A stretch of 64,000 bases of DNA, taken from contig DF820467.1 of assembly GCA_000739535.1 (NCBI GenBank), positions 1-64,000 of the forward strand. The letters are read 5' to 3'. The notes beneath the pieces are model-generated. The model was given only the letters and a program-made list of their open reading frames with translations. It did not search any database and was not told where the DNA came from. How positions within the stretch are numbered: position 1 is the first letter of the stretch; every line of letters starts with the position of its first letter. This document shows, in pieces, positions 1 through 64,000 of the stretch. The translations under genes were made by a program, and so were the position numbers. Source of the DNA: Candidatus Vecturithrix granuli. Its GTDB lineage: Bacteria > Moduliflexota > Moduliflexia > Moduliflexales > Moduliflexaceae.

Positions 1-61
1 CCCCTGAACAGAAAATTTTCATTCGCCGTGGTGCGTTTGCCAAAACGAATGAATAACTCCT

Positions 62-155
62 ATGAAAATACTCGTACCCCGGACACGGATGTCCGGGGTA
101 CGAATGATCAGTCATTTTCATGATGCCGGGTGAACGTGAGCTTCATGACACTCCT
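62..155 (-). repeat. Hairpin element A0 (ATGAAAAT/ATTTTCAT ends) with leader ORF
   Basis: The element is bounded by ATGAAAAT (62-69) and ATTTTCAT (114-121) and encloses a near-perfect hairpin with 12-nt arms at 73-84 and 91-102. Read on the minus strand, an AGGAG at 151-155 precedes a 12-codon leader ORF (146 down to 108). A second AGGAG lies at 57-61, after the hairpin, pointing toward the left edge. A minus-strand gene probably starts just beyond: an ATG at 22-20, or an in-frame TTG at about 43-45, opens a frame that runs off the window. The architecture matches the elements at 28.1, 36.6 and 42.1 kb. Confidence 0.6.
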
Positions 156-282
156 CTGAAACTAGCAGAACCATAGACCTGATTTTCTTTCTATCTTTCC
201 AGGCGATATAGTGAAATGAATCGGACATGTCAAGAAGAATCTTCTGCCAGGCGCTCGCATCAAAAGGAACGGATGAATTGCA

Positions 283-2832
283 TTAAAATTGCGGAATCAA
301 TTCAATATAATCAAGTCGGACTTCCGCTTTCCCGGTCACCTCAACAAAGTATTGCAGATGCCTTTTCTGAAAGGCCGGATTATCAGTCATATCCAGTTCA
401 AAAGGCAGATCAAAAGCATAGTATGTTGCGCTATCAGGGAAATCTCTGCCGGTGAGTTGTAAGCGGGCAAGGGTATGGTATGTATCGGCCGCGACCTTCA
501 GATTTGCTGCGACATCCTCAGTCGCTCCACCAGTGGAACGCAAAACAAATCTGACGATATACCGCCCGGGGCAACACACCGGGAATGAGGGGCCAAAGGT
601 GAGGAGTCCGGGATGACTGCCTTTTTTGGCCACACGAACAAATTGACTTGTGGCCTGTTTGTCTTTAATATGCCGCCCGACATTTCGATACAGATCTTCC
701 CAGATATATCGCTGAGATAAGGCACAACTCTGATCTCGCCGTTTATAGAGAATGACGTTGGCGCTGCGCTCAATTTGAACATAGTACTGTTCCAGAAAAT
801 GCTGTATCTCGCCTTCAGGTATGTCTTTGTTCAGTAAAAGATATGGCCAAAACCTTCCCTGGCCTGCGAGTCTCCGCGCCTCAGGAAATTCGATGAATTC
901 CAGATGAAGGGGGTACAGAACGGAATACTGTTCTGCCATAAGTTCATCAAACGCGGCGATGCTGTTGCAATCGCCTGAATCTGTCAGAAGAGTATGAATA
1001 AGAGGCTGTATACCCCTTTCCTGCCGATATTGTTCGTACAATGTCGAAATGTACGGGAACCTCGCGCTCCCTATAAATAAACTATTCACCGTATGTGCGC
1101 TTAAAAAAATTGCCAGCATGAGGCTCACACTGAGCTTGCAGAAAAAAGAAATACGGGCAGAAAAAATTGGCCGTACTGATAGAAGCGTGACAAGTCCTTT
1201 CGTCCCGATCCAACATAATCCCAAGAGGAGAATCAGCACCGCGCCGTCAGGCTTTGAAGTCGTAAACCAGGCTCCCGTGCTCACACACACGCACTGAAAA
1301 ACGAGGAACCACTCGAACAATTTTCGGTCAGAGAGCATCTTGATCAAGCCAATACACCCGAAGCTTATCAATACCCATATCGCGATCCAGGAGAATCCTT
1401 TCGCCTGAAGCATACCGAGAAATTCCGCGAACATGATTCGAGCTGGACCAACAAAGAGCGCAGAAAGATATTCGCGCCAATACGCATACAGAGGAAGGAA
1501 AGAGAGCAGGTAAAGCCCATCACGGAAAAGTTGGGATTTCTGAGAAATATTGGTCTGCCCTATATGCAGACGATTCACAATCTGCCGGATTCCCTCAAAA
1601 AGGACTATTCCTGCGGGAACAATGAGCATGGCAGGCTCAACCCAGGAGCCAAGGAACAGGAGCAGCACTAACAGCGGAAGCCAGCCATGGCCCCCTTGCT
1701 GATAGAGGAAACGGTAGGCGGTGAAGAGATAGAACAGAAGAAAAAACAGGAGAGAAGCCGCAAATTCCCCCCTGCGACTTAACAGAACGGGATAGATCGA
1801 AAGGCTTACCCAGATGATCACAAATAAGAGTTCCCAGAGAGAGGAGGAGTTTTGAAATTCCTCACCAGAAAGCTCTGAAGCCTGTTTTTTCCAGAGAAAA
1901 CCGAGGAACATCACGGTCAATACGCTGAAAATCGCCGGTACAGTTCGGATCGCAACGGCATAATCCTGGAAAAACTGATAGATCCAGCGAATACACAGCA
2001 AAATACAGACAGAAATTCCTGATTCTGTCTGCTGAAAATACGAACTGAGCCATTTGCTATGCCGGGCTTCTTCGACATTCAAGGCGGAAACAATCTGAAA
2101 TTCTTGCGCGGAAAATTCGTAAGCCCCGATGTCATAGATTCGTAATCCCCACCCGATAAGCATTACGATGAGCATAACACTTGACAGAATAATATAGTCG
2201 CGACGCCCAGAGCTTGTTCGGAAAAACGTAAGCATGAAAACCCCTCCAATCGCAAAGAGGGTGCCTACAATCCAAAAAATCAGGCTGGAACGCTCAAACT
2301 GCCAGGGAACGATTGGTTGAAAGAGATACAATTCACTAATGACCCAGCGAATACGTTTCGACGTGGTTGACGCATGGATCACTTGCAAATAGCGAACATT
2401 TTCCCGGGCCGGGAAAATAATGGCAAAGAAAGATTGGTAGGTGATCTCTCTGGTAGGAACAACTGTCTGCCATTGTTCTCCATCGAGAGAGGTTTTGACG
2501 ACCCAATGAACCGGATGGCCTCCTTTTTGCTCGCCCAGATCAAAAAGAATCGCGTTGATTGTGGTCGGCGTGCCCATGTCAACTTGAAAAAAAATTCCAC
2601 TAGTGACTGGAACGTAAGACGTCCAATAGGTTTCCAGATCTTTATCAATCGCAAATTTTGCGCCGGCTTTGCTATAATTGGAGCTGACTTTCCAATTCGA
2701 TTTATTTTTTAAGGGCCGCCAATTCTTTTCATTGATTGCGAATAACAGCAATAAAACTACGAGAAGAGCAAATAATCCGTAAACGATGCTACGCCGGGGC
2801 TGCCTTATGATCCAATGAATTGCAGTGTACAT
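283..2832 (-). CDS. GT39-like polytopic membrane protein with discoidin domain
   Basis: This 849-residue protein starts with one membrane helix (about residues 14-33). A discoidin (F5/8 type C)-like carbohydrate-binding domain follows at about 45-172, with the typical DLETYWTS and later STTSKRIRWVISELYLFQP segments. About ten further membrane helices lie between roughly 185 and 590. The stretch AIRTVPAIFSVLTV resembles GT39/PMT_2 enzymes, which transfer sugars from polyprenyl-phosphate donors outside the cytoplasmic membrane. A soluble C-terminal part ends in the LTFGP beta-sandwich-like module (about 742-849) shared with three other proteins here. The start at 2832 follows GAGTAGCT. It lies 20 nt downstream of the TolB-like lipoprotein gene, so the two are probably one operon. 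The donor and acceptor cannot be read from sequence, and the fold assignment is weaker than for the 7855-10317 protein. Confidence 0.75.
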   Translation of the reverse strand: MYTAIHWIIRQPRRSIVYGLFALLVVLLLLFAINEKNWRPLKNKSNWKVSSNYSKAGAKFAIDKDLETYWTSYVPVTSGIFFQVDMGTPTTINAILFDLGEQKGGHPVHWVVKTSLDGEQWQTVVPTREITYQSFFAIIFPARENVRYLQVIHASTTSKRIRWVISELYLFQPIVPWQFERSSLIFWIVGTLFAIGGVFMLTFFRTSSGRRDYIILSSVMLIVMLIGWGLRIYDIGAYEFSAQEFQIVSALNVEEARHSKWLSSYFQQTESGISVCILLCIRWIYQFFQDYAVAIRTVPAIFSVLTVMFLGFLWKKQASELSGEEFQNSSSLWELLFVIIWVSLSIYPVLLSRRGEFAASLLFFLLFYLFTAYRFLYQQGGHGWLPLLVLLLFLGSWVEPAMLIVPAGIVLFEGIRQIVNRLHIGQTNISQKSQLFRDGLYLLSFLPLYAYWREYLSALFVGPARIMFAEFLGMLQAKGFSWIAIWVLISFGCIGLIKMLSDRKLFEWFLVFQCVCVSTGAWFTTSKPDGAVLILLLGLCWIGTKGLVTLLSVRPIFSARISFFCKLSVSLMLAIFLSAHTVNSLFIGSARFPYISTLYEQYRQERGIQPLIHTLLTDSGDCNSIAAFDELMAEQYSVLYPLHLEFIEFPEARRLAGQGRFWPYLLLNKDIPEGEIQHFLEQYYVQIERSANVILYKRRDQSCALSQRYIWEDLYRNVGRHIKDKQATSQFVRVAKKGSHPGLLTFGPSFPVCCPGRYIVRFVLRSTGGATEDVAANLKVAADTYHTLARLQLTGRDFPDSATYYAFDLPFELDMTDNPAFQKRHLQYFVEVTGKAEVRLDYIELIPQF

Positions 2833-2851
2833 AGCTACTCTTTAAACAAGA

Positions 2852-3805
2852 TCACTGTGTTGGCAACCACCAATCAGGAAAGGCATCAAGCGCAGGATGA
2901 TCGGTCAGTTGCAGGTGTTGTTTTCCGTCAGCGGTCATCACATAAATTTCCCAATTTCCGCTGTGCGCCTCCGGGCCTTTGGCATAGGCAATATAGCGTC
3001 CATCCGGCGACCAGGCCGGATAGTAATCATAGTATGCTTCATCGGTTGTAAGCCGCGTCTTTGTACTTGCATCCGATGGCATAACCCAGATCTCACCTTT
3101 GCCGTCGCCTTCTTTTGAAACAAAGGCGATGTGAGTGCTGTCCGGCGACCAATCCGGACGGCATGCGCCGTGACCATCGGTCAGGCGGCGATCATTGCTG
3201 CCATCCACATCCATCACATACACATTCCAGCCTAAATAGCGATTGCCGGTATAGGCGATGCGCGTGCCATCCGGCGACCATGCCGGAATGCCATTTTTGC
3301 CGATAGTATCGGTAAGTTGGGTCACATCACTCCCATCCGCATTCATCACAAACACTTCCATTGACCCTTTTCGATCAGAATGAAACACGATGCGCGTGCC
3401 ATCCGGTGACCATGCCGGATCTTCATCATTGGCCGGATCATTGGTGATCTGGCGTTGATTGCTGCCATCAGCATCCATGACATAAATGTCAAAATTGCCA
3501 TTGCGGTTTGATTTAAAGGCGATCTGCTGCCCATCCGGGGACCAGACCGGATACTCATCATCCGATTTATCGTGAGTCAATTGCACAAGATCGCTGCCAT
3601 CGGCGTTCATCACATAGATGTCCACGTTGCCGCTTCGGTCGGATTGAAACACAATCTTTCCGGAAAGCTCCTGTAAGAGTGTTGTATTGGTCAAAGCCGG
3701 CGGCTCTGATTCGACCGCTTTGACGGTGGACTGTTTCTCCCGACATCCCGGCATGAACCACAGAGCTGACAGCAGCGCGACGATACAAATACGTCTATAT
3801 TTCAT
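2852..3805 (-). CDS. TolB-like PD40 beta-propeller lipoprotein
   Basis: The 317-residue product has a lipoprotein signal peptide ending LWFMPGC, so it is predicted to be acylated at Cys21. It then carries about six PD40/WD40-like blades, each with a version of IYVMNADGSD, QLT and WSPDG. This is the propeller of TolB and related periplasmic proteins, but the TolB N-terminal domain is missing. The start is supported by AGGAG eight bases before ATG. It is the first gene of a probable pair with the GT39-like protein downstream. Likely a periplasmic protein- or glycan-binding scaffold; no catalytic residues are seen. Internal DNA repetition reflects the blades. Confidence 0.85.
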   Translation of the reverse strand: MKYRRICIVALLSALWFMPGCREKQSTVKAVESEPPALTNTTLLQELSGKIVFQSDRSGNVDIYVMNADGSDLVQLTHDKSDDEYPVWSPDGQQIAFKSNRNGNFDIYVMDADGSNQRQITNDPANDEDPAWSPDGTRIVFHSDRKGSMEVFVMNADGSDVTQLTDTIGKNGIPAWSPDGTRIAYTGNRYLGWNVYVMDVDGSNDRRLTDGHGACRPDWSPDSTHIAFVSKEGDGKGEIWVMPSDASTKTRLTTDEAYYDYYPAWSPDGRYIAYAKGPEAHSGNWEIYVMTADGKQHLQLTDHPALDAFPDWWLPTQ

Positions 3806-4095
3806 AAGGACTACTCCTTCGCATACTTTATTGTGTTAAGTAATGATAAATTGATCTTTCTGATTTTTACGTGTTATTTTGGAATCATGCTTTCGAATAA
3901 ACAGGCATTATTGAACAGTCGTTTCTTGTCAAGGCTTTTCAATCTGAGAATATTTCTGAAAAAATCTGTTCATCCACTCTTGTAAGTTATTTTCTGACCG
4001 CAAACTTCTTGACGAAATACTCCTTGTTATAGTGTTTGTCAGAATAAGAGCAATGGAGTGTAATCTGAATGTGTGTAACCTTGAGGTCAATGTCT

Positions 4096-4782
4096 ATGAA
4101 ATTATCAGTTGTGATACCGGTATATAATGAGATTCAGACAATTCACGAGATTATTCGGCGCGTTCAGAGTGTGCAGATCGAAAAAGAAATCATTATTGTT
4201 GATGATTATTCCACCGATGGCACCCGCGAATATCTGCAAACCCTGCGAGCAGACCATATTCAGGTGTTTTTTCATGAAAAAAACCAGGGAAAAGGCGCGG
4301 CCTTACACACAGGGTTTGCACACGTTTCTGGGGATGTGGTAGTGATTCAGGATGCTGATCTGGAATACAATCCCCAAGAATATCATCTTTTGCTCAAACT
4401 GATTGTGGAGGGGCGGGCTGATGTGGTGTACGGGTCAAGATTTCTCACCGGATCAGAACGGCGCATTCTGCTTTTCTGGCATTCCTTAGGCAACAAATTG
4501 TTGACCTTTCTTTCAAACATGATTACTGATCTCAATCTGACCGATATGGAAACCTGCTATAAAATGTTCAAAGCTGATATTCTCAAAACCATGCGGCTTG
4601 AACAACAGGGCTTTGGTTTTGAACCTGAATTTACAGTCAAAGTGGCGAAGCAGCGCCTCCGTATTTATGAAGTCGGAATTTCTTATCATGGCCGCGATTA
4701 TTCTGAAGGAAAGAAAATCGGTTGGAAAGACGGAGTGGCTGTGTTATGGTATCTCGTGAAATATCGTTTTTTTGCAGATTAA
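4096..4782 (+). CDS. GT2 glycosyltransferase, dolichyl-phosphate-sugar-synthase (DPM1/GtrB) type
   Basis: The protein is about 228 residues with a GT-A fold. It begins LSVVIPVYNE and carries IIVDDYSTDGT for nucleotide binding, then DADLEYNP as the DxD-like metal site and YGSRFL and ETCYKMF further on. The family transfers a sugar from a nucleotide donor to polyprenyl phosphate, making substrate for GT39/GT-C enzymes such as those encoded nearby. I prefer the ATG at 4096, nine bases after GAGG, over the longer frame starting at 4069. No C-terminal membrane segment is visible, so the protein is soluble or peripheral. A terminator hairpin follows directly. Confidence 0.9.
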   Translation: MKLSVVIPVYNEIQTIHEIIRRVQSVQIEKEIIIVDDYSTDGTREYLQTLRADHIQVFFHEKNQGKGAALHTGFAHVSGDVVVIQDADLEYNPQEYHLLLKLIVEGRADVVYGSRFLTGSERRILLFWHSLGNKLLTFLSNMITDLNLTDMETCYKMFKADILKTMRLEQQGFGFEPEFTVKVAKQRLRIYEVGISYHGRDYSEGKKIGWKDGVAVLWYLVKYRFFAD

Positions 4783-4797
4783 AAAGAACAACATTGT

Positions 4798-4831
4798 AAA
4801 AACCAGGTTTCTTGAAGAAACCTGGTTTTTT
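4798..4831. terminator. Bidirectional intrinsic terminator, GAAACC-type repeat
   Basis: The arms AAAAACCAGGTTTC (4798-4811) and GAAACCTGGTTTTT (4817-4830) close a five-base loop, with A- and T-tracts on both sides. It lies between the convergent GT2 gene and the lipoprotein gene. Five more members of this hairpin family occur in the window. Confidence 0.85.
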
Positions 4832-4860
4832 GTCACGAGGATGACAGGAGCACCAGATTG

Positions 4861-5712
4861 TTATTCATACGAGATGCGCAGCCGCAGGAACCTGGTTAAG
4901 GCCCCTTCCCCTAAAAATATGCGTGAAGGTTCTCGATTGCCCAACACAAACGTCACATTATGGCGGCCTGACATCGTGTATGGCGCGGTTGCTGAGCGAG
5001 AGCGATAACTATCAATATATAACCGAGCGGAGTTTCCCTGAGTAATAACTTCAAACTGGTGTTGTTCACTGCCCCAGTTGTTCATAGAGTACTGGCCGGC
5101 TAAATCGCGATGCGTGATCAGCCAGGCGGCGCCATCGGCTCTCATATCAGCGCGATCGCCTAAAATCACTCGAAAAAGTCCGCCGCCGCGATATTCCCGG
5201 TCCATCCGTTGCAGTGAGAGATAGTAGGTGCCGCTATTTTCTGCCATTGTAAATAAACTCACCTTCCCGCCATTATTCTCAGATTTATTCCAGTTGGGAA
5301 TATTTCCTTCAATCTCAAATTCAATCTTGAGCTTTTTCGAAACGTCAACCGAGAGCGGGAATTTGATGCCGCCCGTGGAAGATGGGGAGAATTGTCCATC
5401 GCTAAAAGTTCCGCCGACAACCGACCCTTTATATTTGGCGACATACTCCGACGTCATTGCTGGTAAACACAAAAGTTCGGATCCATCACAATAACCGGTA
5501 TCATCTCCTGAAGTTACCTCTTTTCCAGTTTCGCTTTCACTGGGTTGGGATTCACTCGAAGGTGTATCGGAAGTTGAGGGAGTTTCAGAAGCACTCGAGG
5601 CTTCATCCGAGGTAGAGTCGGCGGGTTCGGTAGGAAAATCGCGACAACTCACTATGCCTGCTATAAGAAACCCACAAAACACAAGCCAATACCATGATCT
5701 TGAAAATTTCAT
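4861..5712 (-). CDS. Secreted lipoprotein with LamG/concanavalin-like domain
   Basis: The 283-residue protein has a lipobox ending AGIVSC and a Ser/Thr/Glu-rich linker of about 40 residues (repeated SETPSTSDTP-like text). A globular domain of about 200 residues follows. That domain aligns by eye along its whole length with residues 543-748 of the 10412-12658 protein, sharing GGKVSLF, REYRGGGLFRVI and the final LRLRISYE / CFKIEYL. The beta-rich pattern suggests a jelly-roll glycan-binding or polysaccharide-lyase-like fold; the catalytic status is unknown. The ATG at 5712, seven bases after GAGGAG, is preferred to an upstream TTG. Probably an outer-membrane-anchored glycan-binding protein. Confidence 0.75.
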   Translation of the reverse strand: MKFSRSWYWLVFCGFLIAGIVSCRDFPTEPADSTSDEASSASETPSTSDTPSSESQPSESETGKEVTSGDDTGYCDGSELLCLPAMTSEYVAKYKGSVVGGTFSDGQFSPSSTGGIKFPLSVDVSKKLKIEFEIEGNIPNWNKSENNGGKVSLFTMAENSGTYYLSLQRMDREYRGGGLFRVILGDRADMRADGAAWLITHRDLAGQYSMNNWGSEQHQFEVITQGNSARLYIDSYRSRSATAPYTMSGRHNVTFVLGNREPSRIFLGEGALTRFLRLRISYE

Positions 5713-5741
5713 AACCGTTCTCCTCTTCAAATCTCTTCCGG

Positions 5742-5853
5742 GTAGTGGTTAAATAGTAAGTGATGCCCGCTCGTTGAGCGAAGTCGAAACGAGCCGCTCG
5801 CTGTTCCCTTCGACTTCGCTCAGGGAACGCATCATTTACCATTTAACCACTAT
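5742..5853. repeat. MITE-like palindromic element C1 (complete)
   Basis: About 112 bp with imperfect terminal inverted repeats of about 25 bp: GTAGTGGTTAAATAGTAA at the left, and the complement of GTGGTTAAATGGTAA at the right. Internal palindromes surround CTCGTTGAGCGAAGTCGAAA and CCCTTCGACTTCGCTCAGGG. A second copy containing only the left half is at 38054-38120. It has no coding capacity. Confidence 0.8.
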
Positions 5854-5984
5854 CCTCTTCCGCTATGATTAACATCACAGAGAATGAATGTTTTTTCGTT
5901 TTTAATGTCAACTGTGAAAAACTGTGGGTTTGACGAAAGGAAGAGAAGAAAGTTTAAAAACCTTTGGGGCTTACAACACGTTTT

Positions 5985-6013
5985 GCCTGACAGGGTTGAA
6001 CACCCTGTCAGGC
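5985..6013. terminator. Hairpin of the CCTGACAGG family
   Basis: Perfect 12-nt arms GCCTGACAGGGT (5985-5996) and ACCCTGTCAGGC (6002-6013) with loop TGAAC, placed just downstream of the SGNH gene stop. A cousin (CCCGACAGGTT arms) lies at 49533-49559. There is no long T-tract, so this is a repeat or weak terminator, not a certain one. Confidence 0.5.
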
Positions 6014-6025
6014 GTTCTCTCGCAC

Positions 6026-7177
6026 TTACCGCACGAGGCCGTTTCGCGTTAAGGCTTTATACCAGGATTGAGCGAGTAACTTGTACCCTTTGTCGTTAAA
6101 ATGGAGTTTGTCCACAAAGAGAGAGTTGCCGCCATGTGACAGGATCATATCGTAAGTATCCAACACAATCACCCCTCGTCTGGACGCTTCGTGAGAAATT
6201 TGTGCGTTTATCTCTTCAATATCTTCATTAGCCCACGCATATTCACCTCCCGAGTGGGCCGGCGGAATGGTACTCAGCACGGGCGTCACCCCGGCACCAA
6301 GAGCCATATCTAACATAGCAGCGATATTGGAACGGGTATGACAATCATCACCCGGGCAGGTTCTGGGATTAACAATATCATTTGTCCCAATCATGAGCAA
6401 CACAATATGTGCTCCTCTGATTGCCGAAAGAAAGCGAGAGTTGGTGGAAGGAGATTTTTCTCCGGGAACGCCTTTATTATAGACAATCACATCGTACCCA
6501 TCATTGACAAGCATGGATTCCAGCATGGCCGGATAGCCTCCCACGGCTGAGCCATAGCCATAAGTAATACTATCGCCGACCGCAACGATAATGGTTTGTT
6601 TTCCGGTCGGCGTAGGATGGGGAAGCGTCCCGGGATCCACAGGCTCGGGAGTTGGGACAATTACCAGGGGATCCGGCGTCGGCGTAACGGTCGGGGTGGG
6701 TCGCGGCGTCGGCGTAACGGTCGGGGTGGGGGTCGGAGCCGCCAGCATTCCCCCTGTGATGAGCATCATGGTGCCGAACGAACGGTCCATGTCAAATACA
6801 GCGTTCTCAAAAAGCTCTATGGCCTGCGCTGTTGGCGCAGAGTTATCTATAATTGTTCCCTTTTGGAGTGAGACTTCATACACGTCTTCACCTTTTGCGA
6901 ATTCAGCTACCAGTACGGCGGGTTCCGTTAAACGAAATAGCAATTCAAACGTTCCGGAGGTTGTGGTGTATGCCAGTCGGTAATCGCCTGTTTGAGGAAT
7001 ATTGATTTGAAATGTGCGATCTTCTTTTGTGGCAAAATATTCGTTCGAAATCGCCGCTTTCGTGTGAATATTTTGAATCTGTCCAGGGTTTACCGGATCG
7101 CTGCTGTCATCATTGCAGCTAACGCCTATAACAACAACCAACAGGATCGCGATAATCCATTGTAAAATATGTTTCAT
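6026..7177 (-). CDS. SGNH/GDSL hydrolase lipoprotein with TP-rich linker
   Basis: The 383-residue protein has a lipoprotein signal ending VVIGVSC and a beta-rich N-terminal domain (about 30-145). A Thr-Pro linker of about 40 residues follows, containing a duplicated PTPTVTPTP unit that is also visible as a DNA repeat around 6676-6735. The SGNH hydrolase domain runs from about 190 to 383. Block I is GDSITYGYG, block III is GTND, and the catalytic Asp-His pair sits in DKLHFND. The family removes acyl or acetyl groups from glycans or lipids. A close relative is encoded at 19519-20289. The protein probably deacetylates cell-surface polysaccharide. Confidence 0.9.
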   Translation of the reverse strand: MKHILQWIIAILLVVVIGVSCNDDSSDPVNPGQIQNIHTKAAISNEYFATKEDRTFQINIPQTGDYRLAYTTTSGTFELLFRLTEPAVLVAEFAKGEDVYEVSLQKGTIIDNSAPTAQAIELFENAVFDMDRSFGTMMLITGGMLAAPTPTPTVTPTPRPTPTVTPTPDPLVIVPTPEPVDPGTLPHPTPTGKQTIIVAVGDSITYGYGSAVGGYPAMLESMLVNDGYDVIVYNKGVPGEKSPSTNSRFLSAIRGAHIVLLMIGTNDIVNPRTCPGDDCHTRSNIAAMLDMALGAGVTPVLSTIPPAHSGGEYAWANEDIEEINAQISHEASRRGVIVLDTYDMILSHGGNSLFVDKLHFNDKGYKLLAQSWYKALTRNGLVR

Positions 7178-7393
7178 ACATTATGTCTCCTATCTCTCTA
7201 TCATGTTGATTCTTGCACAAACCTCTTTCTTTCTAAAATGTATTTTGCTTATGCGATACAGGGTTTCTGTCAAGGCAAATTTCATTGTCCGGAAAGAAAA
7301 AAACTTTCATGAAAGTGAGGCTGTTATTTAGGAATACATCGAATCCCGGTTACTGCAAAAATTATTACGGGCACCTTGTCAAAAAAATAATCC

Positions 7394-7423
7394 TTGACAG
7401 AGTTTTCCACAAACCTCTACAAA
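7394..7423 (+). promoter_or_regulatory. Sigma70-type promoter
   Basis: TTGACA (7394-7399) and TACAAA (7418-7423) are separated by 18 bases. The promoter would serve the LAB_N - GT39 genes from about 145 bp upstream. The rest of the 7178-7570 gap holds no convincing gene. Confidence 0.45.
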
Positions 7424-7570
7424 ATCTTGAGCATTGCGTGATGAGCTTGCGCAGAACACTATATTTAATTCTCAGACGCAGATACGGCGTGATGGTTGAA
7501 CCCCGAACTCTGATTAGCGATAGTATGCGTGTCAGGAACTTTTGAAGAACACAAGGAAGAATGGTAAAGT

Positions 7571-7840
7571 ATGGATACGTGGATGATTATTGGATTTGTC
7601 GCCCAGGGAATGTTTTTTGGTCGTTTTTTCATTCAATGGATCGTTTCTGAATATAAAGGCGAAAGTACGGTGCCTTTGTCTTTCTGGATTTTCAGCGTCC
7701 TGGGAGGGGGCCTCCTGCTGTTATATGCGATTCATCGAAAAGATCCTGTCTTTATCTTTGGTCAGGCAGGCGGATTGGTGATCTATCTTCGAAACCTCAT
7801 GCTGATTTACAAGAACAAACAAAAAGCAAAAACTGCGTAA
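7571..7840 (+). CDS. LAB_N (lipid-A-disaccharide synthase N-terminal domain) small membrane protein
   Basis: The 89-residue protein consists of a LAB_N domain (PF07578 type): three membrane helices with FGRFFIQWIVSE, the STVPLSFWIFS motif and GQAGGLVIYLRNLMLI. Free-standing LAB_N proteins often sit beside polyprenyl-phosphate GT2 and GT39 genes and are thought to help envelope sugar or lipid handling; their reaction is not established. The stop is 14 bp before the GT39 start, so the two are co-transcribed. Confidence 0.88.
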   Translation: MDTWMIIGFVAQGMFFGRFFIQWIVSEYKGESTVPLSFWIFSVLGGGLLLLYAIHRKDPVFIFGQAGGLVIYLRNLMLIYKNKQKAKTA

Positions 7841-7854
7841 GGAGTGGCTCGATT

Positions 7855-10317
7855 ATGAGAAGGAAACAATTGTTATCGCTGCTGCTTGTGTTTGTTGTCG
7901 TGGTTGGATTGTGCGGACTCCGGTTGGTGCATCTCACCGCTGACCCTCCTGCGGATTTAAGCTGGAGCGGCGGTCTATTTTTTGATGAAGGCGCTTACAC
8001 GCATAATGCCCGCAACCAAATTCTATTTGGCGAATGGAAGTTGGATGACTGGAACGATTTTTATTATAGCCCGATTTTAACTATTCTCAAGTGGGGCGTT
8101 TTTTCGGTGATCGGCATCGGAATTGCCCAGGAACGGTTAGTGTCCATTGCGTTTTGCGGCTTGACACTCTGGGTGCTCTATCTTGCCCTGCGCGTTACTC
8201 TGCGCCGCAGCACAGCGATCCTGAGCGTCATTTTGCTTGGCATCAATTATATGTATGTGATGTACAGCCGGCTGGGATTGTTTGAAATCCCTCTGATCTT
8301 TTTCATGGTGCTCACCATGTTTTTCTGGCAACTGGGGCTGAAACATCAGCATACTTCTCCTCGCTGGCATTCTCACGCCTGCATGTTTTTAGCCGGAGTT
8401 AGTTGTTTCAATGTATATATTTTTAAAGCCCTGGCGATCTATTTTCTTCCGGTGCCTCTGACTGGTCTTGTCGTGCTCTGGTTTGCGGCAAAGGACAGGC
8501 TTGCGCGTAAACGACTTTTGACGCTGGCAGGGACATTTCTTGCAGGCATGATATTGACTGTCGCTGTCTGGTACGTGGCTTTTTTTGCTCCGAATTATGA
8601 AGCTATTCACAGAATCGGCGCGTTTGTGACGATGCTTTCTTTGCCGCGTTCATTGACACATTTTTATCGAGAGGTTTGCGCGACCCCATTTTTTGCAATC
8701 TTTCTCAGAACGCCGGTTGTGCTGGCGTTATCCATAGCCTATTTATTATACCCGTTGTATGTATTGTTACATCAGCGCAGCAAATTAGAGCCAGCCGATG
8801 TGTTTCTAAGTTTATGGTTCTTTGCCCATTTTTTCTTTTTTCTTGGCTATGGATACCGCCCTCCCCGCTATTATGTGCCCATTATTCCGCCGATGTGTGC
8901 CTTAGCAGCGCGCGGAATAGTCTGGACTGTCCAGGTTCGTAAATTACAGATTCCCTATCGAATTTCCCCGGTGTTTTGGGGATTATGCTGGTTGATTGGC
9001 AGCGTCCTGTGGACAGGGGTATTGATCCCTGGCGCCTATCAATATGGCGCCATTCCACATTTTACAGTTCCTCATATTAGCGGCTATTCCCGCATGGCCC
9101 TGAGCGTCTTTCTGGCAGGCGGTTGCACGTTCCTGGCATTTTGGCTGGCGCGCCGGCACCAGGGAGGATTTATTCATTTGCCGCATCATATCCTCTTGAT
9201 AATGGCGGGACTTTCTCTCCTGATTTCTCTGAATATCAACGGCCGGCAATATGCGCGGTGGGCGCTTCATCCGAATTATGTTGTGCGCAATATCTCGCGT
9301 GAACTAGGTACAATGCTGGACAATGCCTATCTTGCCGGATTAGCGACCACCATGTTGTGCCTGGAAAATACACACAAAGCTTTGTATGTTTGGCATAATT
9401 TTACGAATTATCAAAACACCTTTCAACGCTTTCCGGTGACGCATTTGTTTTTAGCTGAATTTAACGATGAAGTCGGATACTATCGGCATAGTTTCCCTGA
9501 GGTGATGAAACGAGCGACTCTATTGAAGACTTACTGGATTAAAGGTAGTCGCTTTCATCTGTATTCCATTATTGACCCGACTATCGAACAGATTATTATT
9601 GAACAGTCGCACTATTCCCAGGTTGACCCGGTCACAGTGCAGTTAGAAGTCAGAAATAATGATCCTCGCCGGGCAAAAGAGTTCGAAGTCGGATGGCTGC
9701 TCTATCCAATGAATTCAGAAACACCTTCTATGGTGAAAGCCAGTGTAGCAATTCATCTGGCTCCAGCAGAGCAACAACTGATCACGGTTTCACAACAAGC
9801 TCCTCCCGGAAATTACGCACTTCTGGCAACCTTTTTTCCAGCGCAGCAAGAGCTGCTCGAGGCGGAAACATTGCCGCACCAGATTGGCCAAAATGTGGAG
9901 GATCTTCAGGCGTCGAACAACAAGGCGCGGTACACTGATGCCGGTCGCTCCGGATTTCTCACCTACGGTCCGTATCGTATCTATCCGGCCGGGGCATTTA
10001 CGACCGAGATGTCGTTCAAATATTCTTTGTCAGAAAGCATCCCAAACCTTTCTGCAGTTGATAGCCTGGCGCATGTTGATATCAGCAGCCATAGAGGAAA
10101 GACCATTTTAGTAGAAAAAGCTTTGAGTGTGAGGGATTTTGACGCTCCCAATCAGTACCAGACCTTTCGACTCTCATACCGTCTTGAAACACAAGAGCCG
10201 TTGGAATTTCGCGTCTTTACCCATGGGATTGTCCCATTTGCGGTTGATCACATCACCACCACGTTTTTCCGAGGAGTCTGGTGGGAAAACCCGATTATCG
10301 TAAGCGAACAAAAATAA
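7855..10317 (+). CDS. GT39/ArnT-like membrane glycosyltransferase with C-terminal accessory modules
   Basis: The 820-residue protein has a GT-C type membrane core (about 1-480). A first extracytoplasmic loop containing FFDEGAYTHNAR carries the acidic pair typical of the catalytic Asp/Glu in PMT/ArnT enzymes. A soluble tail follows: a region of about 570-690 that may be Ig-like, then the LTYGP module (about 699-820) also found in three other proteins here. The likely role is transfer of a sugar from undecaprenyl or dolichyl phosphate to a lipid, glycan or protein acceptor in the periplasm, with donor made by the GT2 enzymes at 4096 and 13982. The start at 7855 follows AAGGAG. It is co-transcribed with LAB_N. 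Confidence 0.85.
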   Translation: MRRKQLLSLLLVFVVVVGLCGLRLVHLTADPPADLSWSGGLFFDEGAYTHNARNQILFGEWKLDDWNDFYYSPILTILKWGVFSVIGIGIAQERLVSIAFCGLTLWVLYLALRVTLRRSTAILSVILLGINYMYVMYSRLGLFEIPLIFFMVLTMFFWQLGLKHQHTSPRWHSHACMFLAGVSCFNVYIFKALAIYFLPVPLTGLVVLWFAAKDRLARKRLLTLAGTFLAGMILTVAVWYVAFFAPNYEAIHRIGAFVTMLSLPRSLTHFYREVCATPFFAIFLRTPVVLALSIAYLLYPLYVLLHQRSKLEPADVFLSLWFFAHFFFFLGYGYRPPRYYVPIIPPMCALAARGIVWTVQVRKLQIPYRISPVFWGLCWLIGSVLWTGVLIPGAYQYGAIPHFTVPHISGYSRMALSVFLAGGCTFLAFWLARRHQGGFIHLPHHILLIMAGLSLLISLNINGRQYARWALHPNYVVRNISRELGTMLDNAYLAGLATTMLCLENTHKALYVWHNFTNYQNTFQRFPVTHLFLAEFNDEVGYYRHSFPEVMKRATLLKTYWIKGSRFHLYSIIDPTIEQIIIEQSHYSQVDPVTVQLEVRNNDPRRAKEFEVGWLLYPMNSETPSMVKASVAIHLAPAEQQLITVSQQAPPGNYALLATFFPAQQELLEAETLPHQIGQNVEDLQASNNKARYTDAGRSGFLTYGPYRIYPAGAFTTEMSFKYSLSESIPNLSAVDSLAHVDISSHRGKTILVEKALSVRDFDAPNQYQTFRLSYRLETQEPLEFRVFTHGIVPFAVDHITTTFFRGVWWENPIIVSEQK

Positions 10318-10411
10318 AGCTTGACTTTTCCTTGTTTTATCCAGAACACTTATTTTATGGCTTGTTGGCTGTCCTTTTTACTAACATACACTTAAAAAAG
10401 GAGGTAGGGCT

Positions 10412-12658
10412 GTGAGTCTTTTTAAAAAGGATGGAGATCAGATCAAATTGCGCGATAGCGGGCAAGCTGTTCGATTATTCATTGTCGAACAATTTGGGTT
10501 CTCCCACTTTCCTGACGGCGAAATTTTGAAATATCTTGATGCGCTTGCTGAAAACGGAGCAAATGGATTGCGCGTCTTCGGATTTTTTCCGTTTGGGTTG
10601 GGCCGCGAACAAGAACCGCATGTTCGTTCAGGCAGCGGTTTTGATCTGAGTCGGTTTAATGACACATACTATGATTATCTTCGTAAATGGGTTGAATATG
10701 CTCAAAAACGAGGAATTGTTGTGCTCTACGAGTTATTTGACAGCGTGGGCGTCAAATATCGTCAATTGGAAAATTATCATCCCTTTGGGCAATATTTTAA
10801 ACAGGAAAGCGAGCATAATCGGCGCCTTGATGCGTTTACCAAATTAGGCGGGCAACTGGAACAGTTGCAAAAACATTATGTCTCCCATACAGTCAATATC
10901 CTGAGACAGTATCCGAATGTCATCTTTGGCGTTATGAATGAATTTAAAGGCAATGCCAAATGGCATTATGAAATTTCGAAATTTGTCCGTTCGCTTGCAC
11001 CTCAACATCTCATTTCAGGCTCAGATGATTCGTCTCCAGGTACGGATGATCCGAATGTCGATATCTGGACAATTCATACGGGCAGTTACGATCTGAGCCG
11101 TTGCCAATCCAATGTCGGCAGCGATGTCAAAGCATTCCGTCCGAAAATCGGCAATAAAATCATGGCCTATTCCACTGATGGATTTGGTAACAGCGGAATG
11201 AAATGCGAAACTCCAGACGCTATGCGAAAACTCGCTCAGGATATTAGCGCCAATCGTTTGCAAATTTTCCGGTTCCTGGATCAAAAAGCTTATGTGAGTC
11301 GTGACGATAAGGGCAACGAATATCCTGCGGGATCGTGGACTAAAAATAGTCAGGCTTATGAAACAGCCCAGGTCAAACGTGCAAACACCTCTACCTACCG
11401 GGCTATCGCCGATGTTTTCAAGCCCACGGCATTACCAGGGTCAGTTCCAGCCCAGGAAATTGTTGAATCTCCAAAAGAAGAAGGAACGACAGTGGAAGAT
11501 CAGAGTGGCATTTTAGGGCTATTTCGGGTCGCTGAGATGCCTCATACGCATACGGCTGTGTTTAAAGATAAAGGCGGGAAAGCGATCAAAGCCACGACCA
11601 GAGAGGGATTTTTGGCGTATGGACCTTATGTCGAAGGACTGCCAAACAAACCGTTAGACGTCTATTTTAGCTTGCAAGTTGACAATAATACGGCGGATGA
11701 TCGTCATATCTTGAGCGTTGATATCTATGACTCGCTCAATCAAGAAATTTGGGCCCAAAAACATATTACCCGGCGAGAATTTCCCGTGGCCGGAGAGTTT
11801 GTTTTGTTTAAACTCTCATTTACCCCCCCGACACAATCCAGACTCGAATTCAGAATTTATTATAAAGGGTATTCGTATGTCGCTGCTGATAAAATTGTGG
11901 TCGCAGACCCGGAAAAAATCAAACTGAATGCTCCATCCGATATTCCTGGTTCTATTCCCAGCACATCTCCGACTATCCCTGTTGTCAAGCCAGAAACGCC
12001 GGAGTCACCGCAAGAAGCTACCCCGGCAACCTCGGATTTCTGTCAAGGAAACGAGATTCTGTGTATTCCCCAATTTACCTCTGAGATTATTAAGCAACTT
12101 GGGGGGAAAAGTTATGGCGGAGATTTCTCTAATGGCCGATTTAAGCCATCCAATAAGGGAGGAATTGAATTTGAGAAAACGATTGATGTTGGCCGAAAAT
12201 TTATGATTGACTTTACGATCGAAGGCAACATTGCGAACGTAAATGGCGGAGAAATGGATGGCGGCAAAGTGTCGCTCTTTGACATTTTGCACGGAAAATT
12301 TAACCTCTCGATGCAACGTATGTATCGCGATTATCGCGGCGGCGGTTTATTCCGAGTGATCATCACAAATAACTATGGGTCAACTGAAGGCGGTGGTTAT
12401 CTGATCACCGGGAGCAAGCTTGCCGGAAATTATACGATTTATGATTGGGGCGATGAGCCTCATCGCTTTCGAATTATCGTACAGGGGAGTACCTGTCAAC
12501 TGCTGATTGATGATAGCTATAAATCCAAGACAGTTTCCTGCTCAGGAAGCGTGTCTGGCGCAAAGCCTCTCAAAATTATGATCGGCAACCGGCTGGATCG
12601 GATCTCGAATCAGCATGCGATTACCTGGTTTAAATGCTTCAAAATCGAATATCTCTAA
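10412..12658 (+). CDS. TIM-barrel glycosidase-like protein with two beta-sandwich modules
   Basis: The 748-residue protein starts at GTG with a strong AAGGAGG. Residues 1 to about 330 resemble a (beta/alpha)8 glycoside hydrolase of clan A (GH5-like): GLRVFGFFP, then YPNVIFGVMNEFKG, whose Asn-Glu pair would be the acid/base site. The nucleophile is not obvious. The LAYGP module follows at about 400-505. A Pro/Ser-rich linker leads to a LamG-like domain (about 543-748) homologous to the lipoprotein at 4861-5712. No signal peptide is seen, which is odd for a protein carrying glycan-binding modules. Exact family and substrate are unknown. A terminator follows. Confidence 0.75.
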   Translation: MSLFKKDGDQIKLRDSGQAVRLFIVEQFGFSHFPDGEILKYLDALAENGANGLRVFGFFPFGLGREQEPHVRSGSGFDLSRFNDTYYDYLRKWVEYAQKRGIVVLYELFDSVGVKYRQLENYHPFGQYFKQESEHNRRLDAFTKLGGQLEQLQKHYVSHTVNILRQYPNVIFGVMNEFKGNAKWHYEISKFVRSLAPQHLISGSDDSSPGTDDPNVDIWTIHTGSYDLSRCQSNVGSDVKAFRPKIGNKIMAYSTDGFGNSGMKCETPDAMRKLAQDISANRLQIFRFLDQKAYVSRDDKGNEYPAGSWTKNSQAYETAQVKRANTSTYRAIADVFKPTALPGSVPAQEIVESPKEEGTTVEDQSGILGLFRVAEMPHTHTAVFKDKGGKAIKATTREGFLAYGPYVEGLPNKPLDVYFSLQVDNNTADDRHILSVDIYDSLNQEIWAQKHITRREFPVAGEFVLFKLSFTPPTQSRLEFRIYYKGYSYVAADKIVVADPEKIKLNAPSDIPGSIPSTSPTIPVVKPETPESPQEATPATSDFCQGNEILCIPQFTSEIIKQLGGKSYGGDFSNGRFKPSNKGGIEFEKTIDVGRKFMIDFTIEGNIANVNGGEMDGGKVSLFDILHGKFNLSMQRMYRDYRGGGLFRVIITNNYGSTEGGGYLITGSKLAGNYTIYDWGDEPHRFRIIVQGSTCQLLIDDSYKSKTVSCSGSVSGAKPLKIMIGNRLDRISNQHAITWFKCFKIEYL

Positions 12659-12684
12659 ACCAGTCCAATGGGAGCAAAGGATAG

Positions 12685-12717
12685 AAAAACCGGGTTTTTA
12701 CCAAAAACCCGGTTTTT
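12685..12717. terminator. Bidirectional intrinsic terminator
   Basis: Arms AAAAACCGGGTTTTT (12685-12699) and AAAAACCCGGTTTTT (12703-12717) form a 15-bp stem followed by T residues. It separates the convergent glycosidase-like and radical SAM genes. Confidence 0.9.
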
Positions 12718-12730
12718 TTGTGGGAACTTG

Positions 12731-13771
12731 TCAGCCAAACTGTAAAAAATCCCCCAAAATACTCTGATAGGCTTCACAGGGCGTCCAACACTGCGGACAG
12801 TGATAATTCCAGATTTCGCGCTGCACCTGTTTGCTTTCCTCTGCATCCCAGAGTGGGCGGATGGCATACCCGCTATCGCGAAGATTGCCAAGCTGCCGGT
12901 CGTACATGCTGCAAGGATAGACATTGCCCATCGGATCCATAAAACAGGAGGATCGCAACGCATGGCAGCGGATAGGAGTTCTGCCGGTACGAATATACTT
13001 CGCCACATGTTTGAGATAGCTGTATTCTAAATAGGAAATCGGGTGTAGTTTCATGCCCCGCAGGGTACGGTATTTTTCGATTTCCTGAATCAGTTGTTCA
13101 TTCTCTTTGACGGAAAGTTTGAGACTTTCATTGCCATAATAATAGGAAGTATGGTAAATATTGACATGAAAATCATTGTATGTCATCCAGGGACATTCGC
13201 GTTGGGCGGCTTCAAAGGTACGCTCAAATTGTCCGGCGTTATAAGGCGAAAGCGTCATGCCCAGGGCAACGTTTATGCCGGGAATTTCGTGTAGTTGTTG
13301 AAAGGTCTCGATCTGTCGCCGCCATCCGCCTTTGACCCCGCGAATCTCATCGTTCAATGTTTCATCCCCATCCATACTGATCGTGATGAAAAATTTTGGG
13401 GGCCCCAAAGCCGCGATCTTTTCAACCGTGGAAACAATGCGTTTGGTAAGAAAACCATTGGTCGGAAAATTCAGGAGCAAAAGATTTCGGCACGTTTCCA
13501 GCATGACATGAATGACCTCATATAGATCGTCTCTGAGAAAAATTTCTCCTCCTGTCAGATGAATCCAGGAAAAATGAGGCGATTTTATGAAAAATTTTTT
13601 AATTTCGTCAAAGGTCAACTCATCTTCAGGCTTCCGCTGCCAGCAATTACAGGTTTTACAGCGATAATTACAGCGGTATGTGATGGCATACGTCAATTTG
13701 TATGGAGCAAAAACCCTGGTAAAATTGGAAACCGCAATGTTTTTTGCAAGCATCAGATAGGGACGTATCAT
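12731..13771 (-). CDS. Radical SAM / SPASM-domain protein
   Basis: About 346 residues. CNYRCKTCNC near the N-terminus gives the CX3CX2C site for the SAM-binding 4Fe-4S cluster. GGEIF is the usual follow-up motif. The C-terminal part has Cys-rich segments (CHALRSSC, YPCSMYDRQLGN, CPQCWTPC) typical of SPASM or twitch domains holding further clusters. Family members modify peptides, or sometimes sugars and lipids. No precursor-peptide gene is seen beside it, and its neighbours are glycosyltransferases. The start is uncertain: ATG at 13771 or 13753, neither with a clear ribosome site; an upstream TTG falls inside a repeat. Confidence 0.85.
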   Translation of the reverse strand: MIRPYLMLAKNIAVSNFTRVFAPYKLTYAITYRCNYRCKTCNCWQRKPEDELTFDEIKKFFIKSPHFSWIHLTGGEIFLRDDLYEVIHVMLETCRNLLLLNFPTNGFLTKRIVSTVEKIAALGPPKFFITISMDGDETLNDEIRGVKGGWRRQIETFQQLHEIPGINVALGMTLSPYNAGQFERTFEAAQRECPWMTYNDFHVNIYHTSYYYGNESLKLSVKENEQLIQEIEKYRTLRGMKLHPISYLEYSYLKHVAKYIRTGRTPIRCHALRSSCFMDPMGNVYPCSMYDRQLGNLRDSGYAIRPLWDAEESKQVQREIWNYHCPQCWTPCEAYQSILGDFLQFG

Positions 13772-13798
13772 AAGAATAATAGCCTGAGCAGCAATAAA

Positions 13799-13864
13799 GT
13801 TTGTAGTCAACGCTTTAGCGTTGTTTCAGGCGTTTGGAGGAACGCTGAAGCGTTCACTACGAAC
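13799..13864. repeat. Hairpin cargo B, stand-alone copy
   Basis: Outer inverted repeat GTTTGTAGT / ACTACGAAC encloses two small palindromes, AACGCTTTAGCGTT and AACGCTGAAGCGTT. The same arrangement occurs inside element A2 at 36574-36628. Here the flanking ATGAAAAT ends are absent. It sits just 5' of the radical SAM gene. The remaining bases to 13981 show nothing recognisable. Confidence 0.75.
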
Positions 13865-13981
13865 CAATGTCGTTATTTCCGATAATAAGGATTATACTCT
13901 TTTCAGGTTCTCGCAAAGTCCACAGAGACGCAGGTCTCGGAATATCGGTTTTTGCAAGCTTTGCGGGATTTGCAAGCGAAT

Positions 13982-14662
13982 TCAAAAGAAATGCTTTAAA
14001 ATACAAAATCCGAATTTATACCATGTACGATTCAGACGTAACGTTGATTTGCCATACTTGCGTTCATATTCGTGGCTGGGAACTTCACTAATCCGGTATT
14101 TTTTCTTGAGGCATTTCATGACCATTTCTTCTTCAATCGTATGGATATTTTCCTCTAAATTGAGCGATCTGGCAACCTCTGTGCGAATCGCCCGAAAGCC
14201 ATTCTGACAATCGGTCAAGCGCACATTCCAGCGATAATTAATCACCAGCAGCAAAATATGGGATCCGGTCATGCGAATAAAGCGGCCAATATCGCCGTGC
14301 AGTTCGTCGCTGCCACCCTTCATCCGTGAGCCAATCACCATATCTGCTTTTCCTTCACGAATCGGCTGCACAAGCCTGAGGATATCTTTAGGATCATGCG
14401 ACCCATCAGCATCCATAAACACGAGAATATCCCCCCTGGCCTCGCGAATACCAACGCGGATGCCGTCGCCTTTGCCTTTCCCGTTATCAAGGACAACTCG
14501 CGCGCCTGCTTTCTCCGAAACTTCGCGGGTCGCATCGGTTGAATGTCCATCAACAACCAGAATTTCATCTACATAGGGCTTTGCGCTCGTGATAATTTCT
14601 TGAATACTGGCGCTTTCATTTTTAGCAGGAATAACTAAGGTGATTTTCCCCTCCCTTAACAT
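13982..14662 (-). CDS. GT2 glycosyltransferase, dolichyl-phosphate-mannose-synthase type
   Basis: The 226-residue GT-A enzyme begins ITLVIPAKNE. ILVVDGHSTDAT, then FMDADGSHDP (DxD-type metal site), VIGSRMKGG and the conserved TDCQNGFRAI follow. Like the enzyme at 4096 it should charge polyprenyl phosphate with a sugar for the GT39-like enzymes. It differs enough in sequence to suggest another sugar or lipid partner. The start is well supported by AAGGAG. It lies 21 bp downstream of the TolB-like/CotH operon and is probably its last gene. Confidence 0.9.
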   Translation of the reverse strand: MLREGKITLVIPAKNESASIQEIITSAKPYVDEILVVDGHSTDATREVSEKAGARVVLDNGKGKGDGIRVGIREARGDILVFMDADGSHDPKDILRLVQPIREGKADMVIGSRMKGGSDELHGDIGRFIRMTGSHILLLVINYRWNVRLTDCQNGFRAIRTEVARSLNLEENIHTIEEEMVMKCLKKKYRISEVPSHEYERKYGKSTLRLNRTWYKFGFCILKHFF

Positions 14663-14683
14663 AATATCTCCTTGCTTTTACTG

Positions 14684-16096
14684 TTACTGATGATATGATA
14701 ATTTCGCCGTGACCGTGATTCTATCTACCCAGACAGTCCCTGTCGCAAAAAACCACACCCGAAATTCTAATTTCTGAGGCTCCTCCAAAACAAACGCGAT
14801 CTCAAACTCTTGATAGCGATCTTTTTTCTGAAAATCTACTCCACGCAAATCCTGTTGTTCTAATTGTGTGCGTCCTCGATTTGTGGCGACATCAATTCGG
14901 ACAAGAGGGGTCTCTTTCTTGTCATAATCAGAGGCTTTGATTCGAAAGTTCACCGTATATTCTCCGGGAGGAAAAATCGTATAAGGGTCATAACTCATAA
15001 GTCCCTGCTTGGAGTCTTTATCGGCAACTAACGCCCGATCATTGAGTGCCTCAGGGTCGCGCCTGTATTTTCCGGTAGAATGCGGCGCATATTCTGTTTC
15101 ATAAATAATTCTTAAAGGCCAGGGAATGCCTTTCCGGGCGAAAATATCCTCAGAAATACTTCCGCCATGCCAATCAGGCGCTATTCCTTGTAATGGATAC
15201 TCTGCGAATTTCACAGGTTGTTGATCTTCCACAGAAATGGCGGCCAGTTCCCAATTGGGATCACGACGATCGCGCGATTGGGCATACACGAGATATTTTC
15301 CATCCGGCGACCAGGCTGGTCCAAGGGCTTCAACGTTTTTATCAGTCAGCATATCCCGTTTGGCGCTGCCATCGGCATTCATGACCCAAATACTCGGTTT
15401 GGACGTGTTTTGTCTGGAAACATAAGCTATCCGCTGCCCATCCGGCGACCAGGCTGGCTGCATGTCGCCGCTGCCGGTGATACGTACTAGCGGAGTATTG
15501 TCCAGGTTCAGGAGATGAAGCCCCCAGGCCAAATTATAGCGAGTGACAGCACAGGCGATCACATTTCCCACCGGGGACCAGGCCGGCCAGTTTCCTTTTT
15601 CGTGGTTCGGTAAAATCCGACGAAGTTCAGTTCCATCAGCTTTCATGACGGCGAGATGAAATTCATCCGGTCGAGAGTATGAGGTAAAGCTGATCTGCTT
15701 TCCGTCGGGCGACCAATCCGGTTCCTTGTCATCCGTCGCCCGATGCGTTAACCGTCGTTGATTTTCTCCATCTGCATCCATAACATAAATCTCGTAATTC
15801 CCATCGCGATTGGAAGTAAACACAATCTGCTCTCCATCTGGCGACCAACGAGGGTACTCATCCGCAACAGCATTATCGGTCAATTGGACGAAATGACTTC
15901 CGTCAGCCTGAATCGCATAAATCTCCCGGTCTCCATCGGTTTCAGCTTGAAACACGATCTTTCCGGGAAGGGTCTGGGTAATATGAGAAGATCCCACCTC
16001 TGCTTGCGCCCATGTTATACTCTCCTCACCCGTTTTCAGCGTAAAAAAACATATTCCTCCCACAAGGATCATGAAAATATTACGGAGTCTCCTCAT
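14684..16096 (-). CDS. TolB-like PD40 propeller with C-terminal beta-sandwich module
   Basis: The 470-residue protein has a plausible signal peptide (MRRLRNIFMILVGGICFFTL). About six PD40 blades lie between 45 and 330 with IYVMDADGEN and WSPDG signatures. The MSYDP version of the shared module follows at about 364-470. The propeller is related to the lipoprotein at 2852-3805, but the extra module and lack of a clear lipobox set it apart. The start codon lies inside the end of the CotH gene (17-bp overlap), so the two are translationally linked. Confidence 0.82.
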   Translation of the reverse strand: MRRLRNIFMILVGGICFFTLKTGEESITWAQAEVGSSHITQTLPGKIVFQAETDGDREIYAIQADGSHFVQLTDNAVADEYPRWSPDGEQIVFTSNRDGNYEIYVMDADGENQRRLTHRATDDKEPDWSPDGKQISFTSYSRPDEFHLAVMKADGTELRRILPNHEKGNWPAWSPVGNVIACAVTRYNLAWGLHLLNLDNTPLVRITGSGDMQPAWSPDGQRIAYVSRQNTSKPSIWVMNADGSAKRDMLTDKNVEALGPAWSPDGKYLVYAQSRDRRDPNWELAAISVEDQQPVKFAEYPLQGIAPDWHGGSISEDIFARKGIPWPLRIIYETEYAPHSTGKYRRDPEALNDRALVADKDSKQGLMSYDPYTIFPPGEYTVNFRIKASDYDKKETPLVRIDVATNRGRTQLEQQDLRGVDFQKKDRYQEFEIAFVLEEPQKLEFRVWFFATGTVWVDRITVTAKLSYHQ

Positions 16097-17801
16097 TTTT
16101 TCTCTCTACTTGCTGCACGACAACCGCTTCTATGATCGTGTCAGCCGTTACAGGATATTCTATCACGGTTCCTACACTCGTCACAACCTGGTCATTGATG
16201 ATCCAGTGCGAGAATGTTTGACCAGTCGCCGGGATTACCTTCACTCGAATCGGTGTTGTTTCAAAATACCAGCCTTCATACCCCGATTGTTCAGAAAAAC
16301 CATCAATTTCGAGTTGAACATTGGGCGGACTTTGGACGCGACAGGCAAAACTCGAACTCAGATGAAAACGTTCCTGCATTTGTTGTCGCAATACCGCTTT
16401 GCGGTGATCAAAGAATTGCCGGGTGATCTCGATATATTCACGATCCTGAATCCCATAATTGATGGCGATCTGCTCATAATGCGCAAGCCGTTCGTGCAAA
16501 AATTCCTGCGTCAATTTATGGTTCATGGTGTCAACAAATAAACGGGTAAAATATGACCGAAAATCCGGACTCCCTTCTATCAGACGATAAAATAATGCTC
16601 CTCTGGGATCATGAGGGCGCAATTCACGAAATGTGTCAAGTTCCCAGGGATGTTCGACCCGGTGATACTTATCCTGAAAGCTATGATCCATATCCCAATT
16701 AATCCAGAACCATTTGGCATTCGGGTTAGTCATATCAAGTAATAGGGGCCCTTGTAGAGCATCCGTTGGGGCGCAGAACAAGATCGAGAGCACCCAGCGC
16801 GACAGATTTTCAAGATCAACCCGCGCCTGCACTTCTTCCATCGTTAACGGAGTCCTTTGAGTGGCCCAGGTTTTAAACGCCTCATACCTGGCATAATCTC
16901 CTATCTGAAATTGCGATGTTCCCGCATCCCATTTTGTTCGGACAAAGGTAAAGCGGGTATGTCCGTAGTGTGAGAACAGATATTCCTCACTCAAATGTTC
17001 TGTTAACACATATACTCCCTGAAACTCACCATTCAGAAAGAATCGCACCGGTTTGGTTTGCGGAACAATCGCCCCAATTCTTTCAGCGATGTCATACGCC
17101 AGAGGATTGACCAGGTGCCAGTTATCGCGGCGATCATTGTGCAGGATCAGATGGCGGATCGGTTCAGCCCGTTCATCAAAAATTACTCCTGGTTGAAATT
17201 GTTCCTCGCCATAAATAGAGCGAAAATAGGCTCTAAAACTTTTTTCCATCGGAGCGATGCGACTTTTCCCTCCGTGTATTCGCAGACCAATTCCACTTGC
17301 AAACACCAACCGCCCCTGATCAAAATAGGAAAGAAACGCCGAACGTTCCCAGCTTTTGCCGCGTTTTAACGGATTTGACAAAATGCCAATCACCGGATCG
17401 TAGAGATCTACGGGATCAATGACGACCGAGACCAGCGGAGCCGGATTTTCCAGATCATCATGATAGACAATGGTACTGCTCGGCAATTTTTCCGGTGGAA
17501 TATGCTCCAGGCCATAGAGTTGAATATCAACCCGACTCTTGCGCTGAAACAAACGATGACGTTTGTTCAGTTCTGTAGCAGGAAGGTGTTTATAATAGAC
17601 ATATTCATTCGGAACCACCTGAAGCAAATTCAACTGGCGCAAGGTTTCTCCGATAGCATTGAACGACAACATCGCAGAGGGAACGGTCTGTAACTGCAAG
17701 CGTTGCTTGAGCGGGGCAAACATCCCCCCTAGTTCAACAAGCAACACACTGACAAGAAGTATAACAAACGTTCCCAGGAGACCAATTTTGTAGCGCGCCA
17801 T
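16080..17801 (-). CDS. CotH kinase-like protein with InlB-type C-terminal repeat
   Basis: The 573-residue protein has an N-terminal membrane anchor (about 7-27) and a CotH domain at about 115-450. Key segments are GLRIHGGKSR, LHNDRRDN, FLNGEFQGVYVLTEHL and WINWDMDHSF, the last holding the metal-binding Asp residues of this atypical kinase fold. Bacterial CotH phosphorylates spore-coat protein, and other members act on surface proteins. A divergent InlB B-repeat-like domain (about 500-565, GYEGWYFETTPIRV) ends the protein. It overlaps the TolB-like gene and follows DUF4956 after 7 bp. The CotH, DUF4956 and VTC grouping recurs in other bacteria. Confidence 0.88.
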   Translation of the reverse strand: MARYKIGLLGTFVILLVSVLLVELGGMFAPLKQRLQLQTVPSAMLSFNAIGETLRQLNLLQVVPNEYVYYKHLPATELNKRHRLFQRKSRVDIQLYGLEHIPPEKLPSSTIVYHDDLENPAPLVSVVIDPVDLYDPVIGILSNPLKRGKSWERSAFLSYFDQGRLVFASGIGLRIHGGKSRIAPMEKSFRAYFRSIYGEEQFQPGVIFDERAEPIRHLILHNDRRDNWHLVNPLAYDIAERIGAIVPQTKPVRFFLNGEFQGVYVLTEHLSEEYLFSHYGHTRFTFVRTKWDAGTSQFQIGDYARYEAFKTWATQRTPLTMEEVQARVDLENLSRWVLSILFCAPTDALQGPLLLDMTNPNAKWFWINWDMDHSFQDKYHRVEHPWELDTFRELRPHDPRGALFYRLIEGSPDFRSYFTRLFVDTMNHKLTQEFLHERLAHYEQIAINYGIQDREYIEITRQFFDHRKAVLRQQMQERFHLSSSFACRVQSPPNVQLEIDGFSEQSGYEGWYFETTPIRVKVIPATGQTFSHWIINDQVVTSVGTVIEYPVTADTIIEAVVVQQVERKNEETP

Positions 17802-17808
17802 CTTGAGA

Positions 17809-18519
17809 TTAGATCATTCCCGGTTGGTTAAAGAAAATATTAAACGCCGCATCGCCGATAATGCGTTGCAATTCCGTCTGAAATTCCGCTACTGTCCACT
17901 TTTTGGGACGAGCAAAATTATACGCGATCACCACCTGATCGCCATTTTTCGAAATGCTCCCCAAACGCCCCTTATAGAGTTTTGTTTCCAGCAAGTGCAT
18001 CAAATCCGAACTTTTGGCGTGATAGTCTTGTTCTGCGAGCGTAATCAGGAGGACGCCATCATGATTGGCCTCTTTGAACATACGGGGTCCAAGGTTGATG
18101 AGCGTCAAGGCGATCACAGCGATGAGCAGAAGAAGCACCAGAAAAGCCAGATTAAACGTCGCGCAGGCGATGGAGGCGGCAATCACCAGCATAATAAACC
18201 CTATTTCTTCCGGTTCTTTAATAGGCGTTCGAAAACGTACAATTGATAACGCCCCTAGCAAGCCTAACGAAAGCGGAAGCGAAAATTGAATACAAATAAA
18301 AATCGCTGTAATTGAAAGCCCTAATAGGGGAAAGGCGCGATGCACCTGGCTGCCGGTCGAACGGCTTTGATAAAAATAGGAATACAAAAACGAAATAAAA
18401 ATTGACGCAAGCACCGAGACTCCCATAACAAAAATAAACGCCAGAATGCCGATATCTTCCATTTTCTGGCTGCCAAAGCCACTTAACATCAACATCCAAT
18501 CTGCCAATTGTTCTTTCAT
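17809..18519 (-). CDS. DUF4956 membrane protein
   Basis: 236 residues. About three or four membrane helices occupy residues 20-140, with the family signature SLGLLGALSIVRFRTPIKEPEE, and a cytosolic C-terminal half follows. DUF4956 proteins habitually accompany VTC-domain and CotH genes. Their activity is unproven, and a role in polyphosphate or phosphate transfer at the membrane is the usual guess. The start at 18519 follows AAAGGAT, and the stop is 7 bp from the CotH start. Confidence 0.88.
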   Translation of the reverse strand: MKEQLADWMLMLSGFGSQKMEDIGILAFIFVMGVSVLASIFISFLYSYFYQSRSTGSQVHRAFPLLGLSITAIFICIQFSLPLSLGLLGALSIVRFRTPIKEPEEIGFIMLVIAASIACATFNLAFLVLLLLIAVIALTLINLGPRMFKEANHDGVLLITLAEQDYHAKSSDLMHLLETKLYKGRLGSISKNGDQVVIAYNFARPKKWTVAEFQTELQRIIGDAAFNIFFNQPGMI

Positions 18520-18602
18520 TGACTATCCTTTTCTTTTTGCTGCCCCTGGGATCTTCCCGGGGACAGATCAAATCTCTGCTTTTGTGATAGTTAAAAATAG
18601 AT

Positions 18603-18635
18603 AAAAACCGAGTTTTTTTGAAAAACTCGGTTTTT
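18603..18635. terminator. Intrinsic terminator between VTC and DUF4956
   Basis: Arms AAAAACCGAGTTTTT (18603-18617) and AAAAACTCGGTTTTT (18621-18635). It lies downstream of the VTC gene and upstream of DUF4956, so the two may be separate or attenuated transcripts despite their functional link. Confidence 0.8.
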
Positions 18636-18654
18636 TGTAAAGACAAATTTGAAT

Positions 18655-19389
18655 CTATACATACGCAACTCGCCGAATTTCTTGATAACACGCTAAATAT
18701 TTCGAAAATGAGGATTTTCTACAGCCAAATGCAGTCAACTGCGATAACACGTTTGGTAAGCATTCAAGATGTCCTTTTATTTCCAATACGGCTGTCTGAA
18801 TCGGCATCGGATTTGGCTCAGGCAGCATATACCTGTTCACCTTCGGTGCTGAAATGTTACAATCCACGCACACTCTCGCGCCGCTGATACCCTCAATAAA
18901 TCTGTAGCGTTCATATTGGACAATAAACGCTGGAAAGACCTGGTCTTCTAAGAAAACTCCATGTGATTGGAGCAACTGAGGAATTTCCAACAGTTGCTGA
19001 TTCTCCAACGGGATCTCTGAAAACCACTGACTTGAATACGGGGCCTTCATCCGAAATTTGGTTCTTGGCGCGCCCACTTTCGATTTCAGTTCGATAAATG
19101 CTGTGCCGGGGCTGATGCGATCATCCGGTTCACGATACCAACGCACCCGCAATTTCGTTTTCAGATAATCGCTATTGATCTTTTCTTGTAAAAACCGCCA
19201 ATCTTTGGTATCATAATAGATACTTGCGACGATATTATGCGGAAATTCCGGATCTATACGACAAATATGTTGTAACCATTGGAGTACCGGCGTTACCCGG
19301 AGGTTTGAAAACACATATTTAACTTCGTGCTCCAATGTTTTTGGTTGCTGTTGACTTGAATAAGATTGATTGCTGGCTCTCACATTCAT
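18655..19389 (-). CDS. VTC-domain polyphosphate polymerase-like protein
   Basis: 244 residues forming a VTC-type triphosphate-tunnel domain. An N-terminal HEVKYVF (ExKY-like), SIYYDTKDW, KTKLRVRWYRE (basic tunnel residues) and FIELKSK match the nucleotide- and metal-binding pattern. In yeast, Vtc4 makes polyphosphate from ATP. Bacterial homologues beside DUF4956 and CotH are inferred to do related chemistry. The product is soluble with no signal peptide. The start is at ATG 19389 after CAGGGG. Confidence 0.88.
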   Translation of the reverse strand: MNVRASNQSYSSQQQPKTLEHEVKYVFSNLRVTPVLQWLQHICRIDPEFPHNIVASIYYDTKDWRFLQEKINSDYLKTKLRVRWYREPDDRISPGTAFIELKSKVGAPRTKFRMKAPYSSQWFSEIPLENQQLLEIPQLLQSHGVFLEDQVFPAFIVQYERYRFIEGISGARVCVDCNISAPKVNRYMLPEPNPMPIQTAVLEIKGHLECLPNVLSQLTAFGCRKSSFSKYLACYQEIRRVAYV

Positions 19390-19518
19390 CCCCTGCCGAA
19401 CGATTATTTCCTGACTCTGACGGAAAGACCCGTATTTGTTGAGAAAATCGGGTTCTTTATATGCGCCATGACACTAAATAAATCTCTGAGATTTCTGGCA
19501 AGAAAAATGGCAAGAATT

Positions 19519-20289
19519 TTATTCCCGAGCTGTCTCGATCAATTTTCCATTAACGATAGCATCAAACCATTGTTGCGCGATAATATTGTACCCTGTATCA
19601 CTAAAATGAACGTGATCCGAATAGAGAGCGTCTCCTCCGTTGTCTCTAATCGCCTGATAATTATCAACAAGGGGAATATTATATTGCGTCGCCAGGCTCT
19701 CGATCCGGGCATTCAGTGAGCGAATATATGGATTAACCCAGGCGCGAACATCAGTGGTTTTGGCGGGTGTGACCGTACTCACAAGGGGAATTTTTTTCGA
19801 GATAAGGGCTTCATTGATCATGGCTTCAATATACTCGGCCGTGTGACAATCATAAGGTTCGTGACAATGCCCGGGATTGAGAAGATCATTAATTCCTATC
19901 ATCAGCAAAGCAATATCAGCATCGGCGATTTCTTGCAGCCAGCGTTCATGAGTGGAATATGCCCGTTCTCCACGGATTCCTGCATTCAAGACAACAACCG
20001 TATAACCAGCGGCAAGCAATTTCTCCTGGAGCATGGAGGGATAACCACCGCCAGACGCCCCCTGCCCATAAGTAATGCTGTCGCCAATAGCAATAATGAC
20101 CGTTGTTGCTTCAGGATATTGAGGCGAATCGATCGCTGAACCTGATGTATCATCAGAGAGAATTCCCTCTGCTTTATCAACTCCAACTTTTGTTTCAACC
20201 GGATTGCCTGGTGAGCGATCCTTACATCCGATCATCAATACCGCTATTGTTACCCAGCCTATGAATATCCACAAAGACTTTCTGTTCAT
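19519..20289 (-). CDS. SGNH/GDSL hydrolase lipoprotein
   Basis: About 256 residues: lipoprotein signal ending AVLMIGC, a short linker, then an SGNH domain with GDSITYGQG (nucleophile Ser), GIND in place of GTND, and DHVHFSD (catalytic Asp-His). It is homologous to the C-terminal half of the 6026-7177 protein but lacks the TP linker and the N-terminal domain. ATG 20289 is chosen over TTG 20295; AAGGAGG precedes both. A periplasmic or surface esterase/deacetylase role is likely. Confidence 0.88.
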   Translation of the reverse strand: MNRKSLWIFIGWVTIAVLMIGCKDRSPGNPVETKVGVDKAEGILSDDTSGSAIDSPQYPEATTVIIAIGDSITYGQGASGGGYPSMLQEKLLAAGYTVVVLNAGIRGERAYSTHERWLQEIADADIALLMIGINDLLNPGHCHEPYDCHTAEYIEAMINEALISKKIPLVSTVTPAKTTDVRAWVNPYIRSLNARIESLATQYNIPLVDNYQAIRDNGGDALYSDHVHFSDTGYNIIAQQWFDAIVNGKLIETARE

Positions 20290-20327
20290 CGCCAATTGTC
20301 CTCCTTATGAGAAATCCTTGTAGTTAC

Positions 20328-21314
20328 TTAATCCTTGCGCAAAGCGTAAACAATTCCTCCGGCAATTCCCTGAATCAGAATCATTCCAAAAGCAATCCAG
20401 CTAAAGGCAATGGCCTGGGAACTCGTGACGCTAAAGGCACCTAAGAGCAAAATAAATGCAGCTTCTCGTCCGCCAATGCCGTTAATGAACACTGGCACCA
20501 TTAACACCACAGTCACCACGGGAATAATGAGAAAAAAATACATGACGGGCACGGAGAGTGCGAGGGCATAAGCAATCAGATAATAATGCAAAATGACATT
20601 AATTTGTAGAAACAGAGCAAGAATAAAGGCGATGACCATCACGCGCCGGTTGCGTTTATACACGCACAAAGCATCGTAAATCTGTTTCAATTTCTGTTGT
20701 ACTTTCGCTAAAAAGGGGAGTTTCACTAGCTCAGGATGTTCAAAGATAGACTTCACTGTTTTGGCGACCCTATGATTCATAGCTAAAAGAAACAACACAA
20801 AAATCACCAATAAACCGGCCAGCGTCAGCCAGATAATCGGGATATTGCCAAAGTGCGAAAAGCCGAACAGCAAGGCAAACAGAGCAAATAACCCCAGGGC
20901 AAAAATTCCTGTCAGACGTTCCACGACCACCACAGTCATTGACTCTGTTTTTGAACCGACTTGTGTCGAAGTATCATACGCGCGATACACATCGCCTCCC
21001 ACTGTTGAAGGCAGAAAGTTATTGAAAAAAATGCCAATTAACACGGAACGCAGCAGATACCAGGTTGAAAGATGCGCGCCCCGGGCAGCAAGGAGCATCT
21101 GCCAGCGAACTGCCGTCAGCCAGAATCCAATCGGATGCAGACAAAAAGCTATGAGAACCCACCAAGGGCTGGCCGTTTTCAGGGCGTCCCAAATCGCAGA
21201 AAGATCAGCCCGGTATAATAAATACATCAGCAGCAGACCACTGATCAGACATTTGATCACAAGCTTTCTTGTATTTTTTTTCGCGCCCACTTGTTTCAAC
21301 TCTTGTTGTATCAT
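20328..21314 (-). CDS. Lysylphosphatidylglycerol-synthase TM (UPF0104) flippase-like protein
   Basis: 328 residues with about eight membrane helices matching the LPG_synthase_TM family: an early YRADLSAIWDALK, FFNNFLPSTVGGDVYRAY, VVVERLTGIFALG, and GIGGREAAFILLLG near the end. Such stand-alone domains are thought to move lipids or lipid-linked sugars across the inner membrane. Position between SGNH and epimerase genes fits envelope glycan work. The substrate is unknown. Confidence 0.88.
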   Translation of the reverse strand: MIQQELKQVGAKKNTRKLVIKCLISGLLLMYLLYRADLSAIWDALKTASPWWVLIAFCLHPIGFWLTAVRWQMLLAARGAHLSTWYLLRSVLIGIFFNNFLPSTVGGDVYRAYDTSTQVGSKTESMTVVVVERLTGIFALGLFALFALLFGFSHFGNIPIIWLTLAGLLVIFVLFLLAMNHRVAKTVKSIFEHPELVKLPFLAKVQQKLKQIYDALCVYKRNRRVMVIAFILALFLQINVILHYYLIAYALALSVPVMYFFLIIPVVTVVLMVPVFINGIGGREAAFILLLGAFSVTSSQAIAFSWIAFGMILIQGIAGGIVYALRKD

Positions 21315-21345
21315 GGTATTTTTTTCCTTTATTCCGTCTAATGAT

Positions 21346-22338
21346 TTACAGCCATCCTTGCTCTTTATACCAGGCCACGGTGCGCTTTACTCCATCCGAC
21401 AGTTCGATTTCGGGCTGAAATCCTAAGGTACGTTGAATTTTGCTGATATCAAACGCCTGATCGCGCAAAAAGAAATCAAGACGACGGTGATGAATTGGCG
21501 GTTCAATACCCAGAGGTTTACACATCGTTTCACATATTGTTGCCCCGACTTTTGCGAGGCCAGCAGGCACTTTTAACGGCAGCAGAGAAGAGCCGGCTTC
21601 CTGAGCAATAGCCTTTGCCAGCGATTCCAGGCTGACTGTGACGCCGCCGGACACAATAAAGACTTCTCCGATAGCTGCATCGATCTTTTCAGCGCACAGC
21701 ACCAGGCCGCGCGCCACATCCTCGACATACACTGGTGAAAGCCGGGTTTGACCAGTGCCAATCAAAAAAAATCGGCCTTTGGCGACCATACGGAAGAATT
21801 TATAGGTACGCCTGTCGCCCGGCCCATATACCCAGGCCGGACGAACGACCGTAACTGGAACGTTAAAACTTTTGTGATATTCCAAAGCCAGCAATTCGGC
21901 CTTATACTTGGTTTCGCCATACGCGCTATCCGGGGCGCAACGCGAGCGTTCATCAGCCGGAATTTCCGGCAGGGGGCCGATCACCCCGACGCTGCTACAC
22001 TGCACAAACGCGCGTAAATTGGCTTCCCGGCACACATCCAAAAGATGCTGTGTCCCTTGATAATTAATATCCCAATAGATCCGGTCATCAATACTCACTG
22101 GCGTAAGAATGCTGGCAAGATGAAAAACCGTGTCAATATCAGAGTATCGTTGGAAAATCTGACTCAGCGAAGCTTTATCGCATACATCGCCATAAACCAG
22201 AGTAGTCTTCAAATCTTCTAATGCCTGAATTTTGCTGGTTTTCCTGACCAGCGCATAGACTTTATGACCCTGTTCGACTAACAATTTGACCAAATGCGCG
22301 CCCACAAACCCTGACGCGCCTGTCACAAGAGCGTTCAT
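21346..22338 (-). CDS. NAD-dependent epimerase/dehydratase (extended SDR)
   Basis: About 330 residues. The Rossmann motif is GASGFVGAH (GxxGxxG), followed by the catalytic Ser in VQCSSVGVIG and YGETKYKAE (YxxxK). Extended SDRs of this type act on nucleotide sugars or on lipid-linked and sterol-like substrates, and the sequence resembles the hopanoid-associated epimerase group. A GTG at 22344 would overlap the HNH stop; ATG 22338 follows GAGGAAAAG. It is translationally close to the HNH gene. Confidence 0.87.
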   Translation of the reverse strand: MNALVTGASGFVGAHLVKLLVEQGHKVYALVRKTSKIQALEDLKTTLVYGDVCDKASLSQIFQRYSDIDTVFHLASILTPVSIDDRIYWDINYQGTQHLLDVCREANLRAFVQCSSVGVIGPLPEIPADERSRCAPDSAYGETKYKAELLALEYHKSFNVPVTVVRPAWVYGPGDRRTYKFFRMVAKGRFFLIGTGQTRLSPVYVEDVARGLVLCAEKIDAAIGEVFIVSGGVTVSLESLAKAIAQEAGSSLLPLKVPAGLAKVGATICETMCKPLGIEPPIHHRRLDFFLRDQAFDISKIQRTLGFQPEIELSDGVKRTVAWYKEQGWL

Positions 22339-22340
22339 TA

Positions 22341-22775
22341 TCACTTTTCCTCATCTGGTGGATGCTTTTTGGCCTGTAAGAGGATGTGCCGGAGATTCAC
22401 CACTCCAGCACGATTCAGATGTAAGGTTTCAACGGTCGCACGCCCGGTTGGCGTCACACCAAGAATCAACGTACAGTCCTCATTCCAGACAAAATGGTCG
22501 TCCCACTGCTGAGAGCGGGGGTGATACAACGGAACCATCCGGTGCGTGATGGTATCATACCCTTCTGTTTTCGTATATTTATGATTATTACAGCCTTGAC
22601 AAGAGAAAGCCAAATTCTCTGATGTGGTATCTCCCCCTTTTTCGACAGGGATGATATGGTCAACAGAAAACGGTTGCGTTGAAAATTGTTCCTGGCTGAG
22701 ACAATACTCACAACAGGCGTGAGCACGTTGTTTCACCACCTGTCGCAGCTTTTGAGGAATCTGAGATTTACGCAT
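22341..22775 (-). CDS. HNH endonuclease
   Basis: 144 residues. The motif order CEYC, VDHIIP, then N-LAFSCQGCNNHK gives the beta-beta-alpha metal site with His and two structural Cys pairs. The start overlaps the end of the upstream gene by 8 bp, so the pair is translationally coupled. Single-domain HNH proteins occur in mobile elements, defence and repair; nothing here decides which. Confidence 0.88.
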   Translation of the reverse strand: MRKSQIPQKLRQVVKQRAHACCEYCLSQEQFSTQPFSVDHIIPVEKGGDTTSENLAFSCQGCNNHKYTKTEGYDTITHRMVPLYHPRSQQWDDHFVWNEDCTLILGVTPTGRATVETLHLNRAGVVNLRHILLQAKKHPPDEEK

Positions 22776-23172
22776 TCGTTGACGGGGACATCCCGAACTC
22801 TTCCAGAATGATGCTCAGGGGCTGTTCCCGAAGACGGGCTAATTCCATGATATTTTCCATGCGCTTCGCATCCAACAGTTCGACTTGATCGGTCAAATCC
22901 AACAGCTCTTGATATTCCTCGGGGGTGAGGGTTCTGGCATCGCGCTTTTCAATCAGGACATCATAGCGTTGCTGAACAGACAAGGGAATTCCCTGATTAA
23001 TCCTGAGTAACAATTCGGATTCGCGTGAAGAAAGACGGTGTTCTTCATGTAGCGGATGAATTCGATCAACCGTCAGTAAAAATTTCTTGAATTCTGATTG
23101 AGGAAGTTGGGCGACCGCCTTGACCAATTGATCAAAGGACAACTCCGCATTAACTTGTACAACAGGCATCAT
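22768..23172 (-). CDS. Uncharacterised helical protein paired with HNH nuclease
   Basis: The 134-residue protein begins MMPVVQVNAELSFDQLVKAV and is rich in Leu, Glu and Gln with strong helical propensity. No family can be named from memory, but the same kind of protein is seen beside HNH genes in some cyanobacterial-type genomes. The overlap with the HNH gene suggests a specificity, control or inhibitor partner. AAGGTGAT supports the start. Confidence 0.6.
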   Translation of the reverse strand: MMPVVQVNAELSFDQLVKAVAQLPQSEFKKFLLTVDRIHPLHEEHRLSSRESELLLRINQGIPLSVQQRYDVLIEKRDARTLTPEEYQELLDLTDQVELLDAKRMENIMELARLREQPLSIILEEFGMSPSTNA

Positions 23173-23403
23173 ATCACCTTCTTTATTCGCATTTTTCTCT
23201 GTTCACGAGCATCATTGTGCATCACCTTCACGCGTTCTTCCTGATTTTCTCAGAAAGCCACACGACAGGCTTGCATCAGCAGAACTTACCTGTCAAGGAA
23301 AATTGATAAATTGCGGTTCAAAAATACGGAATCAGACAGAAAAGGTGAGACACACTTCAAGAGCATACAGAACATCGCGGATTTTTGGTTGCGCTACCAA
23401 AAC

Positions 23404-23464
23404 GTGTAACGCGAAACTGGAGTTTCGCGTTACACGGAGTTTGCAAACGGAGGTTTGCGCTCCG
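23404..23464. repeat. Stand-alone hairpin cargo pair
   Basis: A 32-nt perfect palindrome (23404-23435) centred on GCGAAACTGGAGTTTCGC is followed by a second one around GCAAACGGAGGTTTGC with GGAG/CTCC flanks (23436-23464). The first core is the same as the cargo of elements A1-A3. No ATGAAAAT ends are present. The rest of the 23173-23524 gap shows no gene. Confidence 0.75.
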
Positions 23465-23524
23465 GTTCGTGATGTTTCGCCGGACGTATTTCACATTCGC
23501 TGTATTCGTGTCATTCGATGACTT

Positions 23525-24322
23525 TCAACGGTATATATCTTTTCTGGCTGATACCATGAGAATGTAGCCCCGGGTAAACGGGATCAATCTATCAAGTAAT
23601 CCAATGATTTTGACCACCGGATAGATCAGTGAATATATTTTCAATGACTTTGCATGACGGGCGGCGTCCTCGTCCGAATTCGGGGAAATGCCGCCTTTAA
23701 TGCCGCCGCGGTGTTTCTTCTTGCTCAATACAAAGAAATAGGCAAAATTGATGCCGAGTTCAATCCCTTCGCTGAAAAAGCGGCTAAACGACGTGGACTG
23801 TGTGACCACAAAGCCACTTTTGTCAAGTTTTTCCTGCAATTCTTTCAGGGAATACCCTTCGCGCACATGACCGTAATCTTCCGGTCGAAACCCAAGCCAA
23901 CGACGAACGTGGTTAAGAATTAAGCCCTTCTCCGTATGTGGCACCGTAATATACAATGTTCCATCATCTTTCAACACTCGGAACATTTCGTGAATAAATT
24001 CTTGATCCGTATGAATGTGCTCCAGAAAATCAATTGCGATAATGCAATCAAACTGTTTGTCTTGAAAATTCAAGGTTTTGCCGTCAGTGTACTCAACCCC
24101 CTCTTTGACCAGTTCTCTGGTGATGCGAAGATTTTCCTCGTCAGCATCAACGCTGATCCAATTCCCGCCCCATTGGCGGAGATGATAGCTCAAGACCCCT
24201 TTATCACACCCCACTTCAAGGCAGGTTTTGCCTGCTAACGGTTCGATAAATCGCTGAATCGCCTGAATTTTTTCCTGCTTTTTTAACGACTTTTCTGCAA
24301 TCTGCAACTGCCAGTGTTCCAT
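23525..24322 (-). CDS. Class I SAM-dependent methyltransferase
   Basis: 265 residues. Motif I is CLEVGCDKGVLS, the acidic residue after strand 2 is in SVDADEEN, motif II is DCIIAIDFLEH, then FRVLKDDGTLYITVPH. The C-terminal part has a basic KKKHRGG stretch and a hydrophobic segment. The pattern resembles UbiE/COQ5-like or glycan/lipid methyltransferases; the substrate is unknown. AAGGAACTT supports the start. It lies 14 bp downstream of pspA. Confidence 0.85.
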   Translation of the reverse strand: MEHWQLQIAEKSLKKQEKIQAIQRFIEPLAGKTCLEVGCDKGVLSYHLRQWGGNWISVDADEENLRITRELVKEGVEYTDGKTLNFQDKQFDCIIAIDFLEHIHTDQEFIHEMFRVLKDDGTLYITVPHTEKGLILNHVRRWLGFRPEDYGHVREGYSLKELQEKLDKSGFVVTQSTSFSRFFSEGIELGINFAYFFVLSKKKHRGGIKGGISPNSDEDAARHAKSLKIYSLIYPVVKIIGLLDRLIPFTRGYILMVSARKDIYR

Positions 24323-24336
24323 AAGTTCCTTAAAAT

Positions 24337-24999
24337 TTATGCGTGCAAACGTAAGCGTTCTTTCAACGCCTCCAGTTCCCGATCAAGACCAAGATCCGGT
24401 TTGGCCTCCAACGCTTCGAATTGCTGTTCTAAAGAAGGGGCGTTCAATTCTTCCTGCGCCGCATTCATGGCTTCTACGTTAAGCAATTTGTCTTCAAATT
24501 TTTCAAACACCTGGTTCGTCGTCAATTCATTCAACATGCCCTGTAATCGTTTTTGCGTTTCCGCGTGTCGAAACCGCATCACAAGATTCCGCTTTTTGCG
24601 CTGCGCCGTTTGAATTCGCTCTCGCAACTGATGATAATCCTGTTTCAACCTGGCAGAAAGCCGTTTTTGCTGTTCCCATTGAGGATGCAGTTGCTCGGTA
24701 TAGTCTTCTGCTTCACGTTTGCGTTTCAGGGCTTCTCTGGCCAGGGATTCATTCCCCTCTTTCAACGCTAACACGGCGTTTTTTTCCCAGCGTGTAATCT
24801 CTTGCTGGTATTTTTCGACCTGGTTTTTCAACTGCTTTTCGTCGGCAATCACATTAATGACATCGCCACGTAGTCGCTCAACCTGTTTCTGCATATCTCG
24901 AATAGACTGTTCTATCGCCCGTTCAGGATCTTCAATACGATCGATCCAGGCATTGACATGCGACTTAATTATTGTCCAAAATCTTACAAAAATATTCAT
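24337..24999 (-). CDS. pspA: PspA/IM30 family membrane-stress protein
   Basis: 220 residues, nearly all helical coiled coil. It opens FVRFWTIIKSHVNAWIDRIE, with the PspA pattern EDPERAIEQSIRDMQ in the first helices. PspA/Vipp1 proteins form oligomers that protect or remodel the inner membrane. AAAGGAATTT precedes the ATG. It lies 14 bp downstream of the dihydrolipoyl dehydrogenase gene and 14 bp upstream of the methyltransferase. Confidence 0.9.
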   Translation of the reverse strand: MNIFVRFWTIIKSHVNAWIDRIEDPERAIEQSIRDMQKQVERLRGDVINVIADEKQLKNQVEKYQQEITRWEKNAVLALKEGNESLAREALKRKREAEDYTEQLHPQWEQQKRLSARLKQDYHQLRERIQTAQRKKRNLVMRFRHAETQKRLQGMLNELTTNQVFEKFEDKLLNVEAMNAAQEELNAPSLEQQFEALEAKPDLGLDRELEALKERLRLHA

Positions 25000-25013
25000 A
25001 ATAAATTCCTTTA

Positions 25014-26360
25014 TTAACTGAGAATCGCTTCGCGCACGGATTCGCAGATGGTTGGGTGCGGGAACACGATCTCATCAAATTCTTTGACCAGCATCTCCAT
25101 TTCGATGCCCTGGGTACCGACGGTAATGATTTCGCTGGCATAAGGAGCAATGATGTGCAGCCCGAGTAATTCGTCATGTTCTTTGCCGATGATCGCTTTG
25201 ACAAGTCCGCGTTCTCCCTCGGTTTCAGCAAGAAAACGTCCGTTTGCGACCAGATCATACTTTGCGATCCGGATCGGAATCCCCTGAGTACTCGCTTCTT
25301 TTTCTGAAAGCCCAACAGTGGCGATTTCGGGACTGGTGTAAATACACGAAGGAATCGCCCGGTAGCGGATATGCGCCTCTTCACCGGCCATCACATCAAC
25401 TGCAACTTCCGCTTCGCGTGAGGCTTTGTGCGCCAGCATCCAAACGCCGTTCACATCCCCGGCCGCGTAAATGCCCGGAATATTGGTGCGCATCTGCACA
25501 TCTGTGACAATCGCGCGTTTTTCAGTTCTGACTCCCACGCGATCCAGATCTAACCCGGCCAGGTTTGGGACAGTCCCAATTGAGAGTAAAATTTTTTCCG
25601 CATCAACCGACTGCTCTTGCCCGGATTTATCGCTAAAAAAGACCTTTCCGTCTTCAATGCGACTGACTTTTGAAGAAAGATGGAACTTCACGCCTTCTTT
25701 TTCAATTTGCCGTTTGAAGAGCACGGCAATTTCAGGATCGATCATGGGTAGAACTTCGTCTAGCATTTCAATCACGGTCACTTCTACTCCCAGGGCCCTG
25801 AAAAATGACGCAAATTCCATGCCGATTACGCCCGCCCCGATTACCACCAGGGATTCAGGGCATGCCTTGAGATCCAGAATTTCTCGACTGGTCAACACAT
25901 TTGCAGAGTCCAGACCAGGGATTGGCGGGCGAGCCGGTTGTGCGCCAGTTGCGATCAAAATGTTTTGGGCGCTGAGATTTCCATCCGGAGTTTTCACGGT
26001 TTTGGTATCCACAAACGAGGCTTCACCGCGAATCACATCAATTTTATTAGCCTTCATCAAATAATCCACGCCTTTGACAATCCGTTTGACCACCTTCTCC
26101 TTGCGTTTCATGATGCTGTCAAAATCAAAGGACATTTCGCCGTTTACACGCACGCCGAATTTCTCGGCATCCCGAATGGTGTGAATCACTTTAGCGGTTT
26201 TCAACAAGGTTTTGGTCGGGATACAACCCCAATTCAGGCAAGTTCCCCCTAAAGTGGCTTCTTTTTCAATAATGGCGGTTTTCATGCCATGTTTCGCCGC
26301 ACGAACTGCGCCCACATAACCGGCCGGCCCGCTACCGATAATGATGAGATCATATTGCAT
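25014..26360 (-). CDS. lpdA: Dihydrolipoyl dehydrogenase (E3), first copy
   Basis: 448 residues. FAD-binding GSGPAGYVGA, redox-active CLNWGC, NAD-binding GAGVIGMEFASFF, the second FAD motif GIYAAGDV and the C-terminal FPHPTICE with catalytic His and Glu. It reoxidises dihydrolipoamide in 2-oxoacid dehydrogenases or glycine cleavage. It lies away from the E2/E1 operon, which has its own E3 (31879-33210), so it may serve another complex. The start has AAAGGAGGG. Confidence 0.95.
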   Translation of the reverse strand: MQYDLIIIGSGPAGYVGAVRAAKHGMKTAIIEKEATLGGTCLNWGCIPTKTLLKTAKVIHTIRDAEKFGVRVNGEMSFDFDSIMKRKEKVVKRIVKGVDYLMKANKIDVIRGEASFVDTKTVKTPDGNLSAQNILIATGAQPARPPIPGLDSANVLTSREILDLKACPESLVVIGAGVIGMEFASFFRALGVEVTVIEMLDEVLPMIDPEIAVLFKRQIEKEGVKFHLSSKVSRIEDGKVFFSDKSGQEQSVDAEKILLSIGTVPNLAGLDLDRVGVRTEKRAIVTDVQMRTNIPGIYAAGDVNGVWMLAHKASREAEVAVDVMAGEEAHIRYRAIPSCIYTSPEIATVGLSEKEASTQGIPIRIAKYDLVANGRFLAETEGERGLVKAIIGKEHDELLGLHIIAPYASEIITVGTQGIEMEMLVKEFDEIVFPHPTICESVREAILS

Positions 26361-26579
26361 GGCGTTCCCTCCTTTTGAGTTATTTATTCATACATAATCC
26401 TTAGAAATGTATTTATCGGTTTTGAAACAGGTAATTATTTTTCTGAAAGAAGATAGTGATGAATTCCTCGTAGGAAAGTCAAGTTTTTTCCAGACCCATT
26501 ATCTCTTGACATAATGAAATTATCATTTTTACGGAGTCTGTAAACAACAAAGAAATCTGGCGATGATTCAAGAGTTCTC

Positions 26580-26608
26580 TTGACAGGTTTCCCGGGATTC
26601 ATTATAGG
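26580..26608 (+). promoter_or_regulatory. Sigma70-type promoter for the TolC-family gene
   Basis: TTGACA (26580-26585), a 17-base spacer and TATAGG (26603-26608), about 55 bp before the ATG at 26664. The promoter overlaps an upstream TTG in frame, which argues against that longer start. The rest of the 26361-26663 gap holds nothing clear. Confidence 0.6.
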
Positions 26609-26663
26609 CACTATTGTCGTGCCTCATTTCCGAAACAACTCAAAAGGTTCTCACAATAGAAAA

Positions 26664-28055
26664 ATGATGATTCGGCGAATATTGAACGTGCTTGTCATTT
26701 TACTTCTTTTTGGACTTCTTCGCCATGATACGGCACGAGCTGAAAGAATACAGTTACCTCTTGATGAGGCCATTGCATTGGCGTTGAAGCAGAATATCAA
26801 TTTGCAATCTGCGCGGGATCGTCTGACCAGCGCCAATATTTCGTTGGAGGCGGCTAAATCGGATTTTCAGATCAAGGTCCGGCCTGAAGTATCGGGACTA
26901 TTTCGACAGGGTGAAAATGTGGATCAGGCCTATGGCATTCAGGTGAGTAAACAATTGAAATTCGGCGCAGAATTGCAATGGCAAACAAACACCCGCATTG
27001 ACGAGAGTCTGGACAACGCCTACCAGACGGATATGACGCTTTCTTTGACGCAACCGTTGTTGAAAGGACGCGGAATCTTGCCTACCACGCAAGAACTGGT
27101 CGCAGCCGAACGCAGTACGCAATCGCAATACCGCTCCCTTATTCTTGCGCAACAACAATTGATGATCAATGTGGCTACGAATTATTATGGCATTTTACGC
27201 GACGAAATGCTGATTGAGGTGAATCAACGCGCTTTAGAACGCGCTCGACTCTTGCTTCAGGCGGCTGAAGCCAAATTAAAAATTGGGATGGCTTCGAAGA
27301 TGGATGTTTTTCGGGCAGAGTTACAAGTCTTGACTGCGGAAAATGGTACGGTTGACGCCCGGGAATCGCTGGAGAATACGCGCCGACAATTTAATCTGCT
27401 GCTCGGCGTCGATCTGGAAACGACATTTGAATTGACTTCTCCCCTGGAGTATCAAGCAATAGAAATTCAAAAGGAAGAATTGCTGCAATATGCTCTGGAA
27501 CATCGGTTGGAACTTCAGGAAGCTTCGGATAACGTCCAGGATGCCGAACGCCGCCTGAAAATTGCCCGGCAAAATTTATATCCGCCCTTAAACCTTTCCG
27601 TTCAATACACCTTCAGCGGTGAAGGAAATGCCTTTGATCAAAGCCTGGAATTAGATGAAAAATATTGGGGGATTGGGGTCAACTCTTCCTTTGATCTCGA
27701 TTTTGCCCGCGACCGGGCAACCTATCAACAAACCCAACTCGCATTGAACAGCGCGATTCGCGCCTGGCAAGCGACGCAACAAGATGTAATTTTAGAGGTG
27801 CTGCAAATGCTTAACAGCGTCAAACAGGCCCAGGCCAGGGTGGAATTGCAAAAGCAAAGCGTTGTGCAGGCCGAAAAACAGTTGGAATTGTCAGACTTAC
27901 GTTATAAAAAAGGCTTGAGCGACAACCTGGATGTGATTGACGCCGAAGAAGCTCTGCTCAACGCCAACACCAATTATTATGCGACAATTGTGCAGCACCT
28001 GATCGCCAAAATGCGCCTGAAACAGGCGACTGCAACCCTTGAGGTGCCGTTTTAA
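26664..28055 (+). CDS. TolC-family outer-membrane efflux/secretion protein
   Basis: About 463 residues: signal peptide ending DTARA, then two OEP repeats of long helices. The typical QLPLDEAIALALKQN opens the mature part. LQSARDRL, SLTQPLLKGRG and, in the second half, LRYKKGLSDNLDVIDAEEALL are family signatures. The trimeric family forms a periplasm-spanning channel for type I secretion or RND/ABC efflux. No inner-membrane partner is encoded beside it. The start at 26664 is supported by the promoter position and signal peptide. Confidence 0.9.
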   Translation: MMIRRILNVLVILLLFGLLRHDTARAERIQLPLDEAIALALKQNINLQSARDRLTSANISLEAAKSDFQIKVRPEVSGLFRQGENVDQAYGIQVSKQLKFGAELQWQTNTRIDESLDNAYQTDMTLSLTQPLLKGRGILPTTQELVAAERSTQSQYRSLILAQQQLMINVATNYYGILRDEMLIEVNQRALERARLLLQAAEAKLKIGMASKMDVFRAELQVLTAENGTVDARESLENTRRQFNLLLGVDLETTFELTSPLEYQAIEIQKEELLQYALEHRLELQEASDNVQDAERRLKIARQNLYPPLNLSVQYTFSGEGNAFDQSLELDEKYWGIGVNSSFDLDFARDRATYQQTQLALNSAIRAWQATQQDVILEVLQMLNSVKQAQARVELQKQSVVQAEKQLELSDLRYKKGLSDNLDVIDAEEALLNANTNYYATIVQHLIAKMRLKQATATLEVPF

Positions 28056-28057
28056 TC

Positions 28058-28227
28058 GTACCGGCGAACAGCCGTGTTCGCCGAAACAGATATTTTCAGA
28101 GGAGTTGTCATGAGCGTAGGCTCACCCGACGCAATGAAAATCAGATGTACCGCGAAACTCCAGTTTCGCGGGCGAATGAATGGTGCGCGAAACTGAAGTT
28201 TCGCGCTACATTTTCAGGGGAGACTCT
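28058..28227 (+). repeat. Hairpin element A1 with leader ORF and Shine-Dalgarno
   Basis: A small hairpin (CGGCGAACA / TGTTCGCCG) is followed by ATTTTCAGAGGAG and a leader ORF (28110-28196, 28 codons). Inside lie ATGAAAAT (28134-28141), two GCGAAACT / AGTTTCGC palindromes and ATTTTCA (28210-28216). The last is immediately followed by GGGGAG, the ribosome site of the GrpB-domain gene. A frame from ATG 28180 runs in phase into that gene. See the related copies at 36.6 and 42.1 kb. Confidence 0.75.
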
Positions 28228-29232
28228 ATGATCGCGATCATCAATAGTTTCTTTTTTCCGATTGTTACAGAGGTCACAACCCGGCTGGCACAGCGATATG
28301 ATGCCGGAGGCGGACTTGACATGCACGCCCTCGCAGCTAAAATATGCGCTGAAGCACCGGAAAATGAGAAACCGGGGATTTTGTTCGATGAAGCCTGTCA
28401 ATTCGTGTTTTCCGAGAAAAAGCAAGGGATCGAGAACTTTGTCATCAGCTATACCTTTGACACGCCGAACAGACTCAAACTCCTGCGGGGATTGTTAAGT
28501 CGCTACGATAATGAAATTTATGCCTTTCGTTTATGTTTCAGTCCGATGGTGCTCACGGCGTTACTCTCCCCCTTCCCATCCGAAACAGGCCATGCCTATA
28601 ACCATTGGGATATGCAGCAAGAAGAAGGAGCCAACATTGGTGATATGGGATATGAGATTCCGGTAACGTCAGACGATCCTGAAACCATTGTGCAGGCGAT
28701 TTGGGATGATATTCATGAACCGGTTGAACTGAGTGACTATCAAAGCGAGTGGCCGGATATGTTTATGAATGAAAAAACCCGGATTTTGAATGCATTGCAT
28801 GGAATGCCGGGAGAACTCGAGCATATCGGTAGCACCGCAATTCCCAATATGATCGCCAAACCGGTGCTTGATATGCTACTGATCATTGAAGATTTACGCA
28901 AAGCACGCCAATACATCCGACCGCTGCGCGAACTTGGCTATGCGTTTATTGACTATCCGCAAAACACCACGCGCCTCTTTTTCCGCAAGGGCAAACCCCG
29001 CAGTCATCATATCCATATTGTTGAGAAGGAAAGCCCTGCTGCCCGGGATCATCTGCACTTTCGCAATGCTTTATTGAGCGATGCGCTGCTACGCGAGGAA
29101 TATCTACACTTAAAACAAGAGGCACTTCAAGAACATCAATTCTGCCGTGCCTTATACGGAGAGCGCAAAACCACCTTGATTCGCAAAGCCCTGGCACGGT
29201 ATCGCGCATACACCAAAAACCGGGTTTCTTGA
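28228..29232 (+). CDS. GrpB (UPF0157) protein with extra N-terminal domain
   Basis: About 334 residues. The C-terminal part (from about residue 158) is a GrpB/UPF0157 nucleotidyltransferase-like domain: LEHIGSTAIPNMIAKPVLDML, then HHIHIVEKESPAARDHLHFR. The N-terminal 150 residues (FPIVTEVTTRLAQRYDAGG onward) look unlike GrpB and show no P-loop; some GrpB proteins are fused to kinase-like domains such as CoaE. ATG 28228 follows GGGGAG supplied by the repeat. The last codons and stop are encoded inside the following terminator. Confidence 0.82.
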   Translation: MIAIINSFFFPIVTEVTTRLAQRYDAGGGLDMHALAAKICAEAPENEKPGILFDEACQFVFSEKKQGIENFVISYTFDTPNRLKLLRGLLSRYDNEIYAFRLCFSPMVLTALLSPFPSETGHAYNHWDMQQEEGANIGDMGYEIPVTSDDPETIVQAIWDDIHEPVELSDYQSEWPDMFMNEKTRILNALHGMPGELEHIGSTAIPNMIAKPVLDMLLIIEDLRKARQYIRPLRELGYAFIDYPQNTTRLFFRKGKPRSHHIHIVEKESPAARDHLHFRNALLSDALLREEYLHLKQEALQEHQFCRALYGERKTTLIRKALARYRAYTKNRVS

Positions 29233-29247
29233 AGAAACCCGGTTTTT
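29215..29247. terminator. Terminator overlapping the GrpB stop codon
   Basis: Arms AAAAACCGGGTTTC (29215-29228) and GAAACCCGGTTTTT (29234-29247). The TGA of the GrpB-domain gene (29230-29232) is in the loop, so the last five sense codons come from the repeat. It also serves the convergent E1 gene. Confidence 0.85.
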
Positions 29248-29256
29248 ATACAGAAT

Positions 29257-31713
29257 CTACACTCCTAAGCGATTCCGGCGCAGGATTTCGCCGTAGGTCT
29301 GAACTGTGCTCACCTGATGTCCCGTAAGTGGGTAAATGCGTTCGTGAATCGTATCAATGATCCATTCTTTTTGCGGGAAAAACTCTTCTTCCATCTCCGC
29401 TGCCGGGGTGATCCAGTTACGCGAGCCAACCACAGCCGGAGGACCGTCAAGATAGTTAAAGGCCAGTTGCGTCAGATTCGAGGCGACATTGTGCAAAAAG
29501 GAATTCCGTTCGCAGGCATCTGAAGCGAGCGCCACTTTCCCGGTTTTTTTGACCGATTCTACCAGCAAATCGTAATTCAACGGATTGATAAAACGCAAAT
29601 CGATCACTTCTGCACTCACGCCATATTTTTCCTGCAACTCATCTGCCGCTTCCATAGCCGGATATAGGGTAGCTCCAATAGTAATCAACGTAAGATTTTT
29701 CCCTGCGCGCCGGATCACCGGTTCGCCTTCGGGGGTTTCATAATAGCCTTCCGGCACGCCGGTTTTCTCGAACTGTTCGCCGATGCCGTAGAGTTTCTGA
29801 CTCTCAAAGAACACAACCGGGTCGCTGCCGTGCAGTGCCAGGTTCAACATGCCTTTGGCATCGTAAGGCGTGGCCGGGAACATCGCTTTTAAGCCCGGAA
29901 TATGGGCGACAATGCTGGTCCAATCCTGCGAGTGCTGGGCCCCGTATTTGCTGCCGACTGAGATGCGTAACACCAGCGGCATTTTGAGAATACCGGCTGA
30001 CATGGATTGCCATTTGGCGACCTGGTTAAAAAGTTCATCACCGGAACGCCCCATAAAATCGCAATACATCAGTTCCGGCACCACGCGGCCGCCGCATAAG
30101 GCATAGCCCACAGCAGACCCGACAATCGCCCCTTCGGAAATCGAGGTATTGAACAGGCGATGATAAGGCAGCGCTTCAGTCAAGCCGCGATATACCGCAA
30201 ATGCGCCGCCCCAATCGCGATTTTCTTCGCCATAGGCCGCCATCGTGGGATCTTCATAAAAACGGTGCAGCATGGCCTCAAATAACCCGTCGCGATAAGT
30301 GAATAATTGCGCGGAAGCGTAGGGTTTACCATTTTCATCATAAGCAAAGCGCTGCTTCTTTGCCAGAGCCTTTACTCTGGGATTTTCTTCTTTGGGGATC
30401 AGCACCTCTGGCTCACGGTCGTCAAATTTGTCGATTTTCTGATTGGAAAACATGACGGTTTCAATGAATTCACCGCTGACCCGTGGCGAAATTTCCAGCG
30501 AAACTGCTAATTTCGTCACCTCTATAACTGTTTCCACGACATGCTGCTCGATACGGGCAAGTTCAGCGTCACTGATGATTTTATGTTGTTTAAGATACTC
30601 GCCGTAACTTTTGACGCAATCTATGTCCTGCCACAGCGCCAGTTCTTCTTTGGTGCGGTAGGAGGAAGCGTCAGAGGGCGAGTGGCCGGAAAAGCGGTAA
30701 GTAATCGTATCCAGCAGCACCGGGCCGCGTCCTTCCAGCAGAATTTGTTTTTTGCGAGCCGTCGCTTCGGCTACAGCCAGTGGATTATAGCCGTCAACCC
30801 TTTCAGCGTGCATATTTTCCGGGTTCACGCCAGCCCCAATCCGCGCCAGGATTTTGAAACCCATGGTTTCTCCGACCGTTTGTCCGCCCATACCATAGAA
30901 ATTGTTAAAGAAATTGAACATCACCGGCGGTGCGCCGCCGATTTCTTTATCCCATAACGTTCGGTATTGATCCATGGCGGCCAGCATCATCCCTTCCCAG
31001 ACCGGGCCGCAGCCCATGGAGCCATCGCCGATATTGCCGATCACAATGCCGGACTTGCGATTGATGCGTTTATACAGGGCTGCTCCGACGCAAATGTCAC
31101 CGCTGCCGCCCACAATGGCATTATTCGGCATACTGCCAAAGGGTGGGAAAAAGGCGTGCATTGATCCGCCTAACCCCCTGTTAAATCCGGCTTTACGGGC
31201 AAAGATTTCGGCTAAGGTACCGTACAGCACATATTTCATCCCTAATTCCTTCACCGAGCCTTGATGTCCCTTTTCTACGACTTTCAGGCAATCGCCGTTC
31301 AGAAAGGTTTTCATGATCTCAAGTAAGGCATCCTCATCGAGTTTATGCACCGCAGAAAAGCACTTTGCCAGAATTTCCCCGTGACTCCGATGAGAACCAA
31401 AGATGAAATCATCGGTGTCTAACACCGCGCTCTGGCCGACAGACGCTGACTCCTGACCAATGGACAGATGCGCCGGGCCTTTATGATTATATTCGATCCC
31501 CTGATACGCGCCCTGAGTTTTAATCGTGTTCAGCATGGTCTCAAATTCCCGAATGAAGCGCATATCCAGATAAATCTGTTTTAGTCGCTCTTCTCCGAAG
31601 GTTTGAACTTCCTTCTTGATATCCGGTTGATATTGATTGACCGGAATATCATTGATTTTCAATATCTGCGGCTTGCGCATCTCCTTTGGATCAATTACAA
31701 TTGACTTTGGCAT
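29257..31713 (-). CDS. 2-oxoacid dehydrogenase E1, fused alpha and beta subunits
   Basis: 818 residues. The alpha part (about 30-420) carries the thiamine-diphosphate motif [10 protein letters not shown]...NN. A beta part follows (about 465-818) with [36 protein letters not shown] and the C-terminal transketolase-C region with [11 protein letters not shown]. In most bacteria alpha and beta are separate genes or a different homodimeric E1. The enzyme decarboxylates pyruvate, a branched-chain oxoacid or acetoin; the substrate cannot be told from sequence. No Shine-Dalgarno is seen. It is the last gene of the E2-E3-E1 operon. Confidence 0.9.
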
Positions 31714-31733
31714 AACAATGTTTTATGAGGTAT

Positions 31734-31867
31734 GCTCGAGAATAGAACACTGATGGGACTGATTGGACTGATCTCCACTGTTTTTCGGGAAGCGTGACGA
31801 GCTCCATGCCGTCGCTATATCAGTACGCATCAGCTCAATCAGTCCCATCAGTGTTCTATTCCCGAGC
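31734..31867. repeat. Long inverted repeat between E3 and E1
   Basis: Imperfect arms of about 39 nt at 31734-31772 and 31829-31867 share the core AACACTGATGGGACTGATTG. They enclose a 56-nt centre with its own short symmetries. It could form a large hairpin in the operon mRNA. It is not homologous to the other palindromes here. Confidence 0.75.
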
Positions 31868-31878
31868 CTATCTCATAT

Positions 31879-33210
31879 TTAAAGTTCCCACAGCGTATCT
31901 CTGATCACTTCAGATACCGTTGGGTGGGGGAAGATAATTTGTTGTATATCCTGAACGCGCAGTTCGGCTTCAATCATCGCTGCTGCGCCGTAAATCATTT
32001 CAGAACAGGCAGCCCCAAACAGGTGCACGCCTTTGAGCACATTCGTGTCGGCATCCACGACCACCTTACACATTCCCGGCGCGCGTTTGCCGTATTCAGC
32101 CAGAAAACGGCCATTTGCGCGCATCTGCATGGTTGCGGTTTTTACGGGAAATCCCTGTTTTTGAGCTTCTTGCTCGGTCAGACCGCATCCGGCGACTTCA
32201 GGTAGGGTATAAACCACCCAGGGGATGGCATGATAACGCATTCGATCCCGCTGACCACAGATCGTGTTGACCGCGACTTCGGCCATGCGTGAAGCTGAAT
32301 GCGCCAGCAGCGACTCGCCGTTCACATCGCCAATCGCATACACGCCGGGCAGATTGGTCTGCATCTGCTCATTGACCTTAATTCCCTGGCGGCGAATATC
32401 AAGCCTCAGGTGCTCCAATCCCTGCACATTCGGACGCCGACCGACAGACATCAAAATCAGATCCGCTTGCAGGGCCGTACTTTTCCCCTTCGAAGAAAAT
32501 GTCACTGTGTTGCCTTGAATCGCCTCAACTTTCGCGCCGAGATGATAGGAGACTTTATCAATGCTTTTCCTCAGTAAACGGGCGAATTCCATATCCATCA
32601 TCGGCACGATTTCATCCATCATTTCGATCACGTGTACCTCAACACCCACGCTGCTAAAAAATGAAGCAAATTCCATCCCGATATAGCCGCCGCCGACAAT
32701 GATGAGCGACTTCGGCAATTCTGTTATTTGCAAAATTTCACGGTTCGTGACAACCTGCGAACTGTCAACACCCGGAATTGGAGGGACGAGGGATGAAGAA
32801 CCGGTCGCAATAATCAGATTCTTTCCCTGATACGTATTGCCATTCACGCTTACAGTCTGGCGGTCGAGAAATTGCGCTTCTCCAGTCACAACTTCGACTT
32901 TATGCTTCTTCATCAGAAACGCAATGCCCTTACGCAGGGTTTCAATCACATCCTGCTTCCAGGTCATGGCTTCTGCCAGATCAAAACGCGCACAATCAAA
33001 ATGTACCCCGAACTTTGCTGCCTCCATACCGTGAACATATTGCTTGGCCGAATTTAGCAGCGATTTAGTAGGAATACAGCCTTCATTGGTACACACGCCG
33101 CCCAGATGCGCTTTTTCAATCAGCAGCACCGATTTTCCTCTGGCCCCGGCGCGTTCCGCGGCAATATATCCACCCGGCCCCGCGCCAACGATCATGACGT
33201 CATAGATCAT
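31879..33210 (-). CDS. lpdA: Dihydrolipoyl dehydrogenase (E3), operon copy
   Basis: 443 residues: GAGPGGYIAAERAGARG, redox CTNEGC, NAD site GGGYIGMEFASFF, GVYAIGDV and FPHPTVSE. Similar to the 25014-26360 enzyme but diverged through its length, so a duplicate of some age. It sits between E2 and E1 on the same strand and is therefore the E3 dedicated to this complex. No ribosome site is visible; its start lies next to a long palindrome. Confidence 0.95.
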   Translation of the reverse strand: MIYDVMIVGAGPGGYIAAERAGARGKSVLLIEKAHLGGVCTNEGCIPTKSLLNSAKQYVHGMEAAKFGVHFDCARFDLAEAMTWKQDVIETLRKGIAFLMKKHKVEVVTGEAQFLDRQTVSVNGNTYQGKNLIIATGSSSLVPPIPGVDSSQVVTNREILQITELPKSLIIVGGGYIGMEFASFFSSVGVEVHVIEMMDEIVPMMDMEFARLLRKSIDKVSYHLGAKVEAIQGNTVTFSSKGKSTALQADLILMSVGRRPNVQGLEHLRLDIRRQGIKVNEQMQTNLPGVYAIGDVNGESLLAHSASRMAEVAVNTICGQRDRMRYHAIPWVVYTLPEVAGCGLTEQEAQKQGFPVKTATMQMRANGRFLAEYGKRAPGMCKVVVDADTNVLKGVHLFGAACSEMIYGAAAMIEAELRVQDIQQIIFPHPTVSEVIRDTLWEL

Positions 33211-33216
33211 AATATT

Positions 33217-33289
33217 AACTACAGGAATGGTATATCAGCAGGAATATCTTTCTGAATTGAATTCTTGCTGATATACCATTCCTGTAGTT
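33217..33289. repeat. Long inverted repeat between E2 and E3
   Basis: Arms of 29 nt (33217-33245 and 33261-33289), nearly perfect, include CAGGAATGGTATATCAGCA. The right arm ends 5 bp before the E2 stop region and the left arm ends 6 bp before the E3 start, so a hairpin would fill the whole intercistronic gap. Confidence 0.8.
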
Positions 33290-33293
33290 CTCT

Positions 33294-34685
33294 TTACCCT
33301 GCTAACAGCAGATCAAAATTGGCTAACGCTGTCGAAAGTTCTTTTAAGAAACGAGCAGCCGGTGCGCCGTCAACTGCGCGATGATCAAAGGTCAGCGACA
33401 GGCCGATATGCGGGACAAAGCGCACGTCATCACCGTTCATGACCGGTTTGGGCTGAATGGCGCACACGCCTAAAATGCCAACTTCCGGCGGATTCAATAC
33501 AGGCGTAAAACTTTCAATCCCTAACGCGCCCAGATTTGTGACTGTAAAGGTCGCGCCAGTGAGTTCATCCGGCAGGATCTTGCCTTCCTGGCAGGCAGCC
33601 GTCAGACGTTTTGCCTCAACGGAAAGTTGTTTTAATGATAACAAATCTGCATTCTTGACCGGCGGCACCATCAATCCTCGCGGCGTATCCACTGCAATGC
33701 CGAGGTGCACCCGCTCGAATTCTTTGATCGTGTCTCCCAGAAAGTGCGCGTTCATAAATGGAAAACGGGGCAGCGTGTGCGCAACCACATAGAGCACAAG
33801 GTCGTTAATGGTGACGCCTTGCAGTCCGAAGCTTTCAGGCGCGGCTTTGAGGCGTTGGCGATAGGCTAACAATTGCGAGGCATCGGCCGACGCATTCATG
33901 GTTAGCTGTGCGGTGGTTTGCAGCGATTCTAACATACGCGCGGCAATAATTTTGCGCACCCCTTTGACCGGAATCTCTTTAACTGCGCCAAACTGGAGTG
34001 TCAAAGCTCGGCTTTGACTGCCGCTGGAGATCGCCGCTTTTCCCGGCATTTCTTGAGCAGGAACCGGCTGACGCAGATCTGCAGCAATCACTCTACCGCC
34101 AATGCCAGTGCCGGTTGCGGGCGCCTGTTTTCCCTGTTCGATTAAGGCGGTAATCGCGGCCGGCGTCAACGGTGCCTGATTTGTAATCGCAGCCAGTATG
34201 TCGCGTTCGATAATTCGACCTTCTGGTCCGGTTCCGGCAACGCCGGATGTATTCACACTTTTTGCGGCTGCAAGATTGCGTGCGCGGGGCGAAATACCTC
34301 TGCTTTCCGAAGATGAGCCTAATGATGGCGTCTGCGTGAACATCTGGGAAGGTTTCTGAGCCATCTCAGGAGTTTCCCGAATCTCTTTTTGCTGCTGTGC
34401 TGGTTGTGAAGTGTCCTTTGCAGGTAAGAATCCGTTGGTGTCCTCGCCGGGCTGTCCGACAATGGCTATCGGGGTCAATACAGGAACGTCAGTTCCTTCG
34501 GCAAAAAGTACTTTCAGTAACGTACCTTCTGCTTCGGATTCGACTTCAAAAGTCGCTTTATCGGTTTCGACTTCGCAGAGCACGTCTCCGACCTGAACGG
34601 ATTCGCCTTCTTGTTTGCGCCATTCCAGGATCAGGCACGATTCAACGGTGTTGCCCTGTCTGGGCATAAGGATTTCTGTTGCCAT
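33294..34685 (-). CDS. Dihydrolipoamide acyltransferase (E2)
   Basis: 463 residues. The lipoyl domain (about 1-78) has ETDKATFEVES, in which Lys carries lipoate. A linker and an E3/E1-binding domain follow (about 128-165, SPRARNLAAAKSV...GPEGRIIERDI). A second, diverged binding domain lies at about 172-205 (GKQAPATGTGIGGRVIAADL). The catalytic domain occupies about 230-463 with FDHRAVDGAPAARFL as active-site His motif. Two binding domains in one E2 is unusual. GGAGACGC precedes the ATG. First gene of the operon. Confidence 0.92.
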   Translation of the reverse strand: MATEILMPRQGNTVESCLILEWRKQEGESVQVGDVLCEVETDKATFEVESEAEGTLLKVLFAEGTDVPVLTPIAIVGQPGEDTNGFLPAKDTSQPAQQQKEIRETPEMAQKPSQMFTQTPSLGSSSESRGISPRARNLAAAKSVNTSGVAGTGPEGRIIERDILAAITNQAPLTPAAITALIEQGKQAPATGTGIGGRVIAADLRQPVPAQEMPGKAAISSGSQSRALTLQFGAVKEIPVKGVRKIIAARMLESLQTTAQLTMNASADASQLLAYRQRLKAAPESFGLQGVTINDLVLYVVAHTLPRFPFMNAHFLGDTIKEFERVHLGIAVDTPRGLMVPPVKNADLLSLKQLSVEAKRLTAACQEGKILPDELTGATFTVTNLGALGIESFTPVLNPPEVGILGVCAIQPKPVMNGDDVRFVPHIGLSLTFDHRAVDGAPAARFLKELSTALANFDLLLAG

Positions 34686-34707
34686 GTTTAGCGTCTCCTA
34701 CCTAATG

Positions 34708-34789
34708 AACCTACATGGATTTCATGTAGAGAGGGTTGAATAGTGATGTATCTTGAGTCTATCCTCCCTACATGAAATCCATGTAGGTT
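34708..34789. repeat. Perfect 22-bp inverted repeat upstream of E2
   Basis: Arms at 34708-34729 and 34768-34789 are exact complements, with a 38-nt centre that is also partly self-complementary (GAGAGGGTTGAATA / TATCCTCCC). It falls in the E2 5' leader, about 10 bases before the ribosome site, and could be a regulatory hairpin or an operator. The rest of the gap to 34976 is AT-rich with no gene. Confidence 0.75.
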
Positions 34790-34976
34790 TAAATTTGAGT
34801 ATCTTCTGGTAGCAAATTGTTATATCATGACAAATTTGGCAACTATTTTTTTAGAAAATTTATGAAAATTCTCATTTTTTTATTTACATTTTGGGTATAT
34901 ATTGTCAGAGTTGGTACAAAATATGAAAGATTGAGTTGCTTCGAGTATAACGCACGAACAATACAAAGGATATTTT

Positions 34977-35558
34977 ATGGCACGCAGACGAGTAGCAATT
35001 TTACTGTTTGATGATGTTGAAGTCTTAGATTTTGCCGGCCCCTTTGAGGTCTTTTCTGTAACTGATGAATTGAACGCCGGGGCAAAATTTCAGGTATATA
35101 CCGTAGCTGCAGTCAAAAAACCTGTGATCACTCGCAACGGCCTCTCCGTCAATCCGGACTATAACATTCATGATGCGCCGCTGCCGGATATTTTGATTGT
35201 TCCGGGCGGCGACGGAACCCGCCCGGTGCTCAAACGCGATCAGGTCATTGATTGGGTGAAAACCTGTGCGTCTCAGGCTGAACTGGTCTTATCCGTATGT
35301 TCCGGCGCATTAGTGTTGGCAAAAGCCGGATTACTGGAACATCTGCAAGCCACGACCCATCATCAGGTGTTCGAGACATTGGCAGCGCTTGCGCCCAACA
35401 CTGAAATTGTGAAAGAACAGCGTTTTGTTGACAATGGCAAAGTGGTTACATCGGCCGGGATCAGCGCAGGCATTGATATGAGTTTATACATCGTCGAACG
35501 CCTTGAAGGGCGCGAAGTTGCTGATAAAACGGTGGCGTATATGGAATACAGACGATAG
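34977..35558 (+). CDS. DJ-1/PfpI (class I GATase-like) protein
   Basis: 193 residues: RVAILLFDDVEVLDFAGPFEVF, LIVPGGDGTRP and LVLSVCSGALVLAKAGLL, with Cys in the nucleophile elbow, then TTHH. This matches the branch resembling the N-terminal domain of GATase-1-like AraC regulators, and isonitrile hydratases, but no DNA-binding domain follows. AAAGGATATTTT supports the start. Function in the cell is unknown. Confidence 0.88.
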   Translation: MARRRVAILLFDDVEVLDFAGPFEVFSVTDELNAGAKFQVYTVAAVKKPVITRNGLSVNPDYNIHDAPLPDILIVPGGDGTRPVLKRDQVIDWVKTCASQAELVLSVCSGALVLAKAGLLEHLQATTHHQVFETLAALAPNTEIVKEQRFVDNGKVVTSAGISAGIDMSLYIVERLEGREVADKTVAYMEYRR

Positions 35559-35563
35559 GAAAG

Positions 35564-35732
35564 CTTAAACCCCAACCCCCGCCCCAATGTTGTTGAACGA
35601 AGGAAATTGACAATTGACAATTGGTCATTTACAATTTGCAATTCAACGTTACAAACGGAAAAGAAGAGAATTGTGAATTGTGAATGATTAATTCTTAATT
35701 TAACAGCATTGGGGCCGGGGGTGAGGTCTTTC
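35564..35732. repeat. Long inverted repeat with AATTGACAATTG-type centre
   Basis: Outer arms near 35564-35594 and 35703-35732 share the complement of CCCCCGCCCCAATG. The centre contains tandem TTGACAA/AATTGTGAATTG motifs that are also complementary to each other. The right arm supplies the GGTGAGG that precedes the TTG start of the DeoR gene. Confidence 0.65.
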
Positions 35733-35735
35733 ACT

Positions 35736-36527
35736 TTGAAAGTTCACAGAATTCAACAAATCGAGGAATATATCAAATCACGAGGAGTCGCAAGTCTGGA
35801 TGAATTGTGCCGGCAGTTCGATGTGTCGAAAAACACGATCCGACGGGATGTTCAGGAATTAGAATCACGACAAATCGTCAAAAAAGTGTATGGCGGCGTG
35901 ATGATGAACGAGGAAAAATTACTCATCCCGTCAATTTCGCAACGTCAGGTGCGGATGCCTGGCGAGAAAGCCCTGATCGGTCAGAAAGCCGCGGAATTTG
36001 TCAACGATGGGGATGTAGTGATCATCGACTCCGGCACAACGACGGTACATATCATTGAGCACTTGCAACGCAAACAAAATATCACCGTGATCACTAACAG
36101 CATTCCAGCCCTGAATGCCGCAGCATTGTATCAACAATTACACGTAATTGTTACCGGCGGCGATCTGCTGCACTCAACCAATTCCCTGGTGGGACCGGAA
36201 GCGATTGCCATGCTGAAAAAGCTCAATGCCAACCGCCTGTTTCTGGCGGTTCCCGGAATCTCATTGACCAAAGGCATTACCACCCATTCACGCATAGAGG
36301 CCGAAATCAAAAAAATGATGATGGAGGTGAGTGAACAAATTATTCTCCTGGCAGATCATACCAAATTTGATGCTGTTTCACTCGTGACCTTTGCCGAGCT
36401 TCATGATATTGACATCGTGATTACAGATCAGTCTCCTCCTTTACCTTATAATCACTATTGCACTGAACACAACGTGAGTATTGTTGTAGCTGTTCCTGAA
36501 AATCAGACAACTTTTGTAGAATCTTAA
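35736..36527 (+). CDS. DeoR/GlpR-family transcriptional regulator
   Basis: About 263 residues. An N-terminal winged helix (RIQQIEEYIKSRGVASLDEL, then VSKNTIRRDVQELE) is followed by the DeoR sensor domain: IIDSGTTTVHI, ITNSIPAL, VTGGDLLHSTNSLVGP and LLADHTKFD. These regulators answer to phosphorylated sugars. A TTG start at 35736, eight bases after GGTGAGG, is preferred to TTG 35709, which would be inside the repeat. It ends 10 bp before the leader ORF of the next gene and probably forms one transcript with it. Confidence 0.88.
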   Translation: MKVHRIQQIEEYIKSRGVASLDELCRQFDVSKNTIRRDVQELESRQIVKKVYGGVMMNEEKLLIPSISQRQVRMPGEKALIGQKAAEFVNDGDVVIIDSGTTTVHIIEHLQRKQNITVITNSIPALNAAALYQQLHVIVTGGDLLHSTNSLVGPEAIAMLKKLNANRLFLAVPGISLTKGITTHSRIEAEIKKMMMEVSEQIILLADHTKFDAVSLVTFAELHDIDIVITDQSPPLPYNHYCTEHNVSIVVAVPENQTTFVES

Positions 36528-36530
36528 TGG

Positions 36531-36743
36531 AGTTGACATGAGCGCGACGCTCACCCGACGCCATGAAAATCAGGTTCGTAGTAGCCGCTTTAGCGGCGTG
36601 AAGAAACGCTCAAGCGTTTACTACGAACGGATATTTTCAAACGGTATGATGAAAATCAGATGTACCGCGAAACTCCAGTTTCGCGGCTGTCAACGAATGC
36701 GCGAAACTGGAGTTTCGCGCTACATTTTCAGAGGAGAAATCCC
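36531..36743 (+). repeat. Double hairpin element A2 with translated leader
   Basis: Two units lie in tandem. Unit 1 has ATGAAAAT (36563-36570), cargo B (36574-36628) and ATTTTCA (36633-36639). Unit 2 has ATGAAAAT (36649-36656), two GCGAAACT / AGTTTCGC palindromes and ATTTTCA (36724-36730). GGAG at its left edge serves the leader ORF; GAGGAG at its right edge serves the transporter gene. Confidence 0.8.
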
Positions 36744-36747
36744 ATGA
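36538..36747 (+). CDS. Repeat-encoded leader ORF coupled to transporter
   Basis: A 69-codon frame begins at ATG 36538, five bases after GGAG, reads through the whole of element A2 and stops in TGA 36745-36747, overlapping the ATG of the transporter by ATGA. The peptide is basic and made only of repeat sequence (for example KIRCTAKLQFRG). Its product is unlikely to matter; its translation could deliver ribosomes to the next gene and open the hairpins. Translation is inferred, not shown. Confidence 0.45.
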   Translation: MSATLTRRHENQVRSSRFSGVKKRSSVYYERIFSNGMMKIRCTAKLQFRGCQRMRETGVSRYIFRGEIP

Positions 36748-37361
36748 TGAGAAAAGCGATTATTGTGGTATCGGCTTATATAGCGGCTCAAATGCTGGCT
36801 GATATCACAAGTTTAAAAATCATTGTGTTGTTCGGCTTATCAATGGATGCGGGGACCTTTGTGTATCCGCTGACCTTCACATTACGTGATTTAGTTCATA
36901 AAACGCTGGGGATTACGGCCGCGCGGACGTTAATCATCACCGCCGCAGTCATCAATCTTGTGATGGCTGGAGTATTTTGGTTTGTCGCGAATTTGCCGGG
37001 AGATCCACAAGTTGGCGAGCAAATGGAGTTTGCCCTGGTCTTATCGCCGGTATGGCGTATTGTGATTGCCTCCATTCTTGCGGAAGTGATTGCAGAACTT
37101 ATTGACACTGAAGCTTACAGACTTTGGGTTGTGCGACACGGAGAGCGACACCAATGGGCAAGAGTGCTTGTGAGCAACAGCGTGAGCGTTCCCATTGATA
37201 GTATCCTCTTTTGCTGCATCGCCTTTTATGGCCAATTTCCTTTAACGGTGGTCATGAGTATTATTTTGAGCAACATCCTCATAAAAGGTGCAACCACCAT
37301 CATCAGTCTCCCCCTCATCTATACTGTACCGGAACGAACCGAAATGAACGCCAGAGATTGA
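36744..37361 (+). CDS. Queuosine precursor transporter (VUT/YhhQ family)
   Basis: About 205 residues with five or six membrane helices: AYIAAQMLADITSLKI, then TFVYPLTFTLRDLVHKTLG (family signature) and AELIDTEAYRLWV. The family imports preQ0/preQ1 or related precursors for tRNA queuosine. The start ATG (36744, or 36747) follows GAGGAG in element A2; the longer frame from 36660 is repeat sequence. No preQ1 riboswitch was recognised. Confidence 0.9.
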   Translation: MMRKAIIVVSAYIAAQMLADITSLKIIVLFGLSMDAGTFVYPLTFTLRDLVHKTLGITAARTLIITAAVINLVMAGVFWFVANLPGDPQVGEQMEFALVLSPVWRIVIASILAEVIAELIDTEAYRLWVVRHGERHQWARVLVSNSVSVPIDSILFCCIAFYGQFPLTVVMSIILSNILIKGATTIISLPLIYTVPERTEMNARD

Positions 37362-37458
37362 TGCGGATCGTTACGTCGGAACCCTGAACAACGCCATCGG
37401 AAATAATGCGTGTCGGAATCCGGGATAATTTTATCAAAATATTTTTCCTAAAAATCTC

Positions 37459-37487
37459 TTGACGATTCCGACGGCTTTTTCTATCTT
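37459..37487 (+). promoter_or_regulatory. Sigma70-type promoter for the MNT/HEPN pair
   Basis: TTGACG (37459-37464), a 17-base spacer and TATCTT (37482-37487), 45 bp before ATG 37532. Confidence 0.6.
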
Positions 37488-37531
37488 TTTATGAGTGAAA
37501 GTTGGCTGTGAAGAACAAGGAGCGTATCTCT

Positions 37532-37846
37532 ATGGATGTCAGAACGGTGATTGATGGCATGAATCGCAATTTAAAGCTTCGCTTCAGCGATTATCGCGGA
37601 GTGTATTTTTTCGGTTCGCGCCAGCGTGGAGATTTTCAGGAAGATAGCGATTATGATCTGGTTTTTGTCTTCGATGGCAAACCGGATTGGCGCAAAGAAG
37701 ATCAGATCCGGGACATTGTGTATCAACACGCCCTCGAATACGATGTCATCATTGACGGCAAATACTATGCCCAGGATGAGATCGAGCATTACCGGACTCC
37801 GTTTTGTGAGATCGTGTATAAAGAGGGGAAATTTTATGGCGTATGA
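37532..37846 (+). CDS. MNT-type minimal nucleotidyltransferase (MntA-like antitoxin)
   Basis: 104 residues. YFFGSRQRGDFQEDSDYDLVF holds the GSX10DXD signature of polymerase-beta-type nucleotidyltransferases. In HEPN/MNT modules such proteins AMPylate and silence the HEPN partner. ATG 37532 has AAGGAG nine bases upstream; TTG 37502 would overlap the promoter region and is rejected. It overlaps the HEPN gene by 11 bp. Confidence 0.88.
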   Translation: MDVRTVIDGMNRNLKLRFSDYRGVYFFGSRQRGDFQEDSDYDLVFVFDGKPDWRKEDQIRDIVYQHALEYDVIIDGKYYAQDEIEHYRTPFCEIVYKEGKFYGV

Positions 37847-38057
37847 CAAGCAAGCTTTGATCATGTATCGTATTCAACGTGCGAAAGAAACAGCGACAGA
37901 AGCCAGAGAAGCGTTTGAGCGGAGTCATCTTCAATTGGCCGAAAACCCTATCTATTACGGGATGTTTTATATAGTGCAAGCCCTTGCTCTGAAACAGAAC
38001 TTCACGACATCCAGACATACGCAACTTTTGGGGTGGCTTAATAAGAATTTTAGGTAG
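37836..38057 (+). pseudogene. HEPN-domain protein, 3' end cut by repeat C2
   Basis: The 73-residue frame has RAKETATEAREAFERSHLQ and NPIYYGMFYIVQALALKQNFTTSRH, the core of small HEPN partners of MNT enzymes. Normal partners are about 120-140 residues, and the segment after LLGWLNKNFR is missing. The stop TAG (38055-38057) belongs to the MITE-like element. No continuation was found after the element in any frame, so DNA was lost as well. GAGGGG and ATG 37836 are intact. Probably an inactive toxin. Confidence 0.72.
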
Positions 38058-38120
38058 TGGTTAAATGGTAACTGATGCCCGCTCGTTGAGCGAAGTCGAA
38101 ACGAGCCACCCGCAGTTCCC
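38054..38120. repeat. MITE-like element C2 (left half only)
   Basis: It matches element C1 from GTAGTGGTTAAATGGTAA through GCTCGTTGAGCGAAGTCGAA to GTTCCCT, then diverges; the right terminal repeat is missing. It interrupts the HEPN gene. Confidence 0.78.
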
Positions 38121-38178
38121 TACCAGCAAAAACTAAGCGGATTTCATTGCTCTGACAAAAAAGATTGACTTTCTATTC

Positions 38179-38212
38179 AGCATGTTGAAAATACAAATAT
38201 TTTCAACATGCT
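38179..38212. promoter_or_regulatory. 15-bp perfect palindrome upstream of SBP_bac_3 gene
   Basis: AGCATGTTGAAAATA (38179-38193), spacer CAAA, and the exact complement (38198-38212). A TTGACT lies just upstream at 38165-38170. No T-tract follows, so an operator or leader hairpin is more likely than a terminator. The rest of the 38121-38329 stretch shows no gene. Confidence 0.5.
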
Positions 38213-38329
38213 GCGACCGATCGTAAAATCTGTAACACTTAAAAAAACAAATTCGCTCTTTAGCATTGGGTTGTGAAAGAGGGGTGAATTTCTTAGCGAA
38301 CATTTCCTCAGCATAACTCATTACAGCTT

Positions 38330-39070
38330 ATGAAAAAATTAGTGTTGCTTCTCTGCTGTTGTCTGGCCCTCACTCAGATTCAAACTGCGGCTCAGGAAAC
38401 CAAGTTAGGGGCCTTTGTCTATCCCCCCTTTTATGTGGAACAAAATGGACAGATTGAGGGGATAGCAGTAGAAATTATCACAGAACTGTTTGAACGTTTA
38501 CACCTGAACTGGAACTTGACAATGTATCCGCTGAAACGTGCACTAAAATACATGGAAACGGGCAAACTTGATGCGATTATCATTCTGATTAAAAATCCTG
38601 AACGGGCTGAATACATAGATTTCACTGACCCTGTTATTACGGTACGGGGCCTTATCTGGTCTGCAGCCGATCGAGGGGCCATAGAATTTGCGCAATTGTC
38701 AGATTTATCCCGATATAAGTTGGGAGTCACCCTGGGATATAGCTACGGCCCGGAATTTGATCAATTAGTGCAGAGCTTCCCTCATGTGGATCCTGTGAAT
38801 TCAGATTTGTTAAATTTTACGAAACTCTTAAATAATCGGATTGAGGCCTTTCCCTGTAATGAAATTGTTGCGAAAAGCCTGTTCAAACAAAACCCGGAGT
38901 TACAGGGGAAATTTACTCATGCTCCCAATGCGTTTATCACCTGGGACTTGCGTATAGGCATCAGTAAAAAATCCCCACTGGTTGAGAAGATAGAAACTAT
39001 CAATAGTATCTTAACAGCATTGCACAAAGAAGAGGTGATCGAGCAGTTAGTAAAAAAATACATTGAGTAA
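38330..39070 (+). CDS. Periplasmic SBP_bac_3-type substrate-binding protein
   Basis: 246 residues: signal peptide of about 21 residues (ending TAAQ), then a two-lobe binding fold with YPPFYVEQNGQIEGIAVEIITELFERL, KLDAIIILIKNPERAEYIDFTDPV and the usual hinge pattern. This family binds amino acids or small polar solutes. No permease or ATPase is near, and it faces an MCP gene across a terminator, so a sensory role is possible. A related protein is at 49574. No clear ribosome site. Confidence 0.85.
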   Translation: MKKLVLLLCCCLALTQIQTAAQETKLGAFVYPPFYVEQNGQIEGIAVEIITELFERLHLNWNLTMYPLKRALKYMETGKLDAIIILIKNPERAEYIDFTDPVITVRGLIWSAADRGAIEFAQLSDLSRYKLGVTLGYSYGPEFDQLVQSFPHVDPVNSDLLNFTKLLNNRIEAFPCNEIVAKSLFKQNPELQGKFTHAPNAFITWDLRIGISKKSPLVEKIETINSILTALHKEEVIEQLVKKYIE

Positions 39071-39109
39071 TCACAGCATGCTTGTATAGTTAGAGCTCAT
39101 CAAAATGAT

Positions 39110-39141
39110 AAAAACCGGGTTTTTTGAAAAACCCGGTTTTT
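39110..39141. terminator. Bidirectional intrinsic terminator
   Basis: Arms AAAAACCGGGTTTTT (39110-39124) and AAAAACCCGGTTTTT (39127-39141), between the convergent SBP_bac_3 gene and the MCP gene. Confidence 0.9.
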
Positions 39142-39158
39142 ACCAATATCAACTATAC

Positions 39159-42053
39159 CTAATACCGTTCAAACTCTGAATCCTGCTCATCATCGCCAAT
39201 GGTGGATTTGGTTTTTAGTTCTGATTTCGCAGACGTTTTCTTTGCTTCTGTTCCCATTGATGTCTTCTTCTTCGGCCCTTCTGCTAAATTCTGGTGCGAT
39301 TCCGATGTTTGGGGACCTTCTTCGGCAATGGTAAAAAAGGCGATGGCCTGTTGGAGCTGTTGAGCCTGATTCACGAGTTGCTCGGCGGCTGAAGCGGTCT
39401 CCTCGGCGATCGTGGAGTTTTGCTGGGTCACACTGTCTAATTCTTGAATGGCGCGGTTAATTTGTTCTGCGCCACTATTCTGCTCATTACTGGCCGCACT
39501 GATCTCCAACACCAGTTCGGTAGTTTTACGAATACTGGGCAAAAGGGTGGCTAACATGGTTCCAGCTTTTTCCGAGATGTCAAGACTGGAGGTCGCTAAT
39601 CGGTTGATCTCTTCGGCCGCTTTTTTGGTCACCTCGGATAATTGCCGCACTTCTGAGGCAACTACCGAAAAGGCCTTGCCATGGTCCTGGGCCCGCGCCG
39701 CTTCAATGGTGGCATTCAGCGAAAGCAAGCGCGTCTGGTTGGCAATGTCTTCGATAACCGCAATTTTTTGCGCAATTTGCTGCATCGCTTTCACGGTTTC
39801 AGCCACCACCCGTCCCGCTTCTTCGGCATACTGCGCCGATTGCACGGCAATTTTTTCCGTTTGTCGGGCATTATCCGCATTCTGGCGAATATTCGCCGCC
39901 ATTTCTTCCATAGAACTGGAACTTTCCTGCATCGAAGCCGCCTGTAGCGAGGCCCCATTCGACAATTGTTGCGCGCCGGCACTCAATTCCTGACTAATGG
40001 AGACCATAGCATTGGCAGTATTTTTCACATTACTCACCACCGATTGCAATTGTTGACTCATTGTATTCAAGGCATGCATCAGATTATCCCGTGAGGATCG
40101 CTCCTGAACTTCCACCATCAGGTTCCCGGCGGCCATCGCTTCCGCCAGGTTGGTAATTTCGTGCATCGCCTCAATCAGGAGATTTAAATTATCCTTCATG
40201 ACATTAAAGTCGCCATGATACTCCGCCGTGATCGGTTCAGGCAGATCACCTTTAGCAATCTGATCTAAGTAGCCGGTCGCAACATTCAGAGGCGTCATAA
40301 AGGCATCAAGTACGCTATTGATCCCGCTGATGAGGGCGCGCCAGTCACCCGCAAAAAGTTCAGCGTTGCCCCGCGCGTCCAACCGACCATTTTGTACCGC
40401 CTGGATCAATCCCTGGGTCTCGGTTAACATCTGTTTCAGATTGTCGATCAGGAGTACCAGATTCTTTTTCAGCTTGTTGAAATCACCTCTGGCCTCCACG
40501 TTAATCTGCTCCGGAACATCGCCTCTGGCAATCTGCTCAATCGCTTCGGTGGCAATCGTAAAAGGAGTGATAAACGCATCAACCACCTGATTGAGACCTA
40601 ACACAAGTTCCCGCCACCCACCGCCGAACGCGGTCACATCGCCGCGTGTCTCAAGTTGTCCGTTTTGAATCGCCTGGCTCAGGATTTTCATCGTTTCTAA
40701 CACATTGCGGATATCAGCACCTAAGAGATTCAGGTTGTTTTTAATTTTATTGAAATCGCCATAGTAATCTTCTGTAATCTGTTCAGGGATTTCGCTTTTC
40801 GAAAGTCGCTCAATATAGGTTGCCGTTGTATTAATCGGAGTGACAAGGGCGTCAAGCAAATTGTTGATGCCCACGATGAGGTCGCGCCAATTACCTCTAT
40901 ATCCTTCCGGATGGCCACGCGTCGCTAACTTGCCATCCTGAATTTCCTGGCTCAGTCGATTCAGCTCATTCAATACCTGCGTGATCGTCGTTTGCATGGT
41001 CCGAAATGCGTTTGCCAACATCCCGATTTCGTCATGGCGCGTAATATGCAGCTCTTTACTGAAGTCGCCTTCTGCAACGGCATGTGCGGTCTCAGTAATA
41101 ATGAGATTAATAGGGGTCACAATTGATCGGGTAATCACATAGATCACAATGGCTGTGACGATCAAGCTCGAAAGGGCAAGAATCAGATTAATGTTTCGGA
41201 TCCGGATGGCCGGTGCAAATAGTTCGGTCGTATTGGCGGCCACCACTAAGATGGCCCCCAACTCATCGGAAGTTCGGTACACCGCGTGCTTTTCCGTCCC
41301 TTCCCACTGGTAAATAATCTGACCGGTTTTGTTAGTCAGCATTTCTTTACCAAACGCAAATTCCGCCAGATTTAAGGTCAAAATCCTGGTTTTATCAGGA
41401 TAGGCCAGCACGATTCCATCCATATTCAACAGATACGCGTAGCCTGTCTTCCCAACATGGATAGTATCAATAGTGTTTTCGGCAAAATACTCCAGGCGTA
41501 GAATGCCGAAAAATACCCCCATCACGTCGTTTCCGGTCTTGACCGGGGATGCAATGATAAAGACTGGCTGTTGGCTACCCTCGCTCTGACTTAACTTAGT
41601 GATGCAGGGTTTATCCGTCATGACCTCCTGAAAATACTGGGACCCTGCAATATTGTGGCCAATCATGTCCGGATGAGATGCAGCAATAATTTCGCCTTCA
41701 CTGTTCGCCAGGGCCAAAGCTTCGTAGAAATGATAATCTTCCTGAAAGGTGGTCATCTGAAGACTGGCGGCTTGCCGGGCGGACTTCCCGATATAGGTCG
41801 CCGGTATGGCATCCTGATAGATTTGCTGCGCGCTCCAATTGCGGATGTTGAGCCTGGCGCCGCCAATCCAGGAGCTTAACTCGCGAAAGGTCGCATCAGC
41901 GATCATCGTGATTTGGGCGATCATCGCCTCTTCCAACGCCTGCCTGGCTTGGGTGTACGCGATGAGAGTGGACACTCCCATGGCGATCACAAACAGAATA
42001 ATGGTGGGGACTAAGAATTTAGCCGTCAGACCAAATCGGACAGGCACTTTCAT
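39159..42053 (-). CDS. MCP with dCache sensor and about eight HAMP units
   Basis: 964 residues. Membrane helices at about 13-33 and 288-307 flank a double-Cache periplasmic domain. A canonical HAMP (about 308-360) is followed by about seven tandem HAMP-like units to residue 685, alternating [13 protein letters not shown]-type and [15 protein letters not shown]-type. The signalling domain (686-910) has the tip [20 protein letters not shown] disordered tail ends EFERY, fitting the CheR-tether pentapeptide pattern. It detects a small ligand or an SBP-ligand complex and signals to CheA, which is not in the window. The start is ATGA-coupled to a repeat leader. Confidence 0.93.
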
Positions 42054-42175
42054 AAATGGTTTCTCCTATGAAAATGTAGCGCGAAACTCCAGTTTCGCGC
42101 ACCAGTCATCCGCCCGCAAAACTGGAGTTTCGCGCTACATCTGATTTTCATTGCGTCGGGTGAGCCTACGCTCAT
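42050..42175 (-). CDS. Repeat-encoded leader ORF coupled to MCP
   Basis: A 41-codon frame starts at ATG 42175, five bases after GGAG, and ends in TGA 42052-42050, overlapping the MCP start as ATGA. It lies entirely in element A3. The N-terminal peptide [13 protein letters not shown] is the same as that of the leader at 28110. Translation is inferred from position and overlap only. Confidence 0.45.
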
Positions 42176-42186
42176 GACAACTCCTT
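42054..42186 (-). repeat. Hairpin element A3
   Basis: ATGAAAAT (42068-42075) and ATTTTCAT (42144-42151) enclose GCGAAACT / AGTTTCGC palindromes. On the minus strand it reads GGAG, leader ATG, hairpins, TAGGAG, then the MCP start. Close in sequence to A1. Confidence 0.8.
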
Positions 42187-42249
42187 TGATTAAAAAGAAA
42201 GGGATCAGAAAACTCGAAGGCTCCGATTCTGATCTCCTCGCTAGTTGTG

Positions 42250-43212
42250 TTATTCAACAATCGTAGCGGCCTGCAGAATATTGTACGGGATATTGATCCC
42301 TAATTTCTCCGCAGTGCTGACATTCAGCACAAACTTGGGATCGGGATCCATTTTGATGGGTACCTCATTGATGATTTTCCCATTTACAAGCACCTCAACC
42401 ACCGATTCCGCCAGCAGATGCCCCATAATCGTTTCATCGGCAACAAACCCTCCCAACGCGCCAGCGTTCACCGCAATGACAAGGAAAGAGAAGACGGGAG
42501 TATGCCCGGCCGCCTTAACAATGTTTGCCGCATAGTCATTGAGGAGATTGGCTCCGATAATTACGGCAGAGACTTTGTCACGATACGCTTCTACCGCGGC
42601 AATACTCTCAGCTTCTGTCGCACACACTTGCTCATAGTAGGTGATGCCAAGTTGTTTACAAACGGTTTGCGTCGCAGTCCGATCAAGCGGTGTGCTGGCA
42701 TGCCCCTCTTGAAGTAACAGCAACACAGAATCCAGATTCGGCAGAATTGCCTGAAAGATGTCGAATTGTTTCTCCACAGGAACATAGTACGTTACCCCCG
42801 TAATATTCCCCTCCGGAGCCTCCAGATTCTTTACCACCCCGAGCAGGCCAGGATGGTTCACACCCGCGATAAAAGTTGGAATAACAGGAGGATGGGCGAT
42901 CAACCATTGGGATCCATTACTCCGCATCACAATCATGCCATCCTTTTCCCTTTCAAATCGGGCAATAAGCTCACTCATGGCCTCCACATCCGGAACAGTT
43001 TGGAGCTCGAGATCGACATCCGGGACAAGTTCCATGATCTTCGCGCGAAAAGCCTCTTCGATTTTGATTGCCTGGTTAGACTCCCCCGGCCAGGTGATGC
43101 CTAATTTTAACGGGGCGGCCAGGGCAACTGTGTTACTGACTGCTAATACAACAATGATGACCATTGCGACACTTTTCATGACTCTCATACACATGTCTCC
43201 TTGTTCTTCCAT
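42250..43212 (-). CDS. PF04392-type ABC substrate-binding protein, divergent member
   Basis: About 312-320 residues: signal peptide (ending TVALA), then an ABC_sub_bind two-lobe fold with VPVEKQFDIFQAILPNLDSV and DETIMGHLLAESVVEVLVNG. It is the most diverged of the nine and ends NIPYNILQAATIVE, the usual family ending, without the YEGKQVIRK tail of the others. Two good starts exist: 43212 (AGGAG, spacing 7) and 43188 (AAGGAG, spacing 8). Placed between two MCP genes, with no transporter genes. Confidence 0.88.
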   Translation of the reverse strand: MEEQGDMCMRVMKSVAMVIIVVLAVSNTVALAAPLKLGITWPGESNQAIKIEEAFRAKIMELVPDVDLELQTVPDVEAMSELIARFEREKDGMIVMRSNGSQWLIAHPPVIPTFIAGVNHPGLLGVVKNLEAPEGNITGVTYYVPVEKQFDIFQAILPNLDSVLLLLQEGHASTPLDRTATQTVCKQLGITYYEQVCATEAESIAAVEAYRDKVSAVIIGANLLNDYAANIVKAAGHTPVFSFLVIAVNAGALGGFVADETIMGHLLAESVVEVLVNGKIINEVPIKMDPDPKFVLNVSTAEKLGINIPYNILQAATIVE

Positions 43213-43322
43213 TTCAATTCTCCTTTCATAAATACACCGCTATACTTACAAAAGGAACAACCGATAATTAGGGGTTTAACAACATTCTGTTCCAACCTCA
43301 CGATGGGTTTGATATTTTAAAA

Positions 43323-43351
43323 TTATTCTGTCCTGTGATCATATTCGTCAA
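43323..43351 (-). promoter_or_regulatory. Promoter-like element upstream of divergent SBP
   Basis: On the minus strand TTGACG (43351-43346) followed after 17-18 bases by GAATAA/AATAAT. About 110 bp before the SBP start. Confidence 0.35.
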
Positions 43352-43466
43352 GAGTGATACGATATTTTTTTAAAACCCATGAGAGTATTCTATCAGAAAA
43401 CCAATAGAAAGATTGGAAATTCCACTACGATGATACCATCATGCTCCTTAAAAAATCTCAAAAACA

Positions 43467-45911
43467 TCAAAATCGTTCAAACTTGCCATCAATGTCATCA
43501 GCATGATCGCGAAGGGGTTTAGGGGATGAATCTGCAGGCTCAGCGTGGGTCTCTTCACCTTTCACCTTCCTGATAGGCGATCGCGTCTGCTGCTTTGATT
43601 GTTCAGAACGGGATGATGTTTTCTGATGCATGGCTTTTAACTCCTTTAGCTGAAAAGATTCCTCAATGGTAAAAAAGGCAATGGCGTGTTGGAGTTGTTG
43701 GGCCTGATTCACAAGTTGCTCGGCGGCTGAAGCGGTCTCCTCGGCGATCGTGGAGTTTTGCTGGGTTACGCTGTCTAATTCTTGAATAGCGCGGTTAATT
43801 TGTTCTGCGCCGACATGCTGCTCATGGCTGGCTGCACTGATGTCCAACACCAGTTCGGTGGTTCTACGAATACTGGGCACAAGCGTGGCTAACATGGCTC
43901 CGGCCTTTTCGGAGATGTCAAGACTGGAAGACGCTAATTGATTGATTTCTTCGGCCGCTTTTTTGGTCACGTCGGATAATTGCCGCACTTCGGAGGCAAC
44001 CACTGAAAAGGCTTTGCCGTGATCCTGAGCGCGCGCCGCTTCAATAGTGGCATTCAGTGAGAGCAAGCGCGTCTGGTTGGCAATGTCTTCGATAATGGCG
44101 ATTTTTTGCGCAATCTGCTGCATGGCTTTCACGGTTTCAGTCACCACTCGCCCTGTTTCTTCGGCATACTGCGCTGATTGTACCGCAATTTTTTCTGTCT
44201 CGCGGGCATTATCGGCATTCTGGCGGATATTCGCCGCCATTTCTTCCATGGAGCTGGAGCTTTCCTCCATCGAAGCCGCCTGTTCCGATGATCCATTCGA
44301 CAACTGTTCCGCACCGGAACTCAATTCCTGGCTGATGGTAACCATAGTATTCGCAGTTTCTTTGACATTCGCGACAACTGATTGTAAATGCTGGATCATC
44401 GCGTTTAAGGCTTGCATCAGGGTATCCTGCGCCGAACGTTCCTCCAGAGTCACAGTTAAATCGCCCTCAGACATTTTTTGAGCCAGACTGGTGATGGCGT
44501 TCATGGCGTCAATCAACTGGTTCAGATTCTCTTTCAGGGTGTTAAAGTCGCCTTGATACTCCCCGCTGATTTTAGGCGGGATGGTGCCTTTTGCTACCTG
44601 ATCGATAATCGTAGCCGCAGTGCTGATCGGTGCAGCAAATGCATCAACAACCTCATTGATTCCCATCACCAGATCGCGCCAGCCGCCAGCCATGTTTGCT
44701 ACGTCGCCGCGCACATCCAACTTGCCCAGACGAATCGCTTGAATAAGGGTGCTCACTGTTTGCAGAACATCGGTGAGTCTGGCAACCATTCCCTCTAAAG
44801 CTTCCATCAAGCGATCATGCTCTGATCGCTTACGAACCTCTACCGTCAGATTGCCGGCGGAAATCTGTTCAGCCAAATTTGTAATCTGCGTCATCGTATC
44901 AATCAATTCATTCAAATTGTGCCTGGTGATATTAAAATCGCCCTGATACTCAGCGGTGATCTTGTCAGGAATGTCACCTATTGAAATCCGAGCGAGTGCC
45001 GCTGATGTGACGGTGATGGGGTCGACAAAGGCTTCAATCAAGTTATTCACCCCTCCAATCAAGTCGCGCCAACTGCCGCTATAGCTTTCGATTTCGCCGC
45101 GCGCTGTCAGTCGGCCTTCCTGAATCGCCTGGATCAGACCTTGTAAATCCTGGAGAACCTGCCGAATCGTGGTTTGCATAGTTTGAAACGCACTGGCTAA
45201 AGCTCCGATTTCATCGCGCTGACGAATCTGCAAGGTCTGATTAAAATCGCCAGCAACAATGGCCTTGGCTCCATTTGCCAACGCTACCACCGGATTCACA
45301 ATCAACTTCTTCCCCATGAGGTATGCTAAAAGGAGTAAGACCACGAAAATGATTAGAGCAGCCCAACCCACCTTCACTAAATAGGCCTGCCGCTGCTGAA
45401 ACATGGTGATTTTGGGCAGTGAGGCTCCGATAAGCCAATCCCAGGTCTCGAAATACCGGTACGCGGTGAAATGGCCGATCCCTCCAAGGGCATAATCGCG
45501 CGTGCCGGATTTTTGACTGACCATCTGCTCAATCACCTCAGGACTGAATGCTTGTTGATAGAGCTGCTCGTTACTTTGCGAGGCTTTCGACTGCAAGAGC
45601 ACTTTTTGCTCTTTGATCGCGAGTACATAATACTCTTCGGTCTGCGTTTCCGCTTCAGCCTGAAGTTGCTGCAAAATCTCAGTCTGCGCTTGTTGGACGT
45701 ACGCAGCAATACCAGTCACGCCGGACTCCTCTAACAGTTTGATGGTGGCTTCAATTTTTTCAATCTGCCTCGCTAATTTCAGCGAGAGAAGTTCGGTATT
45801 TAACCCGTAAATAATCGTGTTAATCACCCCGGTGCCGATCAGCACCATCAACACCACCAAAATTAATAACAGCAAACCTATAAATAGAGAGAGTTTCATT
45901 TGAATTTTCAT
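43467..45911 (-). CDS. MCP with small Cache sensor and about seven HAMP units
   Basis: About 814 residues from MKIQMKLS. A membrane helix, a short periplasmic Cache-like domain of about 150 residues (FTAYRYFETWDWLIGASLP), a second helix, one canonical HAMP and about six more HAMP-like units follow. The signalling domain is almost identical to its paralogues ([19 protein letters not shown]). The tail ends KFERF, again fitting the CheR-tether pattern. The N-terminal half is closest to the 58987-60627 MCP. The first in-frame codon at 45971 adds 20 unlikely residues. Confidence 0.92.
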   Translation of the reverse strand: MKIQMKLSLFIGLLLLILVVLMVLIGTGVINTIIYGLNTELLSLKLARQIEKIEATIKLLEESGVTGIAAYVQQAQTEILQQLQAEAETQTEEYYVLAIKEQKVLLQSKASQSNEQLYQQAFSPEVIEQMVSQKSGTRDYALGGIGHFTAYRYFETWDWLIGASLPKITMFQQRQAYLVKVGWAALIIFVVLLLLAYLMGKKLIVNPVVALANGAKAIVAGDFNQTLQIRQRDEIGALASAFQTMQTTIRQVLQDLQGLIQAIQEGRLTARGEIESYSGSWRDLIGGVNNLIEAFVDPITVTSAALARISIGDIPDKITAEYQGDFNITRHNLNELIDTMTQITNLAEQISAGNLTVEVRKRSEHDRLMEALEGMVARLTDVLQTVSTLIQAIRLGKLDVRGDVANMAGGWRDLVMGINEVVDAFAAPISTAATIIDQVAKGTIPPKISGEYQGDFNTLKENLNQLIDAMNAITSLAQKMSEGDLTVTLEERSAQDTLMQALNAMIQHLQSVVANVKETANTMVTISQELSSGAEQLSNGSSEQAASMEESSSSMEEMAANIRQNADNARETEKIAVQSAQYAEETGRVVTETVKAMQQIAQKIAIIEDIANQTRLLSLNATIEAARAQDHGKAFSVVASEVRQLSDVTKKAAEEINQLASSSLDISEKAGAMLATLVPSIRRTTELVLDISAASHEQHVGAEQINRAIQELDSVTQQNSTIAEETASAAEQLVNQAQQLQHAIAFFTIEESFQLKELKAMHQKTSSRSEQSKQQTRSPIRKVKGEETHAEPADSSPKPLRDHADDIDGKFERF

Positions 45912-46002
45912 AGCTGTCAACAAAATGCACAGATAACCCGGATCTTGCAGATGTTTTGGCACGATCTGCAAGACCAGAGGTCATCTATATGTCCTTATGC
46001 GC

Positions 46003-47013
46003 TTATTTGCGGATAACATCTTTGCCTTCGTAATCGTTAAAAATCACATTCGCAAGCTTTAAGGCATCCAATGACAATGTAATACCCATGAAATCAGCAG
46101 TTTTGCGGTTTATAGCAACCAGCGTTTTGCGCGGATATTCGGCTTTGATCGACTGAATGGGTTCGCCTTTCAGAATGCGCGCCGCCATTTCAGCTAATTG
46201 CAGCGCGACATCATCGGTATCAACCGCAAAGGCGCATAACACTCCGGATTGGACTGTCGGTACCCAAAAGGTGACATAGGGTTTCTTGAGGCGTTCGCGC
46301 TGCCACTGAGCCACCTCTACATTTCGATCCGGAATAGTCCCATCGCGTTTGAGATAGGGCCAGGCTAAAACGACCAACCAGCCGACTTCGGGATCCTCAT
46401 TATACTTCAGCAACGCCGCTTGCCAGTCTTCATAGTGGGTCGTGTCTTCAATCGCTTTCAAGGGAACATCCAGGCGTTTGAGTGCATCCAAGACTTCCTC
46501 TTTTGGAAATATGACGCGTTGCTTATTTTCAAAAAAGACCGCCTGTTGTCCCGGTTTCAACGGCGCAATCGTGTGTAACAGCTTCAAACTATTATACACG
46601 GTATCTTTGTGTCCCGTATATACACCTGTGATGTTAGCGGTCGGAATACCGTCCGGACCAACATACGGGGCAGTGCCCCAATACGAAACGGTAGGTACGC
46701 CCAATTCATGCAATTTTGCTGTGACCCCGGTTTCACCGCTATACTCAATCACCACATCCGGCGCGAGCTGCGCCACCTGCTCTGGCCAGTCTGCCGGTCT
46801 TGGCGCCTCAAAAGAAACCAGTTTGAGGTTTGTGTTTTCTTGAAATCCCGCCTGCGCCAATCCAGCGAGCACGTGTTGTTTCATGGTTGTTTTGGCAGGC
46901 TCTGATGTGTATTCCACCAGCACCACAGTTTTCATCTCTGCTGTGAATCCAGCATTCGCCAGAAAACCCAAACAGCAAATCATTGCGATCATAATTCTCA
47001 TTAACCACCTCAT
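46003..47013 (-). CDS. PF04392-type ABC substrate-binding protein with YEGK tail
   Basis: About 336 residues from MRWLMRIM (GGAGG eight bases upstream; the longer frame to 47106 is rejected). Signal peptide ending GFTA, then the ABC_sub_bind fold: VVIEYSGETGVTAKL, HYEDWQAALLKYNEDPEVGW, LCAFAVDTDDVALQLAEMAARIL and INRKTADFMGI. It ends YEGKDVIRK. A hairpin (AACAGCAGG / CCTGCCGTT region, 47043-47072) lies upstream. Sits between two MCP genes. Confidence 0.9.
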   Translation of the reverse strand: MRWLMRIMIAMICCLGFLANAGFTAEMKTVVLVEYTSEPAKTTMKQHVLAGLAQAGFQENTNLKLVSFEAPRPADWPEQVAQLAPDVVIEYSGETGVTAKLHELGVPTVSYWGTAPYVGPDGIPTANITGVYTGHKDTVYNSLKLLHTIAPLKPGQQAVFFENKQRVIFPKEEVLDALKRLDVPLKAIEDTTHYEDWQAALLKYNEDPEVGWLVVLAWPYLKRDGTIPDRNVEVAQWQRERLKKPYVTFWVPTVQSGVLCAFAVDTDDVALQLAEMAARILKGEPIQSIKAEYPRKTLVAINRKTADFMGITLSLDALKLANVIFNDYEGKDVIRK

Positions 47014-47165
47014 AACACAATCCTCCGAGTCTGTAAAACCTGAACAGCAGGGAAAACCATTTCCTGCCGTTCGGTTTCGAGCCATAATGTAAATTTCATC
47101 AGACAACTTTTACATGATGTTTGTATAATCCCGTTTTTTGAATTAAGCAAGAATTTTTATAAAAA

Positions 47166-47200
47166 TTATTTTCGAATGACGTCTTTGCCTTCGTACCCAT
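47166..47200 (-). pseudogene. 3' remnant of an SBP gene
   Basis: Just past the MCP stop (47224), a different frame encodes DGYEGKDVIRK followed by TAA. This is the C-terminal tail of the SBP at 46003 (DYEGKDVIRK) with different third codon positions. Nothing SBP-like precedes it. It appears to be the leftover end of an SBP gene replaced or deleted by recombination with the MCP end. Confidence 0.65.
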
Positions 47201-47223
47201 CACTGGTCTGCGATGACACAACA

Positions 47224-49488
47224 TCAATAACGCTCAAATTCAGTATCGTACTTATCGGCATTGTCGTGAAAGCTGACATTCTCAGGAGATGCAGCAGATA
47301 AAAATGATGTCTTTTCTTCTTTTGCTCCCCTTTTTTCAGATATTGAGCTTTTCTCTGGCTTTCTCGGATGAGAGATAATGCCATGATTATTCGATAGTTT
47401 CCGGGAAGACTCTGCAATCGTAAAAAAGGCGATCGCGTGTTGGAGTTGTTGGGCCTGATTCACGAGTTGCTCGGCGGCTGAAGCCGTTTCCTCGGCGATG
47501 GTCGAATTTTGCTGGGTCACGCTGTCTAATTCTTGAATAGCGTGGTTAATTTGTTCTGCGCCGGCATTCTGTTCATGACTGGCCGCACTAATCTCTAACA
47601 CCAGTTCGGTGGTTCTCCGGATACTGGGCACGAGCGTGGCTAACATGGTTCCGGCTTTTTCGGAGATGTCGAGACTGGAAGATGCTAATTGATTAATCTC
47701 TTCGGCCGCTTTTTTGGTCACATCAGATAATTGCCGTACTTCGGAGGCAACTACCGAAAAGGCTTTGCCATGGTCCTGGGCGCGCGCCGCTTCAATGGTG
47801 GCATTCAGCGAGAGCAAGCGCGTCTGATTGGCAATGTCTTCGATGATGGCGATTTTTTGCGCAATCTGCTGCATGGCTTTGACGGTTTCAGCCACCACCC
47901 GCCCGGCTTCTTCGGCATACTGCGCTGATTGCACGGCAATTTTTTCTGTCTCGCGGGCATTATCGGCATTCTGACGGATATTCGCAGCCATTTCCTCTAT
48001 GGAGCTGGAACTCTCCTGCATCGAAGCCGCCTGCTCAGAGGCTCCATTTGACAACTGTTCCGCGCTGGCACTCAATTCCTGACTGACAGTCACCATGGTA
48101 TTGGCGGTCTCTTTGACATTCATGACCACCGACTGCAAGTGTTGGATCATGGCGTTCAAGGCTTGCATCAGGGTATCCTGCGCCGATCGTTCCTCAAGGG
48201 TCACAGTTAAATCGCCCTCAGACATTTTTTGAGCCAGACTGGTGATGTCATTCATGGCGTTAATCAACTGGTTCAGGTTCTCTTTCAGCGTGTTAAAGTC
48301 ACCCTGATACTCCCCGGTGATTTTGGGCGGGATACTGCCTTGCGCCACCTGATCAATGATCGTGGCCGCAGTACTGATCGGTTCGACGAAAGCATCGACC
48401 ACAGAATTAACGCCCAACACGAGTTCGCGCCAGCCACCGCCGAAGGCCGTCACATCGCCGCGTGTATTGAGTTGTCCATTTTGAATCCCCTGGCTCAGGG
48501 TTTTCATCGTTTGCAGAACATTCCGGATATCGGCGCCTAAGAGATTCAGGTTATTTTTAATTTTATTGAAATCACCGTTGTAGTTTTCCGTAATTTGTTC
48601 CGGGATATCGCTTTCCGAAAGTCGCTCAATGTAGGTTGCCGTCGTATTAATCGGGGTGACAAGGGCATCAAGCAAATTGTTGATGCCCACGATGAGGTTG
48701 CGCCAACTGCCGGCGTACCCCTCCACATCGCCGCGCGTCGCCAGTTGACCTGCTTGAATCGCCTGGATCAAGCCCTGTAAATCCAGTAGAACTTGTTGAA
48801 TTGTGGTTTGCATGGTCTGAAAAGCACTAGCTAATGCGCCGATTTCATCGCGCTGGCGGATTTGAAAGCTCTGGTCAAAATTGCCGGCCGCAATCCCTTT
48901 TGCGAGGACAAGGAGTTTGTTGATGGGGCGCAGCAACATGCTTTGCAAGATAAAAATCAGAACAAGGAAGATGCTTATATCTAACACCAGAACAATCACC
49001 ACGATGCTGATCACTTCGCGGATTAATTCTTCCTGGAGAAAACGTTGGGTCAGATAGACCTCTACCGTACCTAACGTTTCTTGATCTTTTACGATTGGTT
49101 TCTTGATGAGAATAAACTCATCTGAGATCTCTCCTTGGGTGTCAATAATCTGCCAGTCCTTGTCTCGAATCTTGCCAATGGAAATACTGTTATCATCGGC
49201 TTTTCTGATCAACACGGCATAGATATTGTAATTTCGCATTTCCGAAAGGAGGATCATTTTAATTTCTTCCTTGGCGTAATTCCACATCGGCAAGGCGAGC
49301 GCCTCGGCCAGTTTCTCGGCGGTATCATTCGCCAGCATTCTGAGTTCAACGGTCTTCCGTGTAGAAATTTCATAATATTGATATCCCCCAAAGACCAGGA
49401 GGATCAAGGTAATGAAGGCAATAACGGTTAATCCTATTTTGAGTTGAATCTTGTAAGTTTTTCGTATCCCTGGCAACTGGGTACTCAT
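47224..49488 (-). CDS. MCP with short periplasmic sensor and about six HAMP units
   Basis: About 754 residues. Helix (about 18-38), a periplasmic domain of about 120 residues with [13 protein letters not shown] (a sensor type seen before HAMP in other receptors), a second helix, HAMP plus about five tandem HAMP-like units and a signalling domain nearly identical to the neighbours. The tail ends DTEFERY, and a [17 protein letters not shown]-like segment is shared with the 58987 MCP. ATG 49488 has GAGGAG eight bases upstream and is preferred to 49494. Confidence 0.92.
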
Positions 49489-49532
49489 GATCATAGCTCC
49501 TCAAAAACTTCTTTTTCCATGTTTCCATCGTC

Positions 49533-49559
49533 CCCGACAGGTTTGAATAACCTGTCGGG
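49533..49559. repeat. Hairpin of the CCTGACAGG family
   Basis: CCCGACAGGTT (49533-49543) and AACCTGTCGGG (49549-49559), perfect 11-nt arms. It lies between the SBP_bac_3 gene stop and the MCP ribosome site. Related to the hairpin at 5985-6013. Confidence 0.65.
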
Positions 49560-49573
49560 ATTGTGGGGAACAA

Positions 49574-50350
49574 TTATTTATTTTCAGGCACAGCGATGTC
49601 ATATTTCTTGAATATATTATCGCGTGTTCCTTCCGCTATGAGTTTCTTCAGTTCTTCATTAAACTGATCGCGTAATGCTTCTGCATTCGGCCATTTTTTG
49701 CTAAACCCCGCATAAAATTCTCGCACCGGACCAATAGATTTATCAATATAATCCACCCCATCAAGTTCGGGCGAATACATCTTGATAATTCGCGTGCATT
49801 GGGTTTTCGGACAGACCGCCAGGTCAATCCGATTATTAGTTAATTTGGTTAATTGTTGATAATCAACTGTCTCTGACGCCGGGATAGCATCGGTTTTATT
49901 GAATTTTTTCTGCTGTAGCGCCTCCATAAACGTACTGCCGTAATAATAGCCGTCAACATACCCGATCCGATAGTCTTTCACGTCTTCCAGCATGTTCCAG
50001 GTAATATTATCGGATTTTCGTTTAAAAAATACGACCTCGATGTAGATGATCCCGTCACTAAAAAAAAGCTCTTTTTCCCGTTCAGGATTCTTTGAAAAAG
50101 TGAAGAGCATAGCGGCTTTCCCGCTCGCAGCCGTCTCGTATGCCCGATTCAACGGCAGCAGTTTGACGTTAGGCTCAAAGTTCATTCGTTTCAACGCTTC
50201 GACAACAATTTCATAGCTCGCCCCGGTGACGTTGCCATCCTTATCCAGGTAATTGTAAGGAGCAAATTCCTGACACACCACAGGCAATTCTTCTGCCAAC
50301 ACCATCCAAGGGACAAACAACAATAAAATACATAACCCTATCTTTTTCAT
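49574..50350 (-). CDS. SBP_bac_3-type periplasmic binding protein
   Basis: 258 residues with a clear signal peptide (MKKIGLCILLLFVPWMVLA). CQEFAPYNYLDKDGNVTGASYEI, LLPLNRAYETAASGKA, FTFSKNPEREKELFFSD and YRIGYVDGYYYG match the amino-acid-type SBP family. Its nearest relative here is the 38330 protein. It is directly upstream of the MCP 47224-49488, again with no transporter subunits. GGAGATG precedes the ATG. Confidence 0.88.
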   Translation of the reverse strand: MKKIGLCILLLFVPWMVLAEELPVVCQEFAPYNYLDKDGNVTGASYEIVVEALKRMNFEPNVKLLPLNRAYETAASGKAAMLFTFSKNPEREKELFFSDGIIYIEVVFFKRKSDNITWNMLEDVKDYRIGYVDGYYYGSTFMEALQQKKFNKTDAIPASETVDYQQLTKLTNNRIDLAVCPKTQCTRIIKMYSPELDGVDYIDKSIGPVREFYAGFSKKWPNAEALRDQFNEELKKLIAEGTRDNIFKKYDIAVPENK

Positions 50351-50619
50351 AAGTCTTCATCTCCGTAGTTCGAACGTTAGTACCAAGAACCCCCTGTCCA
50401 TACAATCGTTAGTGACAGAAGGTCTCATGTTAAATAGACATCGTAACGATCTTTCTTTTTGCTATCATCTGCACTGCTCTCCTCCCGTCCTTCAGAAAAA
50501 TACTTACATCTATTTGCACATAATAACAAAAGAAACTCCAAAAACCCCACCCCTTTCAGATATTTCTTGCGATCCATATCTTTTTGAAAACGTATCAAAC
50601 AGTGTATCCTATTTGCATG

Positions 50620-50648
50620 TTTACCATGTAAACTACGAACCATGTCAA
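50620..50648 (-). promoter_or_regulatory. C-tract TTGACAT promoter-like box, copy 1
   Basis: CCCCCC-TTGACAT on the minus strand, with TTGACA at 50648-50643; the -10 is weak. It could serve the SBP_bac_3 gene about 290 bp downstream. The 50351-50719 gap otherwise shows no gene. Confidence 0.4.
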
Positions 50649-50719
50649 GGGGGGATGGAAAAATCATCGTAAATTTGGACTTTTTTGGGGCACGATCTGA
50701 TCTCTTCCCTGTCTGCATC

Positions 50720-51730
50720 TTATTTTCGAATCACCTGTTTGCCTTCGTAGTCGTCATAGATGACGTTTGCTAGTTTCAGCACATCCATCGAGAACACAAT
50801 GCCCAAATTTGTGGCGGTTTTGCGATTGAGCGCAATGCTGACTTTGTTCGGATATTCGGCCTTGATCGTCCGGACATCTTCCCCCTGTAACACTCGCGCC
50901 ACCATGCGTCCGCATTGCGCGCCGACCTCCGCCGTATCAATGCCAAAGGCGCAGAGGGTGCCGGCTTGTACAGGGAACTCCCATTGGGTCACCGTCGGCT
51001 TTTTGAGATGCTCACGTTCCCAGGGATACAATTCGGTCAGCGTGTTAAATGCGCTGCCATCTCGCTTACGTCTTGGGGATGAGCGCAAAATCCACCCCAC
51101 GTCGGGATCGTCATTATAGTGCAGAATCGCTTGCTGCCAATCTTCGTACACCGCAGCATTCACCACGGCCTTGAGTGGAATCTGCAACCGTTGCAGGGCA
51201 TCAACCACCGTTGCTTTGGGAAGGATCGGAAACTCAGGATTATCCAGGAAGACCACCTGCTGTCCTGGCTTCAGGGGGGCGACTTTCTGCAAGAATTTAT
51301 AGCTATTATACACCATATCCGGTAAATTGGTATAGAGCCCGGTAATATTGGCGGTGGGCATGCCGTCGGCCCCGACAAACGGTTCAACATTGACCCGTGT
51401 AATCACTGGAATTGACAGTGTGTTTAAAGCGGCAAGGGTATTTCCTAATCCACTGATTTCTAAGATCACATCTGGCGTGATCTCCTGAATCCGGGCAAGC
51501 ACTGGCGTCAGGTCGCCTTGCGAAGGCACCGGAATTTGTGTGATGATGACATTGTGTTGATCGATCAGTCCGGCCTGTTTCAGGCCATTGAACATTTGTT
51601 CAGTCACCATGGTGTTGGTATCTTCTACATCCAGCACCACGATTTTTTTAAGCTCGGCCGCAAACCCGGCATTCGCGAACACCCCTATTAACACCACCAG
51701 CAGCACACTTATCCTCACCATGCGTTTCAT
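50720..51730 (-). CDS. PF04392-type SBP, tandem array member 1
   Basis: 336 residues. Signal peptide ending GFAA. Lobe signatures are LAALNTLSIPVITRVNVEPFVGADGMP (in part), VYEDWQQAILHYNDDPDVGW, WEREHLKKPTVTQWE and LCAFGIDTAEVGAQCGRM. The tail is DDYEGKQVIRK. Closest to array member 4 (54391). AGGAG lies seven bases before ATG. It is separated from member 2 by its own promoter-like box and leader palindrome. No permease or ATPase follows. Confidence 0.9.
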   Translation of the reverse strand: MKRMVRISVLLVVLIGVFANAGFAAELKKIVVLDVEDTNTMVTEQMFNGLKQAGLIDQHNVIITQIPVPSQGDLTPVLARIQEITPDVILEISGLGNTLAALNTLSIPVITRVNVEPFVGADGMPTANITGLYTNLPDMVYNSYKFLQKVAPLKPGQQVVFLDNPEFPILPKATVVDALQRLQIPLKAVVNAAVYEDWQQAILHYNDDPDVGWILRSSPRRKRDGSAFNTLTELYPWEREHLKKPTVTQWEFPVQAGTLCAFGIDTAEVGAQCGRMVARVLQGEDVRTIKAEYPNKVSIALNRKTATNLGIVFSMDVLKLANVIYDDYEGKQVIRK

Positions 51731-51741
51731 AGCATTACTCC

Positions 51742-51799
51742 TGGCCAGCCCAACGTGAGCGATCTGATGAAATCATCATATTGTTCATTTTGCAGGCCT
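51742..51799 (-). promoter_or_regulatory. Leader palindrome of SBP member 1
   Basis: Imperfect arms starting GGCCAGCCCAACGTGAGCGAT on the left, matching the complement of TTGTTCATTTTGCAGGCC on the right. Directly upstream of the AGGAG. Contains GTTGGGC on the coding strand. Confidence 0.55.
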
Positions 51800-51840
51800 C
51801 AACATGATTATAAGAAAGAAAGGAATCCAACTTACTTCAG

Positions 51841-51869
51841 GTATTGTAACCATTAAATTCAGATGTCAA
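51841..51869 (-). promoter_or_regulatory. C-tract TTGACAT promoter, copy 2
   Basis: On the minus strand a C8 tract runs into TTGACA (51869-51864), a 17-base spacer and CAATAC (51846-51841); TACAAT overlaps. About 110 bp before SBP member 1. Confidence 0.55.
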
Positions 51870-51922
51870 GGGGGGGGACAAAAAAATATCGTAACATTGA
51901 AATTTTTTTGACCCCCGGGTTA

Positions 51923-52933
51923 TTACTTCCGAATGACTTGCTTGCCTTCGTAGTCGTCATAGATCACATTGGCTAAATTCAACACGTCCAGTGAGAACAC
52001 AATCCCCAAATTCGTGGCGGTTTTACGGTTCAGGGAAATACTCACTTTCTGCGGGTATTCGGCTTTGATCGACTGAATCGGTTCCCCTCGCAAAACACGT
52101 GCCGCCATCCGCCCAGCCTGTTCCCCCAAGACATCCAGATCGAGACCAAATCCACATAACGCCCCATCACGGACTGTCGTTTCCCAATACGTGACCATCG
52201 GCTTCTTCAAATGCTCCCGCTCCCAGGGGAACATCTCTGTGAATATGTCCACAGGGCTTCCATCTCGTTTCCTCATTGGTCCTGTTCCTCTTAAAATCCA
52301 GCCGACTTCCGGATCGTCATTATACTGGAGCACCGCTTGCTGCCAATCTTCATAAATGGTGGCATCAACCACTGCTTTGAGTGGGATCTCTAAGCGTTGC
52401 AGCGCCTCAACCACGTCTGCTTTTGGGATCAAGGCGACTTCCGGAATATCCAGAAAGACGGCTTGCTGGCCCGGCTTGAGCGGCGCGACTTTCTGGAGAA
52501 ACTTGTAACTGTTATACACAAAATCCGGTAAGTTCGAGTAGATGCCCGTCACATTCGCGGTGGGGACGCCTTCCGGATTGACATCGCGTTCAACGCCATT
52601 GACCGTGATGATCGAGAGAGAAAGCTCTTTTACCGCCGCCACAACATGGCCGAACTCACTGGTATTGACGACCACATCCGGCGCAGCTTCCTTCACCTGA
52701 GCGACTATTTGCGCTGGGTCGGTGTTTCCTAACACCAGCATTTGCATGCCGGTCAGATTGCGTTGTTCCTCAAACCCCGCCTCTGCCAGTCCTTTCAGCA
52801 CGTACTCTGGCATAGATTCGGCTGAGCGTGAGGACAAGATGATGACTTTTTTCAATTCCGCCGTGAACCCGATGTTGACGAATATCCATAGCAACCCAAC
52901 CATGGCCATACTGACCCACACGATGCGTTTCAT
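51923..52933 (-). CDS. PF04392-type SBP, tandem array member 2
   Basis: About 336 residues from MKRIVWVSM; the frame extends to 52984 but the added residues are not signal-like. Signal peptide ending GFTA. VVVNTSEFGHVVAAVKEL, IYEDWQQAVLQYNDDPEVGW, WEREHLKKPMVTYWE and CGFGLDLDVLGEQAGRM follow. Tail DDYEGKQVIRK. Close to member 3 in the first lobe. GGAG lies about 11 bases from ATG. Confidence 0.9.
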   Translation of the reverse strand: MKRIVWVSMAMVGLLWIFVNIGFTAELKKVIILSSRSAESMPEYVLKGLAEAGFEEQRNLTGMQMLVLGNTDPAQIVAQVKEAAPDVVVNTSEFGHVVAAVKELSLSIITVNGVERDVNPEGVPTANVTGIYSNLPDFVYNSYKFLQKVAPLKPGQQAVFLDIPEVALIPKADVVEALQRLEIPLKAVVDATIYEDWQQAVLQYNDDPEVGWILRGTGPMRKRDGSPVDIFTEMFPWEREHLKKPMVTYWETTVRDGALCGFGLDLDVLGEQAGRMAARVLRGEPIQSIKAEYPQKVSISLNRKTATNLGIVFSLDVLNLANVIYDDYEGKQVIRK

Positions 52934-52949
52934 ACCGTTACACTCCTGG

Positions 52950-53006
52950 CCTTGCCCAACATGAACAATGTGAGAGATTATCATTACATCGTTTGTTTGG
53001 TAAGCA
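52950..53006 (-). promoter_or_regulatory. Leader palindrome of SBP member 2
   Basis: CTTGCCCAACATGAACAATG on the left pairs imperfectly with CATCGTTTGTTTGGTAAG on the right. Same position and layout as the other leader palindromes of the array. Confidence 0.5.
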
Positions 53007-53055
53007 TCAAATATGATACAGCATTATGCAGAACCATTAACCTGATACCTGTCAC

Positions 53056-53088
53056 AAAAACCAGGTTTCTTGAAGAAACCTGGTTTTT
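53056..53088. terminator. Intrinsic terminator between SBP members 3 and 2
   Basis: Arms AAAAACCAGGTTTC (53056-53069) and GAAACCTGGTTTTT (53075-53088). It lies downstream of the promoter-like box at 53157-53185, so it could attenuate member 2 transcription as well as end member 3 transcripts. Confidence 0.8.
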
Positions 53089-53156
53089 AGCCATGTCAAT
53101 TATTATGAATAATGCTGTAATACGGAGAGAAAGAAATTCGACTCACTTTAATCATT

Positions 53157-53185
53157 GGGATTATATTAAAGAAAAGAAATATCAA
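53157..53185 (-). promoter_or_regulatory. C-tract promoter-like box, copy 3
   Basis: On the minus strand CCCCCCTCC then TTGATA (53185-53180) and, after 16-17 bases, TAATCC. One base off the TTGACA of its relatives. Confidence 0.4.
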
Positions 53186-53238
53186 GGAGGGGGGACGAAA
53201 AAAATTATCGGAACGTTGAGATTTTTCTTGCCCCCAGT

Positions 53239-54249
53239 TTATTTCTTCCGAATGACTTGTTTGCCTTCGTAGTCATCATAAATGACATTCGCCAATTTTA
53301 AAACTTCCATTGAAAACACGATCCCTATATTCGTGGCAGTTTTCCGGTTCAAGGCAATACTGACCTTGTGCGGATATTCAGCTTTGATCGTGTTGATTGG
53401 TTCTCCTTGTAACACGCGCGCGGCCAGTTTCCCGGCTTGCGCGGCCAGTGCATCCAGATCAATGCAAAATCCACATAACAAGCCCATCTGGACAGTAAAT
53501 TCCCAATAAGATATCGTCGGTTTTTTCAAGTGTTCCCGCATCCAGGGGAGGACCTCGGTTAGGATATCCACGCGACTCCCATCCCGTTTTCTCACTGGCG
53601 CCAAAAACAAGATCCAGCCGACTTCGATATCTTCGTTATACTGAAGAATCGCCTGCTGCCAATCCTCGTAGATCGTCGTATCCAACGCCGCTTTGAGCGG
53701 GATTTGTAAGCGTTGCAGCGCATCAACGACTACCGCTTTCGGGATTAAAGCAACCTCCGGAATTTCCAGAAGGACCGCTTTTTGTCCCGACTCGAGCGGC
53801 GCGACTTTCTGTAAAAACTTGTAACTGTTGTACGCCATATCCGGTAGAGTGGCGTATGCCCCGGTCACATTCGCCGTGGGGATGCCCTCAGAATTCACAT
53901 AGGGTTCAACTCCAAGGGCTGTGATGATAGGAATGGAGAGTCCTTTCAAGGCCGTGACAAACTGTCCGAATTCATGAACATTGATAACGATATCCGGCGC
54001 AACTTCCTTGACCTGCGAGACTAGTTGCACGGGATCGGTGATTCCTGATACCATCACCAGTGTACTCGTCAGATTTTTCTGTTCCACAAACCCCGCCTGT
54101 TCCAATCCTTTCAGCGTTTGTTGCACCATCGACTCTGTCGCAGGTGAATATACAATCATCACTTTTTTCAGCTCCGCGGCGAATCCGATGTTAGCGAATA
54201 ATCCTATCACGACGATCATGCTTACGATAATTCTCACAATGCTTTTCAT
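53239..54249 (-). CDS. PF04392-type SBP, tandem array member 3
   Basis: 336 residues, signal peptide ending GFAA. IVINVHEFGQFVTALKGL, IYEDWQQAILQYNEDIEVGW, WMREHLKKPTISYWE and CGFCIDLDALAAQAGKL follow, and it ends DDYEGKQVIRKK. The first lobe is near member 2. No clear leader palindrome is seen here, and the ribosome site is weak (GAGTG), unlike most other members. Confidence 0.9.
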   Translation of the reverse strand: MKSIVRIIVSMIVVIGLFANIGFAAELKKVMIVYSPATESMVQQTLKGLEQAGFVEQKNLTSTLVMVSGITDPVQLVSQVKEVAPDIVINVHEFGQFVTALKGLSIPIITALGVEPYVNSEGIPTANVTGAYATLPDMAYNSYKFLQKVAPLESGQKAVLLEIPEVALIPKAVVVDALQRLQIPLKAALDTTIYEDWQQAILQYNEDIEVGWILFLAPVRKRDGSRVDILTEVLPWMREHLKKPTISYWEFTVQMGLLCGFCIDLDALAAQAGKLAARVLQGEPINTIKAEYPHKVSIALNRKTATNIGIVFSMEVLKLANVIYDDYEGKQVIRKK

Positions 54250-54338
54250 GATGCTACACTCATTGCCTCAACAGCCGAAATGTCAAATGATATGCTCATC
54301 ACTACATCCCCTTCGGAGGTATTGATTATTATGGGCGA

Positions 54339-54367
54339 ATTTTTGAACCGATCCTTCACATTGTCAA
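54339..54367 (-). promoter_or_regulatory. TTGACA promoter-like box, copy 4
   Basis: On the minus strand CCCTTGACA (54367-54362 for the hexamer), a 17-base spacer and AAAAAT. The C-tract is short. Upstream of SBP member 3. Confidence 0.4.
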
Positions 54368-54390
54368 GGGAATTCAATTGAACCGCGCCC

Positions 54391-55404
54391 CTATTTCTTC
54401 CGAATGACTTGCTTGCCTTCGTAGTCATCATAGATGACATTGGCGAGGTTCAACACATCCAGTGAGAACACAATGCCTAACTTCGTCGCGGTTTTGCGGT
54501 TCAGGGCAATACTGACCTTGCGGGGATATTCGGCCTTGATCGTTCGTATATCTTCGCCTTGCAGCACGCGCGCGACCATTTCACCACATTGCACGCCGAC
54601 CTCCGCGGTATCAATGCCAAAAGCGCAGAGGGCGCCTGCTTGTACAGAGAACTCCCATTGGGTAATCGTCGGCTTTTTGAGATGCTCGCGCTCCCAGGGA
54701 TAAATTTCAGCCACCGTGTTCACCGCGCTGCCGTCTCGCCTATGTCTCGGGGTTGAGCGCAAGATCCATCCGACATCGGGATCGTCATTATATTGCAGAA
54801 TCGCTTGCTGCCAATCTTCGTACACTGCCGTATTGACAATGGCCTTGAGTGGGATCTGTAACCGTTGCAGGGCATCGATCACCGTTTCTTTGGGAAGGAT
54901 CGTTGACTCCGGATTATCCAGGAAAACCACCTGTTGTCCTGGCTTCAGGGGAGCAACTTTCTGCAAGAATTTATAGCTATTATACACCAGATCCGGTAAA
55001 TTGGTGTAGATCCCGGTAATATTGCCGGTGGGCATGCCGTCGGCCCCGACAAACGATTCCACATTGACCCGCGCAATCACTGGAATTGACAGTTTATTTA
55101 AAGCGGCAAAGAGAGTTCCGTATCCAGGGAGGGCTAAGATCACATCGGGCGCGATTTCCTGAATCTGGACAATCAGTGGCGCCGGGTCGCCTTCTTTCGG
55201 GGGCACCGCAATTCTTTTGATAATGACATTTTGTTGATCGATCAGTCCCGCCTGTGTCAGGCCATTCAACATTTGTTCCTGAATCGTTTGGTTGGTCGGG
55301 AGATCCAGCACCACGAGTGTTTTGAGATCCGCCGCGAATCCGAGATTGGCGAACATTCCCAGCAACACCACCAACAGCACACTCATTGTCACCATGCGTT
55401 TCAT
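54391..55404 (-). CDS. PF04392-type SBP, tandem array member 4
   Basis: 337 residues, signal peptide ending GFAA. VILALPGYGTLFAALNKL, VYEDWQQAILQYNDDPDVGW, WEREHLKKPTITQWE and LCAFGIDTAEVGVQCGEM follow, with tail DDYEGKQVIRKK. Close to member 1 along its whole length, although members 2 and 3 lie between; duplications were therefore not simply stepwise. AGGAG is present nine bases before ATG. Confidence 0.9.
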   Translation of the reverse strand: MKRMVTMSVLLVVLLGMFANLGFAADLKTLVVLDLPTNQTIQEQMLNGLTQAGLIDQQNVIIKRIAVPPKEGDPAPLIVQIQEIAPDVILALPGYGTLFAALNKLSIPVIARVNVESFVGADGMPTGNITGIYTNLPDLVYNSYKFLQKVAPLKPGQQVVFLDNPESTILPKETVIDALQRLQIPLKAIVNTAVYEDWQQAILQYNDDPDVGWILRSTPRHRRDGSAVNTVAEIYPWEREHLKKPTITQWEFSVQAGALCAFGIDTAEVGVQCGEMVARVLQGEDIRTIKAEYPRKVSIALNRKTATKLGIVFSLDVLNLANVIYDDYEGKQVIRKK

Positions 55405-55420
55405 AGCGTTACGCTCCTGA

Positions 55421-55475
55421 CCGGCCCAACGTGAGCGATGTGATGAATGGTCATCGGATCGCTCGTTGGGCAGGC
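55421..55475 (-). promoter_or_regulatory. Leader palindrome of SBP member 4
   Basis: CCGGCCCAACGTGAGCGAT (55421-55439) pairs with ATCGCTCGTTGGGCAGG (55458-55474), with two extra bases on one side. The ends read GCCCAAC and GTTGGGC on the coding strand. The AGGAG follows directly. Confidence 0.65.
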
Positions 55476-55514
55476 GTCAAAAGATAATAATATGAGGAAA
55501 TCTCATTACTTGAA

Positions 55515-55543
55515 GCATTGCGATCTTCACATTGAGATGTCAA
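55515..55543 (-). promoter_or_regulatory. C-tract TTGACAT promoter, copy 5
   Basis: On the minus strand CCCCCTTGACAT (hexamer 55543-55538), 17-base spacer, CAATGC (55520-55515). Upstream of SBP member 4. Confidence 0.5.
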
Positions 55544-55566
55544 GGGGGAGCAGGAAAAAAATGTCA

Positions 55567-56574
55567 TTATTTTCGAATCACCTGCTTGCCTTCGTAGTCA
55601 TCATAGATGACATTGGCTAATTTCAGGACGTCTGTTGAGAATACAATGCCTAAGTTCGTAGCAGTTTTGCGGTTCAGGGCAATCCTGATTTTTTGCGGAT
55701 ATTCAGCCTTGATGGACTGAATCGATTCCCCTTGCAGGACGCGCGCGGCCATCCGTCCGAATTGCATACTCATCGCATGGATATCCATCCCAAACGCACA
55801 TAACGTGCCGAGCTGAACCGGCTCTTCCCAATACGTAACGGTCGGTTTTTGGAAATATTCCCGCTGCCAGGGATAGAGCTCGGCCTTCATGTCCAAACGA
55901 CTGCCATCGCGTTTGCGCGTTGGCGATGACCGTAAAATCCAGCCTACCTCAGGATCGTCGCTATACTGAAGCGCCGCGGCTTGCCAATCCTCATACACGG
56001 TGGCATTGACAACGGCTTTCAGGGGGATCTGTAAGCGTTGCAATGCGTCCATGACCTTCGCTTTGGGGATGGGGGCAAATTCCGGATTATCCAGCAAGAC
56101 CACTGCTTGCCCCGCTTTCAGCGGCGCGACTTTCCGTAAAAACTTGTAACTGTTATAGAACATATCGTGGAGCGTACTATACATGCCGGTAATATTGGCG
56201 GTGGGGATCCCTTCGGCATTCACATAGGGTTCCACATTCAGCCGCGTCACCACCGGAAAGGAGAGTCCCTTCAGCGCCGCCAACGCATCGGGAAATTCCA
56301 CGGCGTTCAGTACCACATCTGGCTGGGCTTCCTTGACGCGCGATATCAGTTGCGGAATATCATCCGAGGTAGAGATGATGATTTCCTGGAACGTGATATT
56401 TTCTTGAGGGACAAACCCGGCCTGTTCTAACCCTTTCAGGATATATTCGGTCATCGGCGGCATCATATCTGTCCGTAAGGAGACGACGGTTTTCATCTCC
56501 GCTGCGAACCCGATGTTCTCGAACATTCCAAACAACACAACCAGCAACACACTCATTGTCACCATGCGTTTCAT
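55567..56574 (-). CDS. PF04392-type SBP, tandem array member 5
   Basis: About 335 residues from MKRMVTMS (AGGAG nine bases upstream; the frame to 56628 crosses the leader palindrome). Signal peptide ending GFAA. VVLNAVEFPDALAALKGL, VYEDWQAAALQYSDDPEVGW, WQREYFQKPTVTYWE and LCAFGMDIHAMSMQFGRM follow, with tail DDYEGKQVIRK. The only member without a C-tract promoter box in front: just the 23-bp palindrome separates it from member 6. Confidence 0.9.
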   Translation of the reverse strand: MKRMVTMSVLLVVLFGMFENIGFAAEMKTVVSLRTDMMPPMTEYILKGLEQAGFVPQENITFQEIIISTSDDIPQLISRVKEAQPDVVLNAVEFPDALAALKGLSFPVVTRLNVEPYVNAEGIPTANITGMYSTLHDMFYNSYKFLRKVAPLKAGQAVVLLDNPEFAPIPKAKVMDALQRLQIPLKAVVNATVYEDWQAAALQYSDDPEVGWILRSSPTRKRDGSRLDMKAELYPWQREYFQKPTVTYWEEPVQLGTLCAFGMDIHAMSMQFGRMAARVLQGESIQSIKAEYPQKIRIALNRKTATNLGIVFSTDVLKLANVIYDDYEGKQVIRK

Positions 56575-56588
56575 AGCGTTACGCTCCT

Positions 56589-56644
56589 GGCCGGTCCAAC
56601 GAGCGTGGTGAGGGCTTGGCATCACCACGCTCGTTGGACCGGCC
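56589..56644 (-). promoter_or_regulatory. Perfect 23-bp leader palindrome of SBP member 5
   Basis: Left arm 56589-56611 and right arm 56622-56644 are exact complements (core GGTCCAACGAGCGTGGTGA) around a 10-nt loop. It lies between the member 6 stop and the member 5 AGGAG. No T-tract. Confidence 0.8.
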
Positions 56645-56652
56645 TCTTAATG

Positions 56653-57660
56653 TTACTTCCGAATCACTTGTTTGCCCTCGTAATCTTCATAGATCACATT
56701 GGCTAAACTCAACACATCCATTGAGAACACAATACCTAAGTTCGTGGCAGTTTTGCGGTTCAGAGAAATATTGATTTTACCGGGATATTCGGCTTTGATC
56801 GTCTGGATATCTTCGCCTTGCAGAATGCGCGCGACCATTCGGCCGCATTGGATGCCCACTGCGCTCGTATCAATGGAAAAACCGCATAATGTGCCGGCCT
56901 GCACGGCAAATTCCCAATATGCAATCGTAGGTTTTTTCAGGTGTTCCCGTTCCCAGGGAAAAAATTCTGTAGGGATATTCACGCTGGTTCCATCGCGTTT
57001 TTTCGTCGGAGAAGATCGTAAAATCCAACCAACCTCTGGATCGTCGTTATATTGTAGGACAGCTTGCTGCCAATCCTCATATACGGTCACATTCACTACC
57101 GCTTTGAGAGGAATATTTAATCGTTGCAATGCATCACCGATCACCTCTTTTGGCGTCGCTGAAAATTCCGGATTATCGAGATAGACGACTTGCTGGCCCG
57201 GCTGCAGCGGGGCGACTTTTTGCAGAAACTTGTAACTATGATAGACCATATCCTGCATCGTTGTGTAGACCCCGGTAATGTTTGCAGTGGGGACACCTTC
57301 GACATCAACGTAAGGTTCAAGATTGATCCTGGTTACGACAGGGATAGGGAGATCACGCAACGCCTCAAGAATCTGGGGATATTCAACCGCATTCAAGATG
57401 ACGTCCGGCGCAGTCTCCTGCACGTATGTTACGATTTGGGCTGGGTCGCTGTCACGTGAAACACGCGCCTGAAGGATAGTTACATTGTGTTGATCCACCA
57501 AACCAGCCTGTTCCAGTCCTTGTAACATGTGCTCTGTGATCGAGGCGACCATATCGGTGTACAAAAAGAGAACGTTTTTCATCTCTGAGGCCCTCGCAAC
57601 ATTGGCGAATAACCCCATTAAAACGGCCATAAGCACAATTATCTTCGCAATACTTTTCAT
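56653..57660 (-). CDS. PF04392-type SBP, tandem array member 6
   Basis: About 335 residues from MKSIAKII, with GGAGAG in front; the frame to 57747 crosses the leader. Signal peptide ending ARAS. VILNAVEYPQILEALRDL, VYEDWQQAVLQYNDDPEVGW, WEREHLKKPTIAYWE and LCGFSIDTSAVGIQCGRM follow, with tail EDYEGKQVIRK. First lobe near member 5. It may be co-transcribed with member 5. Confidence 0.9.
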   Translation of the reverse strand: MKSIAKIIVLMAVLMGLFANVARASEMKNVLFLYTDMVASITEHMLQGLEQAGLVDQHNVTILQARVSRDSDPAQIVTYVQETAPDVILNAVEYPQILEALRDLPIPVVTRINLEPYVDVEGVPTANITGVYTTMQDMVYHSYKFLQKVAPLQPGQQVVYLDNPEFSATPKEVIGDALQRLNIPLKAVVNVTVYEDWQQAVLQYNDDPEVGWILRSSPTKKRDGTSVNIPTEFFPWEREHLKKPTIAYWEFAVQAGTLCGFSIDTSAVGIQCGRMVARILQGEDIQTIKAEYPGKINISLNRKTATNLGIVFSMDVLSLANVIYEDYEGKQVIRK

Positions 57661-57674
57661 AGCAATACTCTCCT

Positions 57675-57729
57675 GGCTTGCAATACACCAACGATTTGCT
57701 GAATTCAACACATCGTTCGTTTGGCAGGC
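57675..57729 (-). promoter_or_regulatory. Leader palindrome of SBP member 6
   Basis: GGCTTGCAATACACCAACGAT on the left and ATCGTTCGTTTGGCAGGC on the right pair with several mismatches around TTGAATTCA. Same place as the other leaders. Confidence 0.5.
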
Positions 57730-57771
57730 ATGAAAATTGATGATCATGAAGGAAATTTCAGCTTATTATCA

Positions 57772-57800
57772 TTTTTGAGTTCATATCACAGAAATGTCAA
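57772..57800 (-). promoter_or_regulatory. C-tract TTGACAT promoter-like box, copy 6
   Basis: On the minus strand CCCCCTCTTGACAT (hexamer 57800-57795); the -10 (CAAAAA) is weak. Upstream of SBP member 6. Confidence 0.4.
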
Positions 57801-57869
57801 GAGGGGGAATTTATCGTAAACGTGATTTTCTCTGTGATACTACCTGGAACCTTCCACCCTCCCACATCA

Positions 57870-58886
57870 TTACTTCCGAATGACCTGCTTGCCTTCGTAG
57901 TCGTCATAGATGACGTTCGCTAACTTCAACACATCCAGCGAGAATACAATCCCTAAGTTCATGGCGGTTTTGCGGTTCAGAGCAATAATGACGTTACGCG
58001 GATATTCGGCCTTGATGGTGCTGATCGGCTCCCCTTGTAAGACGCGCGCCGCCATCTCGCCGCATTGCATCCCCACGCCATTCAGATCAAAGCTAAATCC
58101 ACACAATACTCCTGCCTGGACGGCATTTTCCAGGTGGGAAATCGAAGGTTTTTTCAAATTTTCTCGCATCCAGGGATACATCTCTTTCTGGGCATCGACG
58201 CTGCTTCCATCGCGTTTGTTTGTGGGACCGCTCCCTTGCAAAATCCACCCGACCTCCGGATCATCGTTATACTTCAGGATCGCCTCCTGCCACGCTTCGT
58301 AAATCGCGCCGTCGTCCACCACCGCTTTAACCGGAATTTGTAACCGTTGCAGCGCATCAAGCACCTCGGCTTTCGAGATGACCAATTGCTGCTGGTGATT
58401 ATCCAGATAAACCACCTGTTGCCCGGCTTTGAGCGGCGCAACTTTCTGCAAAAACTTGTAACTGTTGTACATCAGATCCTGAAGCTTGGTGTACACCCCG
58501 GACACATTCCCAATCGGCATCCCGCTTGTATCCACGAAGGATTCAACTGCCGTCATTGTGATGACGGGAACCGAGAATTGTTTTAATCCCTGGATGACAT
58601 TCGTGAAGGCTGTGAAACTTAAGACAACATCCGGTGCCTCGGCCTTTACCTGGGCAATTAACTGTCCAGGATCGGTTGCGCCTGACACTTCGATCCACGC
58701 GATCATCACATTTTTTTGTTCGACAAAATCTCTCTCTTCCAAACTGATTACTGCTTTCTGCGCCATCGGCTTTGTTCGACCAGTATGCAAAAACAGAATT
58801 TTTTTCATCTCTGCGGCAAACCCAATATTCGCGAACATCCCTACTAACACAACCAGCAGCACACTCAACTTTACCATGCGTTTCAT
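57870..58886 (-). CDS. PF04392-type SBP, tandem array member 7
   Basis: 338 residues, signal peptide ending GFAA. VVLSFTAFTNVIQGLKQF, IYEAWQEAILKYNDDPEVGW, WMRENLKKPSISHLE and LCGFSFDLNGVGMQCGEM follow, with tail DDYEGKQVIRK. First array member in transcription order, 100 bp downstream of the MCP 58987-60627, with no promoter box visible between, so it may be read through from the MCP gene. AGGAG lies nine bases before ATG. Confidence 0.9.
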   Translation of the reverse strand: MKRMVKLSVLLVVLVGMFANIGFAAEMKKILFLHTGRTKPMAQKAVISLEERDFVEQKNVMIAWIEVSGATDPGQLIAQVKAEAPDVVLSFTAFTNVIQGLKQFSVPVITMTAVESFVDTSGMPIGNVSGVYTKLQDLMYNSYKFLQKVAPLKAGQQVVYLDNHQQQLVISKAEVLDALQRLQIPVKAVVDDGAIYEAWQEAILKYNDDPEVGWILQGSGPTNKRDGSSVDAQKEMYPWMRENLKKPSISHLENAVQAGVLCGFSFDLNGVGMQCGEMAARVLQGEPISTIKAEYPRNVIIALNRKTAMNLGIVFSLDVLKLANVIYDDYEGKQVIRK

Positions 58887-58901
58887 AGCTCTACGCTCCT
58901 T

Positions 58902-58955
58902 GCCTGCAAAGCGTCAACGATCTGCTGAACTCAGCGCACCGTTCGTTTGGCAGGC
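58902..58955 (-). promoter_or_regulatory. Leader palindrome of SBP member 7
   Basis: GCCTGCAAAGCGTCAACGAT at left and CCGTTCGTTTGGCAGGC at right, imperfect, with an inner perfect GCTGA / TCAGC hairpin. Lies between the MCP stop and the SBP ribosome site. Confidence 0.55.
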
Positions 58956-58986
58956 GTGAAAAATGATGATAATAGATGACATCCCA

Positions 58987-60627
58987 TCAATAGCGTTCAA
59001 ACTCAGTATCATATTTATCGACATGATCGTCAAGGCTTAACGTTTTTGGAGATGAAGATGCCCTCTTTTCTTCTTTTGCCCCCCGTTTTTCAGACAGTGG
59101 TTTTTCCTCTGGCTTTCCCGGATGAGGGGCGATCCCATGATTATTCGCTGGCGTCCGGGAAGACTCTGCAATCGTAAAAAAAGCAATAGCGTTCTGGAGT
59201 TGGCGTGCTTGATTTGCCAATTCTTCGGCTGATGAAGCCGTTTCCTCTGCGATAATCGTATTCTGCTGGGTGATCTGATCGGCTTGCTGGATGGCCAGAT
59301 TGACCTGGGCTGCGCCGGTATCCTGCTCATGGCTTGCAGTACTGATTTCCTGGATCAATTCAGTAGTTTTTTGGATACTGGGGACGAGCGTGGACAGCAT
59401 CTGCCCTGCTTTCTCCGACACTTCAAGACTGGACATGGCCAGTTGATTGATTTCTTCCGCCGCTTTTTTGGTCACATCGGATAATTGCCGCACTTCAGCG
59501 GCCACTACCGAAAACGCCTTCCCATGCTCCTGAGCCCGCGCCGCCTCAATCGTCGCATTCAACGAGAGCATACGGGTCTGACTGGCAATATCCTCAACAA
59601 TGGCGATTTTTTCGGCAATTTGCTGCATGGCTGCCACCGTTGCCGCCACTACACGCCCGGTTTCTTCGGCATACTCTGCTGATTGCACCGCAATCTTTTC
59701 CGTCTCGCGAGCATTATTTGCATTCTGACGGATATTCGCCGCCATTTCTTGCATCGAACTGGAACTCTCTTGCATCGAAGCCGCCTGGCCAGCGGCCCCG
59801 GTTGACAATTGTTCCGATCGGGCATTTAACTCCTGACTGATGGTCACAATCGCGTTGGCGGTATCTCTGATGTTCACCACCACCTCTCGAATGGTTGTTT
59901 GCATTGTTTGAAATGCTTTCGCCAATACCCCGATTTCATCGTGCTTATCCATCTGGAGGGATTGATCTAAATTGCCGGCCGCAATTTGATTGGCGACTTT
60001 TACCAACGTCACCACTGGATTCACAATCAGCTTTTTCCCCATGAGATACGCTAAAAACAATAATACCACAAAGACGATCAGGGAAGTCCAGCCCACGGTC
60101 ACTAAATAGGTCTGACGCTGCCGAAACATGGTGGTTGTAGGCAACGACGCGCTGATGAGCCAATCCCATGCGTCAAAATAGCGGTACACGGCGAAATAGT
60201 TCGCCCCGGCAAGGCTGTATGTCTGTGATCCGGATTTTTGGTTAACCATCTCCTGGATGAGTTCGAAATCGAGATCCTGTTCCACATTCTGCTGAACGTT
60301 TTTCGACTGTAAGAGCAACTGTCGGTCTTTGACGGCGAGCACGTAATACACTTCGGGCTGGGTTTCCACGTCAGCCTGTAATTGCTGGAGAATCTCATTT
60401 TGCGCTTGCTGCACATACGCAGCGATGCCGGTCGCGCCGGAATCTTCTAACAATTTGGCGGCTGTTTCGATTTTTTCAATGCGCGTGTCCAATTTCAGAG
60501 AAAGCAGGTCTGTATTTAACCTGTAAATGATGGCGTTAATCACCCAGGTGCCAATCGCAACCATTAACACCGCCAATAGCAACAACATCGCGCCTATAAA
60601 CACCGACAGTTTCATTTGAATTTTCAT
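58987..60627 (-). CDS. MCP with small Cache sensor and a single HAMP
   Basis: 546 residues from MKIQMKLS. Helix, periplasmic Cache-like domain (FAVYRYFDAWDWLISASLP), helix, one HAMP (LMGKKLIVNPVVTLVKVANQIAAGNLDQ in part) and a signalling domain with [19 protein letters not shown]. The tail ends DTEFERY. The N-terminal half is paralogous to the 43467 MCP and the tail to the 47224 MCP, so it looks like a recombinant without the HAMP array. First gene of the chemosensory block; no clear ribosome site. Confidence 0.92.
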   Translation of the reverse strand: MKIQMKLSVFIGAMLLLLAVLMVAIGTWVINAIIYRLNTDLLSLKLDTRIEKIETAAKLLEDSGATGIAAYVQQAQNEILQQLQADVETQPEVYYVLAVKDRQLLLQSKNVQQNVEQDLDFELIQEMVNQKSGSQTYSLAGANYFAVYRYFDAWDWLISASLPTTTMFRQRQTYLVTVGWTSLIVFVVLLFLAYLMGKKLIVNPVVTLVKVANQIAAGNLDQSLQMDKHDEIGVLAKAFQTMQTTIREVVVNIRDTANAIVTISQELNARSEQLSTGAAGQAASMQESSSSMQEMAANIRQNANNARETEKIAVQSAEYAEETGRVVAATVAAMQQIAEKIAIVEDIASQTRMLSLNATIEAARAQEHGKAFSVVAAEVRQLSDVTKKAAEEINQLAMSSLEVSEKAGQMLSTLVPSIQKTTELIQEISTASHEQDTGAAQVNLAIQQADQITQQNTIIAEETASSAEELANQARQLQNAIAFFTIAESSRTPANNHGIAPHPGKPEEKPLSEKRGAKEEKRASSSPKTLSLDDHVDKYDTEFERY

Positions 60628-60757
60628 AGATCATTTCGACACCCCTCTCAGGTGGTATAGCGATTATAAGACCTGAAAAGGGACATGCTCCCAATTTTTT
60701 TCATCCCTTTATGTTTTTTTAGATTACTTATCTGCCTCTATCACCCTCTTTATTCAT

Positions 60758-61924
60758 TTATGCAAATTTTCCGGCGGGTGGAACGGAACGTTTGCCTTTT
60801 TCGAAATGCACGGCGTTGACCGGGCATACGTTAATACAATTCCCACAGGCAAAGCAGTCAGGAATAGTATGCTGCTGCTTGAGAATGGCGTTCATGACCG
60901 TTGATGGACAGGCTTTGGCGCAAGCCTCGCAGGCAATGCAGGCATCATAGTTGACCTTAATTTTATAGTAACTGACTTTTTCTGCCAGCCAGCCAACCAG
61001 TCCAAAAGGACAGAAGAAATGACACCAGGGGCGATAGACAAACAACGAGGTGATCAGCAATAATCCGATCACGATGATGCCAAACGCACCGAGCACGGCC
61101 GGATTAAAAATTTTAAAAGGATCATAGAGTTCTGTGATGTCAATTGCCCAGATAAACGCCCCGAGAACAATCGCTGCCAAAAAGAGAATTCGCACGGAAT
61201 TTGAAACGACAAACGGGACTTTGAATTGAGGGAAGATGCCCTTGCGGTCGTCTTGATCGCGATTGATCCGGAAAATAAGATCCTGGAGGGTGCCTAATTG
61301 GCAGCCCCAGGAACACAAGAATTTGTTCGCCAGGATGATTCCTCCAACCAGCATTCCCACAAAGGCGATCAAACGAGGCGGAAAAATGACACCGCTTTTA
61401 CCAAATAACACAACCGCATCTTTCACCGTGCCCATCGGACTGGGATCTGAACCCAGAATCACGCCAAATACGACGACCGCAGCCAACAGAAAACGTTTGC
61501 GCTGCTTTGGCGTAATTTTCCCCTGTCTTAACTGGAAAAACATGTACACTAAAAAGCCAATCCAGGCGATAAATTTGAGCAGAATTTTGACCCAATTCTT
61601 CGCAGCTTCTTCTGAGGCCAGGGCCAATGTTTTTTGTGTCTTGGCGACAATTTCTTCCTGAGACAAACCACTTTGTTCGAGGGTTTGTTGCAGGTCTTCT
61701 TGCGAAGTCAAGCCAAAAACGCTTTTTAGAGTCTCTGTGGAAATCTCGTTTTGTACTCCGAACTCCTGAATCGTCATCGTGCTTTTTATAATAAACTCAC
61801 GATCCTCCGGTAAGGTTTCCGGTTTGCCGCCCCACAGCATCATAAAAAGCATTGAAAATACGACAACACTGGTCAGTAACATAATAAATACGGGGATAAC
61901 ACGGGCTTTTTGATCTTGCGACAT
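60758..61924 (-). CDS. NapH/NosR-like membrane 4Fe-4S protein
   Basis: 388 residues. An N-terminal membrane anchor and a soluble region (about 45-100) come first, then about five or six helices with CSWGCQLGTLQDLIFRI and PWCHFFCPFGLVGW. Two 4Fe-4S motifs, CIACEACAKACP and CFACGNCINVCP, end the chain. This is the NapH/NosR/RdxA-type electron-transfer fold, usually passing electrons from quinol to a periplasmic reductase. No reductase is encoded beside it. GGAGGAAC supports the start. Confidence 0.87.
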   Translation of the reverse strand: MSQDQKARVIPVFIMLLTSVVVFSMLFMMLWGGKPETLPEDREFIIKSTMTIQEFGVQNEISTETLKSVFGLTSQEDLQQTLEQSGLSQEEIVAKTQKTLALASEEAAKNWVKILLKFIAWIGFLVYMFFQLRQGKITPKQRKRFLLAAVVVFGVILGSDPSPMGTVKDAVVLFGKSGVIFPPRLIAFVGMLVGGIILANKFLCSWGCQLGTLQDLIFRINRDQDDRKGIFPQFKVPFVVSNSVRILFLAAIVLGAFIWAIDITELYDPFKIFNPAVLGAFGIIVIGLLLITSLFVYRPWCHFFCPFGLVGWLAEKVSYYKIKVNYDACIACEACAKACPSTVMNAILKQQHTIPDCFACGNCINVCPVNAVHFEKGKRSVPPAGKFA

Positions 61925-62144
61925 TCGAGTTCCTCCTTCTTCTATATGGGTGCAATATTTCCCGCTGTTCCGGAAATTTGTCCCTCATTCCCGAAGCAAC
62001 GGGAGCGTTGAAAATTCAGCAGACTTCTTTATTATAAGGACAATGCCCAAAAGAGGCAAGCTCTTTTTTTTACAATGACAGGTTTTTAGAAATTCATTTA
62101 ACAGAAATACCGAGTGTGTCGGAAAAGCTGGGCTTTTAGAGGTT

Positions 62145-63929
62145 TTATCTATCTATCGGTAAACGAATACAAAAGAGCGAGCCTTTGCCTTTGCCGCCGC
62201 TTTCAGCTGCAATGGTTCCGCCGTGTAGTTCAATGATTTTTTGGGCAAGGGTCAGGCCCAAACCGGCTCCGCTATATTTGCGCGTTAAGGGATGTTCAAG
62301 TTGTTCAAAGGGATGAAAAATGCGTTGGATTTCGGCCTGCTCCATCCCTATTCCCGTATCCTGCACGCAAATTTCGACCACAGGACGCGTTTTATCGTTC
62401 GACGGATTCATTTGAGCGGTCAAAGTCACGCTTCCGCCGTCGGGTGTGAATTTGATCGCATTGGATAACAGACTATAAAGCACTTGTTTGAGTTTGCGTT
62501 CATCGGCATTCATCGTCGTCGGTAAGTCTTGAAGATTCAATGAAAGGGAAATCTGATGTTTCCGAGCTTTTTCTTTGACAATGTTCAAGCTGTTTTCCAG
62601 GAGGCGTCTCAGATCAACGGCAGACATAGAAAGTTCCATTTCGCCAGTTTCTAAATTGGACAAATCGAGAATGTCATTAATTAGATGGTGCAGTTCTTGA
62701 CTATATTTGAGAATATCCTGTAAATATTCTTTCTGATGTCCAACTCGATTGTTCTCTTCCTCTTCCCAGAGCAGCAGTTCGGTGTTGCTAATGATGGGAA
62801 CAAGGGGAGTGCGGAGTTCATGGCTGATGATGGATAAAAAATCGCTTTTCACGCGATTGGCCACTTCAAGATTTTTGCGGGTTTCCAGGAGGTGTTCTAA
62901 CATAAGATTGATCGTGTGTGCCAGATGGCCAAGTTCATCCTGTTTCCGAATACAAAGTCTTTGAGAGGCGTCGCCATGCGTACCGATTTCACGGACTTTA
63001 TTGCTCAGTTCCGTCAGTGGAGAAAGTACGATGGTATCCAAAAGACGCCTGATCAGAATCATAGACACTAATCCTGTGGTTAACAACGAAAGGATATAAT
63101 AGACTAAAGTCATGCGCCCGTGATCGGCAATTTTGCGAGGAAGTTCTATTTTCACGATAAACGCAGGTTTCCCAAATATATCGTGCTGGAGCGCATAACC
63201 CGCGATAGTGGTCGAATCTCTACGCTGAATGATAATCTGTTCCGGGTCTTCTGTCAAAGCCACATACGCCTCCTGATCAGCAAGCTCCAGGGATGATGAC
63301 TGCAAAGGGAGAATGGACATCTGGAGATGCGTCTTTTGAGAAAGTTGTTCAATTTCGGTACGATCAATATAGCGACCAACAAGCAAAGTTCCCTGGATAG
63401 GGCCGCTGAAATCGCTTTTAAGAATAGGGCGCGAAATGAGATATACAGGCAGAGAGGAGAGTGTGATAAGGCCGGCTTTACTGCTTTCGGTGTCTGAATG
63501 GGTGAGTAAAAACCGGTTGGAAGCAATTCTCTTGATCAAATCGTCCGGAAAAGGTACCGCTGATCCTGAGATGAAATCCACATTTTTTGCATACACGATC
63601 TCTCCGTTCAGATTGATGAAGATCATAAAATTGATTCCCAGGGTTGTCAGGGTTGCATCACTTAGATTGCTTTGAATATATTCTTCATTGTGATTTTGAA
63701 TAAAATAATAGGTATCATCCCAGGGCGCCCAATCTCCGGCTGTGGCATTTAACCAGTCAAGAGTATTTGATAACTCATTCAGGCTGCGTTTGACATTCAC
63801 CTTAACATCCTCTGTTTCTAACTGGGTAAATCCTCCAAGAATGACAAGGTGTGAAATGAGCGTTAGTACGACTAATAAAATGACGAACGCAATTCCGATA
63901 ATCGTAAGTGTCTTTTGGCGGATGTTCAT
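62145..63929 (-). CDS. Sensor histidine kinase with CHASE4 domain
   Basis: 594 residues. Helix about 9-31, a CHASE4 periplasmic domain about 50-200 (LDWLNATAGDWAPWDDTY), helix about 273-293, HAMP about 293-350, HisKA with phospho-acceptor His near residue 370 (ISHELRTPLVP), and an ATPase domain (N box LLSNAIKF, G1 DTGIGM, F box FHPFEQ, G2 GAGLGLTLA). It senses an unknown periplasmic signal. No receiver-domain partner is in the window; it may be beyond the left end of its transcript or orphan. GAGGTAGC precedes the ATG. The 63930-64000 edge shows no gene. Confidence 0.93.
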   Translation of the reverse strand: MNIRQKTLTIIGIAFVILLVVLTLISHLVILGGFTQLETEDVKVNVKRSLNELSNTLDWLNATAGDWAPWDDTYYFIQNHNEEYIQSNLSDATLTTLGINFMIFINLNGEIVYAKNVDFISGSAVPFPDDLIKRIASNRFLLTHSDTESSKAGLITLSSLPVYLISRPILKSDFSGPIQGTLLVGRYIDRTEIEQLSQKTHLQMSILPLQSSSLELADQEAYVALTEDPEQIIIQRRDSTTIAGYALQHDIFGKPAFIVKIELPRKIADHGRMTLVYYILSLLTTGLVSMILIRRLLDTIVLSPLTELSNKVREIGTHGDASQRLCIRKQDELGHLAHTINLMLEHLLETRKNLEVANRVKSDFLSIISHELRTPLVPIISNTELLLWEEEENNRVGHQKEYLQDILKYSQELHHLINDILDLSNLETGEMELSMSAVDLRRLLENSLNIVKEKARKHQISLSLNLQDLPTTMNADERKLKQVLYSLLSNAIKFTPDGGSVTLTAQMNPSNDKTRPVVEICVQDTGIGMEQAEIQRIFHPFEQLEHPLTRKYSGAGLGLTLAQKIIELHGGTIAAESGGKGKGSLFCIRLPIDR

Positions 63930-64000
63930 AGTGCTACCTCAGTAAAGCATCATTTTGTTCTCATGGACTCTGGGCGTAATTCTCTTTATTAAGTCATGCT

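Follow-up and report, generated by a model that had tools for sequence, protein, structure and literature searches.

In Candidatus Vecturithrix granuli, mosaic elements made of REPINs and other palindromes appear to have been inserted, or retained, directly 5' of Shine-Dalgarno (SD) sites, a reading to which we assign a probability of about 0.6. Their placement suggests DNA parasites that sit just ahead of genes and leave these genes unbroken. The usual view places REP-type repeats at gene ends, where they influence mRNA decay or termination. If a family were fixed at ribosome-binding sites and carried RGGAG at its junctions, this would be another route for the spread of a selfish repeat in a gene-dense genome, and strong hairpins would lie immediately in front of the SD in a hundred or more unrelated genes. 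Such a family also offers a clear test of target choice versus selection as the source of a repeat distribution.

The window, i.e. the whole stretch of DNA that was analysed, comprises bases 1-64000 of contig 17 in a genome of 8.38 Mb on 21 contigs. The analysis drew on a contiguous sample of 1.66 Mb that includes the window, in which positions relative to genes were sorted, and on the neighbourhoods of most other copies of the A module genome-wide.

Module architecture

The elements combine a fixed frame with exchangeable cargo, as seen in the 94 A units listed. On the left side, the frame reads TTTNYA-N-RGGAG-TTNNC-ATGAGC-nnnn-GCTCACCCG-nnnnn-ATGAAA, and on the right side TTTCA-N-RGGAG. Two palindromes alternate in the arrays. 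One is the A hairpin, which holds AGGAG-N5-ATG; the other is bounded by TGAAA...TTTCA and carries variable cargo. The outer frame can also be written as an A hairpin, TTTTCA-NRGGAG-TTGTC-ATGAGC....GCTCACCCGACGCA-ATGAAAA, after which the TGAAA...TTTCA palindrome follows. Module C can replace A, and most of its copies seen carry CATTCG where A has CATG. In multi-unit arrays, one RGGAG is common to both sides of each junction. The TTTNYA arm was taken as part of the element because it is the consensus even in the leftmost A copies and is present at 8 of 380 native SDs of the genome. The base N preceding RGGAG at gene ends is a poor match to native SDs and to internal junctions alike.

The commonest cargo, B, is a REP dimer (GTAGCGCGAAACTCCAGTTTCGCG...CGCGAAACTGGAGTTTCGCGCTAC, with the variant CGCGAAATTCCTTTTCGCG) of the GTAG-type REPIN kind. 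Its GTAG tag, which is GTAC in some copies, adjoins an imperfect palindrome formed by GTAGCGCGAAACTCCAGTTTCGCG and its mirror, and the units are arranged as inverted dimers, with 51 dimers and 16 singles in the 1.66 Mb. B cargo is mostly intergenic, 4 of 57 clusters lying within called genes. Further cargoes are D, a hairpin ACTACAAGGAT...ATCCTTGTAGT; E, a GTAGTAGCCGCTTCAGCGGCG dimer; and F, CGTACCCCGGACA.

In the predicted RNA, the A part folds on itself, with the outer TTTTCA pairing with TGAAAA and the SD-like RGGAG placed in an internal loop, and the folds shown leave the array's final RGGAG unpaired. The predicted folds are very stable, with z-scores of about -6 to -8. Covariation in the A stem was limited to one compensatory copy in 101 and thus does not mark A as a structured RNA, and a search of Rfam gave no match.

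Arrays in the window

The four repeat elements that had been claimed for the window are present at 57-163 (-), 28093-28222 (+), 36526-36736 (+) and 42063-42192 (-), and they have GGAG, CATGAGC....GCTCACCCG, ATGAAAAT and ATTTTCANRGGAG in common. The left-edge element on the minus strand consists of an A hairpin (~114-163), F cargo with the CGTACCCCGGACA hairpin (~70-113) and the terminus ATTTTCATAGGAG (57-69), and is adjoined by a C module (1-56) that is truncated by the contig end.

In the 28058 array on the plus strand, direct reading places a hairpin fragment, CGTACCGGCGAACAGCCGTGTTCGCC, at 28056-28091 as the first cargo, which is of the G type. It is followed by an A hairpin according to the predicted RNA fold (28093-28140; TTTTCAGAGGAG...ATG...TGAAAA), with an SD-like GAGGAG and a leader ATG in the 28109 region, then by B cargo in the form of a GTAG-type REP dimer, or REPIN (28145-28211), and by the terminus ATTTTCAGGGGAG (28210-28222), whose GGGGAG takes the SD position for a gene starting at 28228. 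The 36526 array, also on the plus strand, directly follows a DeoR-type regulator gene (stop codon 36525-36527), begins with an A hairpin (36526-36573; leader ATG 36538-36540), continues with E cargo, a GTAGTAGCCGCTTTAGCGGCG dimer ending in ATATTTTCA (36574-36638), and a REP dimer as B cargo (36660-36725), and closes with the terminus ATTTTCAGAGGAG (36724-36736), the SD of the Vut_1 gene with its start at 36744/36747. On the minus strand, the 42063 array is composed of an A hairpin (42143-42192; leader ATG 42175-42173), a REP dimer as B cargo (42074-42140) and the terminus ATTTTCATAGGAG (42063-42075), which is the SD of a gene starting at 42053.

The genes behind these three arrays encode a GrpB-domain protein, a Vut_1 transporter and a chemotaxis receptor. 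The original prediction took the right-hand AGGAG of every element for the ribosome site of the next gene; this holds for the starts at 28228, 36744/36747 and 42053, and fails for the left-edge copy, which abuts a module.

Copy number and taxonomic range

Copy numbers were compared with reversed patterns searched in the same 8.4 Mb. The numbers are far above chance: at up to 3 mismatches, the left motif GTCATGAGCnnnnGCTCACCCGnnGCnATGAAAATC occurs 68 times genome-wide versus 0 for the control, ATTTTCANRGGAG has 221 exact copies in 8.4 Mb versus 4, and about 782 B-type REP arms were found genome-wide versus 1. The genome record has an estimated contamination of ~11 %, and many arrays in it are interrupted by gaps.

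As far as the sequence data searched reach, the repeat family appears private to the lineage of Candidatus Vecturithrix granuli, because the A module was absent from all 39 other genomes searched, the contigs of GTDB genomes gave just single scattered matches in unrelated species, and the terminus was without a match in the viral collection. The relatives searched include a single further genome from the same taxonomic family, which belongs to another genus.

Placement at Shine-Dalgarno sites

At array ends, a single base separates TTTCA from RGGAG. Most arrays are on the sense strand, and in most cases this RGGAG is the SD of the next gene. Among the 74 termini in the 1.66 Mb, 39 coincide with the SD of a gene called by a simple home-made hexamer-based caller, which favours SD-bearing starts, with the ATG following 3-10 nt on (mostly 6-9 nt). 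About 20 of the 74 join another module, and the remainder are without gene or module. The predicted SD position of the right-hand AGGAG is supported. Used SDs were preferred to other intergenic NRGGAG with an odds ratio of 6.5, for which the 13 termini with neither gene nor module were counted by eye.

Placement was compared with that of five further repeat families from the same DNA, which have 320 intergenic loci. A start codon lies no more than 20 nt from the array end at 36 of 57 loci, compared with 23 of 320 for these families (Fisher p=3e-20), which bears out the expectation that copies sit directly before start codons. Since this first set of termini had been selected by SD, the comparison was repeated on the REP units alone with their flanks ignored, and 29 of 53 were found within 40 nt of a start versus 50 of 320 (p=4e-9). 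Loose matches to the A-hairpin pattern were left out of this test, since they include chance matches within genes and A is not gene-adjacent. B thus departs from the usual published REP address near gene 3' ends, including convergent gaps, and is start-proximal instead. The downstream gene is in sense orientation in 49 of 55 arrays and antisense in 6, and 40 of the 55 arrays lie between genes of the same direction, with 3 in convergent gaps.

A clear example is provided by the encapsulin gene, whose SD is separated from the stop codon of a small gene by a B-type unit. Those of twenty further downstream proteins that could be matched include encapsulin, GH4, HSP70, aldo/keto reductases, dehydroquinase and others, in addition to a member of the isocitrate/isopropylmalate dehydrogenase family. 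As the downstream genes are functionally diverse, no regulon is apparent.

Leader frames

An open leader frame with an ATGA overlap had been predicted for two arrays of the window and is present in both. The leader of the 36526 array is open up to a TGA at 36745-36747 that overlaps the ATG, and the leader of the 42063 array up to a TGA at 42052-42050 (-), also overlapping the ATG. In the 28058 copy, the leader is closed after 28 codons.

Genome-wide, the proposed selection for an open frame did not hold. The third leader codon is TGA or TAA in 31 of 100 listed A modules, and of the 68 scored units, i.e. those with an identified downstream gene and no gap, 52 have leaders that stop before the gene, 23 inside A and 29 in the cargo or ahead of the gene. 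The other 16 reach the gene, which 7 enter out of frame and 5 extend in frame; 3 terminate in ATGA and 1 overlaps in another way. The 42063 array is one of these 3 cases; the 36526 array, with its loop of five bases, lies outside the scoring pattern, so that its ATGA is additional to the 3/68. Counted from the leader ATG, genes fall evenly into the three frames (23/25/20, p=0.76). In 31 of 48 units the leader frame passes through the B cargo without meeting a stop, as does a second frame in 24 of 48, and the open leader frames of the window are attributed to this stop-poor composition and chance. An ATGA ending is hence not a property of the family, and closed leader frames, one of the two observations that the original prediction had named as speaking against itself, are what was found. 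Leader coupling is refuted as a family-wide property, although single loci could still be coupled.

Mobility and transposases

The arrays are probably mobile and behave like mobile DNA. No target-site duplication was seen, as the 12-mers at the left and right boundaries are no more alike within than between units. A plain DDE-type MITE is therefore disfavoured; HUH transposition is compatible with the result, though not proven by it. Among 12 Y1_Tnp matches in the genome, two REP-associated transposases are each flanked by their own REPINs. The first, flanked by GGAGTGCGAAAGCTCTGCTTTCGC repeats, matches REP_Tyr_transpos with 94.5 bits (cut-off 80), and the second, flanked by GTACCGCGAACCTCCCGGTTCGCG repeats, with 73.6 bits, which is below that cut-off. 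The GTACCGCGAACCTCCCGGTTCGCG repeats are sisters of B that differ at about 4 of 20 bases and are confined to the locus of the second transposase, where REPINs lie right behind stop codons and one continues into GTACATGGAGaattATG. A transposase flanked by B itself was not found among the Y1_Tnp and REP_Tyr_transpos matches of the genome. Neither an empty site nor a recent insertion was found: searches with joined array flanks returned only self and array matches in the sequence collected for the analysis, and an HSP70-domain gene and the encapsulin gene used for the same purpose had only distant matches in the nearest genomes.

Explanations for the distribution

In the favoured reading, the cargo palindrome, mostly a GTAG-type REP dimer, belongs to a class that REP-associated tyrosine (HUH) transposases mobilise, and insertion, or survival afterwards, would be focused on SD sites. 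At the junction, RGGAG would be kept or re-created intact, mostly at a distance of 6-9 nt from the ATG, which would leave the gene translatable. The SD-ATG in the A hairpin may be the same boundary repeated at internal junctions, and short peptides may start there. A conserved leader or stop/start coupling would not be needed. It is conceivable, if rather doubtful, that the insertion machinery targets the Shine-Dalgarno RGGAG itself and that an SD with the correct spacing remains at the right end. Each insertion would then be silent for the gene and would create a new target for array growth.

An unlikely alternative is that the copies are functional 5'-UTR elements selected at gene starts, with the SD-abutting hairpin regulating or insulating translation, for instance as a standby site, as protection of the mRNA, or as a switch whose central TGAAAAT can pair with the TTTTCA on one side or the other. 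This would account for the strong sense-strand and start-proximal bias and for the very stable predicted folds; however, any long palindrome is expected to be stable, and the A stem lacks compensatory changes except in the one copy of 101 and has an A-C mismatch in 14 of 101. The downstream genes also share no common function, and there is no Rfam match.

Indiscriminate insertion followed by purifying selection, in which survivors are those that leave the downstream SD intact and no target preference exists, seems improbable. It agrees with intergenic gaps that are frequently barely longer than the element and with the presence of NRGGAG at internal junctions without a gene start. Under this explanation, however, gene ends and far-upstream sites should dominate, and these are occupied by the other repeat families, whereas the arrays include only 3 of 55 in convergent gaps and 6 of 55 facing an antisense gene.

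A mobile translation-coupling leader, with an ORF kept open by selection up to an ATGA at the gene start, fits two window arrays and 3 of the 68 scored units, the 42063 array among them, but is very improbable and was rejected family-wide given the early stops (31/100 at codon 3; 52/68 before the gene), the random gene frame, a cargo that is stop-poor in two frames and a module C without ATG.

Comparison with known systems

Published REPs are located predominantly downstream of coding regions, near gene ends (PMC3733652, PMC3116915, PMC2817692). In E. coli, translation can be reduced by REPs that lie no more than 15 nt from a stop codon (PMC12306157). The family described here resembles GTAG REPs, REPINs and BIMEs in that B is a head-to-head dimer of a GTAG-tagged imperfect palindrome, has a high copy number, lies mostly between genes and shares its genome with REP-associated transposases; its mosaic arrays resemble those of BIMEs. 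It differs from published REPs in that B lies at gene starts, flush with the SD and inside a second palindromic frame. Anabaena variabilis has GTAG-15 dimers nested in TGAAA--TTTCA palindromes (PMC3733652). The nesting and the TGAAA--TTTCA core are the same, whereas an A hairpin and a link to start codons are not described there.

Elements of the IS200/IS605 type, which are HUH elements, have subterminal hairpins, cause no target-site duplication, and have a short sequence common to the left boundary and the right end. The present family is like IS200/IS605-type HUH transposition (PMC6006769) in its hairpins, the lack of a target-site duplication and a boundary sequence at left and right.

In Beggiatoaceae, TAACTGA repeats occur a few nt before the start codons of unrelated genes, and canonical ribosome sites are rare (PMC4679880). 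These are short direct heptamers, whereas the present elements are palindromes that end at a canonical SD.

Mycobacterial interspersed repetitive units (MIRU) are described as apparently mobile repeats that insert at start codons and carry an ORF coupled at -4 nt, which probably limits harm (PMC12548453, citing Supply et al. 1997). Given this precedent, the statement that such repeats are not usually known for donating translation signals was too strong. Both families are seemingly mobile, lie at gene starts and probably spare gene expression. The MIRU ORF is coupled at -4 nt, whereas the present leaders are usually closed or out of frame, and a MIRU-like coupled ORF (ATGA, -4 nt) is confined to the 3 of 68 scored units and the 36526 array. 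Moreover, MIRU lie at the start codon, while the present elements abut the SD. Repeats that insert at gene starts are therefore already known, and REPIN-bearing palindromes flush with the SD are a new variant of them.

Other repeats and repeat-associated loci

On C18, which like C13 and C14 is another contig of the same genome, a D palindrome, one of the interchangeable cargo types, has an A hairpin, the left frame module carrying RGGAG and the leader ATG, on either side (C18:401561 and C18:401692). The two hairpins are oppositely oriented, and the module can therefore be read from both strands.

Two REP-associated tyrosine transposase genes were located. The gene at C18:825695-826096 is surrounded by GGAGTGCGAAAGCTCTGCTTTCGC repeats, which form a second, abundant REPIN (REP dimer) family of the genome that is not start-proximal. 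The REPINs of the other gene, at C13:26406-26744, are confined to its own locus, where they sit right between the stop codon of one gene and the start of the following one.

Within the window, a single REP palindrome, TAACGCGAAACTGGAGTTTCGCGTTA, at 23407-23436 has neither a TTTCA nor an RGGAG terminus, is not located at a gene start and is followed by a small inverted repeat, GTTTGCAAACGGAGGTTTGCGCTCC. Positions 5740-5855 hold a MITE-like element whose ends are of the GGTAGTGGTTAAAT type and inside which a palindrome, GAGCGAAGTCGA, is nested. A further copy of this element, at C14:182815, encloses a different REPIN and is likely bordered by an 8-base target duplication, AACAAATC.

On the minus strand of the window, 46003-58886 holds a row of roughly eight genes that resemble one another and encode 310-365 aa each; the two that were tested match ABC_sub_bind. 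Chemotaxis-receptor genes are interspersed among them; these share long repeats with the chemotaxis-receptor gene at 39159-42053. A very long CRISPR array spans C14:43549-60860; its repeat, which contains GTTTCAAACCCTTCCAGGGATTATTC, occurs 234 times.

Follow-up and report, generated by a model that had tools for sequence, protein, structure and literature searches.

A graded series of poly-HAMP chemoreceptors in the genome of Candidatus Vecturithrix granuli

Results

Candidatus Vecturithrix granuli (KSB3) is a filamentous gliding bacterium, and the window analyzed here is a stretch of 64,000 nucleotides of its contig DF820467.1. Four MCP genes are found in this window, all on the minus strand, and open frames were confirmed at 39159, 43467, 47224, and 58987, where the original prediction had placed them. 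Their features are given below, with the coordinates of single HAMP units running from 19 before to 28 after the anchor G.

39159..42053, minus strand: MCP1, 964 aa, with dCache_1 sensor, eight HAMP units (C-B-A-B-A-B-A-T), MCP signalling domain, and C-terminus EFERY
40983..41126, minus strand: MCP1 HAMP unit 1 (C, DEIG)
40710..40991, minus strand: MCP1 dyad 1, units 2B and 3A
40437..40718, minus strand: MCP1 dyad 2, units 4B and 5A (modelled alone, pLDDT 91.7)
40164..40445, minus strand: MCP1 dyad 3, units 6B and 7A
40041..40184, minus strand: MCP1 HAMP unit 8 (T, output side)
39330..40034, minus strand: MCP1 signalling domain
43467..45971, minus strand: MCP2, with sensor X, seven HAMP units (C-B-A-T-B-A-T), signalling domain, and C-terminus KFERF
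45165..45308, minus strand: MCP2 unit 1 (C)
44769..45173, minus strand: MCP2 first B-A-T cassette, units 2-4
44379..44783, minus strand: MCP2 second B-A-T cassette, units 5-7
43668..44372, minus strand: MCP2 signalling domain
47224..49494, minus strand: MCP3, 756 aa, with sensor Y, six HAMP units (C-B-A-B-A-T), signalling domain, and C-terminus EFERY
48799..48942, minus strand: MCP3 unit 1 (C)
48526..48807, minus strand: MCP3 dyad 1, units 2B and 3A
48253..48534, minus strand: MCP3 dyad 2, units 4B and 5A
48130..48273, minus strand: MCP3 unit 6 (T)
47419..48123, minus strand: MCP3 signalling domain
48424..48693, minus strand: MCP3 tract resembling MCP1 (approximately aa 268-357), with MCP2-like sequence on both sides
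58987..60627, minus strand: MCP4, 546 aa, with sensor X, a single C HAMP unit, signalling domain, and C-terminus EFERY
59890..60033, minus strand: MCP4 unit 1 (C), fused directly to the signalling domain

The true start of MCP2 is probably the ATG at 45911. The sensors are of three kinds, namely dCache in MCP1, sensor X in MCP2 and MCP4 (the latter 68% at the amino acid level to MCP2), and sensor Y in MCP3. All four proteins matched PF00015 above the cut-off, carried the hairpin tip motif (4/4), and showed two membrane segments each by hydropathy. Besides, all four end in a pentapeptide with an aromatic-x-x-aromatic pattern (FER[YF], 4/4), which we take to be a putative CheR-binding tether.

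Unit profiles trained without these four proteins detected 8, 7, 6, and 1 HAMP units in MCP1, MCP2, MCP3, and MCP4, the same numbers that had been counted by reading the repeats. All 22 units scored at least 46.7 bits with these held-out profiles, and composition-shuffled controls gave any match in 3 of 1000 cases, with a maximum of 14.0 bits. Pfam reported HAMP and HAMP_2 in MCP1 to MCP3 and one HAMP in MCP4, undercounting the units because HAMP_2 covers the end of a B unit together with the next A unit. The two alternating sub-types of the original prediction correspond to units B and A, but four types exist, since a membrane-proximal unit with DEIG (C) and a unit adjoining the output domain (T) were also distinguished. 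DEIG was present in 4/4 C units and absent from all 18 listed B, A, and T units of MCP1 to MCP4, which follows the poly-HAMP rule that DExG is confined to the membrane-proximal unit (PMC3570549).

In the stacks of MCP1 to MCP3, B and A units alternate and form a dyad that is 91 residues long. Among units of at least 40 bits, a limit that removes weak units, the spacing was 44 residues from B to A (110/110 pairs), 47 from A to B (63/63), and 91 from B to B (62/62); with no score limit, it was kept in 137/138 B-A and 71/74 A-B pairs. Unit spacing within stacks was strictly conserved across 23 genomes. Assembly collapse or frame errors are unsupported as the source of the ladder, given that same-type units within one stack are merely 42-54% identical and the four frames are open.

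Comparison with canonical HAMP by hhalign gave 94% for A and 96.5% for T, while B units reached 90.5% against A and were weak against canonical HAMP directly (29%); column-shuffled controls reached at most 9.5%. The AlphaFold2 monomer model of one B-A dyad (MCP1 units 4B-5A) was confident (pLDDT 91.7), and its top three Foldseek and VIA-align matches were Aer2 poly-HAMP structures. The model superposed on Aer2 HAMP2-3 with VIA-align Z of 10.3-10.8 and rmsd of 1.9-2.1 over 92-93 residues, a Z that helical repeats attain from arrangement alone, and the Foldseek E-values of these matches were poor (0.03 to 0.33). The model of the whole MCP1 stack (401 residues, monomer) had a pLDDT of 38 and agreed only in the helix pattern with eight connectors. 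The repeats in MCP1 to MCP4 are tandem helix-connector-helix units related to HAMP, B only weakly so when compared directly, and the two central claims, that the repeats are HAMP units and that their counts differ, both stand.

The ladder extends beyond the window, as the signalling subfamily comprises 22 MCPs in the genome, whose stacks range from 0 or 1 up to about 13 HAMP units; L053 is the member in which none was detected. An FE[RQ][YFH] C-terminus occurs in 15/22 subfamily members and in 0/44 of the other MCP frames of the genome. In the signalling-domain tree, which omits two of the 22 rows (L074 and L065, tip motif missing), the counts 8, 7, 6, 1, 3, and 3 fall within one clade (100/97), the two 3-unit members having C-T-T and C-B-A stacks. 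The signalling domains, originally described as almost identical, are 89.8-94.0% identical in amino acids among MCP1 to MCP3, but the description is too strong for MCP4 (76.2-77.9% to the other three). Sensor X is combined with 1 unit in MCP4, 3 in C15, and 7 in MCP2, and sensor Y with 1 in L057, 3 in C13, 6 in MCP3, and 9 in C5, hairpin length being the same in all of them. Taken by themselves, the four genes of the window make a confounded natural experiment on HAMP stacks, because they combine three sensor kinds with the diverged output domain of MCP4, and the genome-wide same-sensor sets are a stronger and better-matched one.

The distance from the last T anchor to the hairpin tip was 153 residues in 7/7 subfamily members, and that from tip to end was 126 residues in the 19/19 measurable of 22 (L053, L065, and L074 missing), which corresponds to 18 heptads per arm when judged by length alone rather than by 36H class profiles. 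Since the arm lengths are constant, stalk length is uncompensated within the hairpin, and compensation of stack length there is ruled out for these 19 members.

The mosaic test of MCP3, based on 361 informative sites, reached either run in 0 of 20000 permutations. At the sequence level, MCP3 is shown to be a recombinant in which a stretch roughly one dyad long, derived from a paralogue resembling MCP1, lies inside an MCP2-like backbone. Dyads of one gene in MCP1 to MCP3 shared 45-48% on average and their nearest relatives sit in other genes, so that recent tandem duplication within these stacks was rejected, unlike in Methanolobus L085, where the similarity between dyads within a gene reaches 89%. 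The gains and losses of units, which phylogeny was expected to order, were resolved in part, as far as the MCP3 recombinant and these dyad relationships. Judged from the residues and their spacing, the stack plan is shown to consist of a C unit with DExG, variable B-A dyads or B-A-T cassettes, usually a T unit, and a hairpin of constant length.

HAMP_2 matches were found in 3/4 genomes of the phylum examined, Ca. Vecturithrix granuli included, and other phyla also have poly-HAMP MCPs of this architecture. BA-type HAMP arrays were found in 35 loci of many phyla, among them Desulfatirhabdium L084 with the same C-B-A-B-A-B-A-T order as MCP1; the arrays elsewhere have signalling domains outside the clade of this genome, and some are much longer, L085 having 18 detected units and L095 having 30.

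Discussion

Taken together, these results make it fairly probable that the receptors are modular HAMP-stack chemoreceptors of one signalling subfamily, whose dyads recombine and relay signals in an Aer2-like manner, and whose signalling tips stand at heights determined mainly by the number of units, which separates arrays. By analogy, each dyad would act like Aer2 HAMP2-HAMP3, as coupled helical bundles switching in opposite senses, and because of this opposite switching a ligand signal may be handed down the stack. Dyads may be exchanged, gained, and lost through recombination in similar B units, which would keep the helical register. Considering the fixed hairpin length and published array geometry, unit number would mainly set tip height above the membrane, with the tip of an 8-unit receptor predicted to lie roughly 16-25 nm higher than that of a 1-unit receptor. 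Receptors whose stacks differ would then assemble into arrays of their own, or be weak competitors for a shared one, with no change in the kind of kinase that they use. According to two publications, receptors that differ in length sort into distinct arrays (PMC6628036, PMC6759762), and height differences of about 2 nm are already sufficient (PMC6759762). The series poses an array-assembly puzzle because, according to this published work, receptors whose heights differ by a few nanometres are kept apart in arrays of their own. It is also conceivable, albeit unlikely, that the genome holds a multi-storey system of equal hairpins with 1 to about 13 HAMP units, in which the kinase layers lie at many heights over the membrane and stack length is an array address, deciding which receptors come together and being rewritten by whole-dyad recombination.

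Signal passage through stacked HAMP units has so far been studied in cut-down Aer2 constructs. Aer2 of P. aeruginosa (PDB 3lnr, 4i3m, 4i44, 3vol) resembles the present receptors in having a contiguous HAMP stack that feeds an MCP signalling domain, and the modelled B-A dyad superposes on its HAMP2-HAMP3. Aer2 is, however, a soluble protein that combines a haem PAS domain with 3+2 HAMP units (PMC3570549), whereas MCP1 to MCP4 each carry two membrane segments and a periplasmic sensor, and their stacks reach 8 units in the window; Pfam matched no PAS domain in them, and they are not soluble proteins with a haem PAS between HAMP groups. Extra HAMP units also occur in the Azospirillum 36H and 38H receptors, where unit numbers differ among MCPs of one cell and helical linkers offset the extra units, giving matching heights (PMC6759762), whereas here the hairpin offsets nothing.

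Among solved structures, the dyad profile came closest in sequence to the histidine kinases 9trk and 9trj (E 7.9e-20 and 7e-10), perhaps fungal Nik1-type kinases, which have repeated HAMP-like units as here but are kinases; in MCP1 to MCP4 the stack is followed by MCPsignal rather than by the histidine kinase and receiver domains of the Nik1 type. A 2010 survey by Dunin-Horkawicz and Lupas reportedly described long arrays with alternating HAMP types. These receptors add to the known poly-HAMP MCPs, and the graded series studied here lies within one genome; literature on poly-HAMP receptors and variable HAMP number among paralogues showed no such series among the matches listed. The natural sets with like sensors and equal hairpins (1, 3, 7 or 1, 3, 6, 9 units) could probe the effect of stalk length on signalling and serve the question of whether each HAMP unit inverts, damps, or merely lengthens.

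Between and beside the four MCPs lie 9/17 of the PF04392 matches and 2/19 of the SBP_bac_3 matches of the genome, and no permease or ATPase frame was recognised between them when the frames were judged by reading. These neighbors point to a reading that we hold to be possible but somewhat doubtful, in which the main role of the cluster is sensing through solute-binding proteins, its MCPs reading several periplasmic binding proteins encoded next to them, and the HAMP differences are incidental. The sensor-X MCP C15 likewise precedes a PF04392 gene, but the neighbor of C13 had no Pfam match, and neighborhoods beyond the window are known for some family members only (genes listed for 5 of 14 stretches). 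This reading is compatible with the others, yet it leaves the stalk unexplained.

Unit counts may instead be nearly neutral by-products of paralogue recombination, with rigid dyads relaying equally well and selection acting on sensors and output only. The MCP3 mosaic, the same-sensor genes with 1/3/7 and 1/3/6/9 units, and the variation among close relatives, one clade containing stacks of 8, 7, 6, and 1 units as well as C-T-T and C-B-A stacks, are all consistent with this. Nonetheless, we consider it improbable, since the spacing kept across 23 genomes indicates selection on the geometry of the stack, even if the number of units escapes it, and since unit number should have consequences if receptors segregate at about 2 nm, as PMC6759762 reports. 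A parity code, in which every unit inverts the signal and even (MCP1, MCP3) and odd (MCP2, MCP4) stacks give opposite kinase responses, accords with both kinds of stack within one signalling clade and with the opposite outputs of Aer2 HAMP1 and HAMP1-2 in Tar chimeras and the alternating HAMP conformers described in PMC3570549, but it is very unlikely, because whole-dyad steps leave the sign unaltered and parity is not kept within sensor Y (1, 3, 6, 9 units).

Elsewhere in the genome, a row of genes that includes CheA, CheR-CheD, and CheB begins with a five-HAMP member of the subfamily. The CheA dimerisation domain has eight matches in the genome, which weigh against assuming one CheA common to all members.

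HAMP-like units of the four chemoreceptors

The HAMP-like units in the stalks of the four chemoreceptor (MCP) genes of the window were counted by eye and with profiles, and belong to four types, namely C (on the membrane side, with DEIG), B, A and T (adjoining the output domain):

Window 39159, - strand: MCP1, eight units, C-(BA)3-T
Window 43467, - strand: MCP2, seven units, C-BAT-BAT
Window 47224, - strand: MCP3, six units, C-(BA)2-T
Window 58987, - strand: MCP4, a single unit, C

Profiles trained without these four proteins returned identical counts and order, with every unit scoring at least 46.7 bits, whereas only 3 of 1000 shuffled proteins gave any match (maximum 14.0 bits), which bears out the ladder of 8, 7, 6 and 1 units in the original prediction. 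The alternation of two sub-types proposed there holds for B and A, but the types present are four. Pfam domain tables undercount the units because the HAMP_2 model spans the end of B together with A. The listed TTG start of MCP2 is probably too early (window 45911-45971), and an ATG at 45911 matches MCP4 and C15, another MCP of the genome.

In profile-to-profile comparison, A and T matched the canonical HAMP of other MCPs in the same genome at 94% and 96.5%, respectively, while B matched it directly at only 29% but matched A at 90.5%; the highest value among 60 column-shuffled profiles was 9.5%. Among solved structures, the dyad (a B+A pair) was closest in sequence to 9trk, a histidine kinase containing HAMP-like repeats (7.9e-20), and to Aer2 (3vol; 1.5e-7). 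Structure prediction agreed that the repeats are HAMP-like, since a dyad model built from 55 aligned dyads (pLDDT 91.7; helix, connector, 32-residue helix, connector, helix) had three Aer2 poly-HAMP entries as its top structural matches (residues 65-157, Z 10.3-10.8), for which the Foldseek E-values were weak (0.03 to 0.33). The whole-stack model (pLDDT 38) was unusable in three dimensions, and its eight non-helical gaps coincide with the eight anchors, the reference G of each unit.

Fixed register and constant hairpin

Across 49 genes from 37 genomes or loci, with a score limit applied, spacing was 44 residues from B to A (110/110 pairs), 47 from A to B (63/63) and 91 from B to the next B (62/62, in 23 genomes including archaea, Ignavibacteria and Ca. 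Vecturithrix granuli). With the limit removed, B to A was constant in 137 of 138 cases and A to B in 71 of 74. Since T to T was also fixed (39 residues in 24/24, at least 15 bits) and C to T was not constant, strict register is a general trait of the inner junctions. That 91 equals 13 heptads is a numerical remark, the helices being broken by connectors.

One signalling subfamily (threshold >200 bits) includes 22 MCPs of the genome, the window genes among them; nine have at least three units, twelve have one and one has none detected. Outside the window, the members with at least three units are C5 (9), C11 (5), C13 (3, C-T-T), C15 (3), C14 (3) and C21a (10 or 11 by profiles, about 13 by eye), a 1287-residue MCP frame at G000:C21:374000-381000 with a PAS-looking domain mid-protein. 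In the 19 of 22 members that were measurable, the distance from the hairpin tip to the end of the signalling domain was always 126 residues, and that from the last anchor to the tip was 153 behind T (7/7), 155 or 156 behind C (10/10) and 157 behind A (2/2); thus, stack length is not compensated in the hairpin of these members. Three-HAMP receptors are common in the genome, where 18 MCP frames outside the subfamily score C-T-T and one C-T-T-T.

The poly-HAMP architecture is not new, as similar arrays occur in 35 loci of many phyla. A Desulfatirhabdium locus has the same order as MCP1 (C-B-A-B-A-B-A-T), and a Peptococcaceae locus has the most units detected among the 35 (30). In the Desulfatirhabdium locus, 8 and 3 units were detected in the two MCP frames that bear arrays; count differences between neighbours are thus not confined to Ca. 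Vecturithrix granuli. The usefulness of this case lies in the many receptors of one genome that are alike in output and form a graded series of lengths. Dyads of a Methanolobus locus with 18 detected units resemble each other by as much as 89%, which suggests recent tandem growth there.

Exchange of modules

Sensor types and unit numbers are shuffled among the paralogues. Sensor X is common to MCP2, MCP4 and C15 (60-68% identity; 7, 1 and 3 units), sensor Y to MCP3, C13, the same-genome MCP L057 and C5 (26-53%; 6, 3, 1 and 9 units), and a dCache-type sensor to MCP1 and C11 (28%; 8 and 5 units). Signalling domains are far more alike than tails, or than sensors other than X; in their tree the window genes group with C13 (100/99) and C15 (100/97). 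The 20 members that the tree places from this genome all separate from 23 relatives elsewhere (100/97).

In 60-base windows, MCP3 is 80-93% identical to MCP1 in DNA at residues ~255 to 357 and 42-68% in the flanking stack as far as unit 6, where its identity to MCP2 is 72-95% once past the first two windows. Among 361 informative sites, 162 are MCP1-like and 199 MCP2-like, and none of 20,000 permutations attained either run. Both change-points lie within B units, about one dyad apart, a pattern which shows that paralogues exchange stretches of about one dyad. The dyad tree agrees with this mosaic, pairing MCP3 dyad 1 with MCP1 dyad 1 (100/92) and MCP3 dyad 2 with MCP2 dyad 2 (94/70).

Probable role of stack length

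By analogy with Aer2, a model for relay by alternating HAMP bundle states (PMC3570549), the stack would pass conformational change on through such states. A HAMP has been taken as 35 angstroms long, with one or two in most receptors (PMC6628036). With a unit height between 2.3 nm, our estimate from dyad-model helix lengths, and 3.5 nm, MCP1 would exceed MCP4 in height by about 16-25 nm. Receptors of unequal length are described as segregating into independent arrays (PMC6628036), about 2 nm is cited as separating receptors (PMC6759762), and taller arrays were measured for Aer2-type receptors (PMC7184735). This published geometry and the estimated height gap favour sorting of receptors by height, which would be the most likely consequence of stack length.

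Organism, chemotaxis partners and binding proteins

The UASB270 genome comprises 8,384,694 bases in 21 contigs, the window lying on contig 17, and 66 MCP open frames were counted in it. UASB270, named Ca. Vecturithrix granuli, belongs to the candidate phylum KSB3, whose filaments are described as gliding, with flagella genes reported absent, as moving in glucose or maltose gradients and as encoding more than 60 methyl-accepting proteins per genome (PMC4312070). One MCP signalling match (G000:C21:338599-339018) has an in-frame TAG, the gene being probably broken.

The row at L121:5715-13891 starts with the five-HAMP receptor C11; next come CheA, which carries a receiver domain as well as two CheW, then a fused CheR-CheD, and a frame that by reading looks like CheB. 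C11 has its signalling subfamily and tail in common with the window MCPs, and we infer that this row is the home chemosensory system of the subfamily. The tail FE[RQ][YFH] occurs in 15 of 22 members vs 0 of 44 other MCP frames; C-terminal tails of this type may tether CheR.

Of the 17 matches to PF04392 (substrate-binding proteins) in the genome, 9 sit between the MCPs (window 42250-58886), 8 of these 9 being alike in DNA; they are accompanied by two SBP_bac_3 genes (38330 and 49574). Neither permease nor ATPase frames were recognised in between, and the products may be orphan binding proteins feeding the MCP sensors. The same pairing is seen at L132:7588-10615, where a PF04392 gene directly follows the sensor-X, three-unit C15. 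At L131:2916-9301, an SBP_bac_5 gene and a permease of the BPD_transp_1 family come after the nine-unit C5.

Follow-up and report, generated by a model that had tools for sequence, protein, structure and literature searches.

A tandem array of PF04392 binding-protein genes beside chemoreceptor genes in Candidatus Vecturithrix granuli as a likely SBP-dependent chemosensory module

The window considered here is the whole stretch of 64,000 nucleotides that was analysed from Candidatus Vecturithrix granuli, and coordinates refer to it unless another locus is named. Between 38.3 and 60.6 kb it holds nine PF04392 substrate-binding protein (SBP) genes, two SBP_bac_3 genes and four MCP genes, and the sole plus-strand member of the set is one of the SBP_bac_3 genes. 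Pfam recognises PF04392 in all nine ORFs claimed for it (32.7-85.1 bits, cut-off 25.9). It places SBP_bac_3 at 49574-50350 (-) and 38330-39070 (+), and MCPsignal in four minus-strand ORFs, 39159, 43467, 47224 and 58987. Read along the minus strand, the order is MCP 58987, the PF04392 genes 57870, 56653, 55567, 54391, 53239, 51923 and 50720, and then SBP_bac_3 gene 49574, MCP 47224, SBP 46003, MCP 43467, SBP 42250 and MCP 39159. A sequence-only reading of this DNA had described seven PF04392 genes in unbroken tandem (50720-58886) and a second SBP_bac_3 gene facing the block; Pfam agrees with both, and the facing gene lies just outside 42250-60627. The same reading had two more PF04392 genes and one SBP_bac_3 gene alternate with four MCPs on one strand, which Pfam bears out except that the interval 42250-60627 holds three MCPs, the fourth (39159-42053) being outside it.

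The first gene of the block (58987-60627, minus strand, as are all genes of the block given below) encodes an MCP of 546 aa with a sCache-like periplasmic domain, HAMP, MCPsignal and a C-terminal EFERY tail. The tandem SBPs begin 100 nt after it with 57870-58886 and continue with 56653-57660 (ORF listed to 57747), 55567-56574 (start moved from 56628), 54391-55404, 53239-54249, 51923-52933 (start moved from 52984) and 50720-51730, the last of which is 80% identical to the fourth. The starts of the second, third and sixth are to be shifted downstream to an MK(R/S) signal-peptide start, which also favours a downstream start for SBP 46003-47013 and MCP 43467-45911. The SBP_bac_3 (PF00497) gene, 49574-50350, stands between the array and MCP 47224-49494, whose small periplasmic domain has no Pfam family and is accompanied by HAMP, HAMP_2 repeats, MCPsignal and an EFERY tail. 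Between this MCP and SBP 46003 lies the remnant of an array-type SBP 3' end (47166-47224, minus strand, coding for DGYEGKDVIRK). SBP 46003-47013 is directly before MCP 43467-45911, which has the sCache subtype of MCP 58987, HAMP_2 repeats and a FERF tail. SBP 42250-43212 and MCP 39159-42053, a dCache_1 receptor, complete the block, and the plus-strand SBP_bac_3 gene 38330-39070 faces it. The gap between SBP 42250 and MCP 39159 (42054-42249) holds an almost perfect inverted repeat (GTAGCGCGAAACTCCAGTTT ... AAACTGGAGTTTCGCGCTAC), which may be a REP-like or small mobile element.

The seven tandem genes are true paralogues, with 56-80% identity. SBP 46003, at 44-50% identity to them, joins the seven in an array clade of eight PF04392 proteins of the island, and 42250 belongs to a divergent lineage outside the duplicated set. 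The array genes have dN well below dS and are thus under purifying selection, with dS near saturation in most pairs. Membership in PF04392 and the type I fold hold for the array SBPs by Pfam and predicted structure. For example, the model of SBP 54391 (mean pLDDT 90.5) has the PF04392 structures 3lkv, 6hni and 3lft as its top Foldseek matches, with TorT-TorS and LuxP-LuxQ ranking lower.

The divergence is unevenly distributed over the structure. As a proxy for the ligand cleft, in place of measured contacts, we took the loops after strand C-termini in the predicted SBP structure. Within the array clade, identity is 0.35 in these cleft-proxy loops, 0.67 in the loops before strands, at the opposite ends, and 0.60 in the rest, and in a circular-shift control (n=312) only the unshifted arrangement reached this contrast. 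The order is reversed in three other PF04392 pairs, whose cleft-proxy loops are the most conserved of the three classes (cleft/opposite/rest 0.64/0.41/0.53, 0.63/0.61/0.52 and 0.71/0.59/0.57). The array SBPs also share a C-terminal tail of 15 residues (322-336; NVIYDDYEGKQVIRK and variants), 0.91 identical across them and absent in the other PF04392 proteins compared, including SBP 42250. In this model-based comparison, a variable cleft on a conserved body and tail is what would be expected of SBPs with different ligands and a common partner, and it falls short of proof. As part of the sensory explanation that we favour below, the array probably grew through tandem duplication accompanied by cleft divergence.

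Six array genes, together with the SBP of a second locus on contig C15, share a leader hairpin that ends just before the ribosome-binding site. On the minus strand of the window it occupies 58887-58960 before SBP 57870, 57661-57738 before 56653, 56575-56652 before 55567 (z-score -10), 55405-55480 before 54391, 52934-53012 before 51923 and 51731-51806 before 50720, the last two being weak folds on their own; SBP 53239 is without it. Nine of its 23 pairs are changed on both sides, and the covariation score exceeds those of all 500 shuffles. A covariance model applied to the whole genome found the hairpin at these seven places only, plus opposite-strand echoes of the same sites. Identity among the leaders is 0.66, versus 0.43 at fourfold-degenerate sites of the genes.

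Farther upstream, 139 nt before the ATG of 54391, there is a block with a C-run and TTGACA (55538-55588, minus strand), and equivalent minus-strand blocks have TTGACA (or TTGATA) starting at 57800, 51869, 53185, 50648 and 54367. The C-run and TTGACA stand at 139-143 nt before the ATG of 56653, 54391, 50720 and the C15 SBP. A general promoter scan gave results near chance (34 found vs 25.5 expected). Because of the shared hairpin, the conservation of the leaders and the fixed distance of the C-run/TTGACA block, most copies are probably expressed from their own leaders. A single operon of seven SBPs is disfavoured, since a block or leader stands upstream of most individual copies. Between the block and the leader of SBP 51923 (52985-53238), an insert of ~110 nt, bounded by CAGCATTAT...ATAATGCTG and containing a hairpin, looks like a small MITE.

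All island MCPs combine MCPsignal and HAMP with a membrane-anchored periplasmic domain. The ligand-binding domain of MCP 58987 is 67% identical to that of MCP 43467 and 61% to that of the C15 MCP, which scores 27.1 bits against Cache_3-Cache_2 (cut-off 27.7). The Foldseek matches of the MCP 58987 sensor domain, obtained with a low-confidence model, are Cache 5g4y and TlpB 3ub. With a profile built on this sCache domain, three MCPs and one histidine kinase were detected in the whole genome. All three MCPs are flanked by array-clade SBPs, and the kinase has no such SBP. Another feature of the receptors is that the cytoplasmic halves of MCPs 39159, 43467 and 47224 (39159-49494) have 87-90% DNA identity over stretches and their sensor domains are unrelated, a pattern that suggests gene conversion or domain swapping. 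The sCache domain of the island MCPs is also present in one of five adjacent histidine kinase genes at L155:1090-12495.

The locus on C15 has the order SBP remnant (a frameshifted 3' part of an array-type gene), MCP, SBP, and the SBP after the MCP is the sister of 57870 (tree support 98/98). This locus, the flanking of all three sCache MCPs and the further remnant before SBP 46003 show that array-clade SBPs are paired with this kind of receptor more than once. PF04392 occurs at 17 places in the genome (8.38 Mb in 21 contigs, with a listed contamination of 10.75%), and the island accounts for nine. Elsewhere in the genome, PF04392 genes neighbour a dCache MCP (L031), a sCache MCP (L034) and histidine kinases (L028, L032); one has a TonB receptor next to it and then a SpoIIE-type phosphatase (L030), another is fused to a PAS-kinase (L035), and two of the eight (L029, L033) have no sensor neighbour. 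The fusion, PF04392-PAS-histidine kinase-receiver at L035:6917-10015, lies beside a DctP-type SBP and another PAS-kinase.

Two sets of loci were read for PF04392 contexts in other genomes, with neighbour labels that in both rest on our own HMMs built from few sequences. After an initial scan of the genome collection with the array alignment had found no relative, the first census compared the array profile with 385 genomes; 40 neighbourhoods were read, and 38 loci had the SBP gene. At 7/38 loci (five families) an MCP gene lay on the same strand, no more than two genes away, and one of these loci (L077) is a full che operon in the order SBP-MCP-CheA-CheB-CheY. The remaining loci had a kinase or regulator (9/38), a TonB receptor only (7/38), a COG4120/COG1101 transporter (8/38) or none of these (7/38), and a transporter and a sensor occurred at the same locus in 0/38. 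The second set was obtained with MCP-adjacent SBPs as the query and is thus sensor-biased and partly overlaps the first; its 38 loci, in Elusimicrobiota, Omnitrophota, Myxococcota, Zixiibacteriota and others, comprise 9 with an MCP, 21 with a kinase or regulator, 3 with a TonB receptor only, 1 with a transporter and 4 with none. The earlier statement that PF04392 proteins normally travel with transporter genes is therefore true of a part only (8/38 and 1/38 loci). The search for the SBP-MCP alternation in related genomes, which the sequence-only reading had proposed as a check, had a divided outcome: PF04392-MCP adjacency recurs in other bacteria, and the tandem array was not seen in the three order-level relatives available. 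At L101:2961-9709 in another genome there are five PF04392 ORFs in near tandem without an adjoining MCP, one of them 607 aa long and possibly a fusion or a wrong start. In literature naming PF04392 or COG2984, nothing usable on chemotaxis was found.

Taken with the genetic linkage of SBP and MCP genes in the island and at C15, these contexts lead us to consider it likely that the island is an SBP-dependent chemosensory module, in which the array SBPs dock onto the neighbouring MCPs. The eight array-clade proteins would be exported, presumably to the periplasm, and would bind different small ligands in their diversified clefts. Once liganded, an SBP would dock through the common body and C-terminal tail on the sCache domains of the neighbouring MCPs, so that one receptor type would be read through many interchangeable SBPs. 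The leader hairpin that most copies have to themselves probably coordinates their expression. The MCPs would relay the signal to one of the eight CheAs encoded elsewhere; the genome has about 66 MCPs and 8 CheAs (8 H-kinase_dim matches), so a CheA pathway is present in it, and none of the CheAs adjoins the island. FliG_C was not found in the genome, and the output is therefore probably not flagellar. It may be gliding, as in filaments of KSB3 (Moduliflexota), which has over 60 MCPs and glides without flagella (PMC4312070).

The foremost alternative is that the SBPs serve transport and use in common one or several promiscuous ABC permeases whose genes lie elsewhere, with the MCPs adjacent by chance or through co-regulation of uptake and taxis. 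Its attractions are the 100 PF02653 matches in the genome, the PF04392 fold, which is that of transporter SBPs (3lkv, 3lft, 6hni), and the COG4120/COG1101 genes at 8/38 homologous loci. PF04392 importers use a COG4120 permease as partner, and the genome has no such permease of the TrpY/COG4120 type: with a genuine COG4120 query from G030 the best match was 35 bits, in the range of RbsC-type proteins, compared with 251 bits (blastp) between that query and a true homologue in G025. The array SBPs thus look like orphans. As the sequence-only reading had noted, no permease, ATPase, CheA or CheW gene is in view; a scan of the main ORFs (>=150 aa) over 28180-63929 revealed none of them, nor a COG1101 ATPase in the operon. 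Outside the island, the genome's other eight PF04392 genes all lack an adjacent permease on the same strand, and the transporter and sensor contexts never coincided in the first census. Nor does a transporter close beyond the window edge fit: the nearest found there is a complete Opp-type system at ~65-73 kb of the contig with its own SBP_bac_5. We therefore regard transport as an unlikely function of the array.

Sensing could also proceed through partners other than the neighbouring MCPs, namely the CHASE4 histidine kinase at 62145-63929, the sCache kinase of C21 or TonB-linked receptors. Histidine kinases are indeed the commoner PF04392 neighbours elsewhere (9/38 and 21/38 loci), and the sCache type of the array also occurs in a kinase. 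But the repeated unit at two loci is an SBP with a sCache MCP; an unrelated ferredoxin-like gene separates the CHASE4 kinase from the island, and nothing corresponding to that kinase is present at the second locus. These points make this option quite improbable. It is very improbable that the proteins have an extracellular role unrelated to sensing, for instance in adhesion or in scavenging of ligands, and that the array is otherwise a passive tandem amplification. In favour of this, tandem genes expand easily, the structural relative CD0873 has adhesive properties according to its structure entry title, and the near-tandem L101 array is not beside MCPs. Against it, the island genes have dN well below dS with divergence focused on the cleft, accompany one MCP subtype at two loci and have a specific leader hairpin.

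The idea that the SBPs are a repertoire of ligand adaptors for the MCPs, put forward in the sequence-only reading, thus draws support from the lack of a cognate permease, the second SBP-MCP-SBP locus, the sCache association in 3/3 cases, the hypervariable cleft on a conserved body and tail, and the PF04392-MCP adjacency elsewhere. Neither of the two findings that the sequence-only reading named as refuting came up: no matching permease was found, and SBP-MCP adjacency is present in other bacteria. The idea is weakened by the absence of the array in the three relatives and by the two PF04392 genes elsewhere in the genome that have no sensor neighbour, and Cache-type MCPs could bind ligands themselves, which would count against SBP adaptors. 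In Pseudomonas, three SBPs encoded near two kinases failed to activate them, so SBP-sensor adjacency is no proof of function (PMC11113362).

Several known systems resemble the island in part. LuxP-LuxQ and TorT-TorS, both among the Foldseek matches, likewise use a type I binding-protein fold as a sensor subunit, with a single SBP and a histidine kinase as partner. TrpXYZ-type PF04392 ABC importers (3lft with L-Trp; CD0873) share the Pfam family and fold, whereas the island is without the COG4120 permease partner or an ATPase gene and its SBPs have the extra C-terminal tail. MBP-Tar, RBP/GBP-Trg, DPP-Tap and LsrB-Tsr of E. coli have in common with the island, for which this would hold by inference, a chemoreceptor stimulated by a liganded SBP; the SBPs of E. 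coli chemotaxis also serve transporters, and their receptors have 4-helix-bundle domains rather than sCache. The archaeal BasB-BasT and CosB-CosT show a similar pairing of SBP and transducer; to our knowledge, each transducer there has a single binding protein, with no array of tandem paralogues like that of the island. The Bug/TctC proteins of Bordetella are a different family from PF04392, and we know of no tandem array of them beside MCPs. In Halobacterium salinarum, BasB-BasT and CosB-CosT carry out binding-protein-mediated chemotaxis, and transducers co-purify with putative binding proteins, two more besides BasB and CosB (PMC3579733). All four E. coli receptors with a periplasmic domain can be activated by a liganded SBP, receptor domains are bound by SBPs from at least 13 families, and Bug/TctC of Bordetella is an expanded SBP family of 79 members, some of them in signalling (PMC9602780). 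By analogy, the island would work like the SBP-dependent systems of Halobacterium and E. coli. The principle is already known, and what is new is the tandem, cleft-diversified repertoire, which departs from those systems in how many adaptors there are for each receptor and in its family, tail and hairpin.

More tentatively, and with the balance of our judgement somewhat against it, the island may be a combinatorial receptor system, in which a single conserved type of MCP sensor domain would work with an array of SBP cassettes. The array could be expanded, each SBP would have a single purpose, and most would carry a cis-regulatory hairpin of their own; sensory range would then evolve through duplication and diversification of a soluble adaptor and not of the receptor. 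If the module is real, chemosensory range would be widened modularly by multiplying soluble adaptors instead of receptors. It would also supply a naturally occurring set of related SBPs that presumably differ in ligand but have one docking surface in common, which could help to map SBP signalling to Cache-type receptors. Much of PF04392, now labelled 'ABC transporter substrate binding', is probably sensory and not for transport, and recognising this would correct many annotations.

A further recurrent arrangement of PF04392 genes combines a TonB-dependent receptor, the SBP and a membrane sensor, which may be a kinase, an MCP or a SpoIIE phosphatase (L028, L030, L038, L071-L110 and L111-L150). 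This trio suggests a relay from the outer membrane to the periplasm and on to the sensor.
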